Source: Aurelia coerulea (taxonomy: Eukaryota; Cnidaria; Scyphozoa; Semaeostomeae; Ulmaridae). From it: a stretch of 64,000 bases of DNA. Within the stretch, counting starts at the first letter, position 1, and each line of letters starts with the position of its first letter. The position numbers were made by a program, and so were the translations under genes. Below, piece after piece: positions 1 through 64,000 of this stretch. A model generated the notes under the pieces. That model had not been told where the DNA came from. It saw nothing but the letters and a program-made list of their open reading frames with translations, and did no database searches. The DNA lies in assembly GCA_039566865.1 (NCBI GenBank), contig CM076957.1:9681896-9745895 (forward strand), given 5' to 3'.

Positions 1-720
1 TTACTGCAGCAATTACGGTTTTGAAATATATCTCTTCTTGGGTGGCGACTGGGAGGTATGTCATTCTCCTAAATTGGCTCATTTTTGCTCTGTAAGATTT
101 TGTAACTTTCTTTATTTGTTGATCCCATTTTAGATGATTGTCTATGGTAACTCCCAAAGATGTTACGCTGTTTTTGTACTTTATGATATTATCGCCAATC
201 CTTACTGGGCGCAAAGGACCAACGAAATCTTGCCTTGTTATCATCATTACTTCAAATTTGTCACTATGGATTGTTAGCCGATTTTTCTCGCACCACTGTT
301 TTATCTCTACCCCAATTTCATTCTGTGTATCGACGACCTCTTCAATATTTTGCCCTATATAATAGAATGTTGTATCGTCAGCAAATAGATAGACATCACC
401 TTTAGTAATATGATCGGGTGGATCGTTAATATATATGGAAAATAGTTTTGGGCCTAGGAGTGAGCCTTGCGGCACCCCATAGGAGACATCTCTCATGCAT
501 GATCTTGTACCATTCAATTCCACGAATTGCTGCCTGTCATCCAGGTAGCTTTCAAGCATTTTGTATGCATATCCTGTAAATCCACATCCTTGTAGTTTTG
601 CTTTCATGATGGTATGGCTGACTGAGTCAAAAGCTTTCCGAAAATCAATAAGCAATACACCAACAATCCAGCCCTTGTCTAAGGCCATTTTCCAGGTTTC
701 AGTCATCAATAGGAGAAGTC
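1..720 (-). pseudogene. LINE reverse transcriptase, palm to C-terminal part (fragment)
   Basis: Read on the minus strand from about 713 down, the translation gives RT blocks in the usual order: LIDFRKAFDSVSH (motif A), YGVPQGSLLGPKLF (motif B), then YLFADDTTFY (the catalytic ADD motif C) near 360-390, followed by a thumb region that runs off the left edge of the window. These are the palm motifs of a Jockey/CR1/L2-type non-LTR retrotransposon. The part before motif A lies at 1090-1349 in the same orientation, so one RT is split by a 370-bp insertion. The clade is inferred from motif style only. The RT identification is secure, but activity is ruled out by the break. Confidence 0.8.
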
Positions 721-1088
721 CTAAAATCTAAAAACAGCCTACAGACATGCTTACTTATCATCCTTAAGAAAGGCTTTATTTCAGGTCTAGATGAATTTCT
801 GTTTTTCATGAAAACTTTCTCTGTTTATCTCGCTAATTTTTCCTTTTCTTAATTTCAAAGGGCACTCCTGGAGGGACCATTATGGAAACAAGGTCGCATT
901 GACCTTTTAATGCTATCCCTGCCATCTTTAACCATGGGGTGTTTTTATTAAATTAGATTTTAAATTAGATATGTAACTTTTGCCTGTAATTTTTTCAAAC
1001 TTGTAAATATTGTAATTAGAGCTTTTTTTCTGAATCTGTTATTTTTCATTTTTATTTTGATGGCGAAATTTTACATACATACATACAT
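721..1088. other. Insertion of unknown type splitting the RT
   Basis: About 370 bp separate two collinear pieces of one minus-strand RT: residues ending KGKSTEG on one side, residues beginning LLLMTETWKMAL on the other. The insert is AT-rich, shows no coding potential, and carries a short (CATA)n run at 1069-1088 on one edge. I could not identify terminal repeats or a clear target duplication. It could be a small non-autonomous element or a replacement after deletion. Confidence 0.5.
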
Positions 1089-1349
1089 CCCTCTGTAGAT
1101 TTGCCCTTTTTAAACCCCCACTGGTAAGGAGTAGTGGCACCATTTAGATCAAGATGCTTGTCTACGGTCTTGCAAATCTGACCCTCCTGTATCTTACTAG
1201 GAATCTTAAGTAGTGACAGTGGCCTATAGTTTTCCCTTTCGACATTTGACCCTTTTTTGAATGCACTTTTTAGCTTTGCAGTCTTCCATGACTGGGGGAA
1301 TTTGCTTTCCTCAAAGCTCTTATCAATCACATACTTTAATCCTCTCAAG
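1089..1349 (-). pseudogene. LINE reverse transcriptase, N-terminal part (fragment)
   Basis: The minus-strand translation contains FPQSWKTAKLKSAFKKGS and NVERENYRPLSLLKIPSKI, the conserved RT region ahead of motif A (YRPISLL-type block), followed by WGFKKGKSTEG. It continues into the fragment at 1-720 after the insertion. It is cut at about 1349, where an unrelated plus-strand gene remnant begins. No endonuclease domain is present, so the copy is 5' truncated or lost that part in rearrangement. Confidence 0.75.
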
Positions 1350-4300
1350 ATGGAATGGTTAATTGTGAGGAAATTGTAGAGGGGCTTGCTCAGTCAAGTA
1401 ATAATGACAACAGAAATATTCAGCCATTAGATGCAAATCTTTCAGAAATGCCTTCTGAGAGAATCCTGAATAGCGAAAAGGCTTTACCAAAGACAACAAC
1501 AATCTATCTAAGGATGGAGAAGCTTTGTTCTTCTGAAATTAATGACATCAAAAAGCTACTTGACATAACATGTAATGATTATCAACTAAATGAGCTCAGG
1601 TACATCCCAAGTGTTGCAATTTCACCCTTGTTATTTGTTTCAAAGTTTATCAACAAACAACTAATATCAGCAAATTCTGAATCTGGTACTTTGCCACAAA
1701 TTTTCTTTGTGCCCTGGGGCTTTTTGGAACATCAAACAGCAAATGCTAACATCAAGCTTCCAGAATGTGACAACATCTTTGCAAAAATTATTCCAAACGT
1801 TGTTGACAAACTTAAAGACATGGGATTTTTTCAGCAACAAAATTAGTTGAATTGACAATGCAATGTTGCAACCTGCACACATATGAATATCAACATATAG
1901 ACATTGTCATTCTTTCCATCATATTTGCTGAACTCCAGAGAAAGCAAGGCTGCTTAATAACTGCACAAAATCTCCTAATTGAAGCTTATCATGAATTAGC
2001 AGTGTGTGAAAATTTTGTGTCATCAGTATTCAAACAATTTACTTCTATATCCAAGAAACAACTTTGCAACTCTTTGCTGATAAATGCTGCAAATTGTAGT
2101 ATTCAGTTAGGAAACAGTGAGGAATGTATTGAAATTCTTTTGATGTTTGATCCTATGTCATGTGATCTTATCAGCAAATACCATGTTGCATGTTATGAAA
2201 TTTTGCTTGGTTGTGCATATGCTTCAACTGGAAATTTTGAATTAGCACTTGAAAGAGCTGACTTGCCTATATAAATTTGTCTAACATTTTGCCAAATGAT
2301 CACTCTGTTCTTGCAGTTGTCAATAACTTAACAGCAATTTTACAGGCAGCAAACAACCAAACTGAAAATGCAACAATTGGGATTGATACAGCTTTACACA
2401 TCCTTAGTAAAACAACAGGTATTAAAAGTTTGTCATATGCATTTCTGAAATTCAACAAATTACTAATTGATTGCATATGACATGAAATAATCAAGGAAGA
2501 AAATGTAGAAAGGCTAATTTCTGAGATTTGTGAGTTGCTACCAAAAGAACATCATATCAGGCAATGCCTCAGCAATGGTTCATTTTTATCAGAACTGAGA
2601 CTGTTATTTTCTATAGACAATGCCAAAGAAACTTGCAAACAGTCTTTTCTCTGGAAATGGGGTTTTGTAACATTACCAGATCATCCTTTCAGCTGGATTG
2701 ATTACCCTCCATGTGCTAATGTTGTTGTTATGGGGGCAGACTACCAGGTATAGGCTCATTTGGATAAGCTTCGGAATTTGCACCCTATGCGATATTCTTG
2801 GGTATCAACATTGTTCCTTGGATCCTTTCATAAAGTATCAAATCTGCATGATAAACTTGTCAAACGATATGGCAAATTCCATCTACAAAACCATGCAGTT
2901 GCTTTCTTAGATGGCCCTAGTGCTTCAAAGGTTCAGTTTCTGTTGTCAATGAAAGACTTTGACTCCTCAAATCAATTTTTTACCATGATGTGATTGCTGG
3001 TCTTACTGAGTTGATCTTTGCCTGTGCAAAATATCACTCCAGAGAGACTCAAGATTCTCAGGTGCCTGAAGCTCTGACAATTCAGGATGCTGATATCTTA
3101 AAAGTTTTGAATTTCTGTAAGAGTCAATCAAAACACCAGCCAGCACTATCACTTGTTGCCAACTATTTGTTTGAGGAAGGACTGTCAGCTCTTGGACTTC
3201 TGCAGGCACAGAAATTTGGTGACTTTGACCTAGACATGCTTTTCATAAAACTCATAGTCCCTCTGCAGTTCACAACAAGAGGCATAAACTATGGACCAGC
3301 CCTCTGCTACCACATCCGTGATATGCACAGCCTAAGATCCCATGAAGAGTCTGCCATAAGAAACTTATGGATTTCTAATAAATCATCAACCCCTGGTCAT
3401 TGTCGCCCTCAAGATCAAAGCCTAGAGGCTCAATTTAATAACAGTGCTAAGAACTGCTTCAAACTTGGCACCGTTGAAAATGTTTTAAACAAGGCTTCCA
3501 TGATCCAAGAACGAGAATCATGCCACAAAAATCTAAAAGATGAGTTATGTGTTGACAAATATAAAGCAAAGCCATCTATCCATCATTTTAAGGCAGACTC
3601 ACTCATTCGTTTAAGAGCATGTTGGCGGAAAGGGCTTAATGAAATTTTCGAAAATCTGGCTGAAAGAATCACAAATGAATCAAATTCAGACAATATAACA
3701 TCCATGCATTCAAAAAACATCATTGTAAATCCTGAGCTGGTCAATGTTAGAAAAATTGGGAAGATCGAATTGATAAGTTTGTGTGTGTGAAGATAACCCA
3801 GGTTGATGGTTGGCGCTTGCAAAATCCAACCTTTTCTGAAATACTTACAGTCCCTAGGGCAATAACTGCAAGGCAACAAAAGGCTGCCCTTAATCATGCT
3901 AATCAACAAGTGAAGATAATGTCTGGACTTCTATTACAAGCTACTGGCATGCAAGTGTCAATGTCAGAAGAATGCAAACCAGTTCAGCTCCTGAAAAAGA
4001 TGGGAAAAGTCTCCACTTTGCTAAAAAATCTGATCTAACGTTATGGTTATACAAGAACTATGAAAGTGCATTCTTAAATGAAACTTTATTTGACACAGAA
4101 ACTGATTCCTTGAACAATGTCACTTGCATGATCAGAGATTGCATGTTTGATTTCCGGCATTTCAAAATCCCCACTTGTACTTACAAAGAAATGAGCAGCC
4201 TTATTATTGATCAGTCAGTTATTCCTGTTGCACGAAAATTTGCCAATAGGGACAGGCACTTCACATTTATTCAAACCTTTGACCGCAGAGCAGATCAAAC

Positions 4301-4544
4301 AAAGGGTTGCACTGAAGTCACACGTGCTTCAGTTCCAATCTCTCCCCTTCAGTTTTCAGGGTTTCTAGTAGATCCTAATGAGCAAGTAAAAGGATACAGC
4401 ACAAGATGGCTTGACCGTGACAATGGTCGCCAAAAGATCATTACATCTTATGTCAGGTTCTGCTAAAATTTGGACTTCCTCAAAGCCAAAAATCTGCCAC
4501 CTAATTTCACTCACATCATAATATAACATTGTGGTATATTTGCA

Positions 4545-5444
4545 GCTTATACAGTTGATGCTGTTGGGAATATAAGTCTTTCAAATAATGACCATGGTTG
4601 TTATCATCCAGAAGCAGATACAGTAGTATTTTTTGCCTCGAAAAGATTCTTAGATCATAATCCAAATATTCATAATAGCTCTATCATCATCAATTGTCCT
4701 GAAGCAGATAATGTAACAATTTTATTACTGAAGCATTACTTGATCAATGATATCATCAATGCTTATGCCATCAAATTGTTTGGCGCCATTCATAACAAGT
4801 TAGTTGATGTAAAGACTGGCAAGCCAACTAAGAAACCAAAGGAAGATGCTAATGTTGATGAGTTTAGGGCCATGAGTTCAAAGGTAAAGATGAACTTCTA
4901 TATTGATGTGAAAAGGCTTTATGCTACTTTGTTTGCTTCTGAATGTTTCAACAATATTAGATTTGCTATTGAAAGTCTTGGTGCTCTCAGCATCTATACT
5001 GGGAATGATAAGAACCCTGGTATAAGACATATTACTAAATCTTTAGCGCTCACTGTACATAGCCATGCTTGCAAAGATGGAATCTTAAAATCACTTGTTG
5101 ATGAAGATGGAAAACTTTCCAACACTGAAAGTTGCAAACAGTCCTTTTTAATTTTGTATGCACGCATGTACTTTCATATGTACCGAGTATACATTAGACA
5201 GCTTGGTAACATTTCTTGGGAGACCATAATTGCCAATACAACTCCAAATTTAAAACTACTGAGAGACATTGGATATCAGTATGCAAAAGGACAACTTGAA
5301 AAGGTACCACCAGTTGATGGAGCTCTTGATGAGATCTTTGCAAGAGCATTATTTCAGGCTTCTGAATATAATCAAATTTTTGAAAACAACATCTCTTACT
5401 TGGACCCTTTAGAATTGGATTTGAAGTTTGCAAAGGTGGTTTGA
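4545..5444 (+). pseudogene. Best-preserved block of the degenerate gene (C-terminal region)
   Basis: From about 4545 to 5444 the frame stays open for some 300 residues. It begins YTVDAVGNISLSNNDHGCYHPEADT, has a paired acidic motif (HPEADT, then PEADNV about 30 residues later, each followed by hydrophobic strand-like residues), a central region with ECFNNIRFAIESLGALSIYTG, and ends with FHMYRVYIRQLG and LEKVPPVDGALDEI. The repeated EAD followed by a beta-strand pattern could be an acidic metal-binding fold, but that is speculation. The terminal LPP-x-x-GAL-type motif near 5300-5340 is the most recognisable family mark. Confidence 0.5.
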
Positions 5445-5815
5445 AGCCAAAGTTGAATAGAAATGCATTTCAAACATCTGAATTAGGCTCCCAAATCGTA
5501 ATGAATGAGGTAGATACAATGTTGCTTTGTCAGGAACATGAATTTGATGACAGGGATTACTCCAACATATCCATTGCAGATGAAATAGTAAATCCCGAAG
5601 AAACCCTTTGTCATGCAAATGATCTAGTTGATGTGGATTTGGAAGTTGACATGACAGGAGAAAATATTTTTATCATAACTTTAGGGCAAATGGATATTAG
5701 CAACATAGATGAAATGGATGTGTCACAAGATAGAAATATGCCAACCTTTGCTGACAACCCACAGTCTTCCAACCTGTTCACATTTGAAGAATGGTTGTCT
5801 ACACACAATATGTAG
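5441..5815 (+). pseudogene. Acidic C-terminal tail of the degenerate gene
   Basis: About 124 residues, overlapping the preceding frame by 4 bases in a different phase, which implies a frameshift. The sequence is acidic and low in structure (runs rich in D, E, N and S) and ends FEEWLSTHNM before a TAG. No domain is recognised. AT-rich sequence with an AATAAA hexamer near 5895 follows at a distance suitable for a former polyadenylation site. Confidence 0.4.
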
Positions 5816-5818
5816 TTG

Positions 5819-6599
5819 GGGCTGGTATGATTTTGTATCAGATTTGTTGCAACTGGATGAAATCACATGGACTTGTCGAATTGTAAATATATTGTAAATA
5901 AATTGTAAATAAATTGTAAATATTGTTATACACAATTATTTGTTCGGATTCTATTTTGTTGACCTTATGGTTCTGTTTGGTTCAGTTTGTAAATAGCCAT
6001 CTTCATGGACTGTGACCTTGACGTGGGGAAGATGCTTGTGTAACTCTTTGACCCATTAGAGCTTTACTAGCTGGAGCACTATCCGCTCCTTCCTAGGGCT
6101 ACCCTTGCTAGGCAGATCAATGGTTAGAGTCCAGACAAAATCAGTCCACTGTACATATTTTGTTAATAACTCTTTGTAAATAATTCAACTCTCAGATCAA
6201 TGAAAATTGAGAGACCTCAGTACTTGGAAAAAATCATTTCTAAGAAATGTCATCTTTATAATGAAGGCAAGCTATTGCATATTTTCAATTCAGTTCTCAT
6301 TTTTTTCACTTGATGTAAGGCACCTGAGAGTATGTTCAATAAAACTTTGCTATGAAATGCTTCTGTTAAAAGTAAGTACTTCATCTGTTTGCACAAAATA
6401 TTCATTGTGAGCTCGGCCGAAGTAGGCCCAAAGCCTATCCAAGGTTGTACTGCACTTCGAGGCTTGATCGCCTAATTCCCTTTCCCTGCCTTACGGTATC
6501 TTTTCGTCATATTCGCATAAACATACAGCTTGCTAATAAATCGAGGTATAATTCAAGACCATGATAACTAAAACGACACATAGTTAGCTTTCATACCAT
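5819..6599. other. Non-coding stretch
   Basis: No supported gene. It contains the short tandem repeat at 5878-5932. A block at about 5990-6160 looks as if it belongs to a dispersed repeat (a clustered set of GGGGAAG, GGGCTACC and AGGCAGATCAATGG words), but only one copy is in the window. I see no cloverleaf or RNA polymerase III A/B boxes that I could defend. Confidence 0.4.
5878..5932. repeat. Short tandem repeat, unit ATTGTAAATAA
   Basis: Four consecutive imperfect copies of an 11-12 bp unit (ATTGTAAATAT, ATTGTAAATAA twice, ATTGTAAATATTG) lie directly behind the degenerate gene. The units contain AATAAA hexamers that could have served as polyadenylation signals. Confidence 0.8.
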
Positions 6600-6800
6600 A
6601 TCTCTTTACCATTTGTGTGCTGTAACCACACCGCAGCTCTCTTGCTCCTGCCGCCGCCATTACTCGAACTTTCACTCCTGACCAACATTCAATTTTGAAA
6701 TTCTCGCGCTTCATAAAACCTTACTGCGCATGTTCCAATGACTCTAAAACGACGTCACGCAAAATTCACCGGACTTACGAAGGTTCATCTCCCCAACAAA
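6600..6800 (-). promoter_or_regulatory. Possible CpG-rich promoter or first-exon remnant
   Basis: This patch is locally richer in CpG than its AT-rich surroundings. On the minus strand it carries TGACGTCG (a CREB-type site) near 6750, CATGCGCAGTAAG (an NRF-1-like half site) near 6725-6740, and an ATGGCGGCGGCAGG start-like context near 6650. This combination is common in housekeeping promoters of animals. No coding exon attached to it can be shown, and the downstream minus-strand sequence is not a recognisable gene. It could equally be the 5' end of a repeat. Confidence 0.3.
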
Positions 6801-6939
6801 CACCACGTCTCTAAATGCATGTAGAGACAGTAAAACGTTTCCTGCAAACAAACTATACATGGATGATCATCCTGCGGCGCTAGGCTGGCGATTAGTCATA
6901 TTTCATATTGTTACTCACTTTTATTGTTTGAAATATAAA

Positions 6940-7298
6940 CTGGAATTCCCTATCAGGCCATCCGGGATTCAGCAATTGCTAAAAAAAGTTTTAGCAGCAC
7001 TGCCGAGTTGCCAAGGTAGCCTCAAAGGAATCAATAGAACTTTAAAACGCCTCCAATCCCTTCTCGAATTTATAAAGGACAAAGAGATTATGTAGAGTGA
7101 CACAGGATTTTATTGTTTTAATTGTAAATGTAACATTTTTATGCACATTTTTGTTTGTAAACAACTTCTTTGGTATAAATTCTCGGCTGCCCAGTAAAGT
7201 TGTAGACTGATGAAGATTTTTAATCGAACGTATTTACAAAAACAGTTTAATTTCTCTTATTTCATGTTCTGTTTTTTTCAATGGTGGTCTAGTTTTTA

Positions 7299-7300
<2 letters not shown>
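6940..7300 (+). mobile_element. Penelope-like element (group C type), 3' untranslated end only
   Basis: The sequence CCCTATCAGGCCATCCGGGA at about 6949 recurs, with variation, downstream of the GIY-YIG genes at 12.7, 16.4 and 27.4 kb. The following GGATTCAGCAATTGCTAAAAA and TAGCCTCAAAGGA words match the 3' untranslated region of the element at 30.1-33.1 kb. It ends with the shared ATAAATTCTCGGCTGCC and hammerhead-like blocks, then (ATT)n. No coding part remains, so this copy is strongly 5' truncated. A 78-residue open frame at 6859-7095 is part of this non-coding tail, not a gene. Confidence 0.75.
7207..7230 (+). ncRNA. Hammerhead-ribozyme-like core, PLE 3' end (site 1)
   Basis: CTGATGA, one unpaired A, helix GATT-TTT-AATC, then GAAC where the other copies have GAAA. 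One A of the conserved GAAA is missing, so this copy is probably inactive. It lies about 70 bp before the (ATT)n tract, as at the other PLE ends. Helices I and III are not demonstrated. Confidence 0.5.
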
Positions 7301-7349
<49 letters not shown>

Positions 7350-7377
7350 TCATTAGTATTATTATTATTATTATTAT
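7301..7377. repeat. (ATT)n microsatellite between a PLE end and an R2-like end
   Basis: About 77 bp of ATT repeats with a few interruptions. The 3' end of a plus-strand PLE abuts the left side and the 3' end of a minus-strand R2-like element abuts the right side, so two elements lie tail to tail across it. Confidence 0.95.
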
Positions 7378-7504
7378 GGTTCGTATTATCACGCTCAGTA
7401 TTACACTGGTAGTTTTGTCCTTTCGATCTGGTTAGAACTAGTAACCTCAGGTCTAAGGGTTTTATACACTGATCTTTATCCTCCTTAAAAATCCAAGAGA
7501 AAGT

Positions 7505-8393
7505 CTACATTTCCAATGTTCTTCGTAATATTCTTGCAGTTCCAAGCAGCGTACGTTTTTGCAATGCCTCTGTTCTGATGTTAACACCAATTTTCTTTAT
7601 CCATGTTTCTAGATTTTTTGATATCATGCCTAGTGCATCAATAACAATCGGGATGACTTCAGTCTTCTTCATTCCCCAAAGGGATGCAATCTCTCGCCTT
7701 AGATCTTGGTATTTTTCTACCTTTTCTTGCTCCTTATTTCCTACTCTCGCATCATTCGGAACAGCTATGTCAATGATTTTACACTCCTTTTGCAACTTCT
7801 CAACAACGACAATATCTGGTCTTCGGCTCTGGATAAAATGATCACATTGAATGGTAAAGTCCCATAATATCTTGGTCTCTTCATTTTCTAGCACACTTTG
7901 TGGCTCATGCCCGTACCATTTCTTTTCTCTTTCAAAACCATACATACCACATAGTTCCCAATGAATGATTTGCGCAACACTGTCATGCCTTGCTTTGTAT
8001 TGTTTTTGAGCAAGTTTACTGCATTCGCTAACGAGGTGGGAAATGCTTTCCCCTTTGGCACCACACAATCTACAGAACGGAGATTCAGATGTTTTATCGA
8101 TATAGAATTTGGAATAATTGGTTCTTAGAGCTTGTTCTTGGGCGGAGAAAATCAATGACACTGTGCCAGATTTGAGATCTGACTTTCTCACCCAATTCCA
8201 AGATTTAGTCTCATCTACATCCTCATTGATCTCTCGCCACGCATTCTTTAACTCTTCCGTAGCTGCCTTCTTAAACTCATCTGGCTGTATGCAGGATTCT
8301 GTCTCGAGAACTTTCGACTTTTTCGTCGGTTTAAGTAGTGTCTCTGAGCTATGGTTGATATACCATCCCAGGCTATTTTCTTCAGATGGATAT
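7505..8393 (-). pseudogene. R2/NeSL-like element, C-terminal zinc knuckle and restriction-like endonuclease
   Basis: From EENSLGWYINHSSETLL at 8393 the minus-strand frame runs to the stop at 7505. It carries a CCHC motif (CRLC, H, C within CRLCGAKGESISHLVSEC) and then a restriction-like endonuclease signature, RRPDIVVV followed about 12 residues later by IIDIAVP (the PD...D core), ending LLGTARILRRTLEM. This is the C-terminal half of the target-cleaving protein of R2/R4/NeSL-group LINEs. Its natural N-terminal continuation, ending GLISCEGCIRA, lies immediately alongside on the opposite strand (8394-8735). The frame running on from 8393 to 8626 is an antisense shadow of that inverted segment. 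Confidence 0.8.
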
Positions 8394-8735
8394 AAATATC
8401 TTGGGATGCTCGAGCTAGATAGAGTGATGGAGAATGATATGAAAGAACGGTTTAATAGAGAATATTTCAGAAGAGTTAAGCTAGTCCTGAAGTCAGGGCT
8501 CAATGACAAGAATAAGATCCTAGCTGCAAATACTTGGGCTGTTTCGCTATTGAGGTATAGTGGAGGAATCATACGGTGGACCAAAGATGAACTAAAGCGA
8601 ATGGATAGGAAAACGCGAAAGCTCATGACTATTCATGGAACATTGCACCCTAAAAGCGATGTAGACAGGATCTATGTCCCACGTGGAAAAGGTGGCAAAG
8701 GATTAATCAGCTGTGAAGGTTGCATCCGAGCTGTA
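8394..8735 (+). pseudogene. R2/NeSL-like element, inverted RT thumb segment
   Basis: The plus-strand frame from KYLGMLELDRVMENDMKERF to KGGKGLISCEGCIRA is the thumb/linker region that follows the RT palm in R2-like proteins. The homologous stretch occurs at 22.75-23.45 kb, where YYRRVKLVTKSELNGSNK and GRGLTQLE correspond. Its last residue (A, near 8735) is continued exactly by the first residue of the minus-strand frame at 8393. The segment is therefore a 5' inversion of one insertion, the arrangement made by twin priming. An ATT-rich stretch (about 8736-8772) bounds it. Confidence 0.75.
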
Positions 8736-8847
8736 TTATTTTTATTAATCCGGGTATTATTATTATTTGAACAGGGCGGGGAGCGGTACGGCTATCGCAA
8801 GATAGTGGTATTAATTGCCTTTTTGTCGCTGATAAAGACCACAAAAT

Positions 8848-9585
8848 GACCTGCAGTCATATATTTCAGATACCCCAAGTAGCTCACTGATCATAACAGG
8901 TGGCGACTTCAATGCAAAAACTGGCAGCTCACATAATGACCACCCAGAAACAATGGGAAAGTTTGGAAAGGGAATCACCAACACAAACGGAGAAAATCTC
9001 TTAGAGTTTGCAAGATCAAACAGACTGATACTATGTAATACACTTTTCTATCATAAAATGGCTCATAGAACGACATGGGAATCCCCTGGCAATAACCCAG
9101 TTAGAAATCAGATCGATTACATCCTCGTAAAACAGAACGCTCGAAAGCTGGTAAAAAACTGCCGATCTTACAATGGCACGACAACATATACTGACCATCG
9201 AATAGTAATATGTGATGTAGAACTCAAATGGTACAAAATGTTTCAGAAAAAGAAAATCAAATCAAATAAGTTTGATATGCAAAAACTGAAAAACGAAACG
9301 ATCAAACAAAAGTACACAGAAAGTGTGCAAGAAAAGCTAAATGATGAAGCCGAGCAGAAAAGCGCACAAGAGCAATGGAACATCATAAAAGATGCATGCG
9401 TAACGTCCGCCGAGACACATTTGAGAAAAGACAGGCCTAAAGAAAAATTTACCTCAATAGAATTCCAAACACTATGTGAAAAACAACAAAAACTGAGAAA
9501 AGATATTAACTCCCTTAAGGATGCCGAGAAGAGAAAAACACTGAAGCAAGAAAGAAACAGAGTACAAAAGCAAATAAAGATTTGA
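8848..9585 (+). pseudogene. APE endonuclease C-terminal half and linker
   Basis: The open frame begins DLQSYISDTPSSSLIITGGDFNAKTG. GDFN is the endonuclease DFN motif, followed by NQIDYILVKQ and YTDHRIV (the DH catalytic pair near the domain end). The Asn/His residues nearer the N-terminus are absent because the copy is truncated. A lysine-rich coiled linker follows up to TAG/TGA at 9585, where a frameshift passes to the next frame (QKQIKI, then KENNRLLEEQ). Confidence 0.75.
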
Positions 9586-10103
9586 AACGAAAAGAAAACA
9601 ATAGACTTTTAGAAGAGCAAATAAGCGAAATAGAGGCGTGCAAAAATGACTCCAACAGACTCTTTGCAACCATGAGAATTTTGTACAGAAAACATCCAAG
9701 TGATCTTCTCATAGAAAAACAAGTTGCAAACAATCAATCAAATAAAACTGTAACAGCGTGTCCTAGGCAACAAGTACAAATCATCACAAACCACTTCACC
9801 AACGTTTTTAACAAACAAGATGAACCAGAGATACCGAGAGTCAAACCAGTCAAAATGAAAACTCCCTTCTCAGAAGAAGAGGTACAAAGAGCCATAAAAT
9901 CAATGAAAAACAATAAGAGTGCGGGCATAGATGATGTAACAAGCGAACTGATAAAATATGGACCACTGAATGAAATCTCGAAAAGAATTGCATATTTACT
10001 TAATCACATCGCAGAACACGGAGACACACCAGAGGAAATTCATAAAGGGATACTCGTTCCCTTTCAAAACCCGGAAAGCCAAAAGGATCCTGCGCAAATT
10101 TAA
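9582..10103 (+). pseudogene. LINE RT, fingers region
   Basis: Overlaps the preceding frame by 4 bases in a shifted phase. It contains FSEEEVQRAIKSMKNNKSAG and IDDVTSELIKYG, the RT block before motif A (KSAGIDDV-type), then GDTPEEIHKGILVPFQNP. It breaks at 10103 by another frameshift. Sequence on either side reads through as one RT. Confidence 0.75.
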
Positions 10104-11335
10104 GACCTATCATCCTGCTATCAGTAATTAGGAAAATCCTCAGCATATGCATGATCAGGAGAACAACTGAAAAACTCGAGACCATCATCCCACTATCTCA
10201 AGCTGCCTACCAAGGCGGCCGAAGCACAACTGAACACGTCTTTGCATTAAAAATGTTAATCGAAAAAGCAATCAACAGTCAAGATTACAACATATTTGTG
10301 ACCCCGTTTGATATGTCCAAAGCTTTCGACACCATCAGAAGACCTCAACTTATTAAAGATTTAGGCAAAATATTAGACGACGATGAGCTACATATGTTTT
10401 ACATATTACTGTATAAAATGCAATACACGGTACAAGTTGGAAATGCAAGAGGGGAACCATTCGAAACCAACATAGGAGCACCACAAGGAGACTGCGCAAG
10501 CGCTCCAGAATTTACTTTCACATTAGCAGTTGCACTCATGCTGCAAAATCCAGATGCAATCACATTACCAGACCAGCCCAGAGTAAATCACAACCAAGAT
10601 AAAGAAAACTTCAGCATTGATCTTCACAATATAACCACCGACAAGCAACACAAGGACACTATAAAAGAAGAACTCCCTTTGAAAATCAAACAAAGAAACC
10701 TAAATATCAATACTGAAAAAACTGAAGAATTTTGTGTTGGCACAGATGGCAACGATGAATGGAAGGCCATAAAATATCTAGAAAGTATTTTAGACACCGA
10801 AAAAGACATAAAACGAAGGAAAGGACTATCCATTGATGCCTTCAACAAATATGAAAGAATTCTCTGTAACAGACAGACATCCATAAAACTAAAAATAAGA
10901 ACGCTTAATACATTTATATATCCAATGCTGCTTTACAATTGCGAGATCTGGACCTTAACCAAGAAATTGGAAGAAAGTCTCGATATCTTTCAAAGAAAAC
11001 TGCTACGTAGGATGCTAAACATCAAATTAATGGATAAAATAAGAAATGAAGAAATATATAAAAGATCACATCAGACAACCATCACAACCGAAATAAAGAA
11101 ACGGCGATTAAACTGGCTTGGGCACATGTTAAGGTTGCCAGAAAGAACACCAGCAAAATTAGCTTTCGGAGAACATTTGAAAAAAGCGAAGGGTAATCGG
11201 GGAAGACCAAAACAGACATGGATCAGACAAATGAATAAAGACCTGAAACCAATAAATAAAACAGTGGATGAACTAACTGAGAACGATTATGAGCGAAAGG
11301 AATGGAAGAAAACAGTGGCAAGGCTAATGTCTTGA
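10104..11335 (+). pseudogene. LINE RT palm, thumb and C-terminus, catalytic motif lost
   Basis: After LRPIILLSVIRKIL the frame gives FDMSKAFDTIRRPQLIK (motif A), GAPQGDCASAPEFTFTLAV (motif B) and the thumb with FIYPMLLYNCEIWTLTKK and RRLNWLGHMLRLPERTP. Where motif C (normally YADD) is expected, at about 10615-10640, the translation reads FSIDLHNITTDKQ. The two catalytic aspartates are missing although the frame stays open, consistent with a small in-frame deletion. The enzyme would be dead even if translated. Confidence 0.75.
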
Positions 11336-11371
11336 ATTAAGACGGAAGAGCCAGTAAGAAGAAGAAGAAGA

Positions 11372-11374
<3 letters not shown>

Positions 11375-11429
<55 letters not shown>

Positions 11430-11452
11430 CATTATTATTATTATTATTATTA
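11375..11452. repeat. (ATT)n microsatellite
   Basis: About 78 bp of ATT units between the (AAG)n tail of the LINE on the left and the 5'-truncated start of a group A PLE on the right. Confidence 0.95.
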
Positions 11453-12502
11453 CCATGCAACGCAATTCATAAACTTTTATGCAAACTGATGATATTCCGT
11501 GAAAACACTAACAAAAGTTGCAACCGAAGTAGAAGCACGAGATCGCAACTGTCTATTAAAACAGCAAGTTACTGAAAAGAATAAAGACAACAGAGTTCCT
11601 CAAGTAATTCATCGGCACCAGAAGTTTAAGGGACTCTCCCAAATACTACAAAGACACTACCATTTCATGATAATTGGACATCCAGATCTCAAACAGGTAT
11701 TCCCGGAACCACCAATAATTTCCTACCGAAGAAATCCAAATATGCACAATCATCTGGTTCAAACAAAGCGACAAAAAGAATACAATGGCCGGCTATTCTG
11801 TGCGCTGTACGTTAGAAAAAACAAAGAAAAGAGGACGTCCATGCAAATTGTGTTGCCACATGGGACAAAGAAATGACATAACAAATGCCAAGACTGGCAA
11901 AACATGTCGTATTGACGGTGGTTCCTGCAACAGCAAAAATGTGATTTATGCCGCTGAATGTATGAAGCATGAGCTAATATACGTCGGATATACATCCACG
12001 GCTTTGAGCCAAAGATTTAATAAACACCGGAGTGATGCTGGGCACGATCCGGATGCAACAGAACTGGGCAGACATTTTCACGAGAGTGAATCTTGCAATT
12101 TTGATAGGGATTTAAAAGTACATGTCCTGCAGAGATTAGACGGAGATCGTGATAAACTGGAACATTACGAAAACTTGTGGATATCGCGATTAGACTCCAG
12201 AGAACCAAACGGACTAAATTCTAGCCTTAATGAGCTCGGAAAGACATATCTAGCAGTTTAATAAAGTTTCGTCACATTAATCATTCTCCATTCTCTATTT
12301 CATTGTTAGAATTTTAAACTCCTTTTATTTATGGAACACAACATTCGCATTTGATAACGTTAGATTGTAAAACATTTATTCGAACATTATTTGACTGATG
12401 AAGGTCTACGATAGATCGACAATTTTAGAAATCAAACAAACTAGTCTTGTTTTCTCTGCGTATCATCAACCTGAAACAAGAATACTCAATCTTACTTGAC
12501 GC
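11453..12502 (+). pseudogene. Penelope-like element group A, GIY-YIG end (5' truncated)
   Basis: The plus-strand frame 11499-11790 (KVATEVEARDRNCLLKQQV, HRHQKFKGLSQILQRHYH, FPEPPIISYRRNPN) matches the region before the nuclease in the longer copy at 28-30 kb. A frameshift near 11785 leads into GYSVRCT, a Cys-rich linker (GRPCKLC), then NVIYAAECMKHELIYVGYTS (the GIY and YIG parts), SQRFNKHRSDAG, and a closing ENLWISRLDSREPNGLN, up to a TAA at 12261. GIY-YIG nucleases cut the target DNA in PLE retrotransposition. RT sequence is absent. The 3' untranslated region ends with a hammerhead-like core and (ATT)n. Confidence 0.85.
12395..12422 (+). ncRNA. Hammerhead-ribozyme-like core, PLE group A (site 2)
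   Basis: CTGATGA, one unpaired A, helix GGTCT-ACGAT-AGATC (one G-T wobble), then GACAA in place of GAAA. The helix differs in sequence from those of the other groups but still pairs. The GAC suggests this copy is decayed. Confidence 0.45.
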
Positions 12503-12536
12503 TATTATTATTATTATTATTATTATTTTTATTATT
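12503..12536. repeat. (ATT)n microsatellite between two PLE copies
   Basis: About 34 bp of ATT units (one T-run interruption). A group A PLE 3' end lies on the left and a 5'-truncated group B PLE begins on the right, both on the plus strand. Confidence 0.95.
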
Positions 12537-13179
12537 CGTACCCGCGGGCCTAAACGAGAGGGCAGCAGATATTGAGCTCGATATGTTTGCGTGTGGGTCG
12601 GCATGAATTCTGCCATTACACTTAACTTAGGAGTCTGGGTCTACTTGGGCGGGGCACTCTAGACTTTGGCTTTGTGTTGTTTACACATGGTGGTAGGGTT
12701 GAATTCCCTATCATGCCATCCGGGATTTAGCAGAGGCAAAAATAGTTTTTAGCCGTTTTGCAAATCCTTTGAGGGTCATTGGATGGATGTTTTTCTCAGT
12801 AGTTCTTGGCTCCAACAACATGAGAGTAGGGCTGCCAGTCCCAGGGGTTTTGATTGGAGACGGAAAAGGAGGGAAGGAGGAATTGAAAATTGAATGGAGA
12901 TCCACTTTAGAGACGGGGTTTTTTATAGTTGATATCTTAGTCGTATTGTATGATGTTGTTGCCTTTATATTTCACTTTGTTGTCTCCATTGTTATTTAAA
13001 GTAAAACAAGTTTTTGTAAACCGTATTGTAATGCAAATTAAATATTTATGTATTTATACTTGCTCGGCTGTCCCAGTTTTAGTAACTGACGAAGATTTTA
13101 TAATCGAAACGTTTTTATTTAAACAGTTGTGTTTCTACATTTTATTTTCTGTTTATTCTGGATGTGGTTTTAGTTTATA

Positions 13180-13180
<1 letters not shown>
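12537..13180 (+). mobile_element. Penelope-like element group B, 3' end only
   Basis: 644 bp that match 27241-27884 almost base for base. I see two differences, G/T near 12702 and T/C near 12850. It starts inside the last coding codons (ERAADIELDMFACGSA, stop near 12605) and continues through the 3' untranslated region, including the CCATCCGGGA block, the ATACTTGCTCGGCTGTC block and a hammerhead-like core. The 76-residue frame at 12769-12999 and its counterpart at 27473-27703 are parts of this untranslated region, not genes. The near-identity implies a recent insertion or gene conversion. Confidence 0.9.
13086..13110 (+). ncRNA. Hammerhead-ribozyme-like core, PLE group B (site 3)
   Basis: CTGACGA, one unpaired A, helix GATT-TTAT-AATC, then GAAAC. 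All core positions fit the CUGANGA...GAAA consensus. It is identical to site 5 at 27790, as expected from the duplicated 3' end. Confidence 0.55.
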
Positions 13181-13210
<30 letters not shown>

Positions 13211-13241
13211 GTTATTATTATTGTTATTATTATTATTATTA

Positions 13242-13276
<35 letters not shown>
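13181..13276. repeat. (ATT)n microsatellite after PLE group B
   Basis: About 96 bp of ATT with occasional GTT units, directly after the PLE 3' end. Unrelated unique sequence starts at 13277. Confidence 0.95.
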
Positions 13277-13279
<3 letters not shown>

Positions 13280-15590
13280 CCAACATGGGGTTTTTTCGTT
13301 TTTTATGCGCACGCACACTCGGTTTGAAGCAGAGGCATCTTATTTTTGCAAGCGTGATACATCGAGGCAAAGCAAAGACAAATTGTCATACTTGTAAGGG
13401 CAGTACTAGACTCATTACACAAGTCCTTCAATGCTTTTCGAGAAAAATTGTGAAATTCGTTGATTAGTTTTGCAATCAGAAATCTGTCAATTAATCCAAT
13501 TCGATCTAACACATTTTGTTAAAATGATTTTCCATGAATAACAAAACTTGAAAGGTACCTCAACTTCCAACATTGCCTCTGATCACTGCTACTAGAAGAG
13601 TTTCTTAATTTCTTGGAAGGGCCTTTGTTTCTTATGAGAATAAGAATGCACTCTTCACAAACTGGTTTTGAAATAATTTTTTTTTTATTTTTCAACAGAT
13701 TTTGCTTGCCCATGAAATTTTAGGTGTACATTATTGAGGATACTAGCATTACTGTCCAAAAAAATCATGAAATGTGTCAAATTTGCTCATGTTGGTCAAA
13801 ATTTTTTTCTGGTGACCCTTGACCTATTCCAAAACATCTTTTTCTACCAATAGAATTTTATTGAAAATAAAACCATCATTCTGCACAGATACACACACAA
13901 ATAAAAACAGAAAAATTCAGTGAAAGCAACTTGAAAATACCTCTCAGAATTAAAATACAGTTATCTAGCTAAAGATATCCTGCAATAATACTGTGTACTT
14001 CTGCAAATGATGCTAAAAATGTTCATGAAATGTTCTTTCTTTCAAATCTCTCAGTGATATAGGAACCAGGAGGCACTGGGGGCACATGCCACCCTTTCCT
14101 GAGATTTTGCAGTAAACAAAAGAGTGCCTTTCCACTTTAGAAAGTGTCTCTTTAGCTTGATGAAAAACTCCCTTGATGTGCTGTGCCTCCCAAGTTCAAG
14201 ATGCATTCCTACAGCCCTGAAATCCCTTAATTGCAACTGTTAACATCTGCTGTACAGTCCAGTGCTGTTTTTACATCTCTATGCCATCTATGTATAAAAG
14301 CTAGCCAAGTTGGATGAGTCAAGGATATGCAAGCAAAATATCACTGTAAATGTTGTATGCATTGAAGGTGCATGGATCTGCAAGGCAAAAGAATTAGCCA
14401 TTTGGCAAACAATTGTCACCCTTTTCACATTAATACCTATTCAGGGATTGCAAAAGTTAGTTGGGCAAGACAAAGCAATAGAAAATAACATAGTCAGGTC
14501 ATTTCTTAGATGGCAGCAAGGGCAGTCACCCCTATGCCCCTTTTCCAGCATTCCTGACCCCCTTCATATAAAATGGAATTAAAACTAAATTGACACATTG
14601 CCCTCAGCAATGCATCAAACAATTTGCACATGTTTCTGCATTAAATAGGAATGTGGGTAAATTTCTGACTGTTAATTTGAGGATTCGTTACTTCTTGCAT
14701 TCTGTCTAAAGAGATGTAGATAGTTGGATTATATAGTAAATCTTATGACATTAAGTACGAAAATCCCCTTGTACGCGATGTATCAGGTACTGAAATATCG
14801 GCTTCTTATGACACATGACATGTAGCCCTTGCCCCGTATGTGATTGTTAAGGACAAAGCTTTTCCTTGCCCAAATCGTTGTCGATGTAAACAAAACCTTC
14901 CCCTAAAAAGATGAATATTGACGTTTAACGCAAAAAACAGTGCATATACCGACACTGGCATACTGTTACTGAAGACATTGCAAGTGCACTGGCAAAGTTT
15001 GGTGATGTGGCACGGTGCCGATTTGGAGAAATAAACGCCTCAAAATTGGCAATTTCAGATGACGACCGTAGAACCATTTTAGACTGCAGTTTGATAAATA
15101 ACATTTTACCTGCCTTGCCGACCACTCACGACTGTGAGCTTCTGGGTATCAATTGTCCATAGGTAGTTTTATCAACATAAACAAATGCCAGACTTCCAGC
15201 TTGAGTATTTCAATGCAAACAAAATATGGAAGAAATGGTTCCTTCTGCTACTTACGTAGCATGGTTCTAGAGTAGTGTCTAAAAAACCTAGAATAACGTC
15301 ACAACGCAAAAAACGGTGAATAACCCACCTGATAGGTCATGTTCCTGATATCCTTGGCAAGGACTCCTGTAAAGTTCTTGATGTGGCACGGTGTAGTTTT
15401 GGAGAAATATCCTCTTTCATCAACAAGAATCTGCGTATGAATTAGGCCATTTTTTCATGGCCACAAGAAGTCTTCGAATAGTGCTTTTTAATTAGAAAAT
15501 TTCGTCGATTGATGTCTCCCAATGTTCGCCAACCTTTCTTCCATCAAAATCAAATAGTGGATTTAACTGCGAACGGATGAGCTCACGCTG
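13277..15590. other. Non-coding stretch with traces of dispersed repeats
   Basis: No supported gene; the short open frames here show no family signature. On the minus strand, 14040-14110 (TGCAAAATCTCAGGAAAGGG and GTGCCCCCAGTGCC words) resembles 50840-50900, so a dispersed repeat is likely. The segments 14995-15035 and 15368-15405 share TGATGTGGCACGGTG followed by TTTGGAGAAATA with a few changes, a second diverged repeat pair. The remainder looks like ordinary AT-rich spacer. Confidence 0.45.
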
Positions 15591-15592
15591 GA

Positions 15593-16276
15593 ATGCAAAA
15601 GCCGATGCCCGACCCATCTAGGCCAGTTGTCTCACTCGCTTTGAAATCTAGCTGTGAGACTGGTGATTTTGAGTGGTCAGCGGTTTGTGAAACGAAATGT
15701 CACTGTGTTAAAAGTCTTAAAGATGAACTTGTTAGAGCAAAATTGCCAGTTGTTGGTGAGACTCCATTGGTTAAGGGTACCTACAGGTGCAATGGCAGGA
15801 AGAGTTGCCAGATCTGCAACGTCATAACTGAGGGGGATAATTTTGAAAACTCGGACGAAAATCGATCTTTCAAAAATTTTTCGGGGAGGTATAACTGCAA
15901 CTCAGAGAATGTAGTGTATTTGCTACAATGTGAGGTTTGCAACAAAAAGTATGTAGGTAGCCCCAAAACAAAATTTAGGCAAAGATTCAATGTTTACAAG
16001 TCATATTTCAGATCTTACGCACGCAAACATAACGAGGGATCACTCGGCAGGGGTAAATTAATCCCACAGGTAAACTTTTTCAGTCATTTCTTTGAGGGGA
16101 GCCACAATGGTAAATTCACGGTTAGGGTTAAAATGATCGATGGGGCTGATGATGTCTTTTCATTGCGACGTAAGGAACTTTTTTGGCAATACAGGCTGGG
16201 AACTTTTTTACCCAAGGGTTTGAATGAACGGGCTGCAGATGTAGAACTCGATATGTTTGCGTGTGGCGTGGCCTAA
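15593..16276 (+). pseudogene. Penelope-like element group B/C, GIY-YIG endonuclease end
   Basis: The frame is open for 227 residues to a TAA at 16276. PLE sequence starts at about residue 40 (KSLKDELVRAKLPVVGE); the first 40 residues are unrelated and come from the flank, so the real element boundary is near 15710. It has a Cys-rich linker (YRCNGRKSCQICNV), the GIY-YIG domain (VVYLLQCEVCNKKYVGS, then FRQRFNVYKSYFRSYARKH), an acidic catalytic region, and FSLRRKELFWQYRLGTF with LNERAADVELDMFACG. The YIG segment reads YVGSP where relatives have YVGST. RT is absent, so this is a 5'-truncated copy whose own 3' untranslated region runs to 16780. Confidence 0.85.
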
Positions 16277-16775
16277 TTCCTGCCATTGTATCTGATGTCT
16301 CTGGGGGGTTTTACTGGCGGTGCTCTATGGTCTTCCTATTTGGCTTCATGTTTTTTTGCATGTGGCGTTAGGGTGGAATCCCCTATCAAGCCATTCAGGA
16401 TTCAGCAATTTGCGAATCATTGAAAGGTTAGATGGGAGGGTCGTGGGGTTGCCGGCTGGATCCCTTGGAGGTTTTGTCTGTGACTATTTTGATCCTCCAG
16501 GGTGAACATTTGCTAATGTGCCAACCATTTCATTTTCTTGTTTACGCTAAAAAACAGTTTGGAACAAAACGTGATTTTCATTCCCACTTGGTTTTAATTT
16601 CGGGGGTAGTCATGTTTCCTGGGAATAGGGTTCTTTGTAGTAAAAATATAATTTCACTTTATCTTTAGTTTTACCTAGCCTTGTTTATCACGTAGTATAA
16701 ATACTCGGTTGTCCTTTAGAAAGTAGTGCTGACGAAGATTTTTAATCGAAACGTTCCAAGATTTTAACAGTTGTG

Positions 16776-16780
<5 letters not shown>
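16277..16780 (+). mobile_element. 3' untranslated region of the PLE at 15.7 kb
   Basis: Contains the CCCTATCAAGCCATTCAGGATTC block shared with other PLE ends, the ATAAATACTCGGTTGTC block, and the hammerhead-like core at 16729. It ends ACAGTTGTGTTTTT before (ATT)n, the same ending as at 13.1 and 27.8 kb. Confidence 0.8.
16729..16752 (+). ncRNA. Hammerhead-ribozyme-like core, PLE (site 4)
   Basis: CTGACGA, one unpaired A, helix GATT-TTT-AATC, then GAAAC. It fits the core consensus and sits about 30 bp before the (ATT)n tract. Confidence 0.55.

Positions 16781-16861
<81 letters not shown>
16781..16861. repeat. (ATT)n microsatellite between a PLE end and an R2-like end
   Basis: 81 bp of uninterrupted ATT units. 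A plus-strand PLE 3' end lies on the left and a minus-strand R2-like 3' end on the right (the element strand reads GCGATAATTC then AAT units). This is the same tail-to-tail arrangement as at 7301. Confidence 0.95.
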
Positions 16862-17583
16862 GAATTATCGCACACTGATAAAATGTCATTTCATTCAGCG
16901 GTAATGTCTCCTTGATATTGGTGACAGCAAGTCTCCTCAATTTTCAAGGACTTTTCTCAGGATCCGTGCAGTTTGCAGGATTACAGTCTTCTGCACCTCT
17001 TCAATTCTGGTCTCAATTCCCAGTTCTTCTACTCTCCTTTTGATGTCTTTTGGTGGTGTTCCTAATGCCCCGATGACTATGGGTACTACTTTCATCTTCA
17101 TATTCCATAGTTTCTGTAGTTCTCTCTTTAAATCCTGGTATTTCTCGACTTTCTTTTTCTCCTTCTGCTCTATCCGGGTATCATATGGGATGGCAAAGTC
17201 AACGATGATGCAGTTGTTTTTCTCCTTCTTGATCAAAATTAAATCTGGCCTTCTAGCTTCAATTACATGATCGGTCTGGATGGTAAAGTCCCACAGTACC
17301 TTGCAAGTATAATTTTCAACCACACTTTCTGGCTCATGGTTGTACCACCTCTCGCTTACATTTACCCCAAACTTCCTGCATATGTCCCAGTGGATTCTTC
17401 TCCCGACCCAATCATGTCTATTCTTGTATTCTTTCTGCGCCATTTTGCTACATTCGCTGATGAGATGATTGATAGTTTCATCAACCTTACCGCACATTCT
17501 ACATCTACTGTCCTCCTGTGTTTTGTCGATTTTGGCTTTGATGAGGTTTGTCCTAATGGCTTGCTCTTGAGCTGCTAGGATGA
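16862..17583 (-). pseudogene. R2/NeSL-like element, C-terminal endonuclease fragment
   Basis: The minus-strand frame enters directly from the (ATT)n at 17583 as LILAAQEQAIRTNLIKAKID, then CRMCGKVDETINHLISEC (CCHC), CRKFGVNVSERWYNHEPESV, the PD...D endonuclease core (ARRPDLILIKKE, then CIIVDFAIP), and ends ILQTARILRKVLEN at 16937, with about 75 bp of 3' untranslated sequence. It is the third R2-like lineage in the window and the frame is intact over its preserved length. It is 5' truncated exactly at an (ATT)n tract. Confidence 0.85.
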
Positions 17584-17584
17584 G

Positions 17585-17587
<3 letters not shown>

Positions 17588-17621
<34 letters not shown>

Positions 17622-17632
17622 GTGTTATTATT

Positions 17633-17674
<42 letters not shown>
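17588..17674. repeat. (ATT)n microsatellite between two R2-like copies
   Basis: About 87 bp of ATT with AGT interruptions. The 5'-truncated start of the R2-like fragment lies on the left and the 3' end of the large nested R2-like element lies on the right. Confidence 0.95.
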
Positions 17675-17751
17675 TGTTCTTTGCTTTTAATGCAGTACAG
17701 TTCTCGCCACTGTGCCGAGGTCAGTCCATGTCCCTAAGGCAACAGCAGTGT

Positions 17752-18365
17752 TCACTTGATGGACAACGTTCTTCTCAGGATGTGGGCGCTTCCGAGGAGA
17801 GCAATCTTCTGCAATTCTTCAATCCGTATTTGGCCAGGAATTTGACTGACGTACTTCTCAAGGCCTTTCTTGATGAGTCCCAGTGCTCCCACTACAATTG
17901 GAACTGTCGATGTCTTCATTTCCCACATTTTTGTTACTTCAATTTCAAGATCTTTATACTTGGACAGCTTCTCTACTTCTTTAATCGATACATTTCTTTC
18001 AGATGGTATACTCATGTCAATCATAATGCATTTCTTTTCTTTCTTGTCTTTGATAATTATGTCAGGTCTATTAGCTTTTATCTCTTTGTCTGTGCTTACA
18101 GGCATGTCCCATAGTACGGTGGCAGCTTCATTTTCAGTCACTTTCTCAGGTTTATGCTCATACCACTTATCTGCAGTTGGGAAATGGTAATTTTTTCATA
18201 TTCTCCAATGTAGGTATCCTGCTGCCTTGTCATGTCGATGTATATATTCCGTCTTTGCGAGTACTGGACAGCCGGCTACAATATGGTCAATAGTTTCCTC
18301 GAATTCATTGCACATCCTACACTTGGGGTCAGTGCCGTCTTTGATGATCTTATTGTGGTATGATC
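17752..18365 (-). pseudogene. R2-like element, knuckle and restriction-like endonuclease (3' piece)
   Basis: Continuing after the Gypsy insertion, the minus strand reads YHNKIIKDGTDPKCRMCNEF with H and C of the CCHC knuckle (CRMC...H...C), AGYLHWRI, then a TGA (near 18187) where relatives have Cys or Gly, then KWYEHKPEKVTENEAATVLW, the endonuclease core NRPDIIIKDKKEKKCIMIDMSIP (PD...D) and LLGSAHILRRTLSIK. The stop is at 17752. Confidence 0.85.
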
Positions 18366-18520
18366 TGTTATATTCTATAGTGGCCCGTGGCCCAGCATAT
18401 ATATATAATCAGTCAGACCGAACTCAAACACGCCTTAACCTAGGCCGGTCAACTCTTATCGCAACCCTCGTGCTCAACAACTACAACAACAATAGTAATA
18501 ATAATCATAAATACATGACA
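18366..18520 (-). repeat. 3' LTR of the Gypsy element
   Basis: 155 bp beginning TGTTATATTCTATAGTGGCC and ending ATACATGACA on the plus strand, so TG...CA on both ends. It matches 22595-22749 without visible differences and is preceded by the target duplication TGATC. Confidence 0.95.
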
Positions 18521-18537
18521 TCCCCCTTCTTGAGAAT
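18521..18537 (-). other. Polypurine tract of the Gypsy element
   Basis: On the element strand, AAGAAGGGGGA lies immediately upstream of the 3' LTR, the expected position and composition of the plus-strand primer. Confidence 0.75.
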
Positions 18538-18584
18538 AGTGTTCTGGGAGTGTCTTAAAACAACTCAATACTCTAAACTAATGT

Positions 18585-21440
18585 TTAAGAGTTTTGTCCA
18601 TAGCGTATTGGTTTCTTAACCAAACGTCCACTTCTTGTCCTGTACTCAGGTACTGGTATCCTGGATGGAGAAGTTCTAACTTGAACCTTTTCACCCTGAC
18701 ATTCTGGTCTCTCTGGATTTAACATCTCATTTGATTCAGTTTCAAAATTCAAATCATGTTCTTTTATAACAACTGGAGACTCAGTTGTTTTGACAATGTC
18801 CCGCCTGTTTCTTCTGTATGTAGTTCCTTGCTCTGTAGTGACATGATAAGATCTTGGATGCTTGTCTTTCTCTACTACTTTAGCTGGAATCCACTCTCTT
18901 TCTTTCCTCAACCTGACTGTATCTCCAACATCAAGTTCTTTCAAAGGTTTTGCATTTTTATCATGGTAGAATTTCTGTTTCTGTTGCCTTACTATCAGTT
19001 TATTTCTTGTATCTTGACTTTGTAATCTTGGCTCTAACAATGACTTCTTGCAGGGTAACTTTGTTCTTAATTTTCTTTGAAATAATAATTCAGCAGGTGA
19101 CCCTATGTCATTATCTATTGGGGTATTTCTGTATTCTAATAGAGCTAGATAAGGATCTCTTTTGCTGTCAACTGCTTTTCTTAGTACACTTTTTACTGTT
19201 TGCACAGCTCTTTCAACTTGCCCATTACTTGAAGCAAATTTAGGACTACTCGTATCATGATCAAATTCCCATGTCTTTGAGAAATTCTCAAATTTCTTAC
19301 TATTAAACTGTGGTCCATTGTCTGATTTTAGTTCTTGTGGAATTCCATGTCTTGCCATGATAGATTTAAGGTGCTTTATAACTTCAGGACTTGTTGCATC
19401 ATGACTTAGATGTGCTAGCTCAACATACTTTGAATAATAATCTATCACTAAAAGATATTCTTCAGATCCTAAGTGAAACAAATCAGCAGCTATTCTCTGC
19501 CATGGTAGCTCTGGGACTTGGAAAGGCATAAGAGGCTCTTTCTGCTGTTTTCTTCTATACTTGAGACATGTTGGACAGTTTTCTACCATATTCTTCACCT
19601 CTTGTGTCATTCCTGGCCAAAATAAATTTTGTCTTGCTCTATATAAACTTTTCTGTACACCTAAATGGACTTCGTGTATGAGGTGCAGCATGCTTTGTTT
19701 AAGACTTTCAGGAACAACTATTTTTTCCCCTTTGAATAAAACTCCATCTATTTCAGGAATTTCATCTCTGTAATTCCAGAAACTCCTTATTACCTTGGGA
19801 ACCTGTTCTCTTAATTCTGGCCATCCATTTCTAATTGTATTGCTTAATTCTTGAAGTGTTCTGTCTGTGGCTGTAGCATCTTTAAATGCATCAAACTTAG
19901 ACTTACTGATTGGAACGCTTGAAATTATAGAATGAACATGAAAGTCAATTTCATTATCTAAGATTTTATCCTCTTGGTTTCTTGTTGAGACATATGCTCT
20001 TGATAGGGCATCAGCAATTACTAATTCTTTTCCTGGCCTGTATTGAAGATCAACATCATATCTCTGAAGTCGTAAAAGGAGACGCTGAATTCTTGTTGCA
20101 GCTTGAGACAGAGGTTTCTTTATAATTGATTGCAATGGTTTATGGTCAGTCTCAATCATGGTATGTTTTCCATATATGAATTGGTTAAATCTTTCACAAC
20201 CAAATACAACAGCATACATTTCTTTCTCTATCTGTGCCCATCTCTGCTGTGACTCTGTAAATGATCTGGATGCATATGCTATAGGATTATCATCTTGTAA
20301 AAGTACAGCACCCAGTCCTGATTTTGAAGCATCAACTGAAATTTTGCATGGCTTAGAATCATCGTAAAACTTTAGAACTGGTTGGCTGGTAAGAACTGTT
20401 TTTATTTGCTTTAAGGCTTCTTCTTGGATATCTCCCCACTGCCATACAACATTCTCTTTAAGTAAATCTCTTAATGGCTTTGTAATTGTTGCCATGCTAG
20501 GAATGTACTTTCCTAAATAATTCACCATGCCAAGCAAACGCATAACATCTTGCTTGCTTGTTGGGGTCCTAAAATTACAAATTGCTTTTATCTTTGAATC
20601 ATCTGGCTTGAACCCATCTGCTGTAATCACATTTCCTATGTATTTAACTTCTGTGATTCTGAATTTCATTTTATTTTTGTTAAACTTTATCCCTCTTTCT
20701 CTTGCACGTTGTAAAACTTTTCTCAGTGTTTCATCATGTTCCTCTATTGTTTTGCCAGTTACTAATATGTCATCATAAATAATTTGAACTCCTTCAATAT
20801 CTTCAAATGCTTCAATCATTTTCTTCTGAAAAACTTCTGCTGCCGATAAAATTCCAAATGGCATACGCAAAAATTAATAGCGTCCAAATGGTGTGTTGAA
20901 AGTACATAAATCAGAACTTTTCTTATCAAGCTCTACTTGCCAGAATCCATCTTTGGCATCTAACGTGGAAAAATATTTTGCACCAGCTAAATTACTGGTT
21001 ATTTCTTGTGCTGTAGGTACTTGATAATGTTCTCTCTTAATAGCAGTATTAAGATCTCTGGGGTCAAGACATAGTCTTAAACTTCCATCTTTCTTTTCAA
21101 CTATAACCAATGAATTTACCCAGTCAGTAGGGCCTGTCACTTTTGAAATTACTCCTTTTTGCACAAGCTGTTCAAGAGTTTTTTGAAGCCTGCCTTTAAG
21201 TGCAAAAGGTACTCTTCTTGCAGGGTGAATTGTTGGTGGAACGGATTGATCAATAACTATGCGATGATCTCCTATTCTCCCTAAACCATCAAACACATCA
21301 TTGAATTCTCTGAGCATTTCATTTTGATCATTTGATTTCATTTCTTTAGCACAACTCTGATGATTTCCCACTGTCATTACTCTCTGTACAAGGTTCAATG
21401 ATTCACATGTTGGTAATCCAAGTACAGGAGGCACATCCAT
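18585..21440 (-). pseudogene. pol: Gypsy pol: RT, RNase H and integrase
   Basis: The first part (21440-20877) starts MDVPPVLGLPTCESLNLV and includes the RT fingers (VEKKDGSLRLCLDPRDLN, FSTLDAKDGFWQVEL). It ends at an in-frame TAA (20874-20876) within the FGRY...RMPFGI region. The next 761 codons to 18585 hold the palm (YDDILVTG, residues 32-34), RNase H (D180, E217, D242), the integrase HHCC zinc region (His 396-402, C432, C435), the DDE triad (D463, D517, E553, with 35 residues between the last two) and a basic C-terminal tail (VGDTVRLRKEREWIPAKV). The frame differs from that of gag-protease, which needs either a -1 shift or a one-base loss near 21440. Confidence 0.9.
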
Positions 21441-22534
21441 ATCTTTACTTTGAAATTGATCACATAATATTTACTCTTGTATTCTGCAAGCAGCTCCACT
21501 TTCCCTTTAATTGGAATGTTCTCATTATTGTATGCAAACAATCTTGACCTAGATTTTACTATCACCTCTGATTCTCTGATTTCATTAAAACATTTCTGTG
21601 ATATTACATTGCATTGTGCTCCTGTGTCTATCTTGAAACTGGTCATTTTCCCATTTATAGTCATGTTAGCATTCCATTGTGAAGCTTTGCCTCCATTATT
21701 AATTGTGCCAATAAACATCTCTTCATTATCATCTGTAGAACTTTCATCAACATAATGAACTCTAGATCTATGAGCTCTTTTCCCCTTTGACTTGTTGGGC
21801 TTGTTATTTTTTTCTTTGGGCTTTGATTTGCAAACTGACTTGAAATGATTAGGTTTACCACAAGCATGACAATCTTTTCCAAAAGCTGGACACTGGTTTT
21901 TTCTATGCATAGTTCCACAGTTGTAACAACTTTGCCTGGATCTATTTTGTTTCTGCACAAAATCAACCTTCTCTTCCATTACTTTGCTAGATTCATTGAG
22001 ATACTGAGCCTGGGTTTTTGAAACTTCAGATGCTCTGCAGATATCTATTGCCTTGGTAAGACTTAAATCAGGCTCACGAAGTAATCGTTCCCTTAAATAA
22101 TTTGATTGTATGCCACAAACAATTCTGTCTCTTATCAAACTGTCACAAAGATCACCAAATTCACATTGTTTGGATAAACCTTTCAGCTCAGTTATGTAAA
22201 CATCAATAGATTTCGATCCTTGGACATGTGTGAAAAATTTGTACCGTTCATAAGTAACATTCTTTCTGGGACTACAATAAGCTTCAAACTGCTCACAAAC
22301 TGGTTTTATTTTCTTCTTGTCGCCTTCTGCCGTGAACTGAAAAGTGTTAAATACTTCGAGAGCTTCCTCGCCGACAAGATGAAGTAATGAAGCGACTTGT
22401 ATTTCTTCTGCTTTTTCATTCAAACCTGATGCAATACTGTAAATTTCAAAACGCTGTTTGAATTTTCTCCAGTTTTCACTGAGATTCCCTGTTAACTGCA
22501 AGCCAGTTGGAGGTTTTAATTGTGATGTAGCCAT
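21395..22534 (-). CDS. gag: Gypsy gag with zinc knuckles, plus protease
   Basis: 379 codons from ATG at 22534, about 45 bp after the primer-binding site. A capsid-type helical region fills residues 15-170. Two knuckles follow: CX2CX3HX4C at 203-215 (slightly short) and canonical CX2CX4HX4C at 222-235. A lysine-rich stretch comes next, then an aspartic protease with FKIDTGAQCNVIS (DTG at 303-305). The frame ends about 18 residues after it leaves the protease homology (NFKVK), where the true continuation lies in another phase. Gag packages the RNA and the protease matures the particle. Confidence 0.9.
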   Translation of the reverse strand: MATSQLKPPTGLQLTGNLSENWRKFKQRFEIYSIASGLNEKAEEIQVASLLHLVGEEALEVFNTFQFTAEGDKKKIKPVCEQFEAYCSPRKNVTYERYKFFTHVQGSKSIDVYITELKGLSKQCEFGDLCDSLIRDRIVCGIQSNYLRERLLREPDLSLTKAIDICRASEVSKTQAQYLNESSKVMEEKVDFVQKQNRSRQSCYNCGTMHRKNQCPAFGKDCHACGKPNHFKSVCKSKPKEKNNKPNKSKGKRAHRSRVHYVDESSTDDNEEMFIGTINNGGKASQWNANMTINGKMTSFKIDTGAQCNVISQKCFNEIRESEVIVKSRSRLFAYNNENIPIKGKVELLAEYKSKYYVINFKVKIWMCLLYLDYQHVNH

Positions 22535-22576
22535 CGATCTATATGTAACTAAACTCTTCTTAGTTTAGTTTAGTTT

Positions 22577-22594
22577 AGTTTACACCTGACACCA
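22577..22594 (-). other. Primer-binding site of the Gypsy element
   Basis: Directly after the 5' LTR the element strand reads TGGTGTCAGGTG. The first nine bases complement the CTGACACCA 3' end found on many leucine tRNAs. The later bases fit less well, so the tRNA identity is tentative. A short AACTAAACTAAACT repeat follows before gag. Confidence 0.65.
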
Positions 22595-22749
22595 TGTTAT
22601 ATTCTATAGTGGCCCGTGGCCCAGCATATATATATAATCAGTCAGACCGAACTCAAACACGCCTTAACCTAGGCCGGTCAACTCTTATCGCAACCCTCGT
22701 GCTCAACAACTACAACAACAATAGTAATAATAATCATAAATACATGACA
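22595..22749 (-). repeat. 5' LTR of the Gypsy element
   Basis: 155-bp copy of the 18366-18520 repeat, followed by the second target duplication TGATC at 22750-22754. It would contain the promoter for minus-strand transcription; no TATA box can be defended with confidence. Confidence 0.95.
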
Positions 22750-23412
22750 TGATCTTGTTGCTAAGCTTTGATCCTGTGCAGCAATTATCAATCCCTCAGT
22801 TTCTCCTTTAAGTCCAGGACTCTTAAGCCATTTGTGAGTCTGTTCTATTTCAACATCTGGCTTATTCACCCTAGTTGGATACTGGCCATGCATCGCTTTT
22901 CCTTCCCATATCTGTCTCATCTTCTCATGTGCCTTCTTCTTTGTCTCCTGCTTTACTCTTTTAGCAAATAAAGTGATTTTTTCTTGTTGTATTCTAGCAG
23001 TGTCTGGTACTTCTAACTCTCCTTTAAATTTTCTGGCATCTTTTGCAACAGAATAAAGCTTCTTGCTGTTTTCATGCCGGTACACAAGTTTGAGAAGGGG
23101 ATCTTCTGTTTGTTCCAGGTACGAGTTTAGCCCCACTGTGGTTGTTTTGAACACGAGTTCGAGCTGAGTGAGGCCCCGTCCGCCACCTTCTCTCGGTAGG
23201 TACATTCTTTCCACATCAGCTTTTGGGTGGTTCATCCTCTCCATAGTTAACAGCTTCCTTGTCTTTGTATCCAGCTTTCTTATTTCACTCATCTGCCAGT
23301 TTACAATGTTGACACTATAAGTAAATACGGGTACAGCAAGTGTATTGATTGCTTTTATCTTGTTTGATCCGTTGAGTTCACTTTTTGTTACCAGTTTCAC
23401 TCTCCTGTAGTA
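22750..23412 (-). pseudogene. R2-like element, thumb and linker (middle piece)
   Basis: After the TAA at 23413-23415 the same frame continues YYRRVKLVTKSELNGSNKIK, LAVPVFTYSVNIVNWQMSEI, LDTKTRKLLTMERMNHPKAD and GGGRGLTQLELVFK, the thumb region of R2-group RTs. It runs to AAQDQSLATRS, where the Gypsy element interrupts. The short tail after RS (CHVF...) is read from the LTR and is not part of the protein. Confidence 0.85.
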
Positions 23413-25334
23413 TTATTTTCTAATTTGTTCTTTCATGGTGGCATGCTGTATACCATCACCTTCATTGATCCCTAGATATGTGTAAGCACCTTCCTCTTCT
23501 AGCTCCTTTATTGTTGTATTAGTGTCTACTGTGATGTCTGTAGTTTGTGTGAGCTTGCCCCTCTTGAATGTGGCTTTGGCACATTTTGCAAGGCCGAACT
23601 GCATGCAGATATCGTCACTGAAGGTCTTGATTGTCTTGAGCAGCCCCTCCTGTTGATTGTCGTTTTTCACATAGGTCTTCACATCGTCCATATAGAACAA
23701 ATGGCTAATTTTCTTACCGCCTACTTCATACCCATATCCAGTGTTGTTGAGCATAGTGCTGAGTGGTGCTAATGACAGGCAGAACAAAAGTGGCGATAAC
23801 GAGTCTCCTTGAAAGATACCACTTTGAATGCTTATTGATCTTGTCTTAATTGTACCCTGACTGTGACTTAGAGACAGTGTGGTCTTCCAGTTGCTCATAC
23901 TCCCCGTCATGAATCTTATTAATATTGGGGACAACTTGTACATTTCCATTGCCTTAATGATCCAAGAGTGCGGGACACTATCAAATGCCTTACTGTAATC
24001 AATCCATGCGGTGCTGAGGCTCTTTTTCTTGTTCTTACAATCTTCAAGTATCATTTTATTTTTCAATAATTGATCTTTGCAGCCATAGCTTCCTCTCTTA
24101 CATCCTTTCTGTTCTTGTGGTAACAGGTTGTTTCTTTCAAGGAAGGTGTATGTTCTCTCAGTTATGACGGATGTTAGGACTTTGTAAGTTGTTGGCAAGC
24201 AGGCTATTGGCCTGTAGTTCTTCGGGTGCTTCGGGTGCTTCGTTTCATTGTTTTTTGGTAGCAGATATGTCAAGCCTTGTGTCAGCCATTCTGGACTCTT
24301 TTCTGGGTTCCTTACAATATCATTGTATGCTGTTGTTAAGCCACTATGTAATCTCTCCAGGTTTTTTAACCAGAAGTTTGGTACTCTGTCAATGCCTGGT
24401 GACTTCCAGTTGCTGGTCTTTTTTAGTGCCAAGGTCACTTCACCATCCTCAATATCCTTCCACTCTTGAGTAAGCTGGTTTTTCATCATTTCATCTTGCT
24501 GTCGTATCCATTCTGCCGTTTCATCATGATGTTTCTCATTTTCCCAGATGTTACTCCAAAATGCCTCTATTTCTTCAACTGGAGGTGGCTCTTCAACATT
24601 TACCTGCTTTTTACCTAGTTCTCGATAAAGCTTCTTGGTATCTTCCTTGAAGAGTTTGTTTTGTCGGAAAAATTTGCCCCTTTTCACATATCTTCTGATC
24701 CTCTGTGCTTTCGCTAAAATTTCTTGCTTTAGCCTTTCCCTCACTGCCGGTATATCTCGAGCCTCTTTGATGTTGTATTTCTGCTTCATTCGCCTTTGCT
24801 GTCTTTGGTTTACTTTTGATCCTTTTTCCATTTCAGAAAGCACGGACAGGTCACTCCTTTTGTACTGTATATCCTTCTCCAGCTTTTCTTTCCATTTCGG
24901 CTGTTTTCTTTTGTTTTGTTTGGGTTTCTTCAGCTTGATGCCTATTGATTCTGTAATGACTGCAGCAGTTGCATAGGCTAGCTGGTTGATTGATGTGATG
25001 TTAAGTGTCTCCTTGTAGTTATCTATGATGTCCGCTATAATTTGATTGCCTGTTCTGATAAGCTTTTTGGCAGTTTTATCTTTTGTGATCTTAGGAAGTG
25101 GATCTCTATCTTCTATATCTAGATGTTTTATTTCTTCCCATCTTCTTTGAATTTCATCAGACAAGGACTGGTACATCTCATCTAGCTGCTGATCTTGACT
25201 TGCTCGTCTCTCATCTGCCTGGTCACCTTGGGTATCGTCTGCTTCTTCGATATTTTCAGATGGTGTATTCTGTTGATCGATGTCTTCTCTTTGTTGATCA
25301 TTCTGGTTCAATCTTTCTCTTACTTTCCTTCTGA

Positions 25335-25463
25335 TGATTTCCAATTCGGCATCTGTTAATCTCTTTTTTTTAATGATGTCTCTTCTAACATTTGCAAGTT
25401 TGTTTGCATCTATATTATTATTATTATTATTATTGATGTTTAATCTTCCTGTGGGATTTGCTG
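25335..25463. repeat. Direct repeat copy 1 (contains a new AAT run)
   Basis: Matches 26177-26280 apart from a 24-bp ATT insertion at 25411-25434. Together the two copies flank a foreign RT fragment. This copy lies inside the N-terminal coding part of the R2-like element. Confidence 0.9.
25411..25434. repeat. (ATT)n tract inside a coding region
   Basis: A 24-bp TAT/ATT run absent from the otherwise matching copy at 26177-26280, where GCATC is joined directly to GATGTT. On the coding strand it adds asparagine codons in frame and leaves the reading frame open. Confidence 0.9.
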
Positions 25464-26176
25464 CAGCGAAGGAAAAAAGCGATTTCTATAATAAGGAACA
25501 ACGGCTATTGGCCTAACATTCAAAGAAATGAAGATTATTACGCTCAGTCCATAACATGCATTTGTGTATGTAAATTTGCGAATTGTCAATTGTCCAGCGA
25601 ATCCCCAAGAAGAATTTTAGTATCTTTGCTTGTTAGTCTTTTTCTCCTGATGCATAGTTTCCTATTTGTTTCATCACTTTTGCGCTGAAAGAAGAATTAA
25701 CGGATGATGTTGTTGTTGTGACGCAACGATGCTTCCATAGAAGTGAAACCCAGTAAATGTGCAGTTATGTATGCAAGGAGGTCTGGCAACAACTGGTACA
25801 AAGGCAAGGCAGATAAGAAGCCAACTGTGTCAATTCAGGCTCTCTCGCTTTCCGGTGAAGATACTGTTCAGGTTTATGAAGTTATAGAAAGTTACAAAGA
25901 TCTATTGGAGAAAATAACAAGCTGCAAATTGCCTCTCTCTCTAAAGGCTAGTGCTTTAAATAACATGGCTCTCGCGAAGATTCTCCACCATTTTTACAAT
26001 ACGAGGTTTACAGAGGAGCAGTTGGAGCTCATGGATAAGTCCTTGGTGAAGGCAGTTCGAAATATGTATGATTTGTATGAAACAACAACACAACTCATAA
26101 TCTTCTTACCACGTGAGCACGGAGGGATTGGAGTTAAACGTGTGTCAGATGTGTATAGGTCAACAAGGGTTTGTTT
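25464..26176 (+). pseudogene. Foreign LINE RT thumb fragment inserted in the R2-like element
   Basis: The plus-strand frame (from about 25743) reads MKPSKCAVMYARRSG, SLSGEDTVQVYEVIESYKDL, SLKASALNNMALAKILHHF, FTEEQLELMDKSLVKAVRNM and FLPREHGGIGVKRVSDVYRS. This is the thumb region of another LINE lineage (the LPREHGGIGVKR block is typical of RT C-terminal regions). The opposite orientation and the roughly 104-bp flanking repeats mark it as an insertion. The first 280 bp (25464-25742) show no recognisable coding. Confidence 0.7.
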
Positions 26177-26280
26177 GATTTCCAATTCGGCATCTGTTAA
26201 TCTCTTTTTTTTAATGATGTCTCTTCTAACATTTGCAAGTTTGTTTGCATCGATGTTTAATCTTCCTGTGGGATTTGCTG
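26177..26280. repeat. Direct repeat copy 2
   Basis: About 104 bp identical to 25335-25463 without the ATT run. On the minus strand it encodes PTGRLNIDANKLANVRRDII and KKKRLTDAELE, the R2-like N-terminal region. Confidence 0.9.
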
Positions 26281-26406
26281 TTCTCCATAACATGTATGTT
26301 TGCTTTGTGTTAGTCTCTCCTGATGGTTTCATCTGCGCTTTAACGTATGCTTCCATCACTTGTTTATACTCCTCCCTAGTCCATGTAACTCTCTTTTTTT
26401 AGTTTG
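26177..26406 (-). pseudogene. R2-like element, N-terminal Myb-like segment
   Basis: The minus strand reads KKRVTWTREEYKQVMEAY, then KAQMKPSGETNTKQTYMLWR and TANPTGRLNIDANKLANVRR. The WTxEEY start with spaced aromatic residues resembles the first helices of a Myb/SANT DNA-binding repeat, which R2-group proteins commonly carry at their N-terminus. No second tryptophan-rich helix is clear beyond YMLWR. Upstream the frame meets a stop inside (AAT)n, so the true start is lost. Confidence 0.65.
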
Positions 26407-26417
26407 ATTGATGACTA

Positions 26418-26451
26418 TATTATTATTATTATTATTATTGTTATTGTTATA

Positions 26452-26534
<83 letters not shown>
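26418..26534. repeat. (ATT)n microsatellite between R2-like 5' end and PLE group B
   Basis: About 117 bp, one of the longest tracts here, with a few GTT and AAT interruptions near its left end. It separates the minus-strand R2-like 5' end from the 5'-truncated start of a plus-strand PLE. Confidence 0.95.
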
Positions 26535-26535
<1 letters not shown>

Positions 26536-26537
26536 CA

Positions 26538-27310
26538 GGGTTAAAGGTCTGGATCGTACTTCCTTACTTTCTCGGCAACAACAACCAAAGGACGACACAC
26601 GGATGCCATTGGTGTTGACGTACCATCCAGCTTTGCATAAGGTCTACGAAATTCTGCGCAAATCTGAGAATATTCTTTGCGTAGATGAGGGGCACAAAAA
26701 TGTTTTTAGGGACAAAATCTTTGTATCTTTTAGGAAGGCAAAAAGTCTTAAGGATAATCTGGTACGGGCGAAGCTTCAGCCATTGGAGGAGGAGGAGTTG
26801 GTGGAAAAGGGGACATTTAAGTGCAATGGCAGAAGGAGTTGTCAAATCTGTCCTCTAATACAAGAAGGGGATACCTTTAAAAATGCAGATGATTCTAGGA
26901 CATTTAAAGTATTTTCAGGGGCCTTTCATTGCAACACAGAAAGTGTGGTTTATATGTTGCAGTGTAACTGTTGCAATAAAAAGTACATAGGCAGCACAAA
27001 AAACAAGTTTAGGCAAAGGTTTAATGTTTATAAATCGTATTTCAGGACATACGCACGCAAACATACCGAGGGCACTCTTGGGACAGGGAAACCTGTCCCA
27101 CAAGCTGGCTTTTTTAGCCATTTTTTCGATGAACAACACGGGGGAAACTTTTCTGTTACCATCAAAATTATTGACACAGCAGAGGATGTCTACTCACTTC
27201 GAAGAAAAGAGTTATTTTGGCAATACAAACTTGGAACATTCGTACCCGCGGGCCTAAACGAGAGGGCAGCAGATATTGAGCTCGATATGTTTGCGTGTGG
27301 GTCGGCATGA
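26538..27310 (+). CDS. Penelope-like GIY-YIG endonuclease region (group B)
   Basis: The frame is open from the element edge to TGA at 27310; the first ATG is at 26603 (MPLVLTYHPALHKVYEIL). It includes the post-RT region with FVSFRKAKSLKDNLVRAKL, a Cys linker (FKCNGRRSCQICPL), and the nuclease: VVYMLQCNCCNKKYIGSTK (GIY and YIG parts), FRQRFNVYKSYFRTYARKH (catalytic Arg region), a His-rich loop, YSLRRKELFWQYKLGTF and a closing LNERAADIELDMFACGSA. No lesion is visible within it. As a 5'-truncated piece it lacks RT and a natural start, so translation is doubtful. Confidence 0.85.
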
Positions 27311-27789
27311 ATTCTGCCATTACACTTAACTTAGGAGTCTGGGTCTACTTGGGCGGGGCACTCTAGACTTTGGCTTTGTGTTGTTTACACATGGTGGTAG
27401 GGTGGAATTCCCTATCATGCCATCCGGGATTTAGCAGAGGCAAAAATAGTTTTTAGCCGTTTTGCAAATCCTTTGAGGGTCATTGGATGGATGTTTTTCT
27501 CAGTAGTTCTTGGCTCCAACAACATGAGAGTAGGGCTGCCAGTCCCAGGGGTTTCGATTGGAGACGGAAAAGGAGGGAAGGAGGAATTGAAAATTGAATG
27601 GAGATCCACTTTAGAGACGGGGTTTTTTATAGTTGATATCTTAGTCGTATTGTATGATGTTGTTGCCTTTATATTTCACTTTGTTGTCTCCATTGTTATT
27701 TAAAGTAAAACAAGTTTTTGTAAACCGTATTGTAATGCAAATTAAATATTTATGTATTTATACTTGCTCGGCTGTCCCAGTTTTAGTAA

Positions 27790-27814
27790 CTGACGAAGAT
27801 TTTATAATCGAAAC
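27790..27814 (+). ncRNA. Hammerhead-ribozyme-like core, PLE group B (site 5)
   Basis: CTGACGA, one unpaired A, helix GATT-TTAT-AATC, then GAAAC. It is identical to site 3. Confidence 0.55.
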
Positions 27815-27886
27815 GTTTTTATTTAAACAGTTGTGTTTCTACATTTTATTTTCTGTTTATTCTGGATGTGGTTTTAGTTTATATAT

Positions 27887-27910
27887 ATTATTATTATTAT
27901 TATTATTATT
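27887..27910. repeat. (ATT)n microsatellite between two opposed PLEs
   Basis: 24 bp of ATT. The 3' end of group B (plus strand) and the 3' end of group A (minus strand) meet here tail to tail. Confidence 0.95.
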
Positions 27911-27984
27911 GTAAAAGTAAAGATTGATACGTCTTGTTTGCTAGTTGATAACACGCAAGGAAAACAAGATATTTTCATGAAAAT

Positions 27985-28011
27985 TTTCGATCTTTCGTGG
28001 ATCTTCTTCAG
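27985..28011 (-). ncRNA. Hammerhead-ribozyme-like core, PLE group A (site 6)
   Basis: On the minus strand: CTGAAGA, one unpaired A, helix GATC-CACGAAA-GATC, then GAAAA. The helix has a different sequence from the group B copies yet still pairs fully. It overlaps the end of the coding frame (stop at 28008). Confidence 0.55.
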
Positions 28012-30017
28012 TCATAATTAAGCGTTCTATAAATAACTAAAACGTTAAGTAGCTGTTGGAGAATGTTGCGTTCTATGAACTTTCGAATTAAGAGTTCGCT
28101 AAACTGTAAAGTTCGATTAATGTGGCGAAACAGATAAAGTAAATACAAATTATGATTAGGAAAAAGCTTGTAATATGTCCTTCCGAATTCATTCATGGTA
28201 TTGTTCAGACCACGAGGTTCTCTCGTGTCGAGCCTAGTTATCCAGACATTTTCATAAAATTCCAGAGTGTTATGATCACCCTCTACATTTTGCAAGATGT
28301 GTACAGTTAAGTCTCTGTCGAAATCACAATCGTGGCTTTCGAAAAAGTGTCTTCCCAGTTCTGTGGCGTCCGGATCATGCTTTGCATCGCTTCTATGCTT
28401 GTTGAATCTTTGACTCAATGTTGTCGATGTGTAGCCTACGTATAACTGTTTGTGTTTTCTGCACTCGGCGGCATAAATAACATTTTTTGTGGAACAATTC
28501 CCTCCTTCAATGAGGCATGATTTACCTGAATTTATGTTGTGCAATTTGTCCACTTGACCCATGTGACTGCATAGTTTGCAGGGCCGGCCCCGCTTCTTTG
28601 TGCCTTTCTGCGTGCATCTGACGCTGTAACCATTTCGTCTGATCTTTTGTTCAGATTGAATTAGTGTGGCTCGAATATTAGTATTTCTTCTGAAGGAAAC
28701 GATTGGAGGCTCTGGAAATACATTTTTAAGCTTTGGATGTTCATCAATCATGGTCCGATAGTTCCCGTGCAATAGTTTAGAAATTCCTTTGAATTTCTGA
28801 TGCCAGTTCACCACTAGGGGTATCCTCTGATTTGAAATGCTGGATATTTTCGCTTTTGGCTGTAGTAATTCCTGACGATCCTTCTGCGCAACGACCTCAG
28901 CAATTCGTATCATCTTGCCTCTTGAATATCCTCGCTGAACATAAAACTTGACAAACTCGGATGCATGCTTTCGATAGTCGTTGATAAGAGTGCAAATTCT
29001 TCGGATTCTAATGAATTGTGAAAGTGGGTTGGAGCGTATGGTATGCGGAGGATGATCAGATGTATTATGTAAATAGGTGTGTGTTGCTGTTGGTTTACTG
29101 TATAGTTCGGTTAGGATTTTGCCATCCTGGATCTTTACCCTTGTATCAAGAAATACAACGTTTGAGATCGAGTATTCCGATGTAAACTTGATATTCGAAT
29201 TTTACTTGTTTTTGGCAGCGTACGAATTACAAAATGATAGAAAATGGTTAAGACTTTTCAGGTCATCTTTCCATACGAAAAAAATGTCATCTATAAATCT
29301 GACCCATGATACTGGACTCTTGCCATATAGTGTTGCATAATCTTCTAATAATTTCGTTTCAAATTGAGACATAAATAGGTTTGCGAAATTCACGGCCATT
29401 GGTGTTCCCATGGCAGTTCCTTTGATTTGATGAAAATACTGTCCCATGAAAGATAACGTGTTCGACTTGAGGATAAACAATATGAGGTCAGAAATGACCT
29501 TGGACGGAATTGACTTATTTTTGCGTTTTTCTAGCGCTTCGAAACATGCTTTAGCGCCCTCGTCATGGTCGATATTAGGATAAAGAGAGCTCACGTCCAT
29601 TGTTACTAAGAAAATATCGTTCTGATCTTTAATTTCATTGTTTTGACTCTCGACATGCTTTACAAATTCCGTTGTATCTTTGATGTAGGAAGCAGTTTTA
29701 GTTGCAGCGGGTTTTGTGAAGCTGTCTACCCACTCAGAAAGTTTTGCTGTACATGAATCATATCCACTACAGATAGGGCGCAGTGGTGGAAGATTTTCAA
29801 AAACTTTGTGAATCTTCGGTAGGCCATAAAAACAGGGTGTTCTATTACCCTCCCTTAATTTGGTATCTTCAACGTCGTCGATGTAACCATTATTGAGCAT
29901 ATCAGTGATTTTCTTGTTTAAAGTCTCTCGATAATCCGGGTTTGGATCTGTGAAGATTTGTTCATAGAAGGTTTCATCTTGAAACATTGCGAAACAATAC
30001 AATGCATTGCGAAACAT
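28008..30017 (-). pseudogene. Penelope-like RT plus GIY-YIG protein, one nonsense codon
   Basis: One frame of about 670 codons. RT part: NRTPCFYGLPKIHK, LRPICSGYDSCTAKLSEWVD, FLVTMDVSSLYPNIDHDEGA (motif A), GTAMGTPMAVNFANLFM (motif B) and WVRFIDDIFFVW (motif C with the FIDD form usual in PLEs). A TAA at 29202-29204 follows SYAAKNK. The same frame then resumes with NSNIKFTSEYS, VVFLDTRVKIQDGKI, the thumb, a Cys linker (RGRPCKLCSHMG) and the nuclease NVIYAAECRKHKQLYVGYTS with FNKHRSDAKHDPDATELGRH. Apart from the nonsense codon and the missing N-terminus it is intact, so inactivation is recent. Confidence 0.9.
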
Positions 30018-30024
30018 TGCGTGC

Positions 30025-30025
<1 letters not shown>

Positions 30026-30089
<64 letters not shown>
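30026..30089. repeat. (ATT)n microsatellite between PLE 5' ends
   Basis: 64 bp of ATT. The truncated 5' end of group A (minus strand) lies on the left and the truncated 5' end of group C (plus strand) lies on the right. Confidence 0.95.
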
Positions 30090-31260
30090 GAAACAGACTA
30101 TTGTCACCCAGAACCCCCTGCGGGCATGCTGCAACTTCAGACTGTCAGAAAATCAGGGAATTTGTGAACTTTTTAAATGGAGCGCATGAATCGATAAAGT
30201 TCACAGCAGAATGGTCCACAGAAAAGGTGAATTTTTTTTATGTTCAAGTCATCAAACAGGGTAACAAACTTATAACGGATTTGTTTACAAAGCCTACTGA
30301 TACCCATCAACTCTTGCATCGAGCTTCATGTCATTCTAACCACACCAAAAAGGGAATTCTATATAGCCAGGCCCTTCGAATTCGTCGTATTTGCTCAGAG
30401 GAACAGTTTTTTCAAAACAGGTTGGGAGATTTAAAATCTTGCCTTTTGGAAAGGGGTTACAGTGGAAACTAGGTTGACAGCCAAATTGACCGGGTGCGGG
30501 ATAAAAATCGTGCTACTTTATTGGATACCAGGCCCAAGGAAAAAGGTGATATGAAAATACCATTAGTGCTAACTTATCACCCAGCCATGCATAAAGTTTA
30601 TGAAATCCTTCGCGAAAACCAAAATGTGTTGCTGGTAAACAAGGAACACAGGGAAATTTTTAAGGACAAAATATTCGTAACCTTTAGGAGGGCAAAAGTT
30701 TGAAGGATAAACTTGTGCGCGCCAAGCTGCCAAGTATCGATGAAGAGTTGATGGAAAAGGGCACTTTCAGATGTAATGGTAGAAAGAGTTGTCAGATTTG
30801 CCCTTTGATCAGGGAGGGGGATTCATTTCAAAATTCTGAATCCACAAGGTCTTTCACAAACTTCTCAGGGCGATTTGATTGCAACTCTGATCATGTGGTT
30901 TATCTGTTGCAGTGCGAGTCATGCAACATAAAATATGTCGGTAGCACTAAGACAAAATTTCGGCAAAGGTTTAATGTTTATAAATCCTATTTTAGAACAT
31001 ATGCGCGCAAACACAACGAAAATTCTCTTGATAAGGGGAAACCTGTTCCACAAGCAAGTTTATTTAGTCATTTTTTTGAAAATGGACACAACGGTAATTT
31101 TCGGGTTGGGATTAAGATCATAGATGGGGCAGATGATGTTTTTTCACTTCGAAGGAAAGAGTTGTTTTGGCAATATCGACTTGAAACTTTTGCGCCAAAG
31201 GGTCTCAATGAAAGAGCTGCAGACGTGGAATTGGACGTTTTTGCATGCGGAACAGCTTAG
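30090..31260 (+). pseudogene. Penelope-like thumb and GIY-YIG region (group C)
   Basis: Starts in the RT thumb (KVNFFYVQVIKQGNKLITDL, TDLFTKPTDTHQLLHRASCH, ALRIRRICSEEQFFQNRLGD). A TAG at 30470-30472 interrupts. The frame resumes (IPLVLTYHPAMHKVYEIL) and shifts by one base near 30690. The nuclease follows in the new frame: FRCNGRKSCQICPL, VVYLLQCESCNIKYVGSTK, FRQRFNVYKSYFRTYARKH, FSLRRKELFWQYRLETF and LNERAADVELDVFACGTA. It is related to groups at 15.7 and 26.5 kb but distinct from group A. Confidence 0.85.
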
Positions 31261-31367
31261 ATTCTACCATTCCATCTGATTGTCCCAAGAGGTTATGCTG
31301 GCGTCTGTTTTGTGTTTGCCCTTTGTGGCTTCGCGCGGGATTCAACTATCGCTAAAACAAGAGTTAA

Positions 31368-32528
31368 GGTAACTCTGCTTTCCGCTCTAGTGCACAGCAA
31401 AATGCCGTTTCTCAAAACCACTCTCCTCAGAATACAGTTAATTTCTCCAATATTATTCGGCCTATCAAAAAGCGGTAAAAAGGATGTTGTTCTGTATAAT
31501 CTGGGCAATCAAAAGATGTATAAATCGCAATGTTTCCGTCAACTCTGGTTTTGCAAATCCTAGTTCAAATCTTTCTGCTAATTTCAGAAAATTGGATTTA
31601 TCTCCAAAACTACTCGAAAAATGTTCGATTTTTTTTCGTTTCATCTTTAGCTAGGTTGTTGATCTACAACTTTGCCAAGTCTGATTGAAAAAGCTAGGCT
31701 AGATTTCCTGCAATCGAATTTCGTATTTCTGTTTACTTTTCGACAGCAAAATGGAGAAACCTTGGTCAACAGATTACCATGCTATGAAGCACGCTTGCTA
31801 AAGCTCAGGCTTGAAATAACTTTCAGAAGTTTTTCAATTGGAAAACAAATGAACGTCATCTTTTGGGAATACCATACGCAGGTCTCAAAAGAAATCCTTA
31901 GTGCGCTTGTAAAAGTAACATTTGCATCTATTGATTAAAAGTTACTGATTTTTACCAGCAACTTCACGAAACCATGCTTTGGGTGTCTTTCGAGACTTTC
32001 GTAAGCATTCACAGATTATCAATTTCTTTTTAGAGTCCACAATGAGCGTAGATCTTAGATCAAGAACTAATTTTTTTTGCAAAAACATTCTACGGGCGTT
32101 CAAATCGTTCTGCATGGGCTAAACTGTTGACCAACGCTTTTCCCCTTCGATGTCGAAAAGTAAACAGAAATGTAAAATTCGATTGCAGGAAATCTAGCCT
32201 AGCTTTTTCAATCAGACTTGGCAAAGTTGTAGATCAACTACTTAGCTAATGATGGAGCGAAAAAAAATCGAAACTTTTTCGAGTAGTTTTGGAGGTAAAT
32301 CCACTTTTCTGAAATCAGCAAAAAGATTTGAGCAAGGATTTGCGAAGCCAGAGTTGACGGAAACATTGCGATTTATGCATCTTTCGATTGCCGAGATTAT
32401 ACAGAACAACATCCTTTTTACCGCTTTTCGATAGACCGAATAATATTGGAGAAATTAACTGTTTTCTGAGGAGAGTGGTTTTGCGAAACGGCATCTCGCT
32501 GTGCACTAGAGCGGAAAGCAGAGTTACC
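31368..32528. mobile_element. Foldback DNA transposon with TTAA target duplication
   Basis: 1,161 bp bounded by TTAA at 31364-31367 and 32529-32532. The left end GGTAACTCTGCTTTCCGCTC is repeated inverted at the right end, and similarity continues inward for about 420 bp per arm (roughly 31368-31790 and 32110-32528) at an estimated 90-95 percent near the tips. The central 320 bp show no coding capacity. TTAA duplication is typical of piggyBac and Kolobok superfamilies, but the tips do not start with CCC, so the superfamily is open. It interrupts the untranslated tail of a PLE, which reads through cleanly when it is removed. Confidence 0.85.
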
Positions 32529-32532
32529 TTAA

Positions 32533-32830
32533 GCGGTGTATGGATCCTTCGAGGAGTCGCATGGGGGAGCTGCATTGTTGCAAGTGTAGCCTCAAAGGAT
32601 TCAGTATGAGTTTTAAGAGCTTCCAATTCTTTCTCGAATTCACAAGGGACATAAAAACAAAAACAAAAAAAGTTCATTGTTTAATCATCTGGGATTCAGC
32701 TACTGCTAAAAAAAGAGTTAAGCAGTGTGCGAATCTTTCGGAGGGGTCTCTTGGGGGAGCCGCAAAGTTACCAGTGTGAGTTTAAGAGCTCCCAATCTCT
32801 CTTCTAAGTCACAAAAGACACTAAAAAATA
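32533..32830 (+). repeat. Tandem duplication within the PLE group C 3' untranslated region
   Basis: The sequence GGGATTCA.CTA..GCTAAAA.AAGAGTTAAG is present just before the foldback (about 31337-31368) and again at 32692-32722. Its continuation (ATCCTTCGAGGAG-type, GGGGGAGC, TTTAAGAGCT) occurs at 32541-32640 and 32727-32800. The tail therefore contains two diverged copies of a unit of about 170 bp. Confidence 0.7.
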
Positions 32831-32996
32831 GCTAAATTGGTGCAAAGCAGGAAAAATTCTATTGTTTGTCAGTTGTAAAGGTATTAGGTTTTTTAGATAG
32901 ATTCATTGTAAATATAGCATTATCGTCATGTAAATAATTTTAGGTGTAAATAACGTAATGTCTATAAATTCTCGGCTGCCTTGTAAAGTTTTTATA

Positions 32997-33020
32997 CTGA
33001 AGAAGATTTTATATCGAAAC
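32997..33020 (+). ncRNA. Hammerhead-ribozyme-like core, PLE group C (site 7)
   Basis: CTGAAGA, one unpaired A, short helix GAT-TTTAT-ATC, then GAAAC. It fits the core consensus with a three-pair helix II. Confidence 0.5.
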
Positions 33021-33096
33021 GTTTTTGCGACATCCAACAGTTTTTGTTTTTATATGTATATATTCTGTTTGATTTGAAGGATGGTTTAGTTTTTTA

Positions 33097-33101
33097 TATT
33101 A

Positions 33102-33132
<31 letters not shown>

Positions 33133-33142
33133 CATTATTATT
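33097..33142. repeat. (ATT)n microsatellite after PLE group C
   Basis: About 46 bp of ATT with GTT and ATC interruptions, right after the PLE 3' end. Confidence 0.9.
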
Positions 33143-33159
33143 GTTCAGGAGGGTTGCCC

Positions 33160-33905
33160 TTCAACAGAAGCTGGTTTTCAAGGGGCCCTCCAATCAAAAC
33201 ATTGATTACAATCTAAGGAAACAAAGTAAAAGGGTTGTAATTAAATTAAACTATAGAAACCTTATTTACAATATTTAAAACCTATGTACAATAATGTTCA
33301 GAATTTACAATTAAATATGAAAGAAAAAGTCTCTGTACAGAGAGGTCGTCTGCTTTGAATCGGCGGACAGACTATTCCATGGTTTTACACTTCGATTGGA
33401 AATTCATTCACTTAATCCCAGCCCTTCAACAAGAGGCCTGCTTGGCGCATCGAAGCCGCTATTTCTTATCATCCTAACAGCACGCTTTTGAGGTTTTTGC
33501 AACTGTTTAATTTCGCTTGAACCAGCGCAGCCGCAAACAGAACAGCAGTATCGAAAGTGGGAATCCACAATACCTGTATAGAGAGTTTGCAAAGTTTCTT
33601 TCGGAAGAAAAGAAAATTCAGCTGCCCTAGAGTATCACAGAAACTGCCTTGATCAGTTCTTTCAAATCCAAGAGCAGTCAATTTGCAAGCCGAGGTATTT
33701 TGTCTTTTTGACTACTTCGAGCTCGTTATCGCGTATTTTCAGTTTGAAGTCTTCATTTTGACCCTTGAGAATATTTTGTTTCTGCCTCGTGGAAATAAGC
33801 ATTGAATGAGTTTTTGCAACATTCAAGGAAAGCTCGTTGCCTTGCAGCCATGTATCCAGTTTCCTAAGATCGCTGTTAATACCAGCATAGGTGACATTCT
33901 TCTGA
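33160..33905 (-). pseudogene. LINE RT C-terminal fragment
   Basis: On the minus strand the segment from about 33905 reads DLRKLDTWLQGNELSLNVAK, THSMLISTRQKQNILKGQ, NELEVVKKTKYLGLQID, and after a frame break LYTGIVDSHFRYCCSVCGCA, GSSEIKQLQKPQKRAVRMIR and FDAPSRPLVEGLGLS. This is the connection and thumb region of a Jockey/CR1-type RT. Motif C is not present because the copy is truncated. The AT-rich 33160-33330 stretch is probably its 3' untranslated part. Confidence 0.7.
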
Positions 33906-34228
33906 GCATGCGCCGATCTTTAGGGATGCCTAGCAAAATGGTGGGTTTGCCTCGTTTCGGAATGGCGGGAAATCTGAATTTGGTCTCTGACGTGACGGAG
34001 CGGACGGAGCGTGGTGCTGCGAAGATGGTGCTATAGAAACTGTGATCATGGTTCTAGAGTAAATACGTCTTCAAAACTTGCTGAAGTGTTTAACAACATG
34101 TACACCGTGCAAGGTCTAGCCCGGGATGATATTATCAAGTTTTAAATTGTTTTAAATTCTTGTTTTCAACTGGAATATCTCCCAAGGCCTAGGCCAAGTG
34201 AATAGTGAAAACAAGAACCAAACGTGTC

Positions 34229-34948
34229 ATGGACCAAGAGGAGATTAAGAAAGCTGTTTCTGCCGCAATTTCAGAATTGCCGGACAAGAAGTATTTCGAT
34301 GCACTTGTGAAGAAGCTCGAGGAAAATCTCAATAATACTATTAGTGCTGCAATAGAAAGCGCGGTACGGCCCCTCAATAACAAGATTGAAATGCTTGAAC
34401 GTAAAATCGATGTGTACGACGCCCATTTCGCTGGCCTTGAGAAAAGACTGTGCAAAGCCGAGCAGTTGATTGATGATGCCGAGCAATACAGCAGCAGAGC
34501 CTGTCTGCGAATATATGGCATTCCTCTTCCACAAAACGGCGAAGAATCCAACAAGGACTGTATTGTTAAGGTTAAAGAGGTGTTCAAGGAAATGAAAGTT
34601 TCAGTACCTGCCGAAAGAATTGATAGGGCTCACCGTATTGGGAAAAAATCAAAAAGTAAGGGTCGTGTAGATCAAGCGATTATTGTTAAGTTTGCTCGCT
34701 GGAATGATAGAACGGCCGTGTATAAAGGCCGGAAAAAGCTAGAAAGCAAGGTAGTTCACCTGGATTTAACGCCAAGAAGGGCAAAATTACTGGCTCATGC
34801 AAGGGAAAGAGCAAAGGAAATTCCCGAAATTGCAGAATTCGCATTTGTTGACATAAATTGTCGTGTTGGTATAAAGACCACAAAGGGTGAATTTAAATTT
34901 TTCAACGACATTGAGGACTTTGAAGCCTTTTTGGACGACGAAGAGTGA
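34229..34948 (+). CDS. LINE ORF1 protein (coiled coil plus RNA-binding domain)
   Basis: 240 codons from ATG at 34229 to TGA. A GTG 24 bp upstream is in frame, but the ATG is the natural start. Residues 1-80 are heptad-like (LVKKLEENLNNTISAAIESA, LNNKIEMLERKID) and would form a trimerising coiled coil. Residues 85-150 fit an RRM-like fold (SSRACLRIYGIPLPQNGEES), followed by a basic C-terminal domain with RIDRAHRIGKKSKSKGRVDQ and FARWNDRTAVYKGRKKL. This layout is that of L1/L2/CR1 ORF1 nucleic-acid chaperones (Transposase_22-type). The frame is intact. It is probably ORF1 of the element whose RT lies at 35.7 kb. Confidence 0.8.
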   Translation: MDQEEIKKAVSAAISELPDKKYFDALVKKLEENLNNTISAAIESAVRPLNNKIEMLERKIDVYDAHFAGLEKRLCKAEQLIDDAEQYSSRACLRIYGIPLPQNGEESNKDCIVKVKEVFKEMKVSVPAERIDRAHRIGKKSKSKGRVDQAIIVKFARWNDRTAVYKGRKKLESKVVHLDLTPRRAKLLAHARERAKEIPEIAEFAFVDINCRVGIKTTKGEFKFFNDIEDFEAFLDDEE

Positions 34949-35690
34949 GTTAGGCACTCTCCTTCCTATATTCCTATTTTTTCTTTTTTTAGAGTCCTGA
35001 TTCAATTGTAGTTCCATATCAGAAAACTTATCATGAAATATGCAATCGAGGGGCAAATCACTCCCCAGAAATCTTCTATGTTTTTTACTGTCAATGTTTT
35101 TCAAATGAAAATTCTTTTGCCTCCGAGAAGTCCCTGAAATTCTCAACAAATTCATGTTCTTAGAAATCTCGTACGGTTTGTTCTATGGAGTGATTTACCC
35201 GTCCAAGCAAAGTACTTAGACTTGATGCTCTTTATCAGCAGGTGGGACCCAGAGTTCTGACTACATTTATGCTAGTCTTTTTTGCAAGGAAGAACTATCC
35301 TTAATCCCCTCCAAGGTACCCCAATAGTATCCTTACCAGTGGATGGTATCGCTTGTTTTCACCTTGATATTCATGACATTTTAGTGCAAAATTCTATAGG
35401 CCTAGATATCAATCCTGATGTCACAACAACCCACACATGTTTCACCAAAAGCCTCTTGAGATTACATCCTCCATGAAGATGGGGTTTGTTTGTCTATTTT
35501 TTTTTCAAACTTCAATCATTGCACAAAGTCGCATATTCCCTAGCGTAAATTTTCTATGACGAACTAAAATTCCTCTATTCATTTGAAATATGACTGCATG
35601 TCTTATCAGATAGAAATCTCAATGAAAATCACAATGAAAATCACCGATAGCTATTATCATGTGGGATAATCTCTAATGATCGCACGCACT
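34949..35690. other. Gap where the LINE endonuclease would be expected
   Basis: About 740 bp between ORF1 and the RT. I found no GDFN, SDH or other endonuclease motif in any plus-strand frame. The sequence is AT-rich and stop-laden. Either the endonuclease part was deleted and replaced, or ORF1 and RT are remnants of two insertions. Confidence 0.5.
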
Positions 35691-35694
35691 GTTT

Positions 35695-37764
35695 CTAAGG
35701 GGAAATAATGCACCCTTTATGAATCCAGAGCTGAAAAAAGCCATGTATACTCGTTCTAGGTTTAAAAGAAGATTAAATAAACACCCTTCAAGTCAAAATG
35801 AAATGGCTTTCAAGAAGCAACGAAATCGCTGTGTTGCCCTACGTAAAAAAGCCATAAAGAATCACTTCAAGAGAGTCACCAGCAATGGTCTCATGTCAAA
35901 TAAAGCCTTCTGGGATCTGGTGAAACCTTTTCTCTCAAATAAGGGTGTCCTAGCTGGTACTGATATCTCATTGGTTAAAGATGACAAAATAGTTAATAAT
36001 AATCATGATTTATGTGAAATCTTTAACGATTATTACATTAATATCGTCGAAAATACTTCCGGTAAGAAACCTTCCAGCATTGCAGATAAGACTTCGATTG
36101 ATGATGATCGAGACATTGTCAAGTTAATTCTTGATAAATACAAAGATCATCCGAGTATTCTGGCTATACTTGCAGACCCTGAACATACTTTTGAATCCTT
36201 TTCTTTCAATGAGGTTACTGCTAGAGATGTATGGCTCCAATTGAAAATGCTCGATGGCAGTAAATCAACAGGTGTTGATCAAATTCCACCAAAGCTTGTT
36301 TCTTTGGCTAGCGATGATTTAGCTGTCCCTCTTACTAACGCTATCAATTGTAGCATTCGTAATTTCATATTTCCCCAGAATGCAAAAACTGCAGCAGTCT
36401 GCCCTTTAGACAAAGGTGAACCCGTTCGTACCGTGGAGAGAAATTATCGTCCAGTCAGTATACTTAACACTTTTTCCAAAATTTTTGAAAAAATTCTAAA
36501 GGAACAGCTTAGCCCCTTCCTTGACAAGACCCTTTCGATCTTTATTGCAGCGTATAGAAGAGCATACAGTACACAGCATGTTTTGATTAAACTTGTAGAA
36601 GAGTGGAAATATAAACTTGACAATAACTTCATTGTAGGGTCCGTCTTGATGGATCTGTCAAAGGCTTTTGATTGCATCCCGCATGATTTAATAATAGCCA
36701 AACTTCATGCATATGGCTTTGATGAAAATGCTTTGGTTCTTGTCTATTCCTATCTGAAAAAACGGAAGCAGAGTGTCCGGATAAATAATGTCTGCAGTTC
36801 TTTTCAAGAAATAGTATCAGGAGTCCCCCAAGGATCAGTGTTAGGTCCTATTCTTTTCAATTTCTATATAAATGATCTTTTCTATTTCATAAAGCAAGCA
36901 ACCATGTACAATTATGCTGATGATAACACGCTGGCTTTCTTTTCCAAATCCTTGCCGGATCTTGTCAAGGTTTTGGAAAGTGAAGCAAGCAGCGCTCTCT
37001 CTTGGCTTGAACAAAATGAAATGATTGCTAACCCTAACAAATTCCATGCACTTATTGTTAAAAAAGACCAGGCAAACACTTGTGGCATAAATCTTGATTT
37101 CCAAGGACATTCTATCAAATCTGAGGAGACTGTTAAACTCTTAGGTGTAACACTAGATTACAAATTGAACTTTGACCCACACATATCAAACCTTTGCAAA
37201 AAAGCCGCGGCACAACTAAACGTTCTTAAACGACTTAAGTCATTTATTGGTTTTGCTGAAAAAGAAGTTTTGGTTCAAAGTTTCGTGTACTCAAATTTTA
37301 ACTACTGTCCTTTAGTTTGGTATTTTTCATCTTCAAAATCAGTCCAGAAAATTGAAAGAATACAGGAACGCGCGCTTAGATTTCTGTACAATGATCACAA
37401 AAGCTCCTATAATGATCTTCTTATCAGGTCAAAAAGATGCACAATGCAAGTTGCTCGTCAGAGAACTCTCTGTGTCGAAATCTTTAAGACAATAAAAAAC
37501 TTGAATCCATCTTTTATGCGTAATATTTTTAGTTCAAGAACTTCAAATCATCCATCTCGGAATCCCAACAATTTAAATCATTTTCGACCAAATCAGGTAA
37601 CTTTCGGTTCCAAGAGCCTTAAAGCCATGGGACCTCAGATTTGGAACTGTTTGCCAAATGAACTAAAATCAGCTGAAAATCTAAACAGTTTCAAGGTTAT
37701 GATAAAACAATGGAATGGCCCCACCTGTAAATGCAACGTTTGTAAATATAATGATATCATGTAG
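35695..37764 (+). CDS. L2/CR1-like RT, intact frame but no endonuclease
   Basis: The frame is open through LRGNNAPFMNPELKKAMYTR (the junction block usually found between endonuclease and RT), first ATG at 35719, to TAG at 37764: about 690 residues. RT: MLDGSKSTGVDQIPPKL, NYRPVSILNTFSKIFEKIL, SVLMDLSKAFDCIPHDL (motif A), SGVPQGSVLGPILFNFYIND (motif B) and YNYADDNTLAFF (motif C). The thumb (LGVTLDYKLNFDPHISNLCK, FNYCPLVWYFSSSKSVQKIE) and a Cys-containing tail (GPTCKCNVCKYNDIM) follow. All catalytic residues are present. A 3' untranslated region with TA-rich repeats runs to about 37950. The copy at 60.7-62.3 kb is the same family. Confidence 0.85.
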   Translation, partial: LRGNNAPFMNPELKKAMYTRSRFKRRLNKHPSSQNEMAFKKQRNRCVALRKKAIKNHFKRVTSNGLMSNKAFWDLVKPFLSNKGVLAGTDISLVKDDKIVNNNHDLCEIFNDYYINIVENTSGKKPSSIADKTSIDDDRDIVKLILDKYKDHPSILAILADPEHTFESFSFNEVTARDVWLQLKMLDGSKSTGVDQIPPKLVSLASDDLAVPLTNAINCSIRNFIFPQNAKTAAVCPLDKGEPVRTVERNYRPVSILNTFSKIFEKILKEQLSPFLDKTLSIFIAAYRRAYSTQHVLIKLVEEWKYKLDNNFIVGSVLMDLSKAFDCIPHDLIIAKLHAYGFDENALVLVYSYLKKRKQSVRINNVCSSFQEIVSGVPQGSVLGPILFNFYINDLFYFIKQATMYNYADDNTLAFFSKSLPDLVKVLESEASSALSWLEQNEMIANPNKFHALIVKKDQANTCGINLDFQGHSIKSEETVKLLGVTLDYKLNFDPHISNLCKKAAAQLNVLKRLKSFIGFAEKEVLVQSFVYSNFNYCPLVWYFSSSKSVQKIERIQERALRFLYNDHKSSYNDLLIRSKRCTMQVARQRTLCVEIFKTIKNLNPSFMRNIFSSRTSNHPSRNPNNLNHFRPNQVTFGSKSLKAMGPQIWNCLPNELKSAENLNSFKVMIKQWNGPTCKCNVCKYNDIM

Positions 37765-38140
37765 ATTTTGTCCATTTATGTCCATGTAGTTTGATATTTA
37801 TCTTCTGTATATACGTATTCATTTCCTTAACGTTATTTTTCCATTTGTTAGTAGATTCGATTTAGATTAGTTGTATGTGTATATATTTGTATATATATAT
37901 GTATAGCTAGGTGTAAAAAATCGAATAAAAATAAGATAACAAACAAACACTGTGTGAAGAAGCAGTTAAGTTTTATATTCCCTAGTGAGACCATGCACCA
38001 CCATTAAGTTACGACATTGTGTTCTTTTGAGTTTGTTATTTTGAGAGACAATGAATGTTCCGATTTATTTATTTGTTTTTAGTTGTACCTGTAATTCCCT
38101 TTGTTTAGTTTATGTGTTATTACTTACGCTGTGGCTTATG
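37765..38140. other. LINE 3' end and spacer
   Basis: Contains TATATGTATAT repeats near 37880-37910 and an AATAAAAATAAG stretch near 37923, the likely 3' end of the L2-like element. The rest is AT-rich with no gene. Confidence 0.5.
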
Positions 38141-38216
38141 ATTGGAGGAGGGCTCTGCATTAACATGGTCAAGATTTTTGCGCTTTTTCAACCAGCGGGA
38201 GGGTTTCTCTTCCGTG

Positions 38217-39539
38217 ATGCCGGTTGAAATCAATCAATGGCGAGCAGCAATAGGTACGTTCCGAATTTCCACGCAAAAACAGTTGCGTTTGAGCAAAACA
38301 GTCAGGCCACTTTTATTATTTTACCATGTTTTAAAGCTATACTGGCTTTGTTGCAGTTTCATTGCAATTTCTGTGCTGGTCCTGCCTTTGGCAATGATAT
38401 TACAGTTTCTTGCAGTACACCATTTGAAAGAACAGTCCAGTTTCTTGCCCATATTTTCCCGCTTATACTACATCAGTAAAGTAGTGATTTACACAACTGT
38501 AGAACTCTCGAAGCGAATGCCCTTGGGTTTCATTTACTTTGTCAGATTTTCTCGTTACAAATATTGCACTATCAAGCAATTTATATTTGCCTACGCGTAT
38601 TTCTATATGGTGTGCATGACATGTTACACATTTCACACACAGTGGGCTTTTAGGAGAATCCTACTCAGTGGTGACGTCGAGACAAACCCTGGGCCAAATA
38701 CCCTTGATTTTTGTTGTTGGAATCTAAACAGCATTTTAGCACATGATTTTCTGCGAGTTTCTTTGATTGAAGCATACAACTCGGTTTATAACTATGACCT
38801 TATTGGCATCGTTGAGACTCACCTTGATAGCACGATCAATGAAGATAGACTTGCATTAGATGGCTATACCTTTTTCAAAAGTAGCCATCCACAAAATGTG
38901 AAAAGGGGTGGTGTTGGGCTTTATGTCAAAGACTCTCTTCCTTCAAGAGAACGGTCTGACCTCGTGACTCTTCCGGAATGTATTGTGCGCGAAGTCCAAA
39001 TCAATAGGAAAAAATACTTCTTTGCCGTAATTTATAGAAGCCCGAGCCAAAATCAAACTGAGTTCGATGATTTCACCATGAACTTCGAATTGTTATTATC
39101 TAAAATGGCTGCTGAAAATCCTTTCTGTGTCGTCATCACCGGTGATTTCAATTGTCGATCTTCTCAGTGGTGGGAAAATGAAATAGAAAATAATGAAGGA
39201 AAGCATTTTGAGCCATTAACGTCCGACCTTGGTCTTTACCAATTGATTTCTGAACCAACTCATTTGATGGGTGATTCTAAATCTTGCATCGACTTAATTT
39301 TTACTGATCAGCCTAATCTTTTTATCGAATCTGGTGTCCATTCCTCACTACACGAGCAATGTCACCATCAAATCATTTATGGAAAATTAGCTGTCTCTAA
39401 TCTAGCCCCACCCCATACACTCGCAGAATCTGGTATTATGATAAGGCTGATGAGGTCGGTATTAAGAAGAGTGTTGAAATGTTCCGATGGGTGGAATATT
39501 TGGAAAACATATGTCCTAACAAGCAAGTTCAACTACTGA
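38217..39539 (+). pseudogene. N-terminal membrane segment, 2A-like site and APE endonuclease
   Basis: The first ATG of the frame is at 38217; an in-frame TTG lies at 38142. Residues about 30-75 are strongly hydrophobic (LLLFYHVLKLYWLCCSF, IAISVLVLPLAMILQFLAV), followed by further hydrophobic stretches to residue 140, so membrane association or signal-like function is plausible. GDVETNPGP occupies residues 152-160, after LLS. The endonuclease follows: LDFCCWNLNSIL (Asn motif), IGIVETHLDS (Glu), VIYRSPSQNQTEF, VITGDFNCRSSQWW (DFN), SCIDLIFTDQ, and a degraded SLHEQCHHQI where SDH is expected. The frame shifts near 39470. Confidence 0.85.
38670..38696 (+). other. 2A-like ribosome-skipping motif
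   Basis: Codons GGT GAC GTC GAG ACA AAC CCT GGG CCA encode GDVETNPGP, matching the DxExNPGP consensus that makes the ribosome skip the Gly-Pro bond. Such sequences are known at the N-terminus of ORF2 in some marine-invertebrate LINEs. Skipping would release an N-terminal product of about 159 residues from the endonuclease-RT. Confidence 0.85.
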
Positions 39540-40690
39540 ACGATGTCCTTTTGAATATCTTCTCAAATTTTATACCCAATAAAGTAAAAACAATTAAACC
39601 CAGCCAGGCACCATGGATAACGCAACATGTCAAGAATTTTCTGCGGAAAAAGAATCATGCGTATAAAAGCTTTGTTAGGAGAGGTCAGCCCGGTGACAAG
39701 CTTGAGGAAATACAAACTATGATCTCAAAATGTTCAAAAATGATCGAGCATGCAAAGCGACGGTACTTTCTAAAAGCGGGTAATACCTTAGCGAATCCTG
39801 GAACAGGCCGCAAAACATACTGGTCATTACTTAACACTGTTCTAAACAAGGCCAAGATTCCTATAATACCACCTCTCTTAGAAAATGGGATATTCGTGAT
39901 GGATTTTACTGAAAAGGCCCAAATATTTAATGATTACTTCATCCTTCAGTGTACAACGATCGACACAGGTAGTGACATCCCACGACATATTCCGGTAAAT
40001 GCTACACTGTTGACTGAATTTCATTTGTCCGATGAAAAGATACTGAAAATTATTAGATCACTCAATCCTAATAAAGCGCATGGCTGGGATGAAATATCTG
40101 TAAGGATGATAAAAATGTGTGATTCTGCATTGGTTGTGCCTTTGAAGATAATATTCATAAACTGTTTGAGAAGCGGTACATTTCCAGATATATGGAAACA
40201 TGCAAACGTTGTGCCTGTTCACAAGAAGAACGAGAAAAACATAAAAAGGAATTATCGTCCAATTTCTCTGCTTCCAATCTTTGGAAAAATTCTCGAAAAA
40301 CTCATTTTTGACTCTCTGTATTCTCATCTTGTTTCATCTGAATTACTAAATCCTAATCAATCAGGATTCCGTCCCGGTGACTCGACAATCAATCAGCTAA
40401 TCTCGATAACACACACAATAGTTACAGCGTTTGATTGCAATCCTCCTCTTGATGTTCGCTCTGTGTACCTTGATATTTCTAAAGCATTTGACAGGGTATG
40501 GCATGATGGGCTAATCTATAAATTAAAGCGTTGCGGTGTCTCCGGACAACTTCTAAGTCTTATCAAAGATTTTTTAAAATCGCAAACAGAGAACTGTACT
40601 GAATGGACAGAGCTCGAGTTGGGGAGATGTTTCAGCAGGAGTGCCCCAGGGTTCTATTCTGGGCCCTTTATTTTTCTTGGTCTACATTAA
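39479..40690 (+). pseudogene. CR1-like RT, fingers and motif A
   Basis: The frame holds the linker (PSQAPWITQHVKNFLRKKNH, RRYFLKAGNTLANPGTGRKT), RSLNPNKAHGWDEISVRMIK, NYRPISLLPIFGKILEKLIF, NQSGFRPGDSTINQLISITH and YLDISKAFDRVWHDGLIYKL (motif A). Near 40610 a frameshift moves motif B (SAGVPQGSILGPLFFLVYIN) into another phase, so the printed end of this frame is not RT sequence. Confidence 0.8.
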
Positions 40691-41319
40691 TGATCTAACA
40701 GCAGACTTGAAGTGCAATGTTAAACTTTTTTGCTGATGATACATCACTTTTTACTATCGTGCAAGACTCAAATACAGCTGCCAGTGACATGAACCATGAC
40801 TTAGAGTTGATCAGTAAATGGGCTCATGACTGGAGGATGTCTTTTAATCCTGACCCTCAAAAGCAAGCAGTCGAATTAGTATTTTCAAAGAGAAAAACTG
40901 AAACCAATCATCCCGAAATTCTTTTCAGTAACATACCCGTGATGCAAGTAGTCGAACACAAGCATTTAGGAATCGTCCTAGACTCAAAATTGTCTTTTTC
41001 TTCCCATATTAAAGCAGCTATCTCCAAAGCGAGAAAGGGTATTGGTATGTTGAGATTTCTTTCAAGATATCTACCTAGGAACACCCTTAACGAGCTATAC
41101 AAGCTCTATATCCGACCCCATTTAGACTATGGAGATGTTATATACCATGATCCCCCAAAAGTATGCGAGTTCAGCGGAAATTTCACCTTGTCTAATTTAA
41201 TGGAAAAGCTAGAATCCGTCCAATATTCTGCCGCTTTAGCCGTGTCCGGTACATGGAGGAGAACATCTAGAGAGAAGTTGTACGCTGAGCTTGGATGGGA
41301 ATCTTTTAAGTCTTCGTAG
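40610..41319 (+). pseudogene. CR1-like RT, motif B, motif C and thumb
   Basis: From about 40610 the translation GDVSAGVPQGSILGPLFFLV and INDLTADLKCNVKLF precedes a one-T length change in a T run (near 40730). Then FADDTSLFTIV (motif C), LELISKWAHDWRMSFNPDPQ, VEHKHLGIVLDSKLSFSSHI and LPRNTLNELYKLYIRPHLDY follow to 41319, where the frame shifts again. Confidence 0.8.
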
Positions 41320-41961
41320 GTGGAGTAGACGCCTGACTTTGTTCTATAAAATTGTAAACAACCTAACTCTGAACTATACAAGGGATCCAATTCCACCACT
41401 TCAGCAGTTTCAGTACTCTCTTCGCAAACCTGACATCATCGGGCAAATAAGGGCAAGAACTGCAAAGTTCAAATCTACTTTTATCCTCATTGTCTGTCCG
41501 AATGGAATGAACTCGAACCTGAAACTAGGCTGGCACCATCTGTTGCCGTTTTCAAATTGAAAATGTTATCAAAAATCTGCCCCCCTGAAAAACCTGTATA
41601 TGGGATTCATGACCCAAAAGGTCTATCCTCTCTAACTCAACTTAGAGTCGGTCTTAGCAAGTTAAATTTTCATAAATTTAAACACAATTTTAAAGATACC
41701 ACAAATCCTATGTGTCCGACAAATGATGGTATTGAAGATACGGAACACTTCTTGTTGCTCTGCCCTTGTTTTGATGTACAAAGACGAGACCTCCTCGCTG
41801 GAATCTATGCATTAATACGACCACTTGGATATGTAAATCTTGCAAATGAAGCTTTACTACAACTTTTATTGTATGGCAATAAAGATTTTCCTATTTCACT
41901 AAATAGGCAAATTCTTGAGCTTACGCTACATTTTATCCATGAAACTGGTCGATTCGAGTGA
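41291..41961 (+). pseudogene. CR1-like LINE C-terminal region
   Basis: Two collinear frames, 41291-41558 (LLSLRRWSRRLTLFYKIVNN, RDPIPPLQQFQYSLRKPDII) and 41557-41961 (LTQLRVGLSKLNFHKFKHNF, NPMCPTNDGIEDTEHFLLLC). The C-x-x-x-H-x-x-x-x-C arrangement in MCPTNDGIEDTEHFLLLCPC is the zinc-type motif usual at the end of such RTs. It ends TGA at 41961. Confidence 0.75.
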
Positions 41962-42177
41962 ATTTCTGTAGCCACTTAACCATCCCTTCATAAGCCACCC
42001 GTTTTTGTCCCATAGTTAAAGTAGTTTCTTTTCCTTTATTATCTTTATTTAATGGCCTCGGGGTAGACACAGCCTTTTGCTCCCTGGGGTTGATCGTCCT
42101 GGTAGTATTGTAGAGTAATTTTATAAGTAATGTAGTTCGTAATTTGTATTGTAAATTTTATTTGGAATATATTATAT

Positions 42178-42190
42178 AAAAAAAAAAAAT
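42178..42190 (+). other. Poly(A) tail of the CR1-like LINE
   Basis: A run of 12-13 A residues directly after the TA-rich 3' untranslated region, closing the element. Confidence 0.7.
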
Positions 42191-43794
42191 CTTGAATATT
42201 GACGCCATGCGCTCCGCAGCTGAAAATTTTCGGCTCAAGTATCCGTGTGTCCAGCTTCAGAACGATCAACTGTATAAACATGAAGATTCTTTTCATTAGT
42301 GATATCATATCAACATAAAAGCAGCTTTTTAAAGCTATTGATATCAAATGCAAATTTCGACTCAGTTCAAAATGGCAACTAGTTTTCTTTGCGTTGTCTT
42401 GCTTGGTCATGATTCTCATCGTGTAGGCCTATCTCCTGAATTTGAATATGGTGCAAAGCAATGTATGGTCCTAAAGTAAACCAAAGACGTTTCGGGAGCA
42501 AACTTGGTTCCTGGAGTTGCGGTAAGATGTTCCAGTGCTGCAAGCAATTCATATTGTCAACGAATTTTTGTGAAAATTTGGACATAGGCCTAATTCATCC
42601 ACAAAACAATGAAAACGAGCACTGAGCAGCCATAATTTCCAGCCTGTTTCAGATCATTCTATCGCTGCAAAGATGACACATTAAACACAGTAATTCTTCA
42701 AACTATTATTCATTCAAGATTTAAGTTTAGATGTACATTTCCTTGCTGATGCATCTTACTTATGCCCTATTCACAACGTAAAGTAATGCAAATGAGATCC
42801 AAACTCTCCTCTATCACTACCCGTTTTTTTATAAGAAAAATACACTCAATAGACACCACCGGGGCACCACCCATAAGAAACAGTAGCCTCAATTTTTGGA
42901 ACTTAGAAACTACCCTACCTGACTTAAAGGCCAAGAAATTTAAATAATTTGCACCCAACAAAACTTGTGACACCGTACAGTAACAAGCAACTATTTTTCG
43001 ACATTGTTTTCAGTGCAAATCATGTAAAAATTCGTCAAAAAACAACATTTAATCACACTTTTGACAACCTTTTTTTGATACCCGTGGTAAGAAAAAAAGG
43101 GGTGAAAACGATACCCGGAAAGGAATCCATGCCACGTCAGCAAAATGTACCATGTACCCCCCCCCGGAAGCTCATAAGAAACTTTTCGTAGCAAAATAGT
43201 CCTAAGATTAAAGAAACTTACTATTAGTTTCTTATAAAAATGAGTGTATATCAGGTCAAGGCACTAAAAGTATTTCATTTCTGAGTGCATAATTTTCATT
43301 GCTGCGGATTGATATCTTCGGTGCATGCAAAGCAAAATATCCAACTGGAAGTGAATATAATGGCTTTTTATAAGAGACTGCTTAAAAGAAACTCAACTTT
43401 CAGATTGCCAAAAATTTACAAAATCTCCAGTACTAGGAAACATAACTTAAGAAACTATTTATTTTGATAAAAGAAAGTCCTTGGCATATTCTTACCTTAT
43501 TTTCACCCATTTATCGACAATAATAACGAGTGGAAGGCAGTTTCAATTTCTAAATTTCACCCAGTTTTTTTACATGATTGTCATTACAATCCTCCTGTCA
43601 AATTTCTACACCAGTTTTGCTCACAGAAATTCCTCACGAGTCTCTTGAATTTTACAACCTTTTATAAGTACCTTTTATAACAAGGTTTTCTGAAGCCTAT
43701 ACAGACATCACTCAAGTACCTCCAAAGTAGTATGATACAGGAAACAATTGAAAATAAAGTAAAATTATGTCCAGGACTTCCTTGCCAATATAAA
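42191..43794. other. Non-coding stretch
   Basis: No supported gene. Short words such as AGTTTCTTA recur (43165, 43200-43235, 43440), and a segment near 43715-43760 (CAAGTACCT...AGTA.TATG.TAC..GAAACAA) resembles 53300-53350, which indicates a dispersed repeat. The 60-124 residue open frames here have no family features. Confidence 0.45.
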
Positions 43795-43796
43795 TA

Positions 43797-44390
43797 CAGG
43801 GTGTCCCAAAAAGCTGTGCCCCGTTTGTCTGAGGATTGCGACGAAACGGCATAAGATTCTTGCCAAATTTTTGCACTATGGTGCTCTTCAGATGTTCAAT
43901 TAAAGTTTGCTACCATGCCCATGAAAATCCGTTGAAAAATAATGGAGCTATGACATTCAGGAGACCAAATTTGACCGATCACCGAAACCAGCGGTCGGCC
44001 ATTTTGTCTTACTATTTGCAGCGATAAATAGCTTCATGGATTGAAGATGAAACAGCAGCCTCCATTGTCATAGCTCTCATGAAAATTCCGATAATCCTCG
44101 GAGAGTTCCACTATTTCTGACCTCACAGAAATTATTTTATACCACACTTGAAGATACTTTTCACTGCAAAAGAGCAAGACAAAATGGCCGACCGCTGGTT
44201 TCAGTCATCAGGCAAATTTGGTTTTCTGAAGGTCATAGCTCCATCATTTTTCAACGGATTTTTACGGGGATGGTAGCAAACTTTAATTGAATGTCTGAAG
44301 GGCAACATCATGCAAAAGTTTGGCGAGAATCTTTTGCCGTTTTGTGGCAATCTTCAAGCAAACGGGGCACAATGTTTTTGGGACACCCTG
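43797..44390. mobile_element. MITE with 220-bp inverted repeats and TA target duplication
   Basis: 594 bp starting CAGGGTGTCCCAAAAA and ending TTTTTGGGACACCCTG, flanked by TA at 43795-43796 and 44391-44392. The arms (about 43797-44025 and 44165-44390) remain alignable along their length, with shared words such as AATTAAAGTTTGCTACCAT and AACCAGCGGTCGGCCATTTT. TA duplication and palindromic build point to a Tc1/mariner-type non-autonomous element. There is no coding capacity. Confidence 0.9.
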
Positions 44391-44400
44391 TAGTTTCTTT

Positions 44401-45819
44401 GACAAGAATCATGACAAGAAACAAAAGTGGATGACGGATGAGATCTTAGGAATGATGAGAGAAAGGAAAGAGAACAAAAATGATATCATAAAATATCGAG
44501 AATGGAATACGAAAATACAGAAAGCATGTAGAGAAGCTAAAGAAAAGTATTGGGCAGAAAAGTGCAAAGAAGTGGAAGAATTGGACAAGCAAAATAGATC
44601 GAAGGAAATGTATCAAAAAGTCAAAGAAATGACAAGAAAAAGGAAAAATAACAGAGGAAACGTGTGCGTAGAGGATAAGGACGGGAACATGTTATTTGAG
44701 AACCATGAAATTGAGGAACGATGGAATGAATACATAGGCGAACTTTATCACGTAGAACGAGATGAAAAACCAGAAATAGGAAGTGATGATGGTCAAGTAA
44801 TACTTAAGTCAGAAGTGCAGCATGTAATAGAGAACTTAAGAAATGATAAAGCTAGTGGAATGGATGAGATATCAAGTGAAATGCTTAAAGCATTAGATGA
44901 AGAAGGAATAAAAGTCATCACGAAGTTATGCAATCTCATATATGAAAGTGAACACATACCATCATTATTAAAGATTCCAAAAAAACAAAATGCTACCAAA
45001 TGCTCGCAACATCATACTATTAGTCTCATGAACCATGTACTAAAAGTTTTTATCAAAATAATCACCAACAGAAATAGACCATCTATAGAACAAGAAATAA
45101 GCGAAGAACAAAATAGATTTATGACAGGGAAAGGAACACGAGAAGGGCTGTTCAATATACGAATCATTACGGAAAGATGCCTAGACCTAGGGATAGATTT
45201 ATACGTATGCTTCATTGATTATGAAAAGGCATTTGATCGAGTTGATCACGTAAAACTCATAGAAAGTCTGACGGAAACTGACATATGCGCAAAAGAGATA
45301 AGATTAATAAGAAACATATACTGGAGTGAAAAGGCATTTGTGGAAACAAGCAATGGCAACTCAACAAAACCAATAAGTATAACGAGAGGAGTGAGACAAG
45401 GTTGCGTCTTATCACCAATATTGTTCAACTGGTATACCGAGAGAATATTTAGAAAACTGAAAGAAAAACCTGGGATAGACATCGGAGGACATGTCATCAA
45501 CAATCTCAGATATGCCGACGATACGGTACTTCTAGCAACATCAATAGAAGACCTCCAAGACATATTAGAAACAGTTAACAGAGAAGGAGAGAAATACGGG
45601 ATGAAAATGAACATAGGAAAGACAAAATCAATGATTCTGAGCAGAAATGAGGAGAATAGACAAATGAATTTAAAGTTAAATGGGGAATCAATTGATCAAG
45701 TAAATAGATTTACATATCTAGGGCAACTGATTGTACCTAATGGGAAATCGGATGATGAAATCAAGAGAAGAATAGAAATAGCACGAGGCGCTTTCAGGAG
45801 TATGTCACACACACACTAA
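44401..45819 (+). pseudogene. RTE-type reverse transcriptase (copy 1)
   Basis: Open for about 470 residues from the element edge. It has a basic coiled linker, NLRNDKASGMDEISSEMLKA, MNHVLKVFIKIITNRNRPSI, LYVCFIDYEKAFDRVDHVKL (motif A), ITRGVRQGCVLSPILFNWYT (motif B) and NLRYADDTVLLATSIEDLQ (motif C). The thumb is NRFTYLGQLIVPNGKSDDEI, then the frame ends SMSHTH-stop because of a length change in a CA run at 45806-45818. All catalytic residues are present, but the protein is cut before its C-terminal part. Confidence 0.85.
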
Positions 45820-46292
45820 CTTCCAAAGATCTGTCAATCAAAATAAGGAAAAGACTAGTTGACTGTTACATATGGTCTACACTCTTAGACGGTGCAGAAA
45901 CATGGACTATATCTAAAAATATGATGGACAGGATTAGAGCCTTTGAGATGTGGGTTTGGCGCAAAATACAGAGGATTTCATGGCAAAGTCATACTAAAAA
46001 TGAGACAGTGTTAGAAAGAATAGGAGAGAAAAGAAACATCATGCAAATAATAATGACAAGGAAACTAACATTCTTCGGTCACATGATAAGGAGGGACAAC
46101 TTACATCGTGTCATACTGGAAGGTCGAATACCATCAAGACGCCCCAGAGGAAGACCAAGAGCTATGTGGATGGACAACATTGGAGATTGGGTGGGAAGAA
46201 AACATTATGGATGGCTTGTAAGAAAAGCCCAGGATAGAGGAAAGTGGAAACAATTCATAGCAGCCTACCTACAACGAGTAGACGGCACATGA
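45806..46292 (+). pseudogene. RTE-type LINE C-terminal part (copy 1)
   Basis: After the CA-run frameshift the protein continues TSKDLSIKIRKRLVDCYIWS, LLDGAETWTISKNMMDRIRA, MWVWRKIQRISWQSHTKNET, MTRKLTFFGHMIRRDNLHRV and RRPRGRPRAMWMDNIGDW, ending VDGT-stop at 46292. The GHMIRRD...RPRGRPR block closes many RTE-like and related RTs. Confidence 0.8.
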
Positions 46293-46306
46293 GAAGTAGT
46301 TTCTTT

Positions 46307-46538
46307 AGTTATGTTTTCCCTACTTGAGTTTCTTAATTTTTTTGGTGATCTGGGAGTTGAATACTCCTGTGAGTGTACCTGTGCACATACTGTATTTTTT
46401 GTAAGAAACAAAGAATTTGGGCCAGTACTTAAAGTTTCTTAAAATTATCATATTTTGAGTACTGAGAGTTTCTTTTTGGTTTCATAGAGGTTCAATAACA
46501 ATCTTAATGTTCATTACCTGTGCCCTCATCAGCATATA
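46307..46538. other. Short non-coding spacer
   Basis: AT-rich, with several AGTTTCTT words like those upstream of the MITE. No gene. It is probably the interrupted original target locus continuing. Confidence 0.4.
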
Positions 46539-47990
46539 TCAGTCAGTCCCCCCATTTCCCTCACTACTGAGCCTAGCCCTATCAAGTATATCCTTAAGGT
46601 TCTTACATTTCCTAAATGCTATTAAAGGTGGCTCAGGAAACACAGCCCTATGCTCCTCCGAGTTTGTGAGCATAGAATGGAGTCTCCTGGCAACCTTCCC
46701 CAAACTATTGAGTGTTGGAAGGTATGTGCCAACAAGTGGGACCCTTTCCCCCCTCCCTTTGTTATTGGTCCTATTTCCCGCATTTGCTAGAAGAGTTGTC
46801 CTATCCAACCTATACGTACCCTATCTATTTGTTCGTTAACTAAAGACTCTTCGTAGCCCCTGTCCTTAAGCCATCCAGCTAACTCGCCTACCCTCTCCTG
46901 AAATTGGCGATCTTCTGAGCATATCCTACGAAACCTAAAAGCCTGACCATAGGGGATTGCCTTCTTCGTGTGCCAGGGGTGACAAGACTTCTTATGCAAG
47001 TACTGATGTGTATCAGTTGGCTTGCAGAACAAGTCTGTCGAAAGGACTCCCCCCGCCCCCACGCTAACCTGAACATCTAAAAAACTAATACTCTCCCGTG
47101 ATTGCTCGCTAGTAAACTTAATTGTTTCGTGGCTACTGTTGAGATGATTGATGAAAGACTTCAGCTTCCCTCCCCGTGCATCTAGACAAAGAAAACATCA
47201 TCGATGAATCTCATCCAGATGAGGGGCTTGTCAGGTGAAGCCTCCAACAACCTCTCTTCCTACCGGGTCATGAAGAGATTGGCATAGGCCGGAGCGAACT
47301 TCGTGCCTATAGCTGTGCCCAATTTCTGCCTATAAATCCTATCATTAAATTCAAAGTAATTATTCTCCAAGTTCAAGGACGCCAACCCCACTAGGGTATC
47401 AGTAGTGGAATGCTTGGATAGAGTCCCACAACATCAACTGTACACAACAAAGCCCCCTCTGGTATCCTACCTAGCTAACTTAGCCTATAGACAAAAAGTG
47501 GTTAGTGTCCTTAACATATGACCTACTTTGGCTAACCAAGGGGTTAAGGTGGTGGTCTAGATACTCTGAAATAGATTCTGTTATAGTACCACAATTGGAA
47601 ATGACTGGTCGCCCCCTAACACTGCTAAGACCCCTGTTGGATCCTAGGCGATAAATAAAATCTACCTAACCTAGAATCTTTAATTTCCAAATTATCAGTC
47701 ACTTCCTCTAAACCGGGGTCCCCCTCTCTCAGTTCTTTCAACCTAGAATTAATGTTCTTACCCAAATCTACCTTGGGGTCCACCTCTATTTCTTCATAAA
47801 CCTGCCTATCATCTAGTTGTCGGTTAGCCTCACTTATGTAATCCCCCCTATCCCAAACTACAACCGCTGCTCCCTTATCCGCTTCCTTGATAACTATGTT
47901 CCTATCACATTTAAGCTGTTTCAAAGAAAGTTGTTCAGAAGAAGAAAGATTACTAAAATTCTTACCCTCCGGCGAGACAGACATTACCTC
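46539..47990 (-). pseudogene. Penelope-like element group D, heavily decayed RT
   Basis: The minus strand from about 47984 begins MSVSPEGKNFSNLSSSEQLS and DRNIVIKEADKGAAVVVWDR, the conserved PLE N-terminal block, then the RT core in several frames with stops (LCTVDVVGLYPSIP is motif A near 47440). The thumb follows (CKPTDTHQYLHKKSCHPWHT, FRFRRICSEDRQFQERVGEL) and the post-RT block (FPEPPLIAFRKCKNLKDILD), and the copy stops at RLSSEGNGGT without reaching the GIY-YIG domain. The truncation is at the 3' side, unlike the other PLEs here. It is the oldest-looking PLE in the window. Confidence 0.75.
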
Positions 47991-48910
47991 TTATGAAATA
48001 TTATATAATGTTCATTATTTTCTTTCCAACAGCTTGTTAGAATTTCTAATAAGAATTTACTTCACCCTGCTTGCAAATCAATAGTCGAAAATGGGCAAAT
48101 TCAAAAACAGAGAAAATACACTTCCATCTAAGTGGCGTATGCTGAGATCCATTGCAGTCTCTCTTACATGTCTCATGTTCAAACGGATATGTCTCTTGTG
48201 TAATTTCTCCTTTTTCAAAACTCAGTAGAATCCTGTTTTATCAGCTCTGATCAGTTTTCTTCCCTGATTTGATTTCTACTGCCTTTACATTTCACATGCA
48301 GCTACTTTTCTTTCTCTCGCATGATTATTTTCCAAGTTCCTGCTATTCTGTTTTTAATGCTGGAAGTAGCATATCCCTTGATATCTTTTTAATGTATTTA
48401 AAAGGATTCTTTGCTCCACTCTTTGCACTAGCCTTACACTAAATTTAATTCCACTCCGTCTCTCCTGTCAACTCCGAGACCTTTTTGCATCGTTAGTTGA
48501 CTTACCTGCATTTGATATGTGCACCCTGTATCTTAAGACTATCTCCGTTTTGTTTCTCGCAGCCGTCTCTATTCTTGTTGTCCTTCCCTCTGCATAGCTA
48601 TTCTCTTTTTGAAATACGAAGTCTTATCACATATAGGCACGGTTTAATTGGTGTTCATTTTGCTCGATGCTTGACAACGTTCTTTATAATTCCAAAGATA
48701 GAGGCAGGATGAACCTGTTCTTTCTTGTTCCTCTATTTGTCCTCATTGCTTCCTCTGTTCACTGCTTATGTATCCTTTCTTTGCTAAATGTTCATGCAAT
48801 TTAAAGTCCCTGAAGATTTTTTCAATCTATCCTTCTAGTTGCGCTGCCTGAATTCCCAAATTTCCCACAGTTGCAGTTATTGCTCTTGTTCTGGTAGGGA
48901 GCAGTCATTT
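47991..48910. other. Non-coding stretch
   Basis: Pyrimidine-rich on the plus strand with no supported gene. I saw no terminal repeats or RNA features. Confidence 0.4.
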
Positions 48911-48988
48911 TTATGTTTGAAGAATGAAAACATTATGCAGGGGCTTTTGCTCCAACCGGAAGGAATACACCTACCTACATAGGTACAT

Positions 48989-50326
48989 CTTCTTCTTCTC
49001 ATGTGCCGTCTACTCGTTGTAGGTAGGCTGCTATGAATTGTTTCCACTTTCCTCTATCCTGGGCTTTTCTTACAAGCCATCCATAATGTTTTCTTCCCAC
49101 CCAATCTCCAATGTTGTCCATCCACATAGCTCTTGGTCTTCCTCTGGGGCGTCTTGATGGTATTCGACCTTCCAGTATGACACGATGTAAGTTGTCCCTC
49201 CTTATCATGTGACCGAAGAATGTTAGTTTCCTTGTCATTATTATTTGCATGATGTTTCTTTTCTCTCCTATTCTTTCTAACACTGTCTCATTTTTAGTAT
49301 GACTTTGCCATGAAATCCTCTGTATTTTGCGCCAAACCCACATCTCAAAGGCTCTAATCCTGTCCATCATATTTTTAGATATAGTCCATGTTTCTGCACC
49401 GTCTAAGAGTGTAGACCATATGTAACAGTCAACTAGTCTTTTCCTTATTTTGATTGACAGATCTTTGGAAGTTAGTGTGTGTGTGACATACTCCTGAAAG
49501 CGCCTCGTGCTATTTCTATTCTTCTCTTGATTTCATCATCCGATTTCCCATTAGGTACAATCAGTTGCCCTAGATATGTAAATCTATTTACTTGATCAAT
49601 TGATTCCCCATTTAACTTTAAATTCATTTGTCTATTCTCCTCATTTCTGCTCAGAATCATTGATTTTGTCTTTCCTATGTTCATTTTCATCCCGTATTTC
49701 TCTCCTTCTCTGTTAACTGTTCCTAATATGTCTTGGAGGTCTTCTATTGATGTTGCTAGAAGTACCGTATCGTCGGCATATCTGAGATTGTTGATGACAT
49801 GTCCTCCGATGTCTATCCCAGGTTTTCCTTTCAGTTTTCTAAATATTCTCTCTGTATACCAGTTGAACAATATTGGTGATAAGACGCAACCTTGTCTCAC
49901 TCCTCTCGTTATACTTATTGGTTTTGTTGAGTTGCCATTGCTTGTTTCCACAAATGCCTTTTGGCTCCAGTATATGTTTCTTATTAATCTTATCTCTTTT
50001 GCGCATATGTCAGTTTCCCTCAGACTTTCTATGAGTTTTACGTGATCAACTCGATCAAATGCCTTTTCATAATCAATGAAGCATACGTATAAATCTATCC
50101 CTAGGTCTGGCATCTTTCCGTAATGATTCGTATATTGAACAGCCCTTCTCGTGTTCCTTTCCCTGTCATAAATCCATTTTGTTCTTCGCTTATTTCTTGT
50201 TCTATAGATGGTCTATTTCTGTTGGTGATTATTTTAATAAAAACTTTTAGTACATGGTTCATGAGACGAATAGTACGATGTTGCGAGCATTTGGTAGCAT
50301 TTTGTTTTTTTGGAATCTTTAATAAT
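48989..50326 (-). pseudogene. RTE-type LINE copy 2, inverted relative to copy 1
   Basis: A minus-strand copy of the 3' 1,338 bp of the element at 44.4-46.3 kb. It starts inside LLKIPKKQNATKCSQHRTIR and carries motif A (YVCFIDYEKAFDRVDHVKL), motif B (TRGVRQGCVLSPILFNWY) and motif C (LRYADDTVLLATS). The same SMSHTH-stop frameshift in the CA run is at about 49472-49485, and the C-terminal part is at 49370-48999. Protein differences from copy 1 are few (for example RTIR versus HTIS). It ends with (CTT)n at 48989 on the plus strand, which is (AAG)n on the element strand. Confidence 0.9.
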
Positions 50327-50950
50327 TGTAACAATAGGCATTATTTGTGCACACGATGGAAACAATCAAAGAAGCATCTAAGATATTCACAGGCAGTGTT
50401 AATGTATACAATCAAAACAATTCAGAGATATTTGGGCTAACAATCAAATTTGGCGTAGTTGCCAATTGATATTTCCTCATTAAGGCTAATTAGCTACTTG
50501 CTCTTAAAATCAATGGAGCTGCCAACTCATTACGAGGCAATCTTCAAAATTTGACCTCTTTGACCTGGCACGCTGCCCTTACTGTTTGAAAATTGCCGAA
50601 GGAACCTACCAACCCATATAATAATACTATCAAGAAACAAGTGTAGCACTGTTATAGAGGCAACCCTTGTCAGGATAAAGTAAAAGATTTGTCAATAGTG
50701 TCGGCTATCCTTTACTTTCACTCAGGGCAGTAGGAAGCATCTTAACCTTGAAGGGGCACGGCACTTCTAGGTCACAAGCTCGAAGTAAAGATAACTACCG
50801 CATCGGTCTTCAAAAGGGGCACATGCTGAGACGAAAAGGGCACTTTTTGGATTGTTGCAAAATCTTGTGGGGGGGCACGAGCCCCCAGTGCCCCTCTGTT
50901 TCTACTTCTCTGGTTTCACTACATCTAATGTAATAGTTCTGATGCATGCA
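50327..50950. other. Continuation of tandem unit 1 with a dispersed-repeat patch
   Basis: 50327-50745 matches 51298-51735. The patch near 50740-50935, with GGGGCACGG, GCAAAATCTTGTGGGGGGGC and CCCCCAGTGCCCC, resembles the minus strand at 14040-14110 and reads like a dispersed repeat. No coding is supported. Confidence 0.5.
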
Positions 50951-50957
50951 TGGACTT

Positions 50958-51020
50958 GCCCAAATCGTCTTGTGAGGAAAAAAGAGACCCTTTCTTTCTT
51001 CCTTACAAGACGATTTGGGC
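50958..51020. repeat. Short inverted repeat (20-bp stem)
   Basis: GCCCAAATCGTCTTGTGAGG at 50958-50977 pairs with CCTTACAAGACGATTTGGGC at 51001-51020 with one mismatch and a 23-nt pyrimidine-rich loop. A strong hairpin in DNA or RNA. No terminator role is implied in a eukaryote. Confidence 0.8.
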
Positions 51021-51205
51021 ACGTGCAATGCATATACAGAAATCTGGTCTTCTTCATGAAGTGGGCTTGTTACTAGGCTACTGCCATTTCGATATAAACT
51101 AAATCGTGCATTAAACAGTTGCAATTGCAAATAAATATTCTATCACTCTGAGGCACGCTACGTGCATGATCTCATTCTTCAAACATGGCTAATGGGGGCC
51201 TTTAA

Positions 51206-52005
51206 TTATGTTTGAAGAATGAAAACATTATGCAGGGGCTTTGCTCTAACCGGAAGGAATACACCTACCTACATAGGTACATAGGAATCAGGAATGTTGT
51301 AACAATGGGCATTATTTATGCACACAATCGAAACAATCAACGAAGCATCTGAGATATTTACAGGCAGTGTTAATGTATACAATCAAAAAAAATTCAGAGA
51401 TATTTGGGCTAACAATCAAATTTGGCATAGTTGCCAATTCACATTTCCTCGTTAAGGCTAATTACCTCTTGCTCCTAACATTAATGGAGCTGCCAACTCA
51501 TTACAAGGCAATTTTCCAAAGTTGACCTCTTTGACCTGGCACACTGCCCTTACTGTTTGAAATCCTCGAAATGGATAACTGTTGCCAAGGAACCAACAAA
51601 CCCATATAATACTGTCAAGAAACAAGTGTGGGCACTGTTATAGTGGCAACTCTCGTCAGGATAATTTAAATAGTTTGTCAATATTGTCAGTCATCCTTCA
51701 GTTGTACTCAAAGCAGTAGGAAGCATCTTAAACTTGGAGGGGCACGGCAATTTAAAGGCATTTTTTTCGTAAGAAGGGAACTTTAATATACATGTAATTT
51801 TTGACGGGAAAAATATCATATATAGAAGAAAATAGTGTGAATGCCGATAGATATCCAATTTCCTTCACAATGAAACAAAGTGAGAAGTAAACATAACTAA
51901 ATCGCGCGTTAAACAGTTGCAATTGCAAATAAATAATCTATTATTTTGAGGCAAGCTACGTGCATGATCTCATTCTTCAAACATGGCTAATGGGGGCCTT
52001 TAATT
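51206..52005. repeat. Tandem duplication unit 2 (uninterrupted)
   Basis: An 800-bp copy of unit 1 lacking the LINE. Around 51283-51310 it reads AGGTACATAGGAATCAGGAA followed by TGTTGTAACAATGGGC, the empty-site form of the junctions at 48988 and 50327. No coding is supported. Confidence 0.8.
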
Positions 52006-55000
52006 GACTTACGGAGTGGAGTGAGTCAATGGGATAGGTGGGAGATTTCTCGTACGGTGTTACCTTGTGCGTCATGGTGCAAGAGGTTCTTCTGGGAGCA
52101 ATAGTCGATTTGCCCATCAAGAAGTGCATGACATTTAGCGCCTAGAACGCTTTGATGCTCGCCTTTCTGAATCAAAATATGGTGACATAAATTGGCATAC
52201 AATAAAAAGTGGACCCTAGGACCATTAAGTGCAAATGAATGATAGGACGCTTAACACCGGAGGGTCATCACCCTCAAGAGAGAACAGAATATCAATGTTT
52301 CCTCATGTGATACTACCATTTCTGCTGTTTTATCAAATCAGATGAGGTCAAGAGTAGACTTAGAGAATTTGTTCTATTGTTGGTGCTATGTGTGAATTTA
52401 TTACATGGAAAGGAAGATGATTCTTTACGGTGGAATAATGCCATTATTGCTCTCAAATTTCAATAATATTCTATTGTGTGTTTTCTAACTTTTGAATGCT
52501 TTGCAAGAGAACATGTATTTTAATTCTGAAGATTACTCGACATGCACATGACTGACATCAATGATAGGCCAAGATTCTTTTTTATTTCGGACAAAATGTT
52601 TGCACGACCCTAGTTGACCTGCCTTCATATGGATGTTTTACTCCACCCAGTTTCCAAACGAATGGTTTCCATCCAAACGACAAAAAAGTTCTTTTTTCCT
52701 CAGCCGTTCACATGGGATTTTAAGGTTAAAAGGGCCACCATAGAAAATCATGGCAATCAGAAACAGATAGCAACAACGGCATGATTCTACAATTTATAAT
52801 CACTTGTTTTCTTCAGTATGAGATGAGTATACGGAAAAAGTAAGGAGACTTTGCATTGCTTCATTGCAGCTCGCATTTCGATTGTTTTAAACCACACATT
52901 GTGAAAGGAAGCAAATATATCTTGGAACTCTTGATTTATAATATGACAGCGACAAAAATAGTATTATGATGGTGAAAATAGAAGAAAACATTAGCATTTT
53001 ATTATCTTTTCTTTTGAGGATGCTGACCCTCCGATGTTAACGATCCTATCTCCCATTGGTACTTACAGGTCACAGGGTCCGGTTTTTACTGTATGCCAAT
53101 ATTTATGACCCTGTTTTGGACTCTTCGAGAGCCAATTAGGTTAATAAGCAATTTAACGATGAAAGGTAGTGAAATTACCAATATCGATGTTGGACTCTGC
53201 AACGGTTTTATTCAATTATGAAGCAGTAGGGAGATAGGACCCATAAATAGGACACCTGAGAGTTCGGTTTCTTATGAGCAGTTTCTTAGAAAAAATATGT
53301 GTACTCAAGTACCTTTGAAGTAATATGCTACTTGAAACAAGTGAAAATTGTGCGTTACTTGTGAGTTGTCATCAAATTAACTCTGTAACGTTTGACAAGC
53401 TTTTCCGCATGTGCTTTCATGATTAGCTTTAATTGCGCTCGTTGCGTATTATGATGCTCGTTTGCCCTCATCAAGAACTCCCATCATGCAATTTTGTTGC
53501 AAAGTGACCAGTATCAACATAGAATTCGATATTCAAAAACAGACAGCTGATGTCGAAGCAAAAGTGTTCAATATGAAGGAATAGAATTTTTTTGTAGAAG
53601 CGCTGTCGTCTGTATGTTTTCAAGTTTTGCACACGGTAAAGTACACAGAAGGTAGCCTGGTATAGGTTTGGGTGTGGTCTCCATCCAGTGTCACTTAGAC
53701 CCCTTTTACGCAGGCTCGACTGGGACAATTTTGCATCTATAACTGAAATGTAACGGATTTTTCAACGCTTGAATTGGCCATTATTTCAATATGCTAAGAA
53801 GAAAAACTTCGCTAATGCTCCGTGAGTCGCCCCAAGGGTACTTGGATTGATCCTGGGTGCCAAGGGGGAGGATTTTTGACAGGAGTATGAGAATTTATCC
53901 CATTACTTTGTGGGGATATCCAAATATCAAGGGAAATTGATATGCGGTGCAAACGTATTTTGCTTGAAAAATATTTATATGAAGTCATCAGTTAACATTT
54001 AAAAGTAAAATTCAGAAAGACAACTGAAAATGATGAATCACTGGACCTGTTTGAAAATCACCTGGAACAAATTGGCAAGCATGCGTCCTCGAAGACTTCT
54101 GGATGGGGTACCAAACCATTTCGCTGAAAGGTGGTGGGGTATAAAACTTTTTTCCATATTCAAGATGGGGTATGAAATGTTGTCTAATTCTGTTAAAGTA
54201 TCCTCCGCCCTGGTACCCAGGATTAAAATAACAGCTCCTTTACTTTCCATCGTTTTACGTTTTTTGCTTTTCTGAAATTTACATACTAATGCTCCTCCGT
54301 TGTACCCAAATTAGCAACATATATCAACCGTGTAAGTGAGGAAATATTTGGATAATCTGTGATATGGATAAGCCTAGGCCCCCGTCGTTACCTGCAAATA
54401 CGGCATTGAATAAGAAACTCCTAGCAGAACCCCAGGGGGACGGTTACTTATTACATTTGTGTTAAGGGTATCGTTTTCATCAATTTTTTCTAGATATCAA
54501 AAAAAGGTAATTTTCCTAGAGCAGGTTGTCAAAACACCAACATGTCAACAAGGGATATTTTGCTAGACCCCCCCTCCCCCCCCCCCCGGAGCAAAACGTA
54601 AGTTTCATTGAAAAGAATAGCTTCTGATTGATTAACGGATGAACGAAACAGTCATTCGTTATCGCACCCGTTGACCCTTTCAGCAAATTCCTCGTTCAAT
54701 TCACTAACTGTTCAGAATAGACTTCTCCTCCTATGCACACTCTCCTTCCCCCCAAGAGCTCCTTTGCAGCGAGCATATTTATATCCTCTCCTCTAGAACG
54801 TGCGAAAGTAAGAGGAACTCTGAGTAAGACATCTACTATAAGCATCTCATTGCCCATTTATCTCCCGTACTCTCTTTTTAGCTTTATGCCCATTAGAATA
54901 AATCTCCCCTTTCATTCGACCTCCTTCCCCCCTACTTCTCTGAAGCCTTCCTTTTTAAGGATGGACTCATGATCTATGACATGAATTTTTTTCGTGACAA

Positions 55001-56990
55001 CACCAAAATCACACAAACAGGAGATCGTTGACAGCACTTATCTGCTTTGTATAATCCGGAGCAGTGGAACCAGAGTGTAGAGCAATAGGAGCCTTGGGAC
55101 TCCGGTCCGTTTCTACTAAGGATCCCGGGGGAGGGGGTACTCAGCACACGCACATACGGGGAGGTAAGTGGGATATTTTTGGGTCATAATATTGCTGAAA
55201 GTGATATTTTTGGGTCCAAATAAACAGAAATTATGTTTTCGATATGTTTGCTCATCAAATATTGTGAAAATGATATTTCTGGGTTCTTTATACGCAATCC
55301 TGGCCTCAATTTGCAATGTTTCCAGATCTTTTATGCTCGTTATGAGCTGATTTTTGTTGGTTGTAATGAAGCTAATCTGATATTTTTTTGGGTTTCCTGA
55401 AAATTCCTCGGACTGACCCATATGCGTGTATGCTGAGTGTCCCCTCTGGGCTAAGAATGATCTCCCTTTCTCATTCAAACTTCTCCTTCACTCTCCTCTC
55501 GGGCCAACAAAATTTATGCTAAAAAAATAAGTCGATCCGTATAACTCTGCCTTCTCCTCCTGAATAGAGATTGGGAGTAGACAAAGTTCCAATGTATCAT
55601 TGGTCCTGCAATTGTGATATGTCTAACGATCATTCCCTTTACGTAAAAGAATAGGAAGGAGATTCCGTGGATCCTTGATTTCACCAAATTTGCCCCTTTC
55701 TCAGCTTTGGGGGCGAATTTGAGAAAATAGGGTCTTTATTGGATCAGGTACAGGGAAGACGAAGATATTTGGAAAGTTTCGCGAGGATCAGTGCAACGGG
55801 GCTCGAGTTTTACGTGCAACAAAATTTGCTTCAGAAAATATTATTATAAGATTTTCCTCTGCAAAAGAAGAAAGCTTCGGCAATGAAGCACAACTGCAGC
55901 GTCTAACCTCCCACGGTTTTTGCATATAGCTCAACCTGATTTTGATGGAAGTTCAGAACAGTAAATCGGAGAACAACTCTGCAAAATCCATAAACTTTCA
56001 ATGAACGGGCTGGAGCACAGGCTAAAACGCCATTGAATATTATATGGCTTTTTGCTGTAATTTTTCGTATCATTTTCTTTCAGGTGATCCGTAGAGCTAA
56101 CGGAGTGAAGTATGGATTATGTGCCACACTTTGGAGCGAGAATGCATCACGGATCCATCGAGTTGCTCCACAGCTTGAGGTACTTTGTGATATTCATCTT
56201 TAATCTTTTCAACGGGAAACAACGATTTGAAGTCTTAAAGTTAATGGATCTTTCAGTACCTGCCAGGAATCGATTAACCCTATTTGGACCGGGCTTTTCT
56301 GAGCATCCTCAGGCTGGGGGTAGCCTCCCTCAGAACTCCGAATTGACAAGGGCTAGAAAGGTGAAACTTGGTTATTTTATGTAGCTTAATTTGAAACCTC
56401 TGATTCTTTGATTGATTTTACTCTAATTGTTGAATTTTCGATGACGTCATCAATTTTCTTTGTTTCGAATTCCAAAAGGTCAAAACAGTACTCATACAGA
56501 TTTGACTGTAAAAACTCTCGTAAGTGAAATATTATTCTTCTTATAACTTTAATTAACAGATGAAATATCAAAATCTCTGAAAAACTTTATTTTCTGGAAA
56601 ACATATTAAATTTGTAAACTTATATCTATTACCTAAATTCATTAGATATATGACGTCGTGAATGACATTATATGGAAGAAAAATAGAAAATTAAATGTTT
56701 TCCATATTGTCTTATTGATTTATGGTTGCACTTAAAATTGCATCCATTTATCTCACTTCTGTCAAGAATTATCTTAGTTTGAGGTTATAACGGGTTTGCC
56801 CGTAAAACAAAATAAGATATCAATATTACTCTCTGATACTAATACTTACTAATACTACTCTCTGAAAAAAGTTTTACATTTTCAAAAATATATGAAATAT
56901 CTTGTAGAAATATGGGTGAAAGGTGCAAAATAGATAGTGAGGAAAAGTCACAAAAGATATTTAGCCTAGAAATTAGCAAAAAAGCTACCT
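52006..56990. other. Non-coding stretch with repeat traces
   Basis: No supported gene. It holds a diverged inverted repeat (52186-52290 with 53011-53107), a poly-C run near 54569-54588, and a patch at 55120-55445 with repeated GATATTTTTGGGT words between GGGGGAGGGGGTACTC and GAGTGTCCCCTC edges that looks like a dispersed repeat. Several open frames of 60-120 residues (for example 55116-55478 minus) fall in these patches and show no protein features. Confidence 0.45.
52186..53107. repeat. Diverged inverted repeat, possible old MITE
   Basis: The left arm CATAAATTGGCATACAATAA ... GGAGGGTCATCACCCTCAAGAG (52186-52288) is matched by the reverse complement of 53011-53107 at an estimated 75 percent. 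About 720 bp lie between. I could not identify a target duplication. Confidence 0.5.
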
Positions 56991-57212
56991 ACAATCACTT
57001 ACAAAATTGTTGAGCCACCCTCAGATTTTCAGTTTTTTGCCTCTGCTTTCCCCCCTCCCCCCTAGTCAATGTTGAAAAACCACTAAAAAGTTGCCAAACC
57101 ACGTCTGTCAGCATGACCAAGTACGTTTTTCCAAACAACATTGACATGGGGGAAAGGGGGGCCAAAAAACTCATTTTTTTCAGGGTGGCTTAACAATTTT
57201 GTAAGTGATTGT
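56991..57212. mobile_element. 222-bp MITE, copy 1
   Basis: Starts ACAATCACTTACAAAATTGT and ends ACAATTTTGTAAGTGATTGT: terminal inverted repeats of about 31 bp with one mismatch. A second inner inverted pair is present (CAATGTTG with CAACATTG). It is flanked by CT on both sides. A near-identical copy lies at 59578-59799. There is no coding capacity. Confidence 0.9.
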
Positions 57213-59577
57213 CTGAAAATGGTGTACCTTTAAGGCGTCATAACTTTAAGGTCTTTCCTTCAAATACTTTCAAATTAACAGGGCTAGCAATAATTGCATA
57301 AAGGCAGTCCTCTAATTTGTTTTGAATTTTTGAACGCTAGTGCGGCCTCGCAGCTTCCCTTAGAAAATATGCTCATTTTGCCTATTTTTACACCATTGGC
57401 CTAGTTGGTTACATCTCTTAATAAGCAGCTGAGGCGTTGGCACATGACAAGATATTTACTGTTATTGCATTAGTAGAATTTGAATCAACGTTTTGAATTA
57501 CTAACTTATATCTTTTAAATGAAAATGGCGAAGCAGCACAACTTCCCATTTTCTGCGTGCTTTTCAAAAAAATTGGGTAATTCATCGGAATCTGCCTGTT
57601 TTTTTTTTCATAAAGACTGTTGCATGGGGAAACGATAATTCGAAGTTGGAAAATTTATTTTGTTAAACATGGTAATATACACGTTTAAATACAGACTCTT
57701 TTAAACAGATAACGTGTCTACCATTACTTCCCTCTGCCTGAAGACTTGTAGGCCTGCAGCCGTCCTAAATTTACCATTGCTACGCCTCGCATTTAAAGAA
57801 GGAATTTAATTTCCAAACGACTTTACAACATCTATAGTCTCTGTTAGTTGTATCTTCGAGTTAGAAAACATATTGTTCTACAATTACCTCCATAATCGAC
57901 AAAATATATCCCATATTGTTGTATTTAGAAGGGAATTTATGCACTTGAGTGAGCGCGGGAAATTTGAAAATTCGACAGTTCGACTTCAAAATGGCAGCAA
58001 GTTCACCACAGCGCACCATCTTTCTGTACAGTCATCTTCCAAGTACAGTCAAGGTGCAATTTTCCAAGTCGTCAAAGTTTTCCAGATGTTGTGGTTGAGT
58101 GTTTTGCAGTAAGGATTATCCGCATTTCAATGTGGGAAACTTCACTTGAACGGCATAAGAATGGGGGCTTTCATTACCATCGGTATTTCTTTCATACGAT
58201 GACAACTCGCTGCCCTGTGTTTACGGAGAAACACAGGCCTTTGTCTAAATTCTTTCATTGCCGTCATGATCGAGAAATTTCACCTTAAAACATATGACAA
58301 CTGAGAAAATTGTTTAACCTTGTTTGTTCGGTTCGCAAAGTAATGTTGCTACCTGTATTTGTCATGCTGCTTGAGGGAGTGACAATAACGACTCCATGCT
58401 TTATTGGCCAATATTCCTCTATTCTTTAAATGCCAAATGAATGAAAAGGGTATATGTTTCCCCTTTGAAACCAGCATTAGTTCTTTTGGAACCGCTTATA
58501 AAGTGTAACAAACAATTTATCATCGGACCACTGAACTGCAATTGTTCAAGCGGTCAAATCACTAAATGATAGACTGAGTGAGTGATCTTGAACATTGCTC
58601 GCCAACAATTCTCACTTTTTAAAGTTTCTTGTGCGTCCAAGAAAGTTGACGAACAAATAAACGAAGCCACCCAAGATGTAGCAAAAGCCCGTGTGTACAC
58701 ATAGGCTAGCTTTTTACTCAAAAATTCTACACTGATTAGATGCAAAATGACTAAAACTTCAACAATTCCCACTTTTATAGCTATTAAAAAGGATTTCAAA
58801 AATATTTTAAAGATACTAAAAATGAGCAATGTTGGTAAATTGGTTCAATTTCAACTCACCGCGGAGATTTTTTATTTTCATTGGTCTGCAATGAGAGTGT
58901 CTGCTCATACTCACAAGATAATATGCGTTTTGCGCAAAGTTTTTTCGTTTTTCTTCGTTAGAAACAAGGAATACAAACGAGCAATGTTGGTAAGCATTGT
59001 AGTGAGCCTTGAGGCGAGCACTGATGACGTAATTCACCATGAACACACACGAACCAGATGGCAATGTTACAGTCGTATATCGATTATAATTGTAAATAGA
59101 ACATTTTATTCAATTGTATCACTCAAACATATAGAATATCATCACTATAAAATTCTGTTGCAAAAGTGACGTTTATGAACAGCGTTTAAGAACAATATAG
59201 CCAGTCAAAGGGAGACTTCCATACAAATAGGCCAAACGAAAATACCCTCTCCCACCCTAGTTGCATCGCAGTTGCCAGAGTATGATTGAAGACAAATGAA
59301 AATAAGAATCATATCAATATCTTACAAGATTGAAGCTAAAGGGAAAGTACGTCAAAAAATGAAAATTTTGAGAAAACTATGCAATTATGCCATTTTCTTG
59401 CAAAATGGCGAAAAAGTGCCTTTTTCAAAAATCTCGTAAATTATTTACAGTTGGTAAAAAATTGTAAAAACAACACATTTTGAAACTATGTGTCAATAAC
59501 ATGCCAATTACAAAATTTCATGCAGTTCGCCTCGGTACTCTTCGCGTAAACTGAAGTCGAAGTTGCAAGCATTTCAG
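57213..59577. other. Non-coding stretch
   Basis: AT-rich, with no supported gene. The open frames at 58554-58829 and 58747-59169 overlap on opposite strands and have no recognisable features. I see no structural RNA. Confidence 0.45.
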
Positions 59578-59799
59578 ACAATCACTTACAAAATTGTTGA
59601 GCCACCCTCAGATTTTCAGTTTTTTGCCTCTGCTTTCCCCCCTCCCCCCTAGTCAATGTTGAAAAACCACTAAAAAGTTGCCAAACCACGTCTGTCAGCA
59701 TGACCAAGTACTTTTTTCCAAACAACATTGACATGGGGGAAAGGGGGGCCAAAAAACTCATTTTTTTCAGGGTGGCTTAACAATTTTGTAAGTGATTGT
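59578..59799. mobile_element. 222-bp MITE, copy 2
   Basis: Same length as copy 1 and almost identical (one visible change, ACGTTTTT versus ACTTTTTT). It is flanked by AG at 59576-59577 and 59800-59801. A 2-bp duplication at both copies, with different bases, suggests a 2-bp target-site preference that is not TA. Confidence 0.9.
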
Positions 59800-59821
59800 A
59801 GGCATAACTAGTTAAGATTTG

Positions 59822-60420
59822 CCATGAACTGGAACAGATTATCCCAAGCCTTGAAACAGATGCCCAAAAGCTCTCTTAATTGTTCCTCGACAACAGTCTG
59901 AAATTAAACCCTGACAAATGTCTTCTTTTGATTTTTGGGGGGCAAAGCACTGGCGTATCAGTACATATTGGCGAGAATATCAGGCCCGTAGGAAGCGGGG
60001 GGCAGAGGGCTCAAGCCCCCCCCAAAAAATTTGAAAACAATGGTGCTACGTCACGAGCATTAACTAGATGTATTGTTCTCTATTGTTTTAAGAACAATTG
60101 TCCCCCAATCCGAAGCTGCTTCTTACGGCTCTGGAGAATATGGTAAAAGATTGAGTTGAAGAAATACTTTTGTATGTGAAATTGGACAAGAACCTTGATT
60201 TCAAGGATCTTGTAAACACTTTTTGCAAAAAGTTGGACAAAATTTGCATGCACTTGCACGTCCTATTTCAAACCATGTGGATGTCGAGAAATTAAGGATT
60301 ATGATGAACACTTTTGACATTTCTCAGTTAAGCTGATATTGGACTTGTTTGGCTGTTACATGATATGTCGGCCGATAAGTTTTAAAACTGAAAGCAATCT
60401 CGATCCAAGTTTCATGAAAA
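59822..60420 (+). pseudogene. LINE RT thumb fragments split by a small insertion
   Basis: 59829-59985 reads FLDNSLKLNPDKCLLLIFGG and STGVSVHIGENI. After about 145 bp of unrelated G/C-run repeat (59986-60130, GGGGGGCAGAGGGCTCAAGC then a C run), translation resumes with LDKNLDFKDLVNTFCKKLDK and later LDLFGCYMICRPISF-type decayed sequence in mixed frames. These are adjacent pieces of a CR1/Jockey-type RT after motif C. The fragment is dead. Confidence 0.65.
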
Positions 60421-60698
60421 AATCTTCGTCAAGAATGATATACCAGACGTCCTTCTTTTTTGTTTGTCAACTTATTTTCATTCGACTATCTTTATCTAGC
60501 TATACATATTTACAATATATACAACTAATCCAAATCGAACATACAAATATATAAATTAAGAAATGAAGAAATTAATAGATAAGTTAAATAAGTTAGATAT
60601 TCAAGACATATATGGGCAAGGTTTACTAGATATAATTGAATTGACAGGCGTAACAAATATACAAATATTTTCTACTATTTCATAATCCAGATAATTTT

Positions 60699-61500
60699 CT
60701 AAAGTTTGGGTGAATGTTGACAAGCATTGCATTTACAATTTGGTCCATTCCATTGTTTTATCATGCGTTTAAAAGAATTTAAGTTGTCGGCAGATTTAGT
60801 TTCATTTGGCAATGCATTCCAGATTTGAGGTCCTAGTGATCGAAGACTGTTTGAACCAAAAGTGACTTGATTTGGTCTATAATGTTGTAAGTCGTACGGA
60901 TTTCGTGATGAATATCTGGAAGATCTTATTTTGAAAATATCACGCATGAAAGATGGGTTGAGATGTTTCAAGGTCTTGAAAACTTCTATACAGAGAACTC
61001 TCAGACGGGAAACATGCATAGTACATCTTTCTGATTTCAAGAGTAATTCACTGTAAGAAGATCGGTGATCATTGTACAAAAATCGAAGAGCACGTTCTTG
61101 AATCTTCTCAATTTTGTGCAAAGACTTAGCTGATGAGAAGTACCATACTAGCGGGCAATAGTTAAAATTTGAATATACAAAACTTTGCACAAGAATTTTC
61201 CTTTCATTAAAGCCAATGAATTGTTTGAGTCTTTTTAACACATTAAGTTGTGATGCTGCTTTTCTGCAAAGTTCAGAGATATGCTGTTCAAAATTTAGCT
61301 TATAATCTAGCTGAATACCTAACAATTTGACTGTTTCTTCCGACTGGATAATTTTACCTTGGATGTTGATATTCTCTCCGCAGGTATTTGTTTGATCCTT
61401 TCTAATAAGGAGTGCATGGAATTTTTCTTGGTTTAGCAATCATTTGATTCTGTTTCAGCCAAGTCAAAGCAACTCCAGCTTCTTCTTCCAGTACCCCAAT
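60699..61500 (-). pseudogene. L2/CR1-like RT, thumb and C-terminus (second copy)
   Basis: The frame 61439-60699 reads NQEKFHALLIRKDQTNTCGE, LLGIQLDYKLNFEQHISELC, FNYCPLVWYFSSAKSLHKIE, RALRFLYNDHRSSYSELLLK and a Cys tail (GPNCKCNACQHSPKL). It matches the intact copy at 36.9-37.8 kb almost block for block. It is joined to the RT palm upstream by two compensating frameshifts (near 61503 and 61437). Confidence 0.85.
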
Positions 61501-62330
61501 CAAATCTGATAGGGTCCTGGAAAATAAGCCAGAGTATTATCGTCGGCATAATTATGCAATGTTGCTTGTTTGATAAACAAAAAGAGAACGTTTATGTAAA
61601 CATTAAACAGAATAGGGCCCAAAACTGAGCCTTGAGGTACCCCTGATAAAATAGTTTGGAAAGAACTGTACGTATTATTGATTCTCACAGACTGTTTCCG
61701 CCGTTTTAGATAAGAGTAGATAAGGACAAGAGCATTTTCATCCAAGCCATAGGCATGTAGTTTGGCTATTAGCAGGTCGTGTGGAATACAATCAAAGGCT
61801 TTTGATAGATCCATAAGGATGACCCCTACAATATTATCATTATCAAGTTTAGCTCTCCATTCTTCGATCATTCTTATCAAGACATGTTGCGTGCCATATG
61901 CTTTTCTGTAGGCAGCGATGAAGATTGAAAGGGTCTCATCTAGGTATGGGATGAGTTGGTTTTTCAAAATTTTTTCATAGATTTTGGAAAAGATATTTAA
62001 AATACTGACTGGACGAAAGTTTCTTTCGACTGTACGATTAGGCTCCCCTTTATCTAAAGGGCATACTGCGGCTCGTTTTCCATTATCTGGAAACCTATGT
62101 GTACGTATGCTGCTGTTAATAGCATCTGTAAGAGGAACTGTGAGCTCGTCTGCTGCCAATAAAACAAGTTTTGGAGGTATTTGATCTTCTCTAGTAGATT
62201 TTCTACTGTCCAAAGACCTTAGTTGTTTCCTAACTTCGGAATTTTGCACTTCGTTAAAGGAAAATGAGTCAAACTTGTTGTCAGGGTTTTGAATGATAGA
62301 TTTCTTCGTGGCAGCAAAAATATTTTGGCT
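61500..62330 (-). pseudogene. L2/CR1-like RT, fingers and palm (second copy)
   Basis: From about 62330 the minus strand reads ATKKSIIQNPDNKFDSFSFN, EVRKQLRSLDSRKSTREDQI (the STG of the intact copy has become STR), NFRPVSILNIFSKIYEKILK, ILMDLSKAFDCIPHDLLIAK (motif A), SGVPQGSVLGPILFNVYINV (motif B) and HNYADDNTLAYF (motif C). It is 5' truncated near 62330, then enters unrelated sequence. It is the same family as 35.7-37.8 kb but opposite in orientation. Confidence 0.85.
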
Positions 62331-62711
62331 TCAACAGAAATAGAGGGTATTGCATTGAAAGCGCACGTTTTCTTGGATCTATGATATGGCATGCAATGCC
62401 ATCTTCCATAAATGGGTCCCAGACATGCAGTCTCCGAGAAAACATTATAACCTACTATTGTGGTTGTCACTTCAGACTATATAAATTGTCAATTGATAAT
62501 TTAGAGTTTTTATAGTTGTAGTTAGATTATGAATTTCATACTTTCTTTGTAATTTAGATTTGATTTTTTATTGTTATGTATTTCGGTTTTGGTTGGCATT
62601 AATTAGCTCATTAGCTAGACAAGAGCCAACCTTAATCATTGTTATTATGTTTTTTATCTCAGGATAAAATCCCCAGTAAGTTCTTCCCAAAAGCAAGCTA
62701 GAACAACTAGC

Positions 62712-63312
62712 CTCGGGTTTCGAGAACCTTTCTCAATGTTCTTGCAGTTCCTAACAACGCCGCTTTCTGTATCATTTCAGTCCTGATCTTTGTCCTTATT
62801 TGCTCTATGTACTGCTCTGCTTCTTTTGTGACACATGCCAACGCATTAACAACAACTGAAGTGACATTTATTTTTCGGAGGCACCATAATCTTGCAATTT
62901 CTCTTTTTATGTTTTGATATTTTTCGATTTTCTCTTATTCCTTCTGTTTTTATCCTTGTATCCCTGGCATGGCTATGTCGATGATCAAGCACTCTTTTTC
63001 TGATTTTAGCACTACGACAATGTCTGGTCTCCTATGCCTGATTTCATAATCTGTGTTTATATTGAAGTCCCACAGTACCTTAATGTTTTCATTTTCAGTA
63101 ACGCCTTCTGGCTAATGATTGTACCACTGTTCAGCCCTGGGTAGGTCATACCTCTTGCAAATCTCCCAGTGAACTATCCGTGCTACATTGTCGTGACGTC
63201 GCTTGTATTCTTTCTTGGCTAATTTGCTACATTCACATGAAATATGATTCACCGTTTCCCCCTCCTCGCCACACATTCTGCAAGTCGGCGATTCTCTTGA
63301 TTCGTCGATATT
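62712..63312 (-). pseudogene. R2/NeSL-like C-terminal endonuclease fragment
   Basis: The minus-strand translation gives DESRESPTCRMCGEEGETVN, HISCECSKLAKKEYKRRHDN (a CCHC knuckle), IVHWEICKRYDLPRAEQWYN, then a stop before PEGVTENENIKVLWDF, HRRPDIVVVLKSEKECLIID with IAMP (PD...D core), further stops, and LLGTARTLRKVLETRG at the end. It is the fourth R2-like copy in the window and the most decayed. No (ATT)n tract lies at its ends. Confidence 0.75.
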
Positions 63313-63546
63313 ATGTTTGTTATCATTTGTACATAGAAATCGGAGCGTTGGCAGGAAAACGAACTTTCACCAAAAAACGAAGTACAAGAATTGTGACGAT
63401 AATCATGTTCATATTGAAAAAGACATTCCAAGTTTGACAAAATAATTTAGAGACGTATCCAGGTTGCAGTATGACAATTCCGATGAATAAATAGAATGAA
63501 ATAAATTGATATTAGACCAGTCCATGGTTATTATTATTTGTTGACG

Positions 63547-63576
63547 TTTCGAAGCAATTCTGTGCTTCATCATCAG
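63547..63576 (-). ncRNA. Hammerhead-ribozyme-like core, PLE group E (site 8)
   Basis: On the minus strand: CTGATGA, one unpaired T, helix GAAGC-ACAGAATT-GCTTC, then GAAACGTCAAC. The five-pair helix has a sequence unlike all other sites, and the flanking core is unchanged. It lies about 100 bp after the GIY-YIG frame of the element at the right edge. Confidence 0.55.
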
Positions 63577-63654
63577 AATTAAATGTTTCAAAAGCACGAG
63601 GCTATATTTATACTCATAACAGAACGGCAATACACAACTAAAAGTGCATGTTTA

Positions 63655-64000
63655 CAGTTCCTACGTGTAAATAAAGTGAAAGGGCAAGCCCAAAGGAATA
63701 ATTATTAAAACAAAGCTAGGGGGATGGAAGACGGTTGGGAGTTAAGTGAAGGACGATCACGCAAAATAAGTAGACTTTCGTGGATAAGTAAGTCAAAGTC
63801 ATTGTTAGCTCTGTCCTACACAGAGAAATCTTCCAACGACGCGGCGTGACCTGATTAGTTGATATGGTCCTAGATGGCGGAAAGACGTACTTTTATTTTC
63901 TGACCTGCTTTGTTTATTCCCAAATGCTCCCTGCAACGTTTAATCAAATTACGGGATGTTTTTCCAAAGTACGAGGCATAGCAGCCAGGACACTGAAACT
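63655..64000 (-). pseudogene. Penelope-like GIY-YIG fragment (group E), continues past the window
   Basis: The minus strand from the right edge reads FQCPGCYASYFGKTSRNLIK, RCREHLGINKAGQKIKVRLS, then a stop, DHIN, SGHAASLEDFSVLDRANNDF, DLLIHESLLILRDRPSLNSQ and SSIPLALF. ASYFGKTSRNL with RCREHLG is the YIG-R part of a GIY-YIG domain, and the DLLIHESLLI...LN end is typical of PLE nucleases. The N-terminal GIY strand and RT would lie beyond 64000. At least one nonsense codon is present. It is distinct from groups A-D. Confidence 0.75.

Follow-up and report, generated by a model that had tools for sequence, protein, structure and literature searches.

The CTGANGA...GAAA motifs repeated across this locus raise the question of whether they are self-cleaving RNAs, sequences kept for some other role, or chance matches in AT-rich repeats. 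By the window we mean the whole 64,000-nucleotide stretch of Aurelia coerulea DNA that was analysed. On sequence comparison we take the motifs to be minimal type I hammerhead ribozymes that sit in the pseudo-LTRs of Penelope-like elements of several families, an explanation to which, as a whole, we give a probability of about 0.8.

A preliminary description listed eight hammerhead-like cores, and all eight are present where it placed them. They are named here by the start of CTGANGA: 7207, 12395, 13086, 16729, 27790 and 32997 on the plus strand, and 28011 and 63576 on the minus strand, for which the description had used the low ends. CTGANGA occurs 44 times in the window. In 12 cases a helix of at least 3 bp and a GAAA with no more than one mismatch come after it, and a spacer of exactly one nucleotide ahead of the helix picks out the eight named sites and no others. 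In the remaining four (11486, 31430 and 43891 on the minus strand, and 32466) the spacer is zero or two nucleotides long, and they look like chance matches. The CUGANGA/GAAA core is intact in six sites and carries a single GAAA defect in 7207 (GAAC, one A lost) and 12395 (GACA). Helix II, of 3-6 bp, lies between the core boxes in all eight, and its sequence varies between groups with pairing kept, as had been described. The eight sites are real but do not count as independent examples: 13086 and 27790 share 99.6% identity across 674 bp, and identities of 73-78% partly connect 7207, 32997, 16729 and 13086, which leaves three independent groups.

Group A contains five plus-strand sites. The decayed site 7207 (7203..7236; 25.1 bits, E 1.2e-4) has a helix I of 7 bp and helix II GATT/AATC, whereas the core is intact at 13086 (13082..13117) and 27790 (27786..27821), which share one sequence with an ACGT palindrome (29.8 bits each), at 16729 (16725..16759; 28.4 bits) and at 32997 (32993..33027; 33.7 bits, E 3.4e-7), where the predicted cut falls after 33023. 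Group B consists of the decayed 12395 (12391..12429, plus strand; helix II GGTCTA/TAGATC) and the intact minus-strand 28011 (27977..28015; helix I of 6 bp, helix II GATC/GATC; 32.9 bits, E 5.9e-7), both with an AATT palindrome. The single group C site, 63576 (63539..63580, minus strand; 34.6 bits, E 1.9e-7), has an intact core, T as the extra nucleotide and helix II GAAGCA/TGCTTC.

These scores were computed with a covariance model built from 23 copies located elsewhere in the genome, none of which shares the helix II stems of the window. The model places exactly the eight sites on top, seven of them with E values from 1.9e-7 to 1.2e-4 and the decayed 12395 at 0.15 (14.6 bits); the best score on viral contigs (22 of 120 fetched, pre-selected for look-alikes) was 21.5 bits. 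The Rfam hammerhead models gave no match in the window at the gathering threshold, with no hammerhead among the 8 matches at E 10, and found a hammerhead in none of 20 other genome loci, with none among the 9 matches at E 1. The expected recovery of the sites by covariance models was thus borne out by the genome's own copies and not by Rfam. As a reading by chance would have it, the window shows just a modest excess of the bare motif: the loose pattern CTGANGAN{4,12}GAAA gives 8 matches, 3 of them named sites, where 2.36 are expected, and 1 of 100 shuffles reaches 8, so that by itself this pattern is weak evidence. Together with the random appearance of the four matches with zero or two spacer nucleotides, this is what speaks for chance. 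Against it stand the one-nucleotide helix II spacing, the model ranking and a large excess across the 574 Mb of genome searched, where CTGANGAAGATN{3,12}ATCGAAA has 2364 matches against 1 for the control and CTGANGA..CGAAACGTH has 4311 against 88 for the reversed pattern, many of the copies being related, so that the counts are not independent events. The genome carries the motif in thousands of copies, and on the ranking and the excess we reject a chance origin of the eight sites, whose probability is negligible.

The extra nucleotide between CUGANGA and helix II, which the preliminary description had singled out, is real and common. Among the genome matches listed, a helix II of at least 3 bp begins exactly one nucleotide past CTGANGA in 86 of 100 and directly abuts it in none of 100, while 73 of 80 viral-contig look-alikes have a helix of at most 2 bp. 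Helix I is supported by covariation over four pairs across the genome: pairs 1-4 are formed in 43, 37, 33 and 34 of 49 copies, a level reached by 0 of 2000 shuffles, and pairs 5-7 show no excess over shuffles in the same copies. Within the window six of the eight sites have a poor helix I; more than two contiguous pairs at the core occur only in 7207 and 28011, with two in 13086/27790 and 63576 and one in 16729, 32997 and 12395. The predicted cut site is supported by the H17 rule, since nucleotide 17, which precedes it, is G in just 55 of 4366 genome matches.

The neighbourhood of the sites is that of Penelope-like elements, in agreement with the earlier assignment. A GIY-YIG frame lies at most 0.5 kb upstream of four of them. 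The group B remnant before 12395 (11457..12261, plus strand) ends in a GIY-YIG domain (Pfam 3.2e-7), and the region before 28011 (28155..29741, minus strand) codes for both RT and GIY-YIG (RVT_1 4.2e-9, GIY-YIG 9e-7) in more than one ORF. In group A, the ORF end before 16729 (15593..16276, plus strand) has no Pfam match of its own but shares 69-76% identity with the remaining GIY-YIG ORFs of group A, and that before 27790 (26540..27310, plus strand) matches GIY-YIG just below the cut-off (5.2e-4). Site 32997 comes after a broken RT and GIY-YIG coding region (30140..31260, plus strand; GIY-YIG 2.7e-4, just below the cut-off) with a repeat inserted between, and 13086 belongs to a 5'-truncated copy of the 27790 element. 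Site 63576 is preceded by a weak GIY-YIG fragment (63882..63998, minus strand; Pfam E 0.065, below the cut-off) with no solved-structure match. For 7207, which has no GIY-YIG frame, the assignment would follow from flank homology only, its flank and the flank of 32997 aligning at 75% along 244 bp. The 27790 and 28011 elements stand tail to tail on an (ATT)n microsatellite (27887..27910). Elsewhere in the genome, one element (L129) carries the ribozyme motif in both pseudo-LTRs, 3328 bp apart and flanking an RT ORF. Tandem ribozyme copies without a helix III hairpin are found, as in Penelope-like elements, in the pseudo-LTRs of elements with RT and GIY-YIG.

In the place of the helix III hairpin there are four self-complementary bases (ACGT, AATT, ATAT or AGCT). 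A pattern allowing AGCT, ATAT, AGAT or ATCT has 1382 genome matches against 10 for its control; among the 100 listed, most of which come from one family, the stretch is self-complementary in 99 (ATAT 96, AGCT 3, ATCT 1, AGAT 0). The same holds for 34 of 35 distinct sequences, and a pattern with four non-palindromes has 249 matches against 31 for its control. Because the stretch is self-complementary and has no hairpin, two ribozymes would have to join to form helix III, which suggests that a copy functions by pairing with another. The palindrome (ACGU, AAUU, AUAU or AGCU in RNA) would stand in for the hairpin, joining two ribozymes of the same tandem transcript or of two RNAs, with the cut after the next base, which is not G; it is solely from the palindrome rule that cleavage as a dimer is proposed. 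The palindrome could instead reflect a head-to-head inverted DNA structure or a target preference, since head-to-head copies are common and junction palindromes are known in Adineta Penelope elements, according to excerpts of PMC3846280. It lies, however, within the element, 20-odd nucleotides from the head-to-head junction, and occupies the exact place of hammerhead helix III beside the H17 position, which makes a DNA-level origin quite improbable.

A further question is where in the element RNA the ribozyme lies. TATA boxes precede CTGANGA by 33 nt at 7207 (7174..7180) and 16729 (16696..16702), by 34 nt at 32997 (32963..32969), all on the plus strand, and by 36 nt at 63576 (63606..63612, minus strand); a TATA-like TTATAC (13054..13059, plus strand) lies 32 nt upstream at 13086, with its counterpart at 27758 in the 27790 copy, and the group B sites have no TATA box at the expected place. 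Among 101 distinct genome copies, TATAWAW has 33 position counts at -36 to -32 from CTGANGA, and only 35 have a TATA within -46 to -28. From a pseudo-LTR TATA box at 32-36 nt, transcription is expected to start about 4 nt before CTGANGA. Of 24 copies without TATA, 15 diverge from a TATA-bearing relative 0-6 nt before CTGANGA, and 11 of 16 neighbours within 200 bp form head-to-head pairs, with a smallest gap of 9 nt, a junction reading taat-c-atta and filler that includes ribozyme fragments. On account of the TATA boxes, copy ends and head-to-head copies, the RNA probably begins about 4 nt before CTGANGA, with the ribozyme at its very front. The ribozyme would then be the first ~30 nt of the RNA, composed of a helix I of about 4 bp whose 5' strand is the first nucleotides of the RNA, the CUGANGA/GAAA core, one extra nucleotide, helix II and the 4-nt palindrome.

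Some 5' ends depart from -4. Among 30 loci sampled with nothing but the post-cut 75 nt, four copies begin inside helix II (L296, L299, L309, L310) and three leave the family sequence directly upstream of the TATA box (L302, L306, L307), so that RT may have stopped early or the RNA may begin upstream. The ends near -4 could accordingly be stops at the structured ribozyme in an RNA that starts further upstream, a reading with which the ribozyme fragments in the junction filler also agree. We consider it possible but rather unlikely, as the ends cluster just past the helix I strand, about 28-30 nt downstream of the TATA box, helix I covariation stops at 4 bp, and the cores of two meeting cDNAs lie 9 nt apart.

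None of the 30 sampled loci begins at the cut site. Under the hammerhead reading, the element enzyme would prime on ATT-repeat DNA and start copying internally, 30-75 nt past the cut site, although the second of the 3'-end clusters falls close to where the query itself ends. Insertions would derive mainly from uncut RNA, and cutting would be optional, late or regulated, the regulation being by dimerisation, the element protein or both. The uncut origin of the sampled copies would equally suit a motif kept for recognition, in DNA or RNA, by the Penelope protein or its endonuclease, or as a promoter-downstream element. In the Poseidon element PAc of Anolis carolinensis, moreover, a dead ribozyme does not disturb insertion, and RNA near the ribozyme region is the presumed binding site of the protein (PMC11167929). 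Recognition leaves unexplained, however, the rarity of G at position 17, the pairing of helix I across sequence-divergent families and the paired changes of the palindrome, and in Anolis core mutations abolish cutting while a compensating pair partly restores it (PMC11167929). We regard a recognition element without ribozyme function as unlikely.

With hammerheads as the preferred reading, we tentatively propose, at somewhat under even odds, a fuller model. The TATA-fixed 5' end of the RNA would itself be the helix I strand of a ribozyme in the first ~30 nt, and cutting would need a partner, either another RNA end or the downstream pseudo-LTR, through the palindromic helix III. If so, many of the solitary minimal hammerheads in such genomes would be short first-strand stubs, extending from an internal start of RT as far as the uncut 5' end; head-to-head pairs would arise when both target strands are primed at once and the two cDNAs join at the RNA 5' end; and dimerisation would sense RNA concentration or tandem state, deciding between template and cut message. 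Head-to-head copies have been read as self-priming on antisense RNA (excerpts of PMC3846280); the alternative account given here agrees with the Anolis protein, which cuts and extends both target strands (PMC11167929).

The kind of ribozyme is already known. Minimal type I hammerheads of Penelope-like elements were described by Cervera and De la Pena (2014) and Lunse, Weinberg and Breaker (2017), and are reported or proposed to cut as dimers, as related in citing papers (PMC6155905, PMC7761336, PMC6466107). Judged by the descriptions in those papers, the present sites share the pseudo-LTR location, the lack of a helix III hairpin and the tandem arrangement, and show no difference in these features. 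Together with the core, helix II, helix I covariation and GIY-YIG neighbours, this upholds their placement in the hammerhead family of Penelope-like elements. Added here are the palindrome covariation, the placement of the RNA end and genomic traces of mostly uncut templates: a palindrome whose bases change together provides genetic evidence that helix III is shared, and where the many insertions end tells whether the RNA had been cut before copying. The dimeric hammerheads of newt satellite DNA and avocado sunblotch viroid share between two copies a helix III too weak singly, as is proposed here, but have one to few helix III pairs and a loop, which is absent here (excerpts of PMC6155905, PMC6466107). 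Metazoan retrozymes also carry a type I hammerhead in an animal retroelement, but consist of short tandem repeats that are non-coding and have canonical helices and loop contacts (excerpts of PMC7229834); a retrozyme identity was rejected, as the present motifs lie in or beside coding Penelope-like elements and have no helix III hairpin. PAc is alike in stems I and II and in its pseudo-LTRs; its enzyme cuts ATT motifs and has two internal RT start sites, and in vitro it copies mainly uncut RNA, likenesses that extend to the ATT motifs, internal RT starts and uncut template proposed here, and its ribozyme needs protein to cut (PMC11167929). The PAc reading frame begins at stem II (PMC11167929), whereas here, in 28 of 38 cases, the frame from an AUG in the core runs into a stop in the ~40 nt that follow.

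All eight hammerhead-like cores claimed by the preliminary description were found in the window, at 7207, 12395, 13086, 16729, 27790 and 32997 on the plus strand and at 28011 and 63576 on the minus strand (28011- and 63576-; sites are named by the start of CTGANGA). This retroelement-rich animal DNA of 64 kb contains 44 copies of CTGANGA, 12 of which have a helix downstream and, after it, GAAA or a variant one step away; among these 12, exactly the eight named sites have the single nucleotide before the helix that had been described for them. By blastn, 7207, 13086, 16729, 27790 and 32997 form one group (group A), 12395 and 28011- are joined via their coding regions (group B), and 63576- stands apart (group C). 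As for the covariation proposed for the helix among the eight sites, pairing is indeed kept, but the argument rests on fewer than eight independent sequences, because 13086 and 27790 align over 674 bp at 99.6% identity.

A covariance model was built from the genome's own copies (assembly G000, 574 Mb in 294 contigs, with the window at C15:9681896-9745895), which 43 Wnt matches mark as those of an animal. The model was trained on 23 copies lying outside the window and having helix II stems unlike those within it, two copies with the GAT stem of group A (L163 and L169) having been removed from the starting set of 25; since MAFFT left helix II pairs 3 and up unaligned, the model (R1) has only five base pairs. 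Its eight top window matches are the eight sites, with E-values of 1.9e-7 (63576-), 3.4e-7 (32997), 5.9e-7 (28011-), 5.1e-6 (13086 and 27790), 1.3e-5 (16729), 1.2e-4 (7207) and 0.15 (12395), followed by the next window match at 0.42. Viral contigs were considered as a source of relatives and rejected because their helices looked chance-like (80 of 120 fetched loci used); they served as controls only, and the 22 of the 120 that contain CTGANGAAG..CGAAACGT score at most 21.5 bits. The Rfam models, to which the preliminary description had also looked, gave no hammerhead match in the window or in 20 other loci of the genome; being negative for every motif of this kind submitted, they are uninformative as an arbiter.

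Genome-wide, the pattern CTGANGAN{8,26}CGAAACGTH has 4311 matches vs 88 for the reversed control, and with AATT replacing ACGT the CTGANGAN{8,26} pattern has 498 vs 47. The pattern CTGANGANGN{6,18} with AGCT, ATAT, AGAT or ATCT has 1382 matches vs 10, counts that are not strictly comparable with the former since the gap is narrower and a G is fixed. Among 100 matches listed for the ACGT pattern, the longest helix of at least 3 bp begins at offset 1 in 86, at offset 2 in one and at offset 0 in none, 13 being without a helix; for the 56 distinct sequences among the matches listed, the corresponding numbers are 42, 1, 0 and 13. Helix II stems are diverse (GGC/GCC, GATT/AATC, GAGC/GCTC, GCCC/GGGC, GGCAC/GTGCC, GAACCA/TGGTTC, GAAGCA/TGCTTC, GAGACA/TGTCTC). 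The extra nucleotide, scored in 49 copies, is A in 29, T in 17, G in two and C in one, and an AUG is present in the core of 33 of the 49. A role as start-codon maker, modelled on the Poseidon element of Anolis carolinensis, whose ORF begins at stem II, was dropped as a general rule, as 28 of 38 frames from such an AUG stop within ~40 nt downstream.

Helix I, which the preliminary description could not prove, is supported by covariation. From 60 fetched stretches 62 motifs were parsed, and 49 were kept in which helix II begins at offset 1, has 2 bp or more and is not exceeded in length by a helix at any other offset, a rule in which helix I plays no part. Counted outwards from the core, pairs 1, 2, 3 and 4 are present in 43, 37, 33 and 34 of the 49 copies, counts reached in none of 2000 redealings of the 3' sides among copies, and pairs 5-7 show no excess over these shuffles; examples are GCGA/TCGC, GTGA/TCAC, ATGA/TCAT, TTCTCA/TGAGAA and TGCT/AGCA (L175, L177, L178, L176 and L165, respectively). 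Of the window sites, 7207 and 28011- have a good helix I of 7 and 6 bp, respectively; the remaining six have one or two contiguous pairs only.

Cleavage in the hammerhead family requires a non-G at position 17, the base before the predicted cut; this base, which follows ACGT, is G in 55 of 4366 cases. The stretch from A15.1 to U16.1 has four bases, too few for a hairpin, and a helix III shared by two copies would require those four bases to be self-complementary. Under one pattern admitting two palindromes and two non-palindromes, the 100 matches listed comprise ATAT (96), AGCT (3), ATCT (1) and AGAT (0), with most rows supplied by the family with stem GTCCTGC; 34 of the 35 distinct sequences among the matches listed are palindromic, and the sole non-palindromic match has a 3-bp helix. 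Some stems are combined with more than one palindrome: GAGACA with ACGT (L142) and ATAT (C1:2977913), GATC with AATT (L177) and ATAT (C1:32496312), and GCTGCC with AATT (L176) and ATAT (C1:38503274). Two matching changes are needed for every such palindrome switch. A family C copy with AATT for ACGT (L180) was not counted as a compensatory palindrome, its flank resembling a local duplication. Four non-palindromes jointly have 249 genome matches (control, 31); of 25 tallied from 100 non-palindrome matches listed, 14 have ATGT, the sequence that CpG decay of ACGT would produce. Three ATGT motifs in the same orientation lie within 2.4 kb at G000:C6:6924127-6926509, possibly a retrozyme-like array. 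Our main reading is that the motifs are probably dimer-dependent hammerheads at the RNA end (probability about 0.8).

The position of the motif within the element is illustrated by locus L129, with copies in both pseudo-LTRs, 3328 bp apart, flanking a reverse transcriptase ORF (Pfam RVT_1 1.9e-6, below the cut-off). A TATA or TATA-like box lies at -32 to -36 relative to CTGANGA in six of the eight window sites; over a set of 101 distinct copies, TATAWAW is concentrated between -36 and -32, with 33 position counts, and 35 of the 101 have a TATA in -46 to -28. Box-less copies with a box-bearing relative diverge from it 0-6 nt from CTGANGA in 15 of 24 cases, several in an ATT repeat, a count that retains 13086 and L005 (box TTATAC), which scored 0 because their own family is absent from the TATA-bearing relatives. 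Among 190 listed sites, 11 of 16 neighbour pairs within 200 bp are head-to-head, the smallest distance being 9 nt, and the junction taat-c-atta at L264 consists of two helix I strands back to back. Match starts in 268 rows, which include the same places fetched repeatedly, fall at -100 to -98 (91), -91 to -20 (18), -15 to 0 (51) and +25 to +36 (4), and the 104 rows starting at +43 or later were set aside as apparent ATT microsatellite artefacts. We infer that the RNA would start ~4 nt before CTGANGA, 28-30 nt past the TATA box, setting a 4-bp helix I. Repeated or incomplete pieces of the ribozyme stand at the junctions of five loci (L268, L269, L291, L304 and L006), as would be expected had the enzyme switched from one RNA 5' end to another.

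For the 3' ends, 198 nt around 32997 were searched against the genome. Eleven of the 46 rows end at query positions 151-153 and 32 at 191-198, the latter cluster being less certain as it adjoins the query end, close to which the window copy has its ATT repeat; with this reservation the two clusters resemble the two sites at which reverse transcription starts in the Anolis element (PMC11167929). Both ends fall 3' of the cut site, at distances of 32 nt and about 74 nt; a motif-carrying copy therefore derives from RNA uncut there, and uncut RNA was the template of insertions in the sampled copies. This parallels the assay on the Anolis element, in which inactivating the ribozyme leaves insertion normal and cutting depends on the protein (PMC11167929). 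Many group A copies terminate on ATT repeats, and different families meet tail-to-tail on one such repeat at 27790+/28011- in the window and at L277, L278, L279 and L282. At 29987-30140 an ATT microsatellite, which reads as an ORF with many consecutive isoleucines, forms the junction of the group B element's 5' side and a group A reverse transcriptase.

A motif-blind sample was drawn with only the 75 nt past the cut site of the 32997 family as query, and 30 fetched loci (of 40 scored and 115 candidates) were classed by eye. The promoter stretch and TATA box are present in 17, with the match stopping just upstream of the box in L302, L306 and L307; nine begin at or near the motif 5' edge or hold reiterated 5' fragments, four begin inside helix II, and none of the 30 starts at the cut site. 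Three hammerhead-less tails that do start there within ~2 nt (one at L202, a head-to-head pair at L236) come from loci fetched for having a hammerhead, and with three tails vs 0/30 in the motif-blind sample no genomic rate of cut-RNA traces is claimed.

The three sampled loci that end upstream of the TATA box, together with the weakness of helix I at six of the eight window sites, slightly lowered our confidence in the main reading and slightly raised that in a rival, still unlikely, by which the 5' ends near -4 are reverse transcription stops and the RNA starts further upstream. They also slightly lowered that in a more specific and tentative proposal, that the hammerhead is the RNA's first ~30 nt and would cut through its palindromic helix III with a second RNA end or the downstream pseudo-LTR. 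If dimer-dependent hammerheads do stand at the RNA end, cutting of the downstream copy would separate the reverse transcription start from the element body, cutting of the upstream copy would remove the 5' leader, and RNA dimerisation or protein binding might switch the RNA between template and cut message.

Helix III-less minimal hammerheads in Penelope-like elements have been published; they number in the thousands in a single genome, are arranged in tandem and have been proposed to act as dimers (PMC6155905, PMC7229834, PMC7761336, PMC6466107). Penelope elements of Adineta have TATA, Inr and head-to-head pseudo-LTRs, ascribed to antisense self-priming (PMC3846280). In the literature searched, partly in excerpt, no earlier account of a covarying palindrome or of this position of the RNA end was recognised; the two key papers lie outside that scope and absence is not claimed.

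Other elements were also observed. Locus L133 (G000:C1:24889000-24892400) has a minus-strand ORF of 999 aa in which Pfam found RVT_1 (1.9e-9) and GIY-YIG (1.1e-5) only; upstream of the reverse transcriptase domain the group B frame has PYDCGLFAIAYAVELA, which is similar to a Ulp1/C48-type cysteine protease motif. Between the GIY-YIG ORF (30700-31260) and 32997, the window contains a 421-bp inverted repeat (31364-31782 and 32112-32532, 91% identity), an arrangement that insertion of a terminal-inverted-repeat element into the 32997 element would give. A reverse transcriptase ORF region is present twice in inverted orientation, at 44964-46299 and 48992-50326, with 99.1% identity over 1.3 kb.
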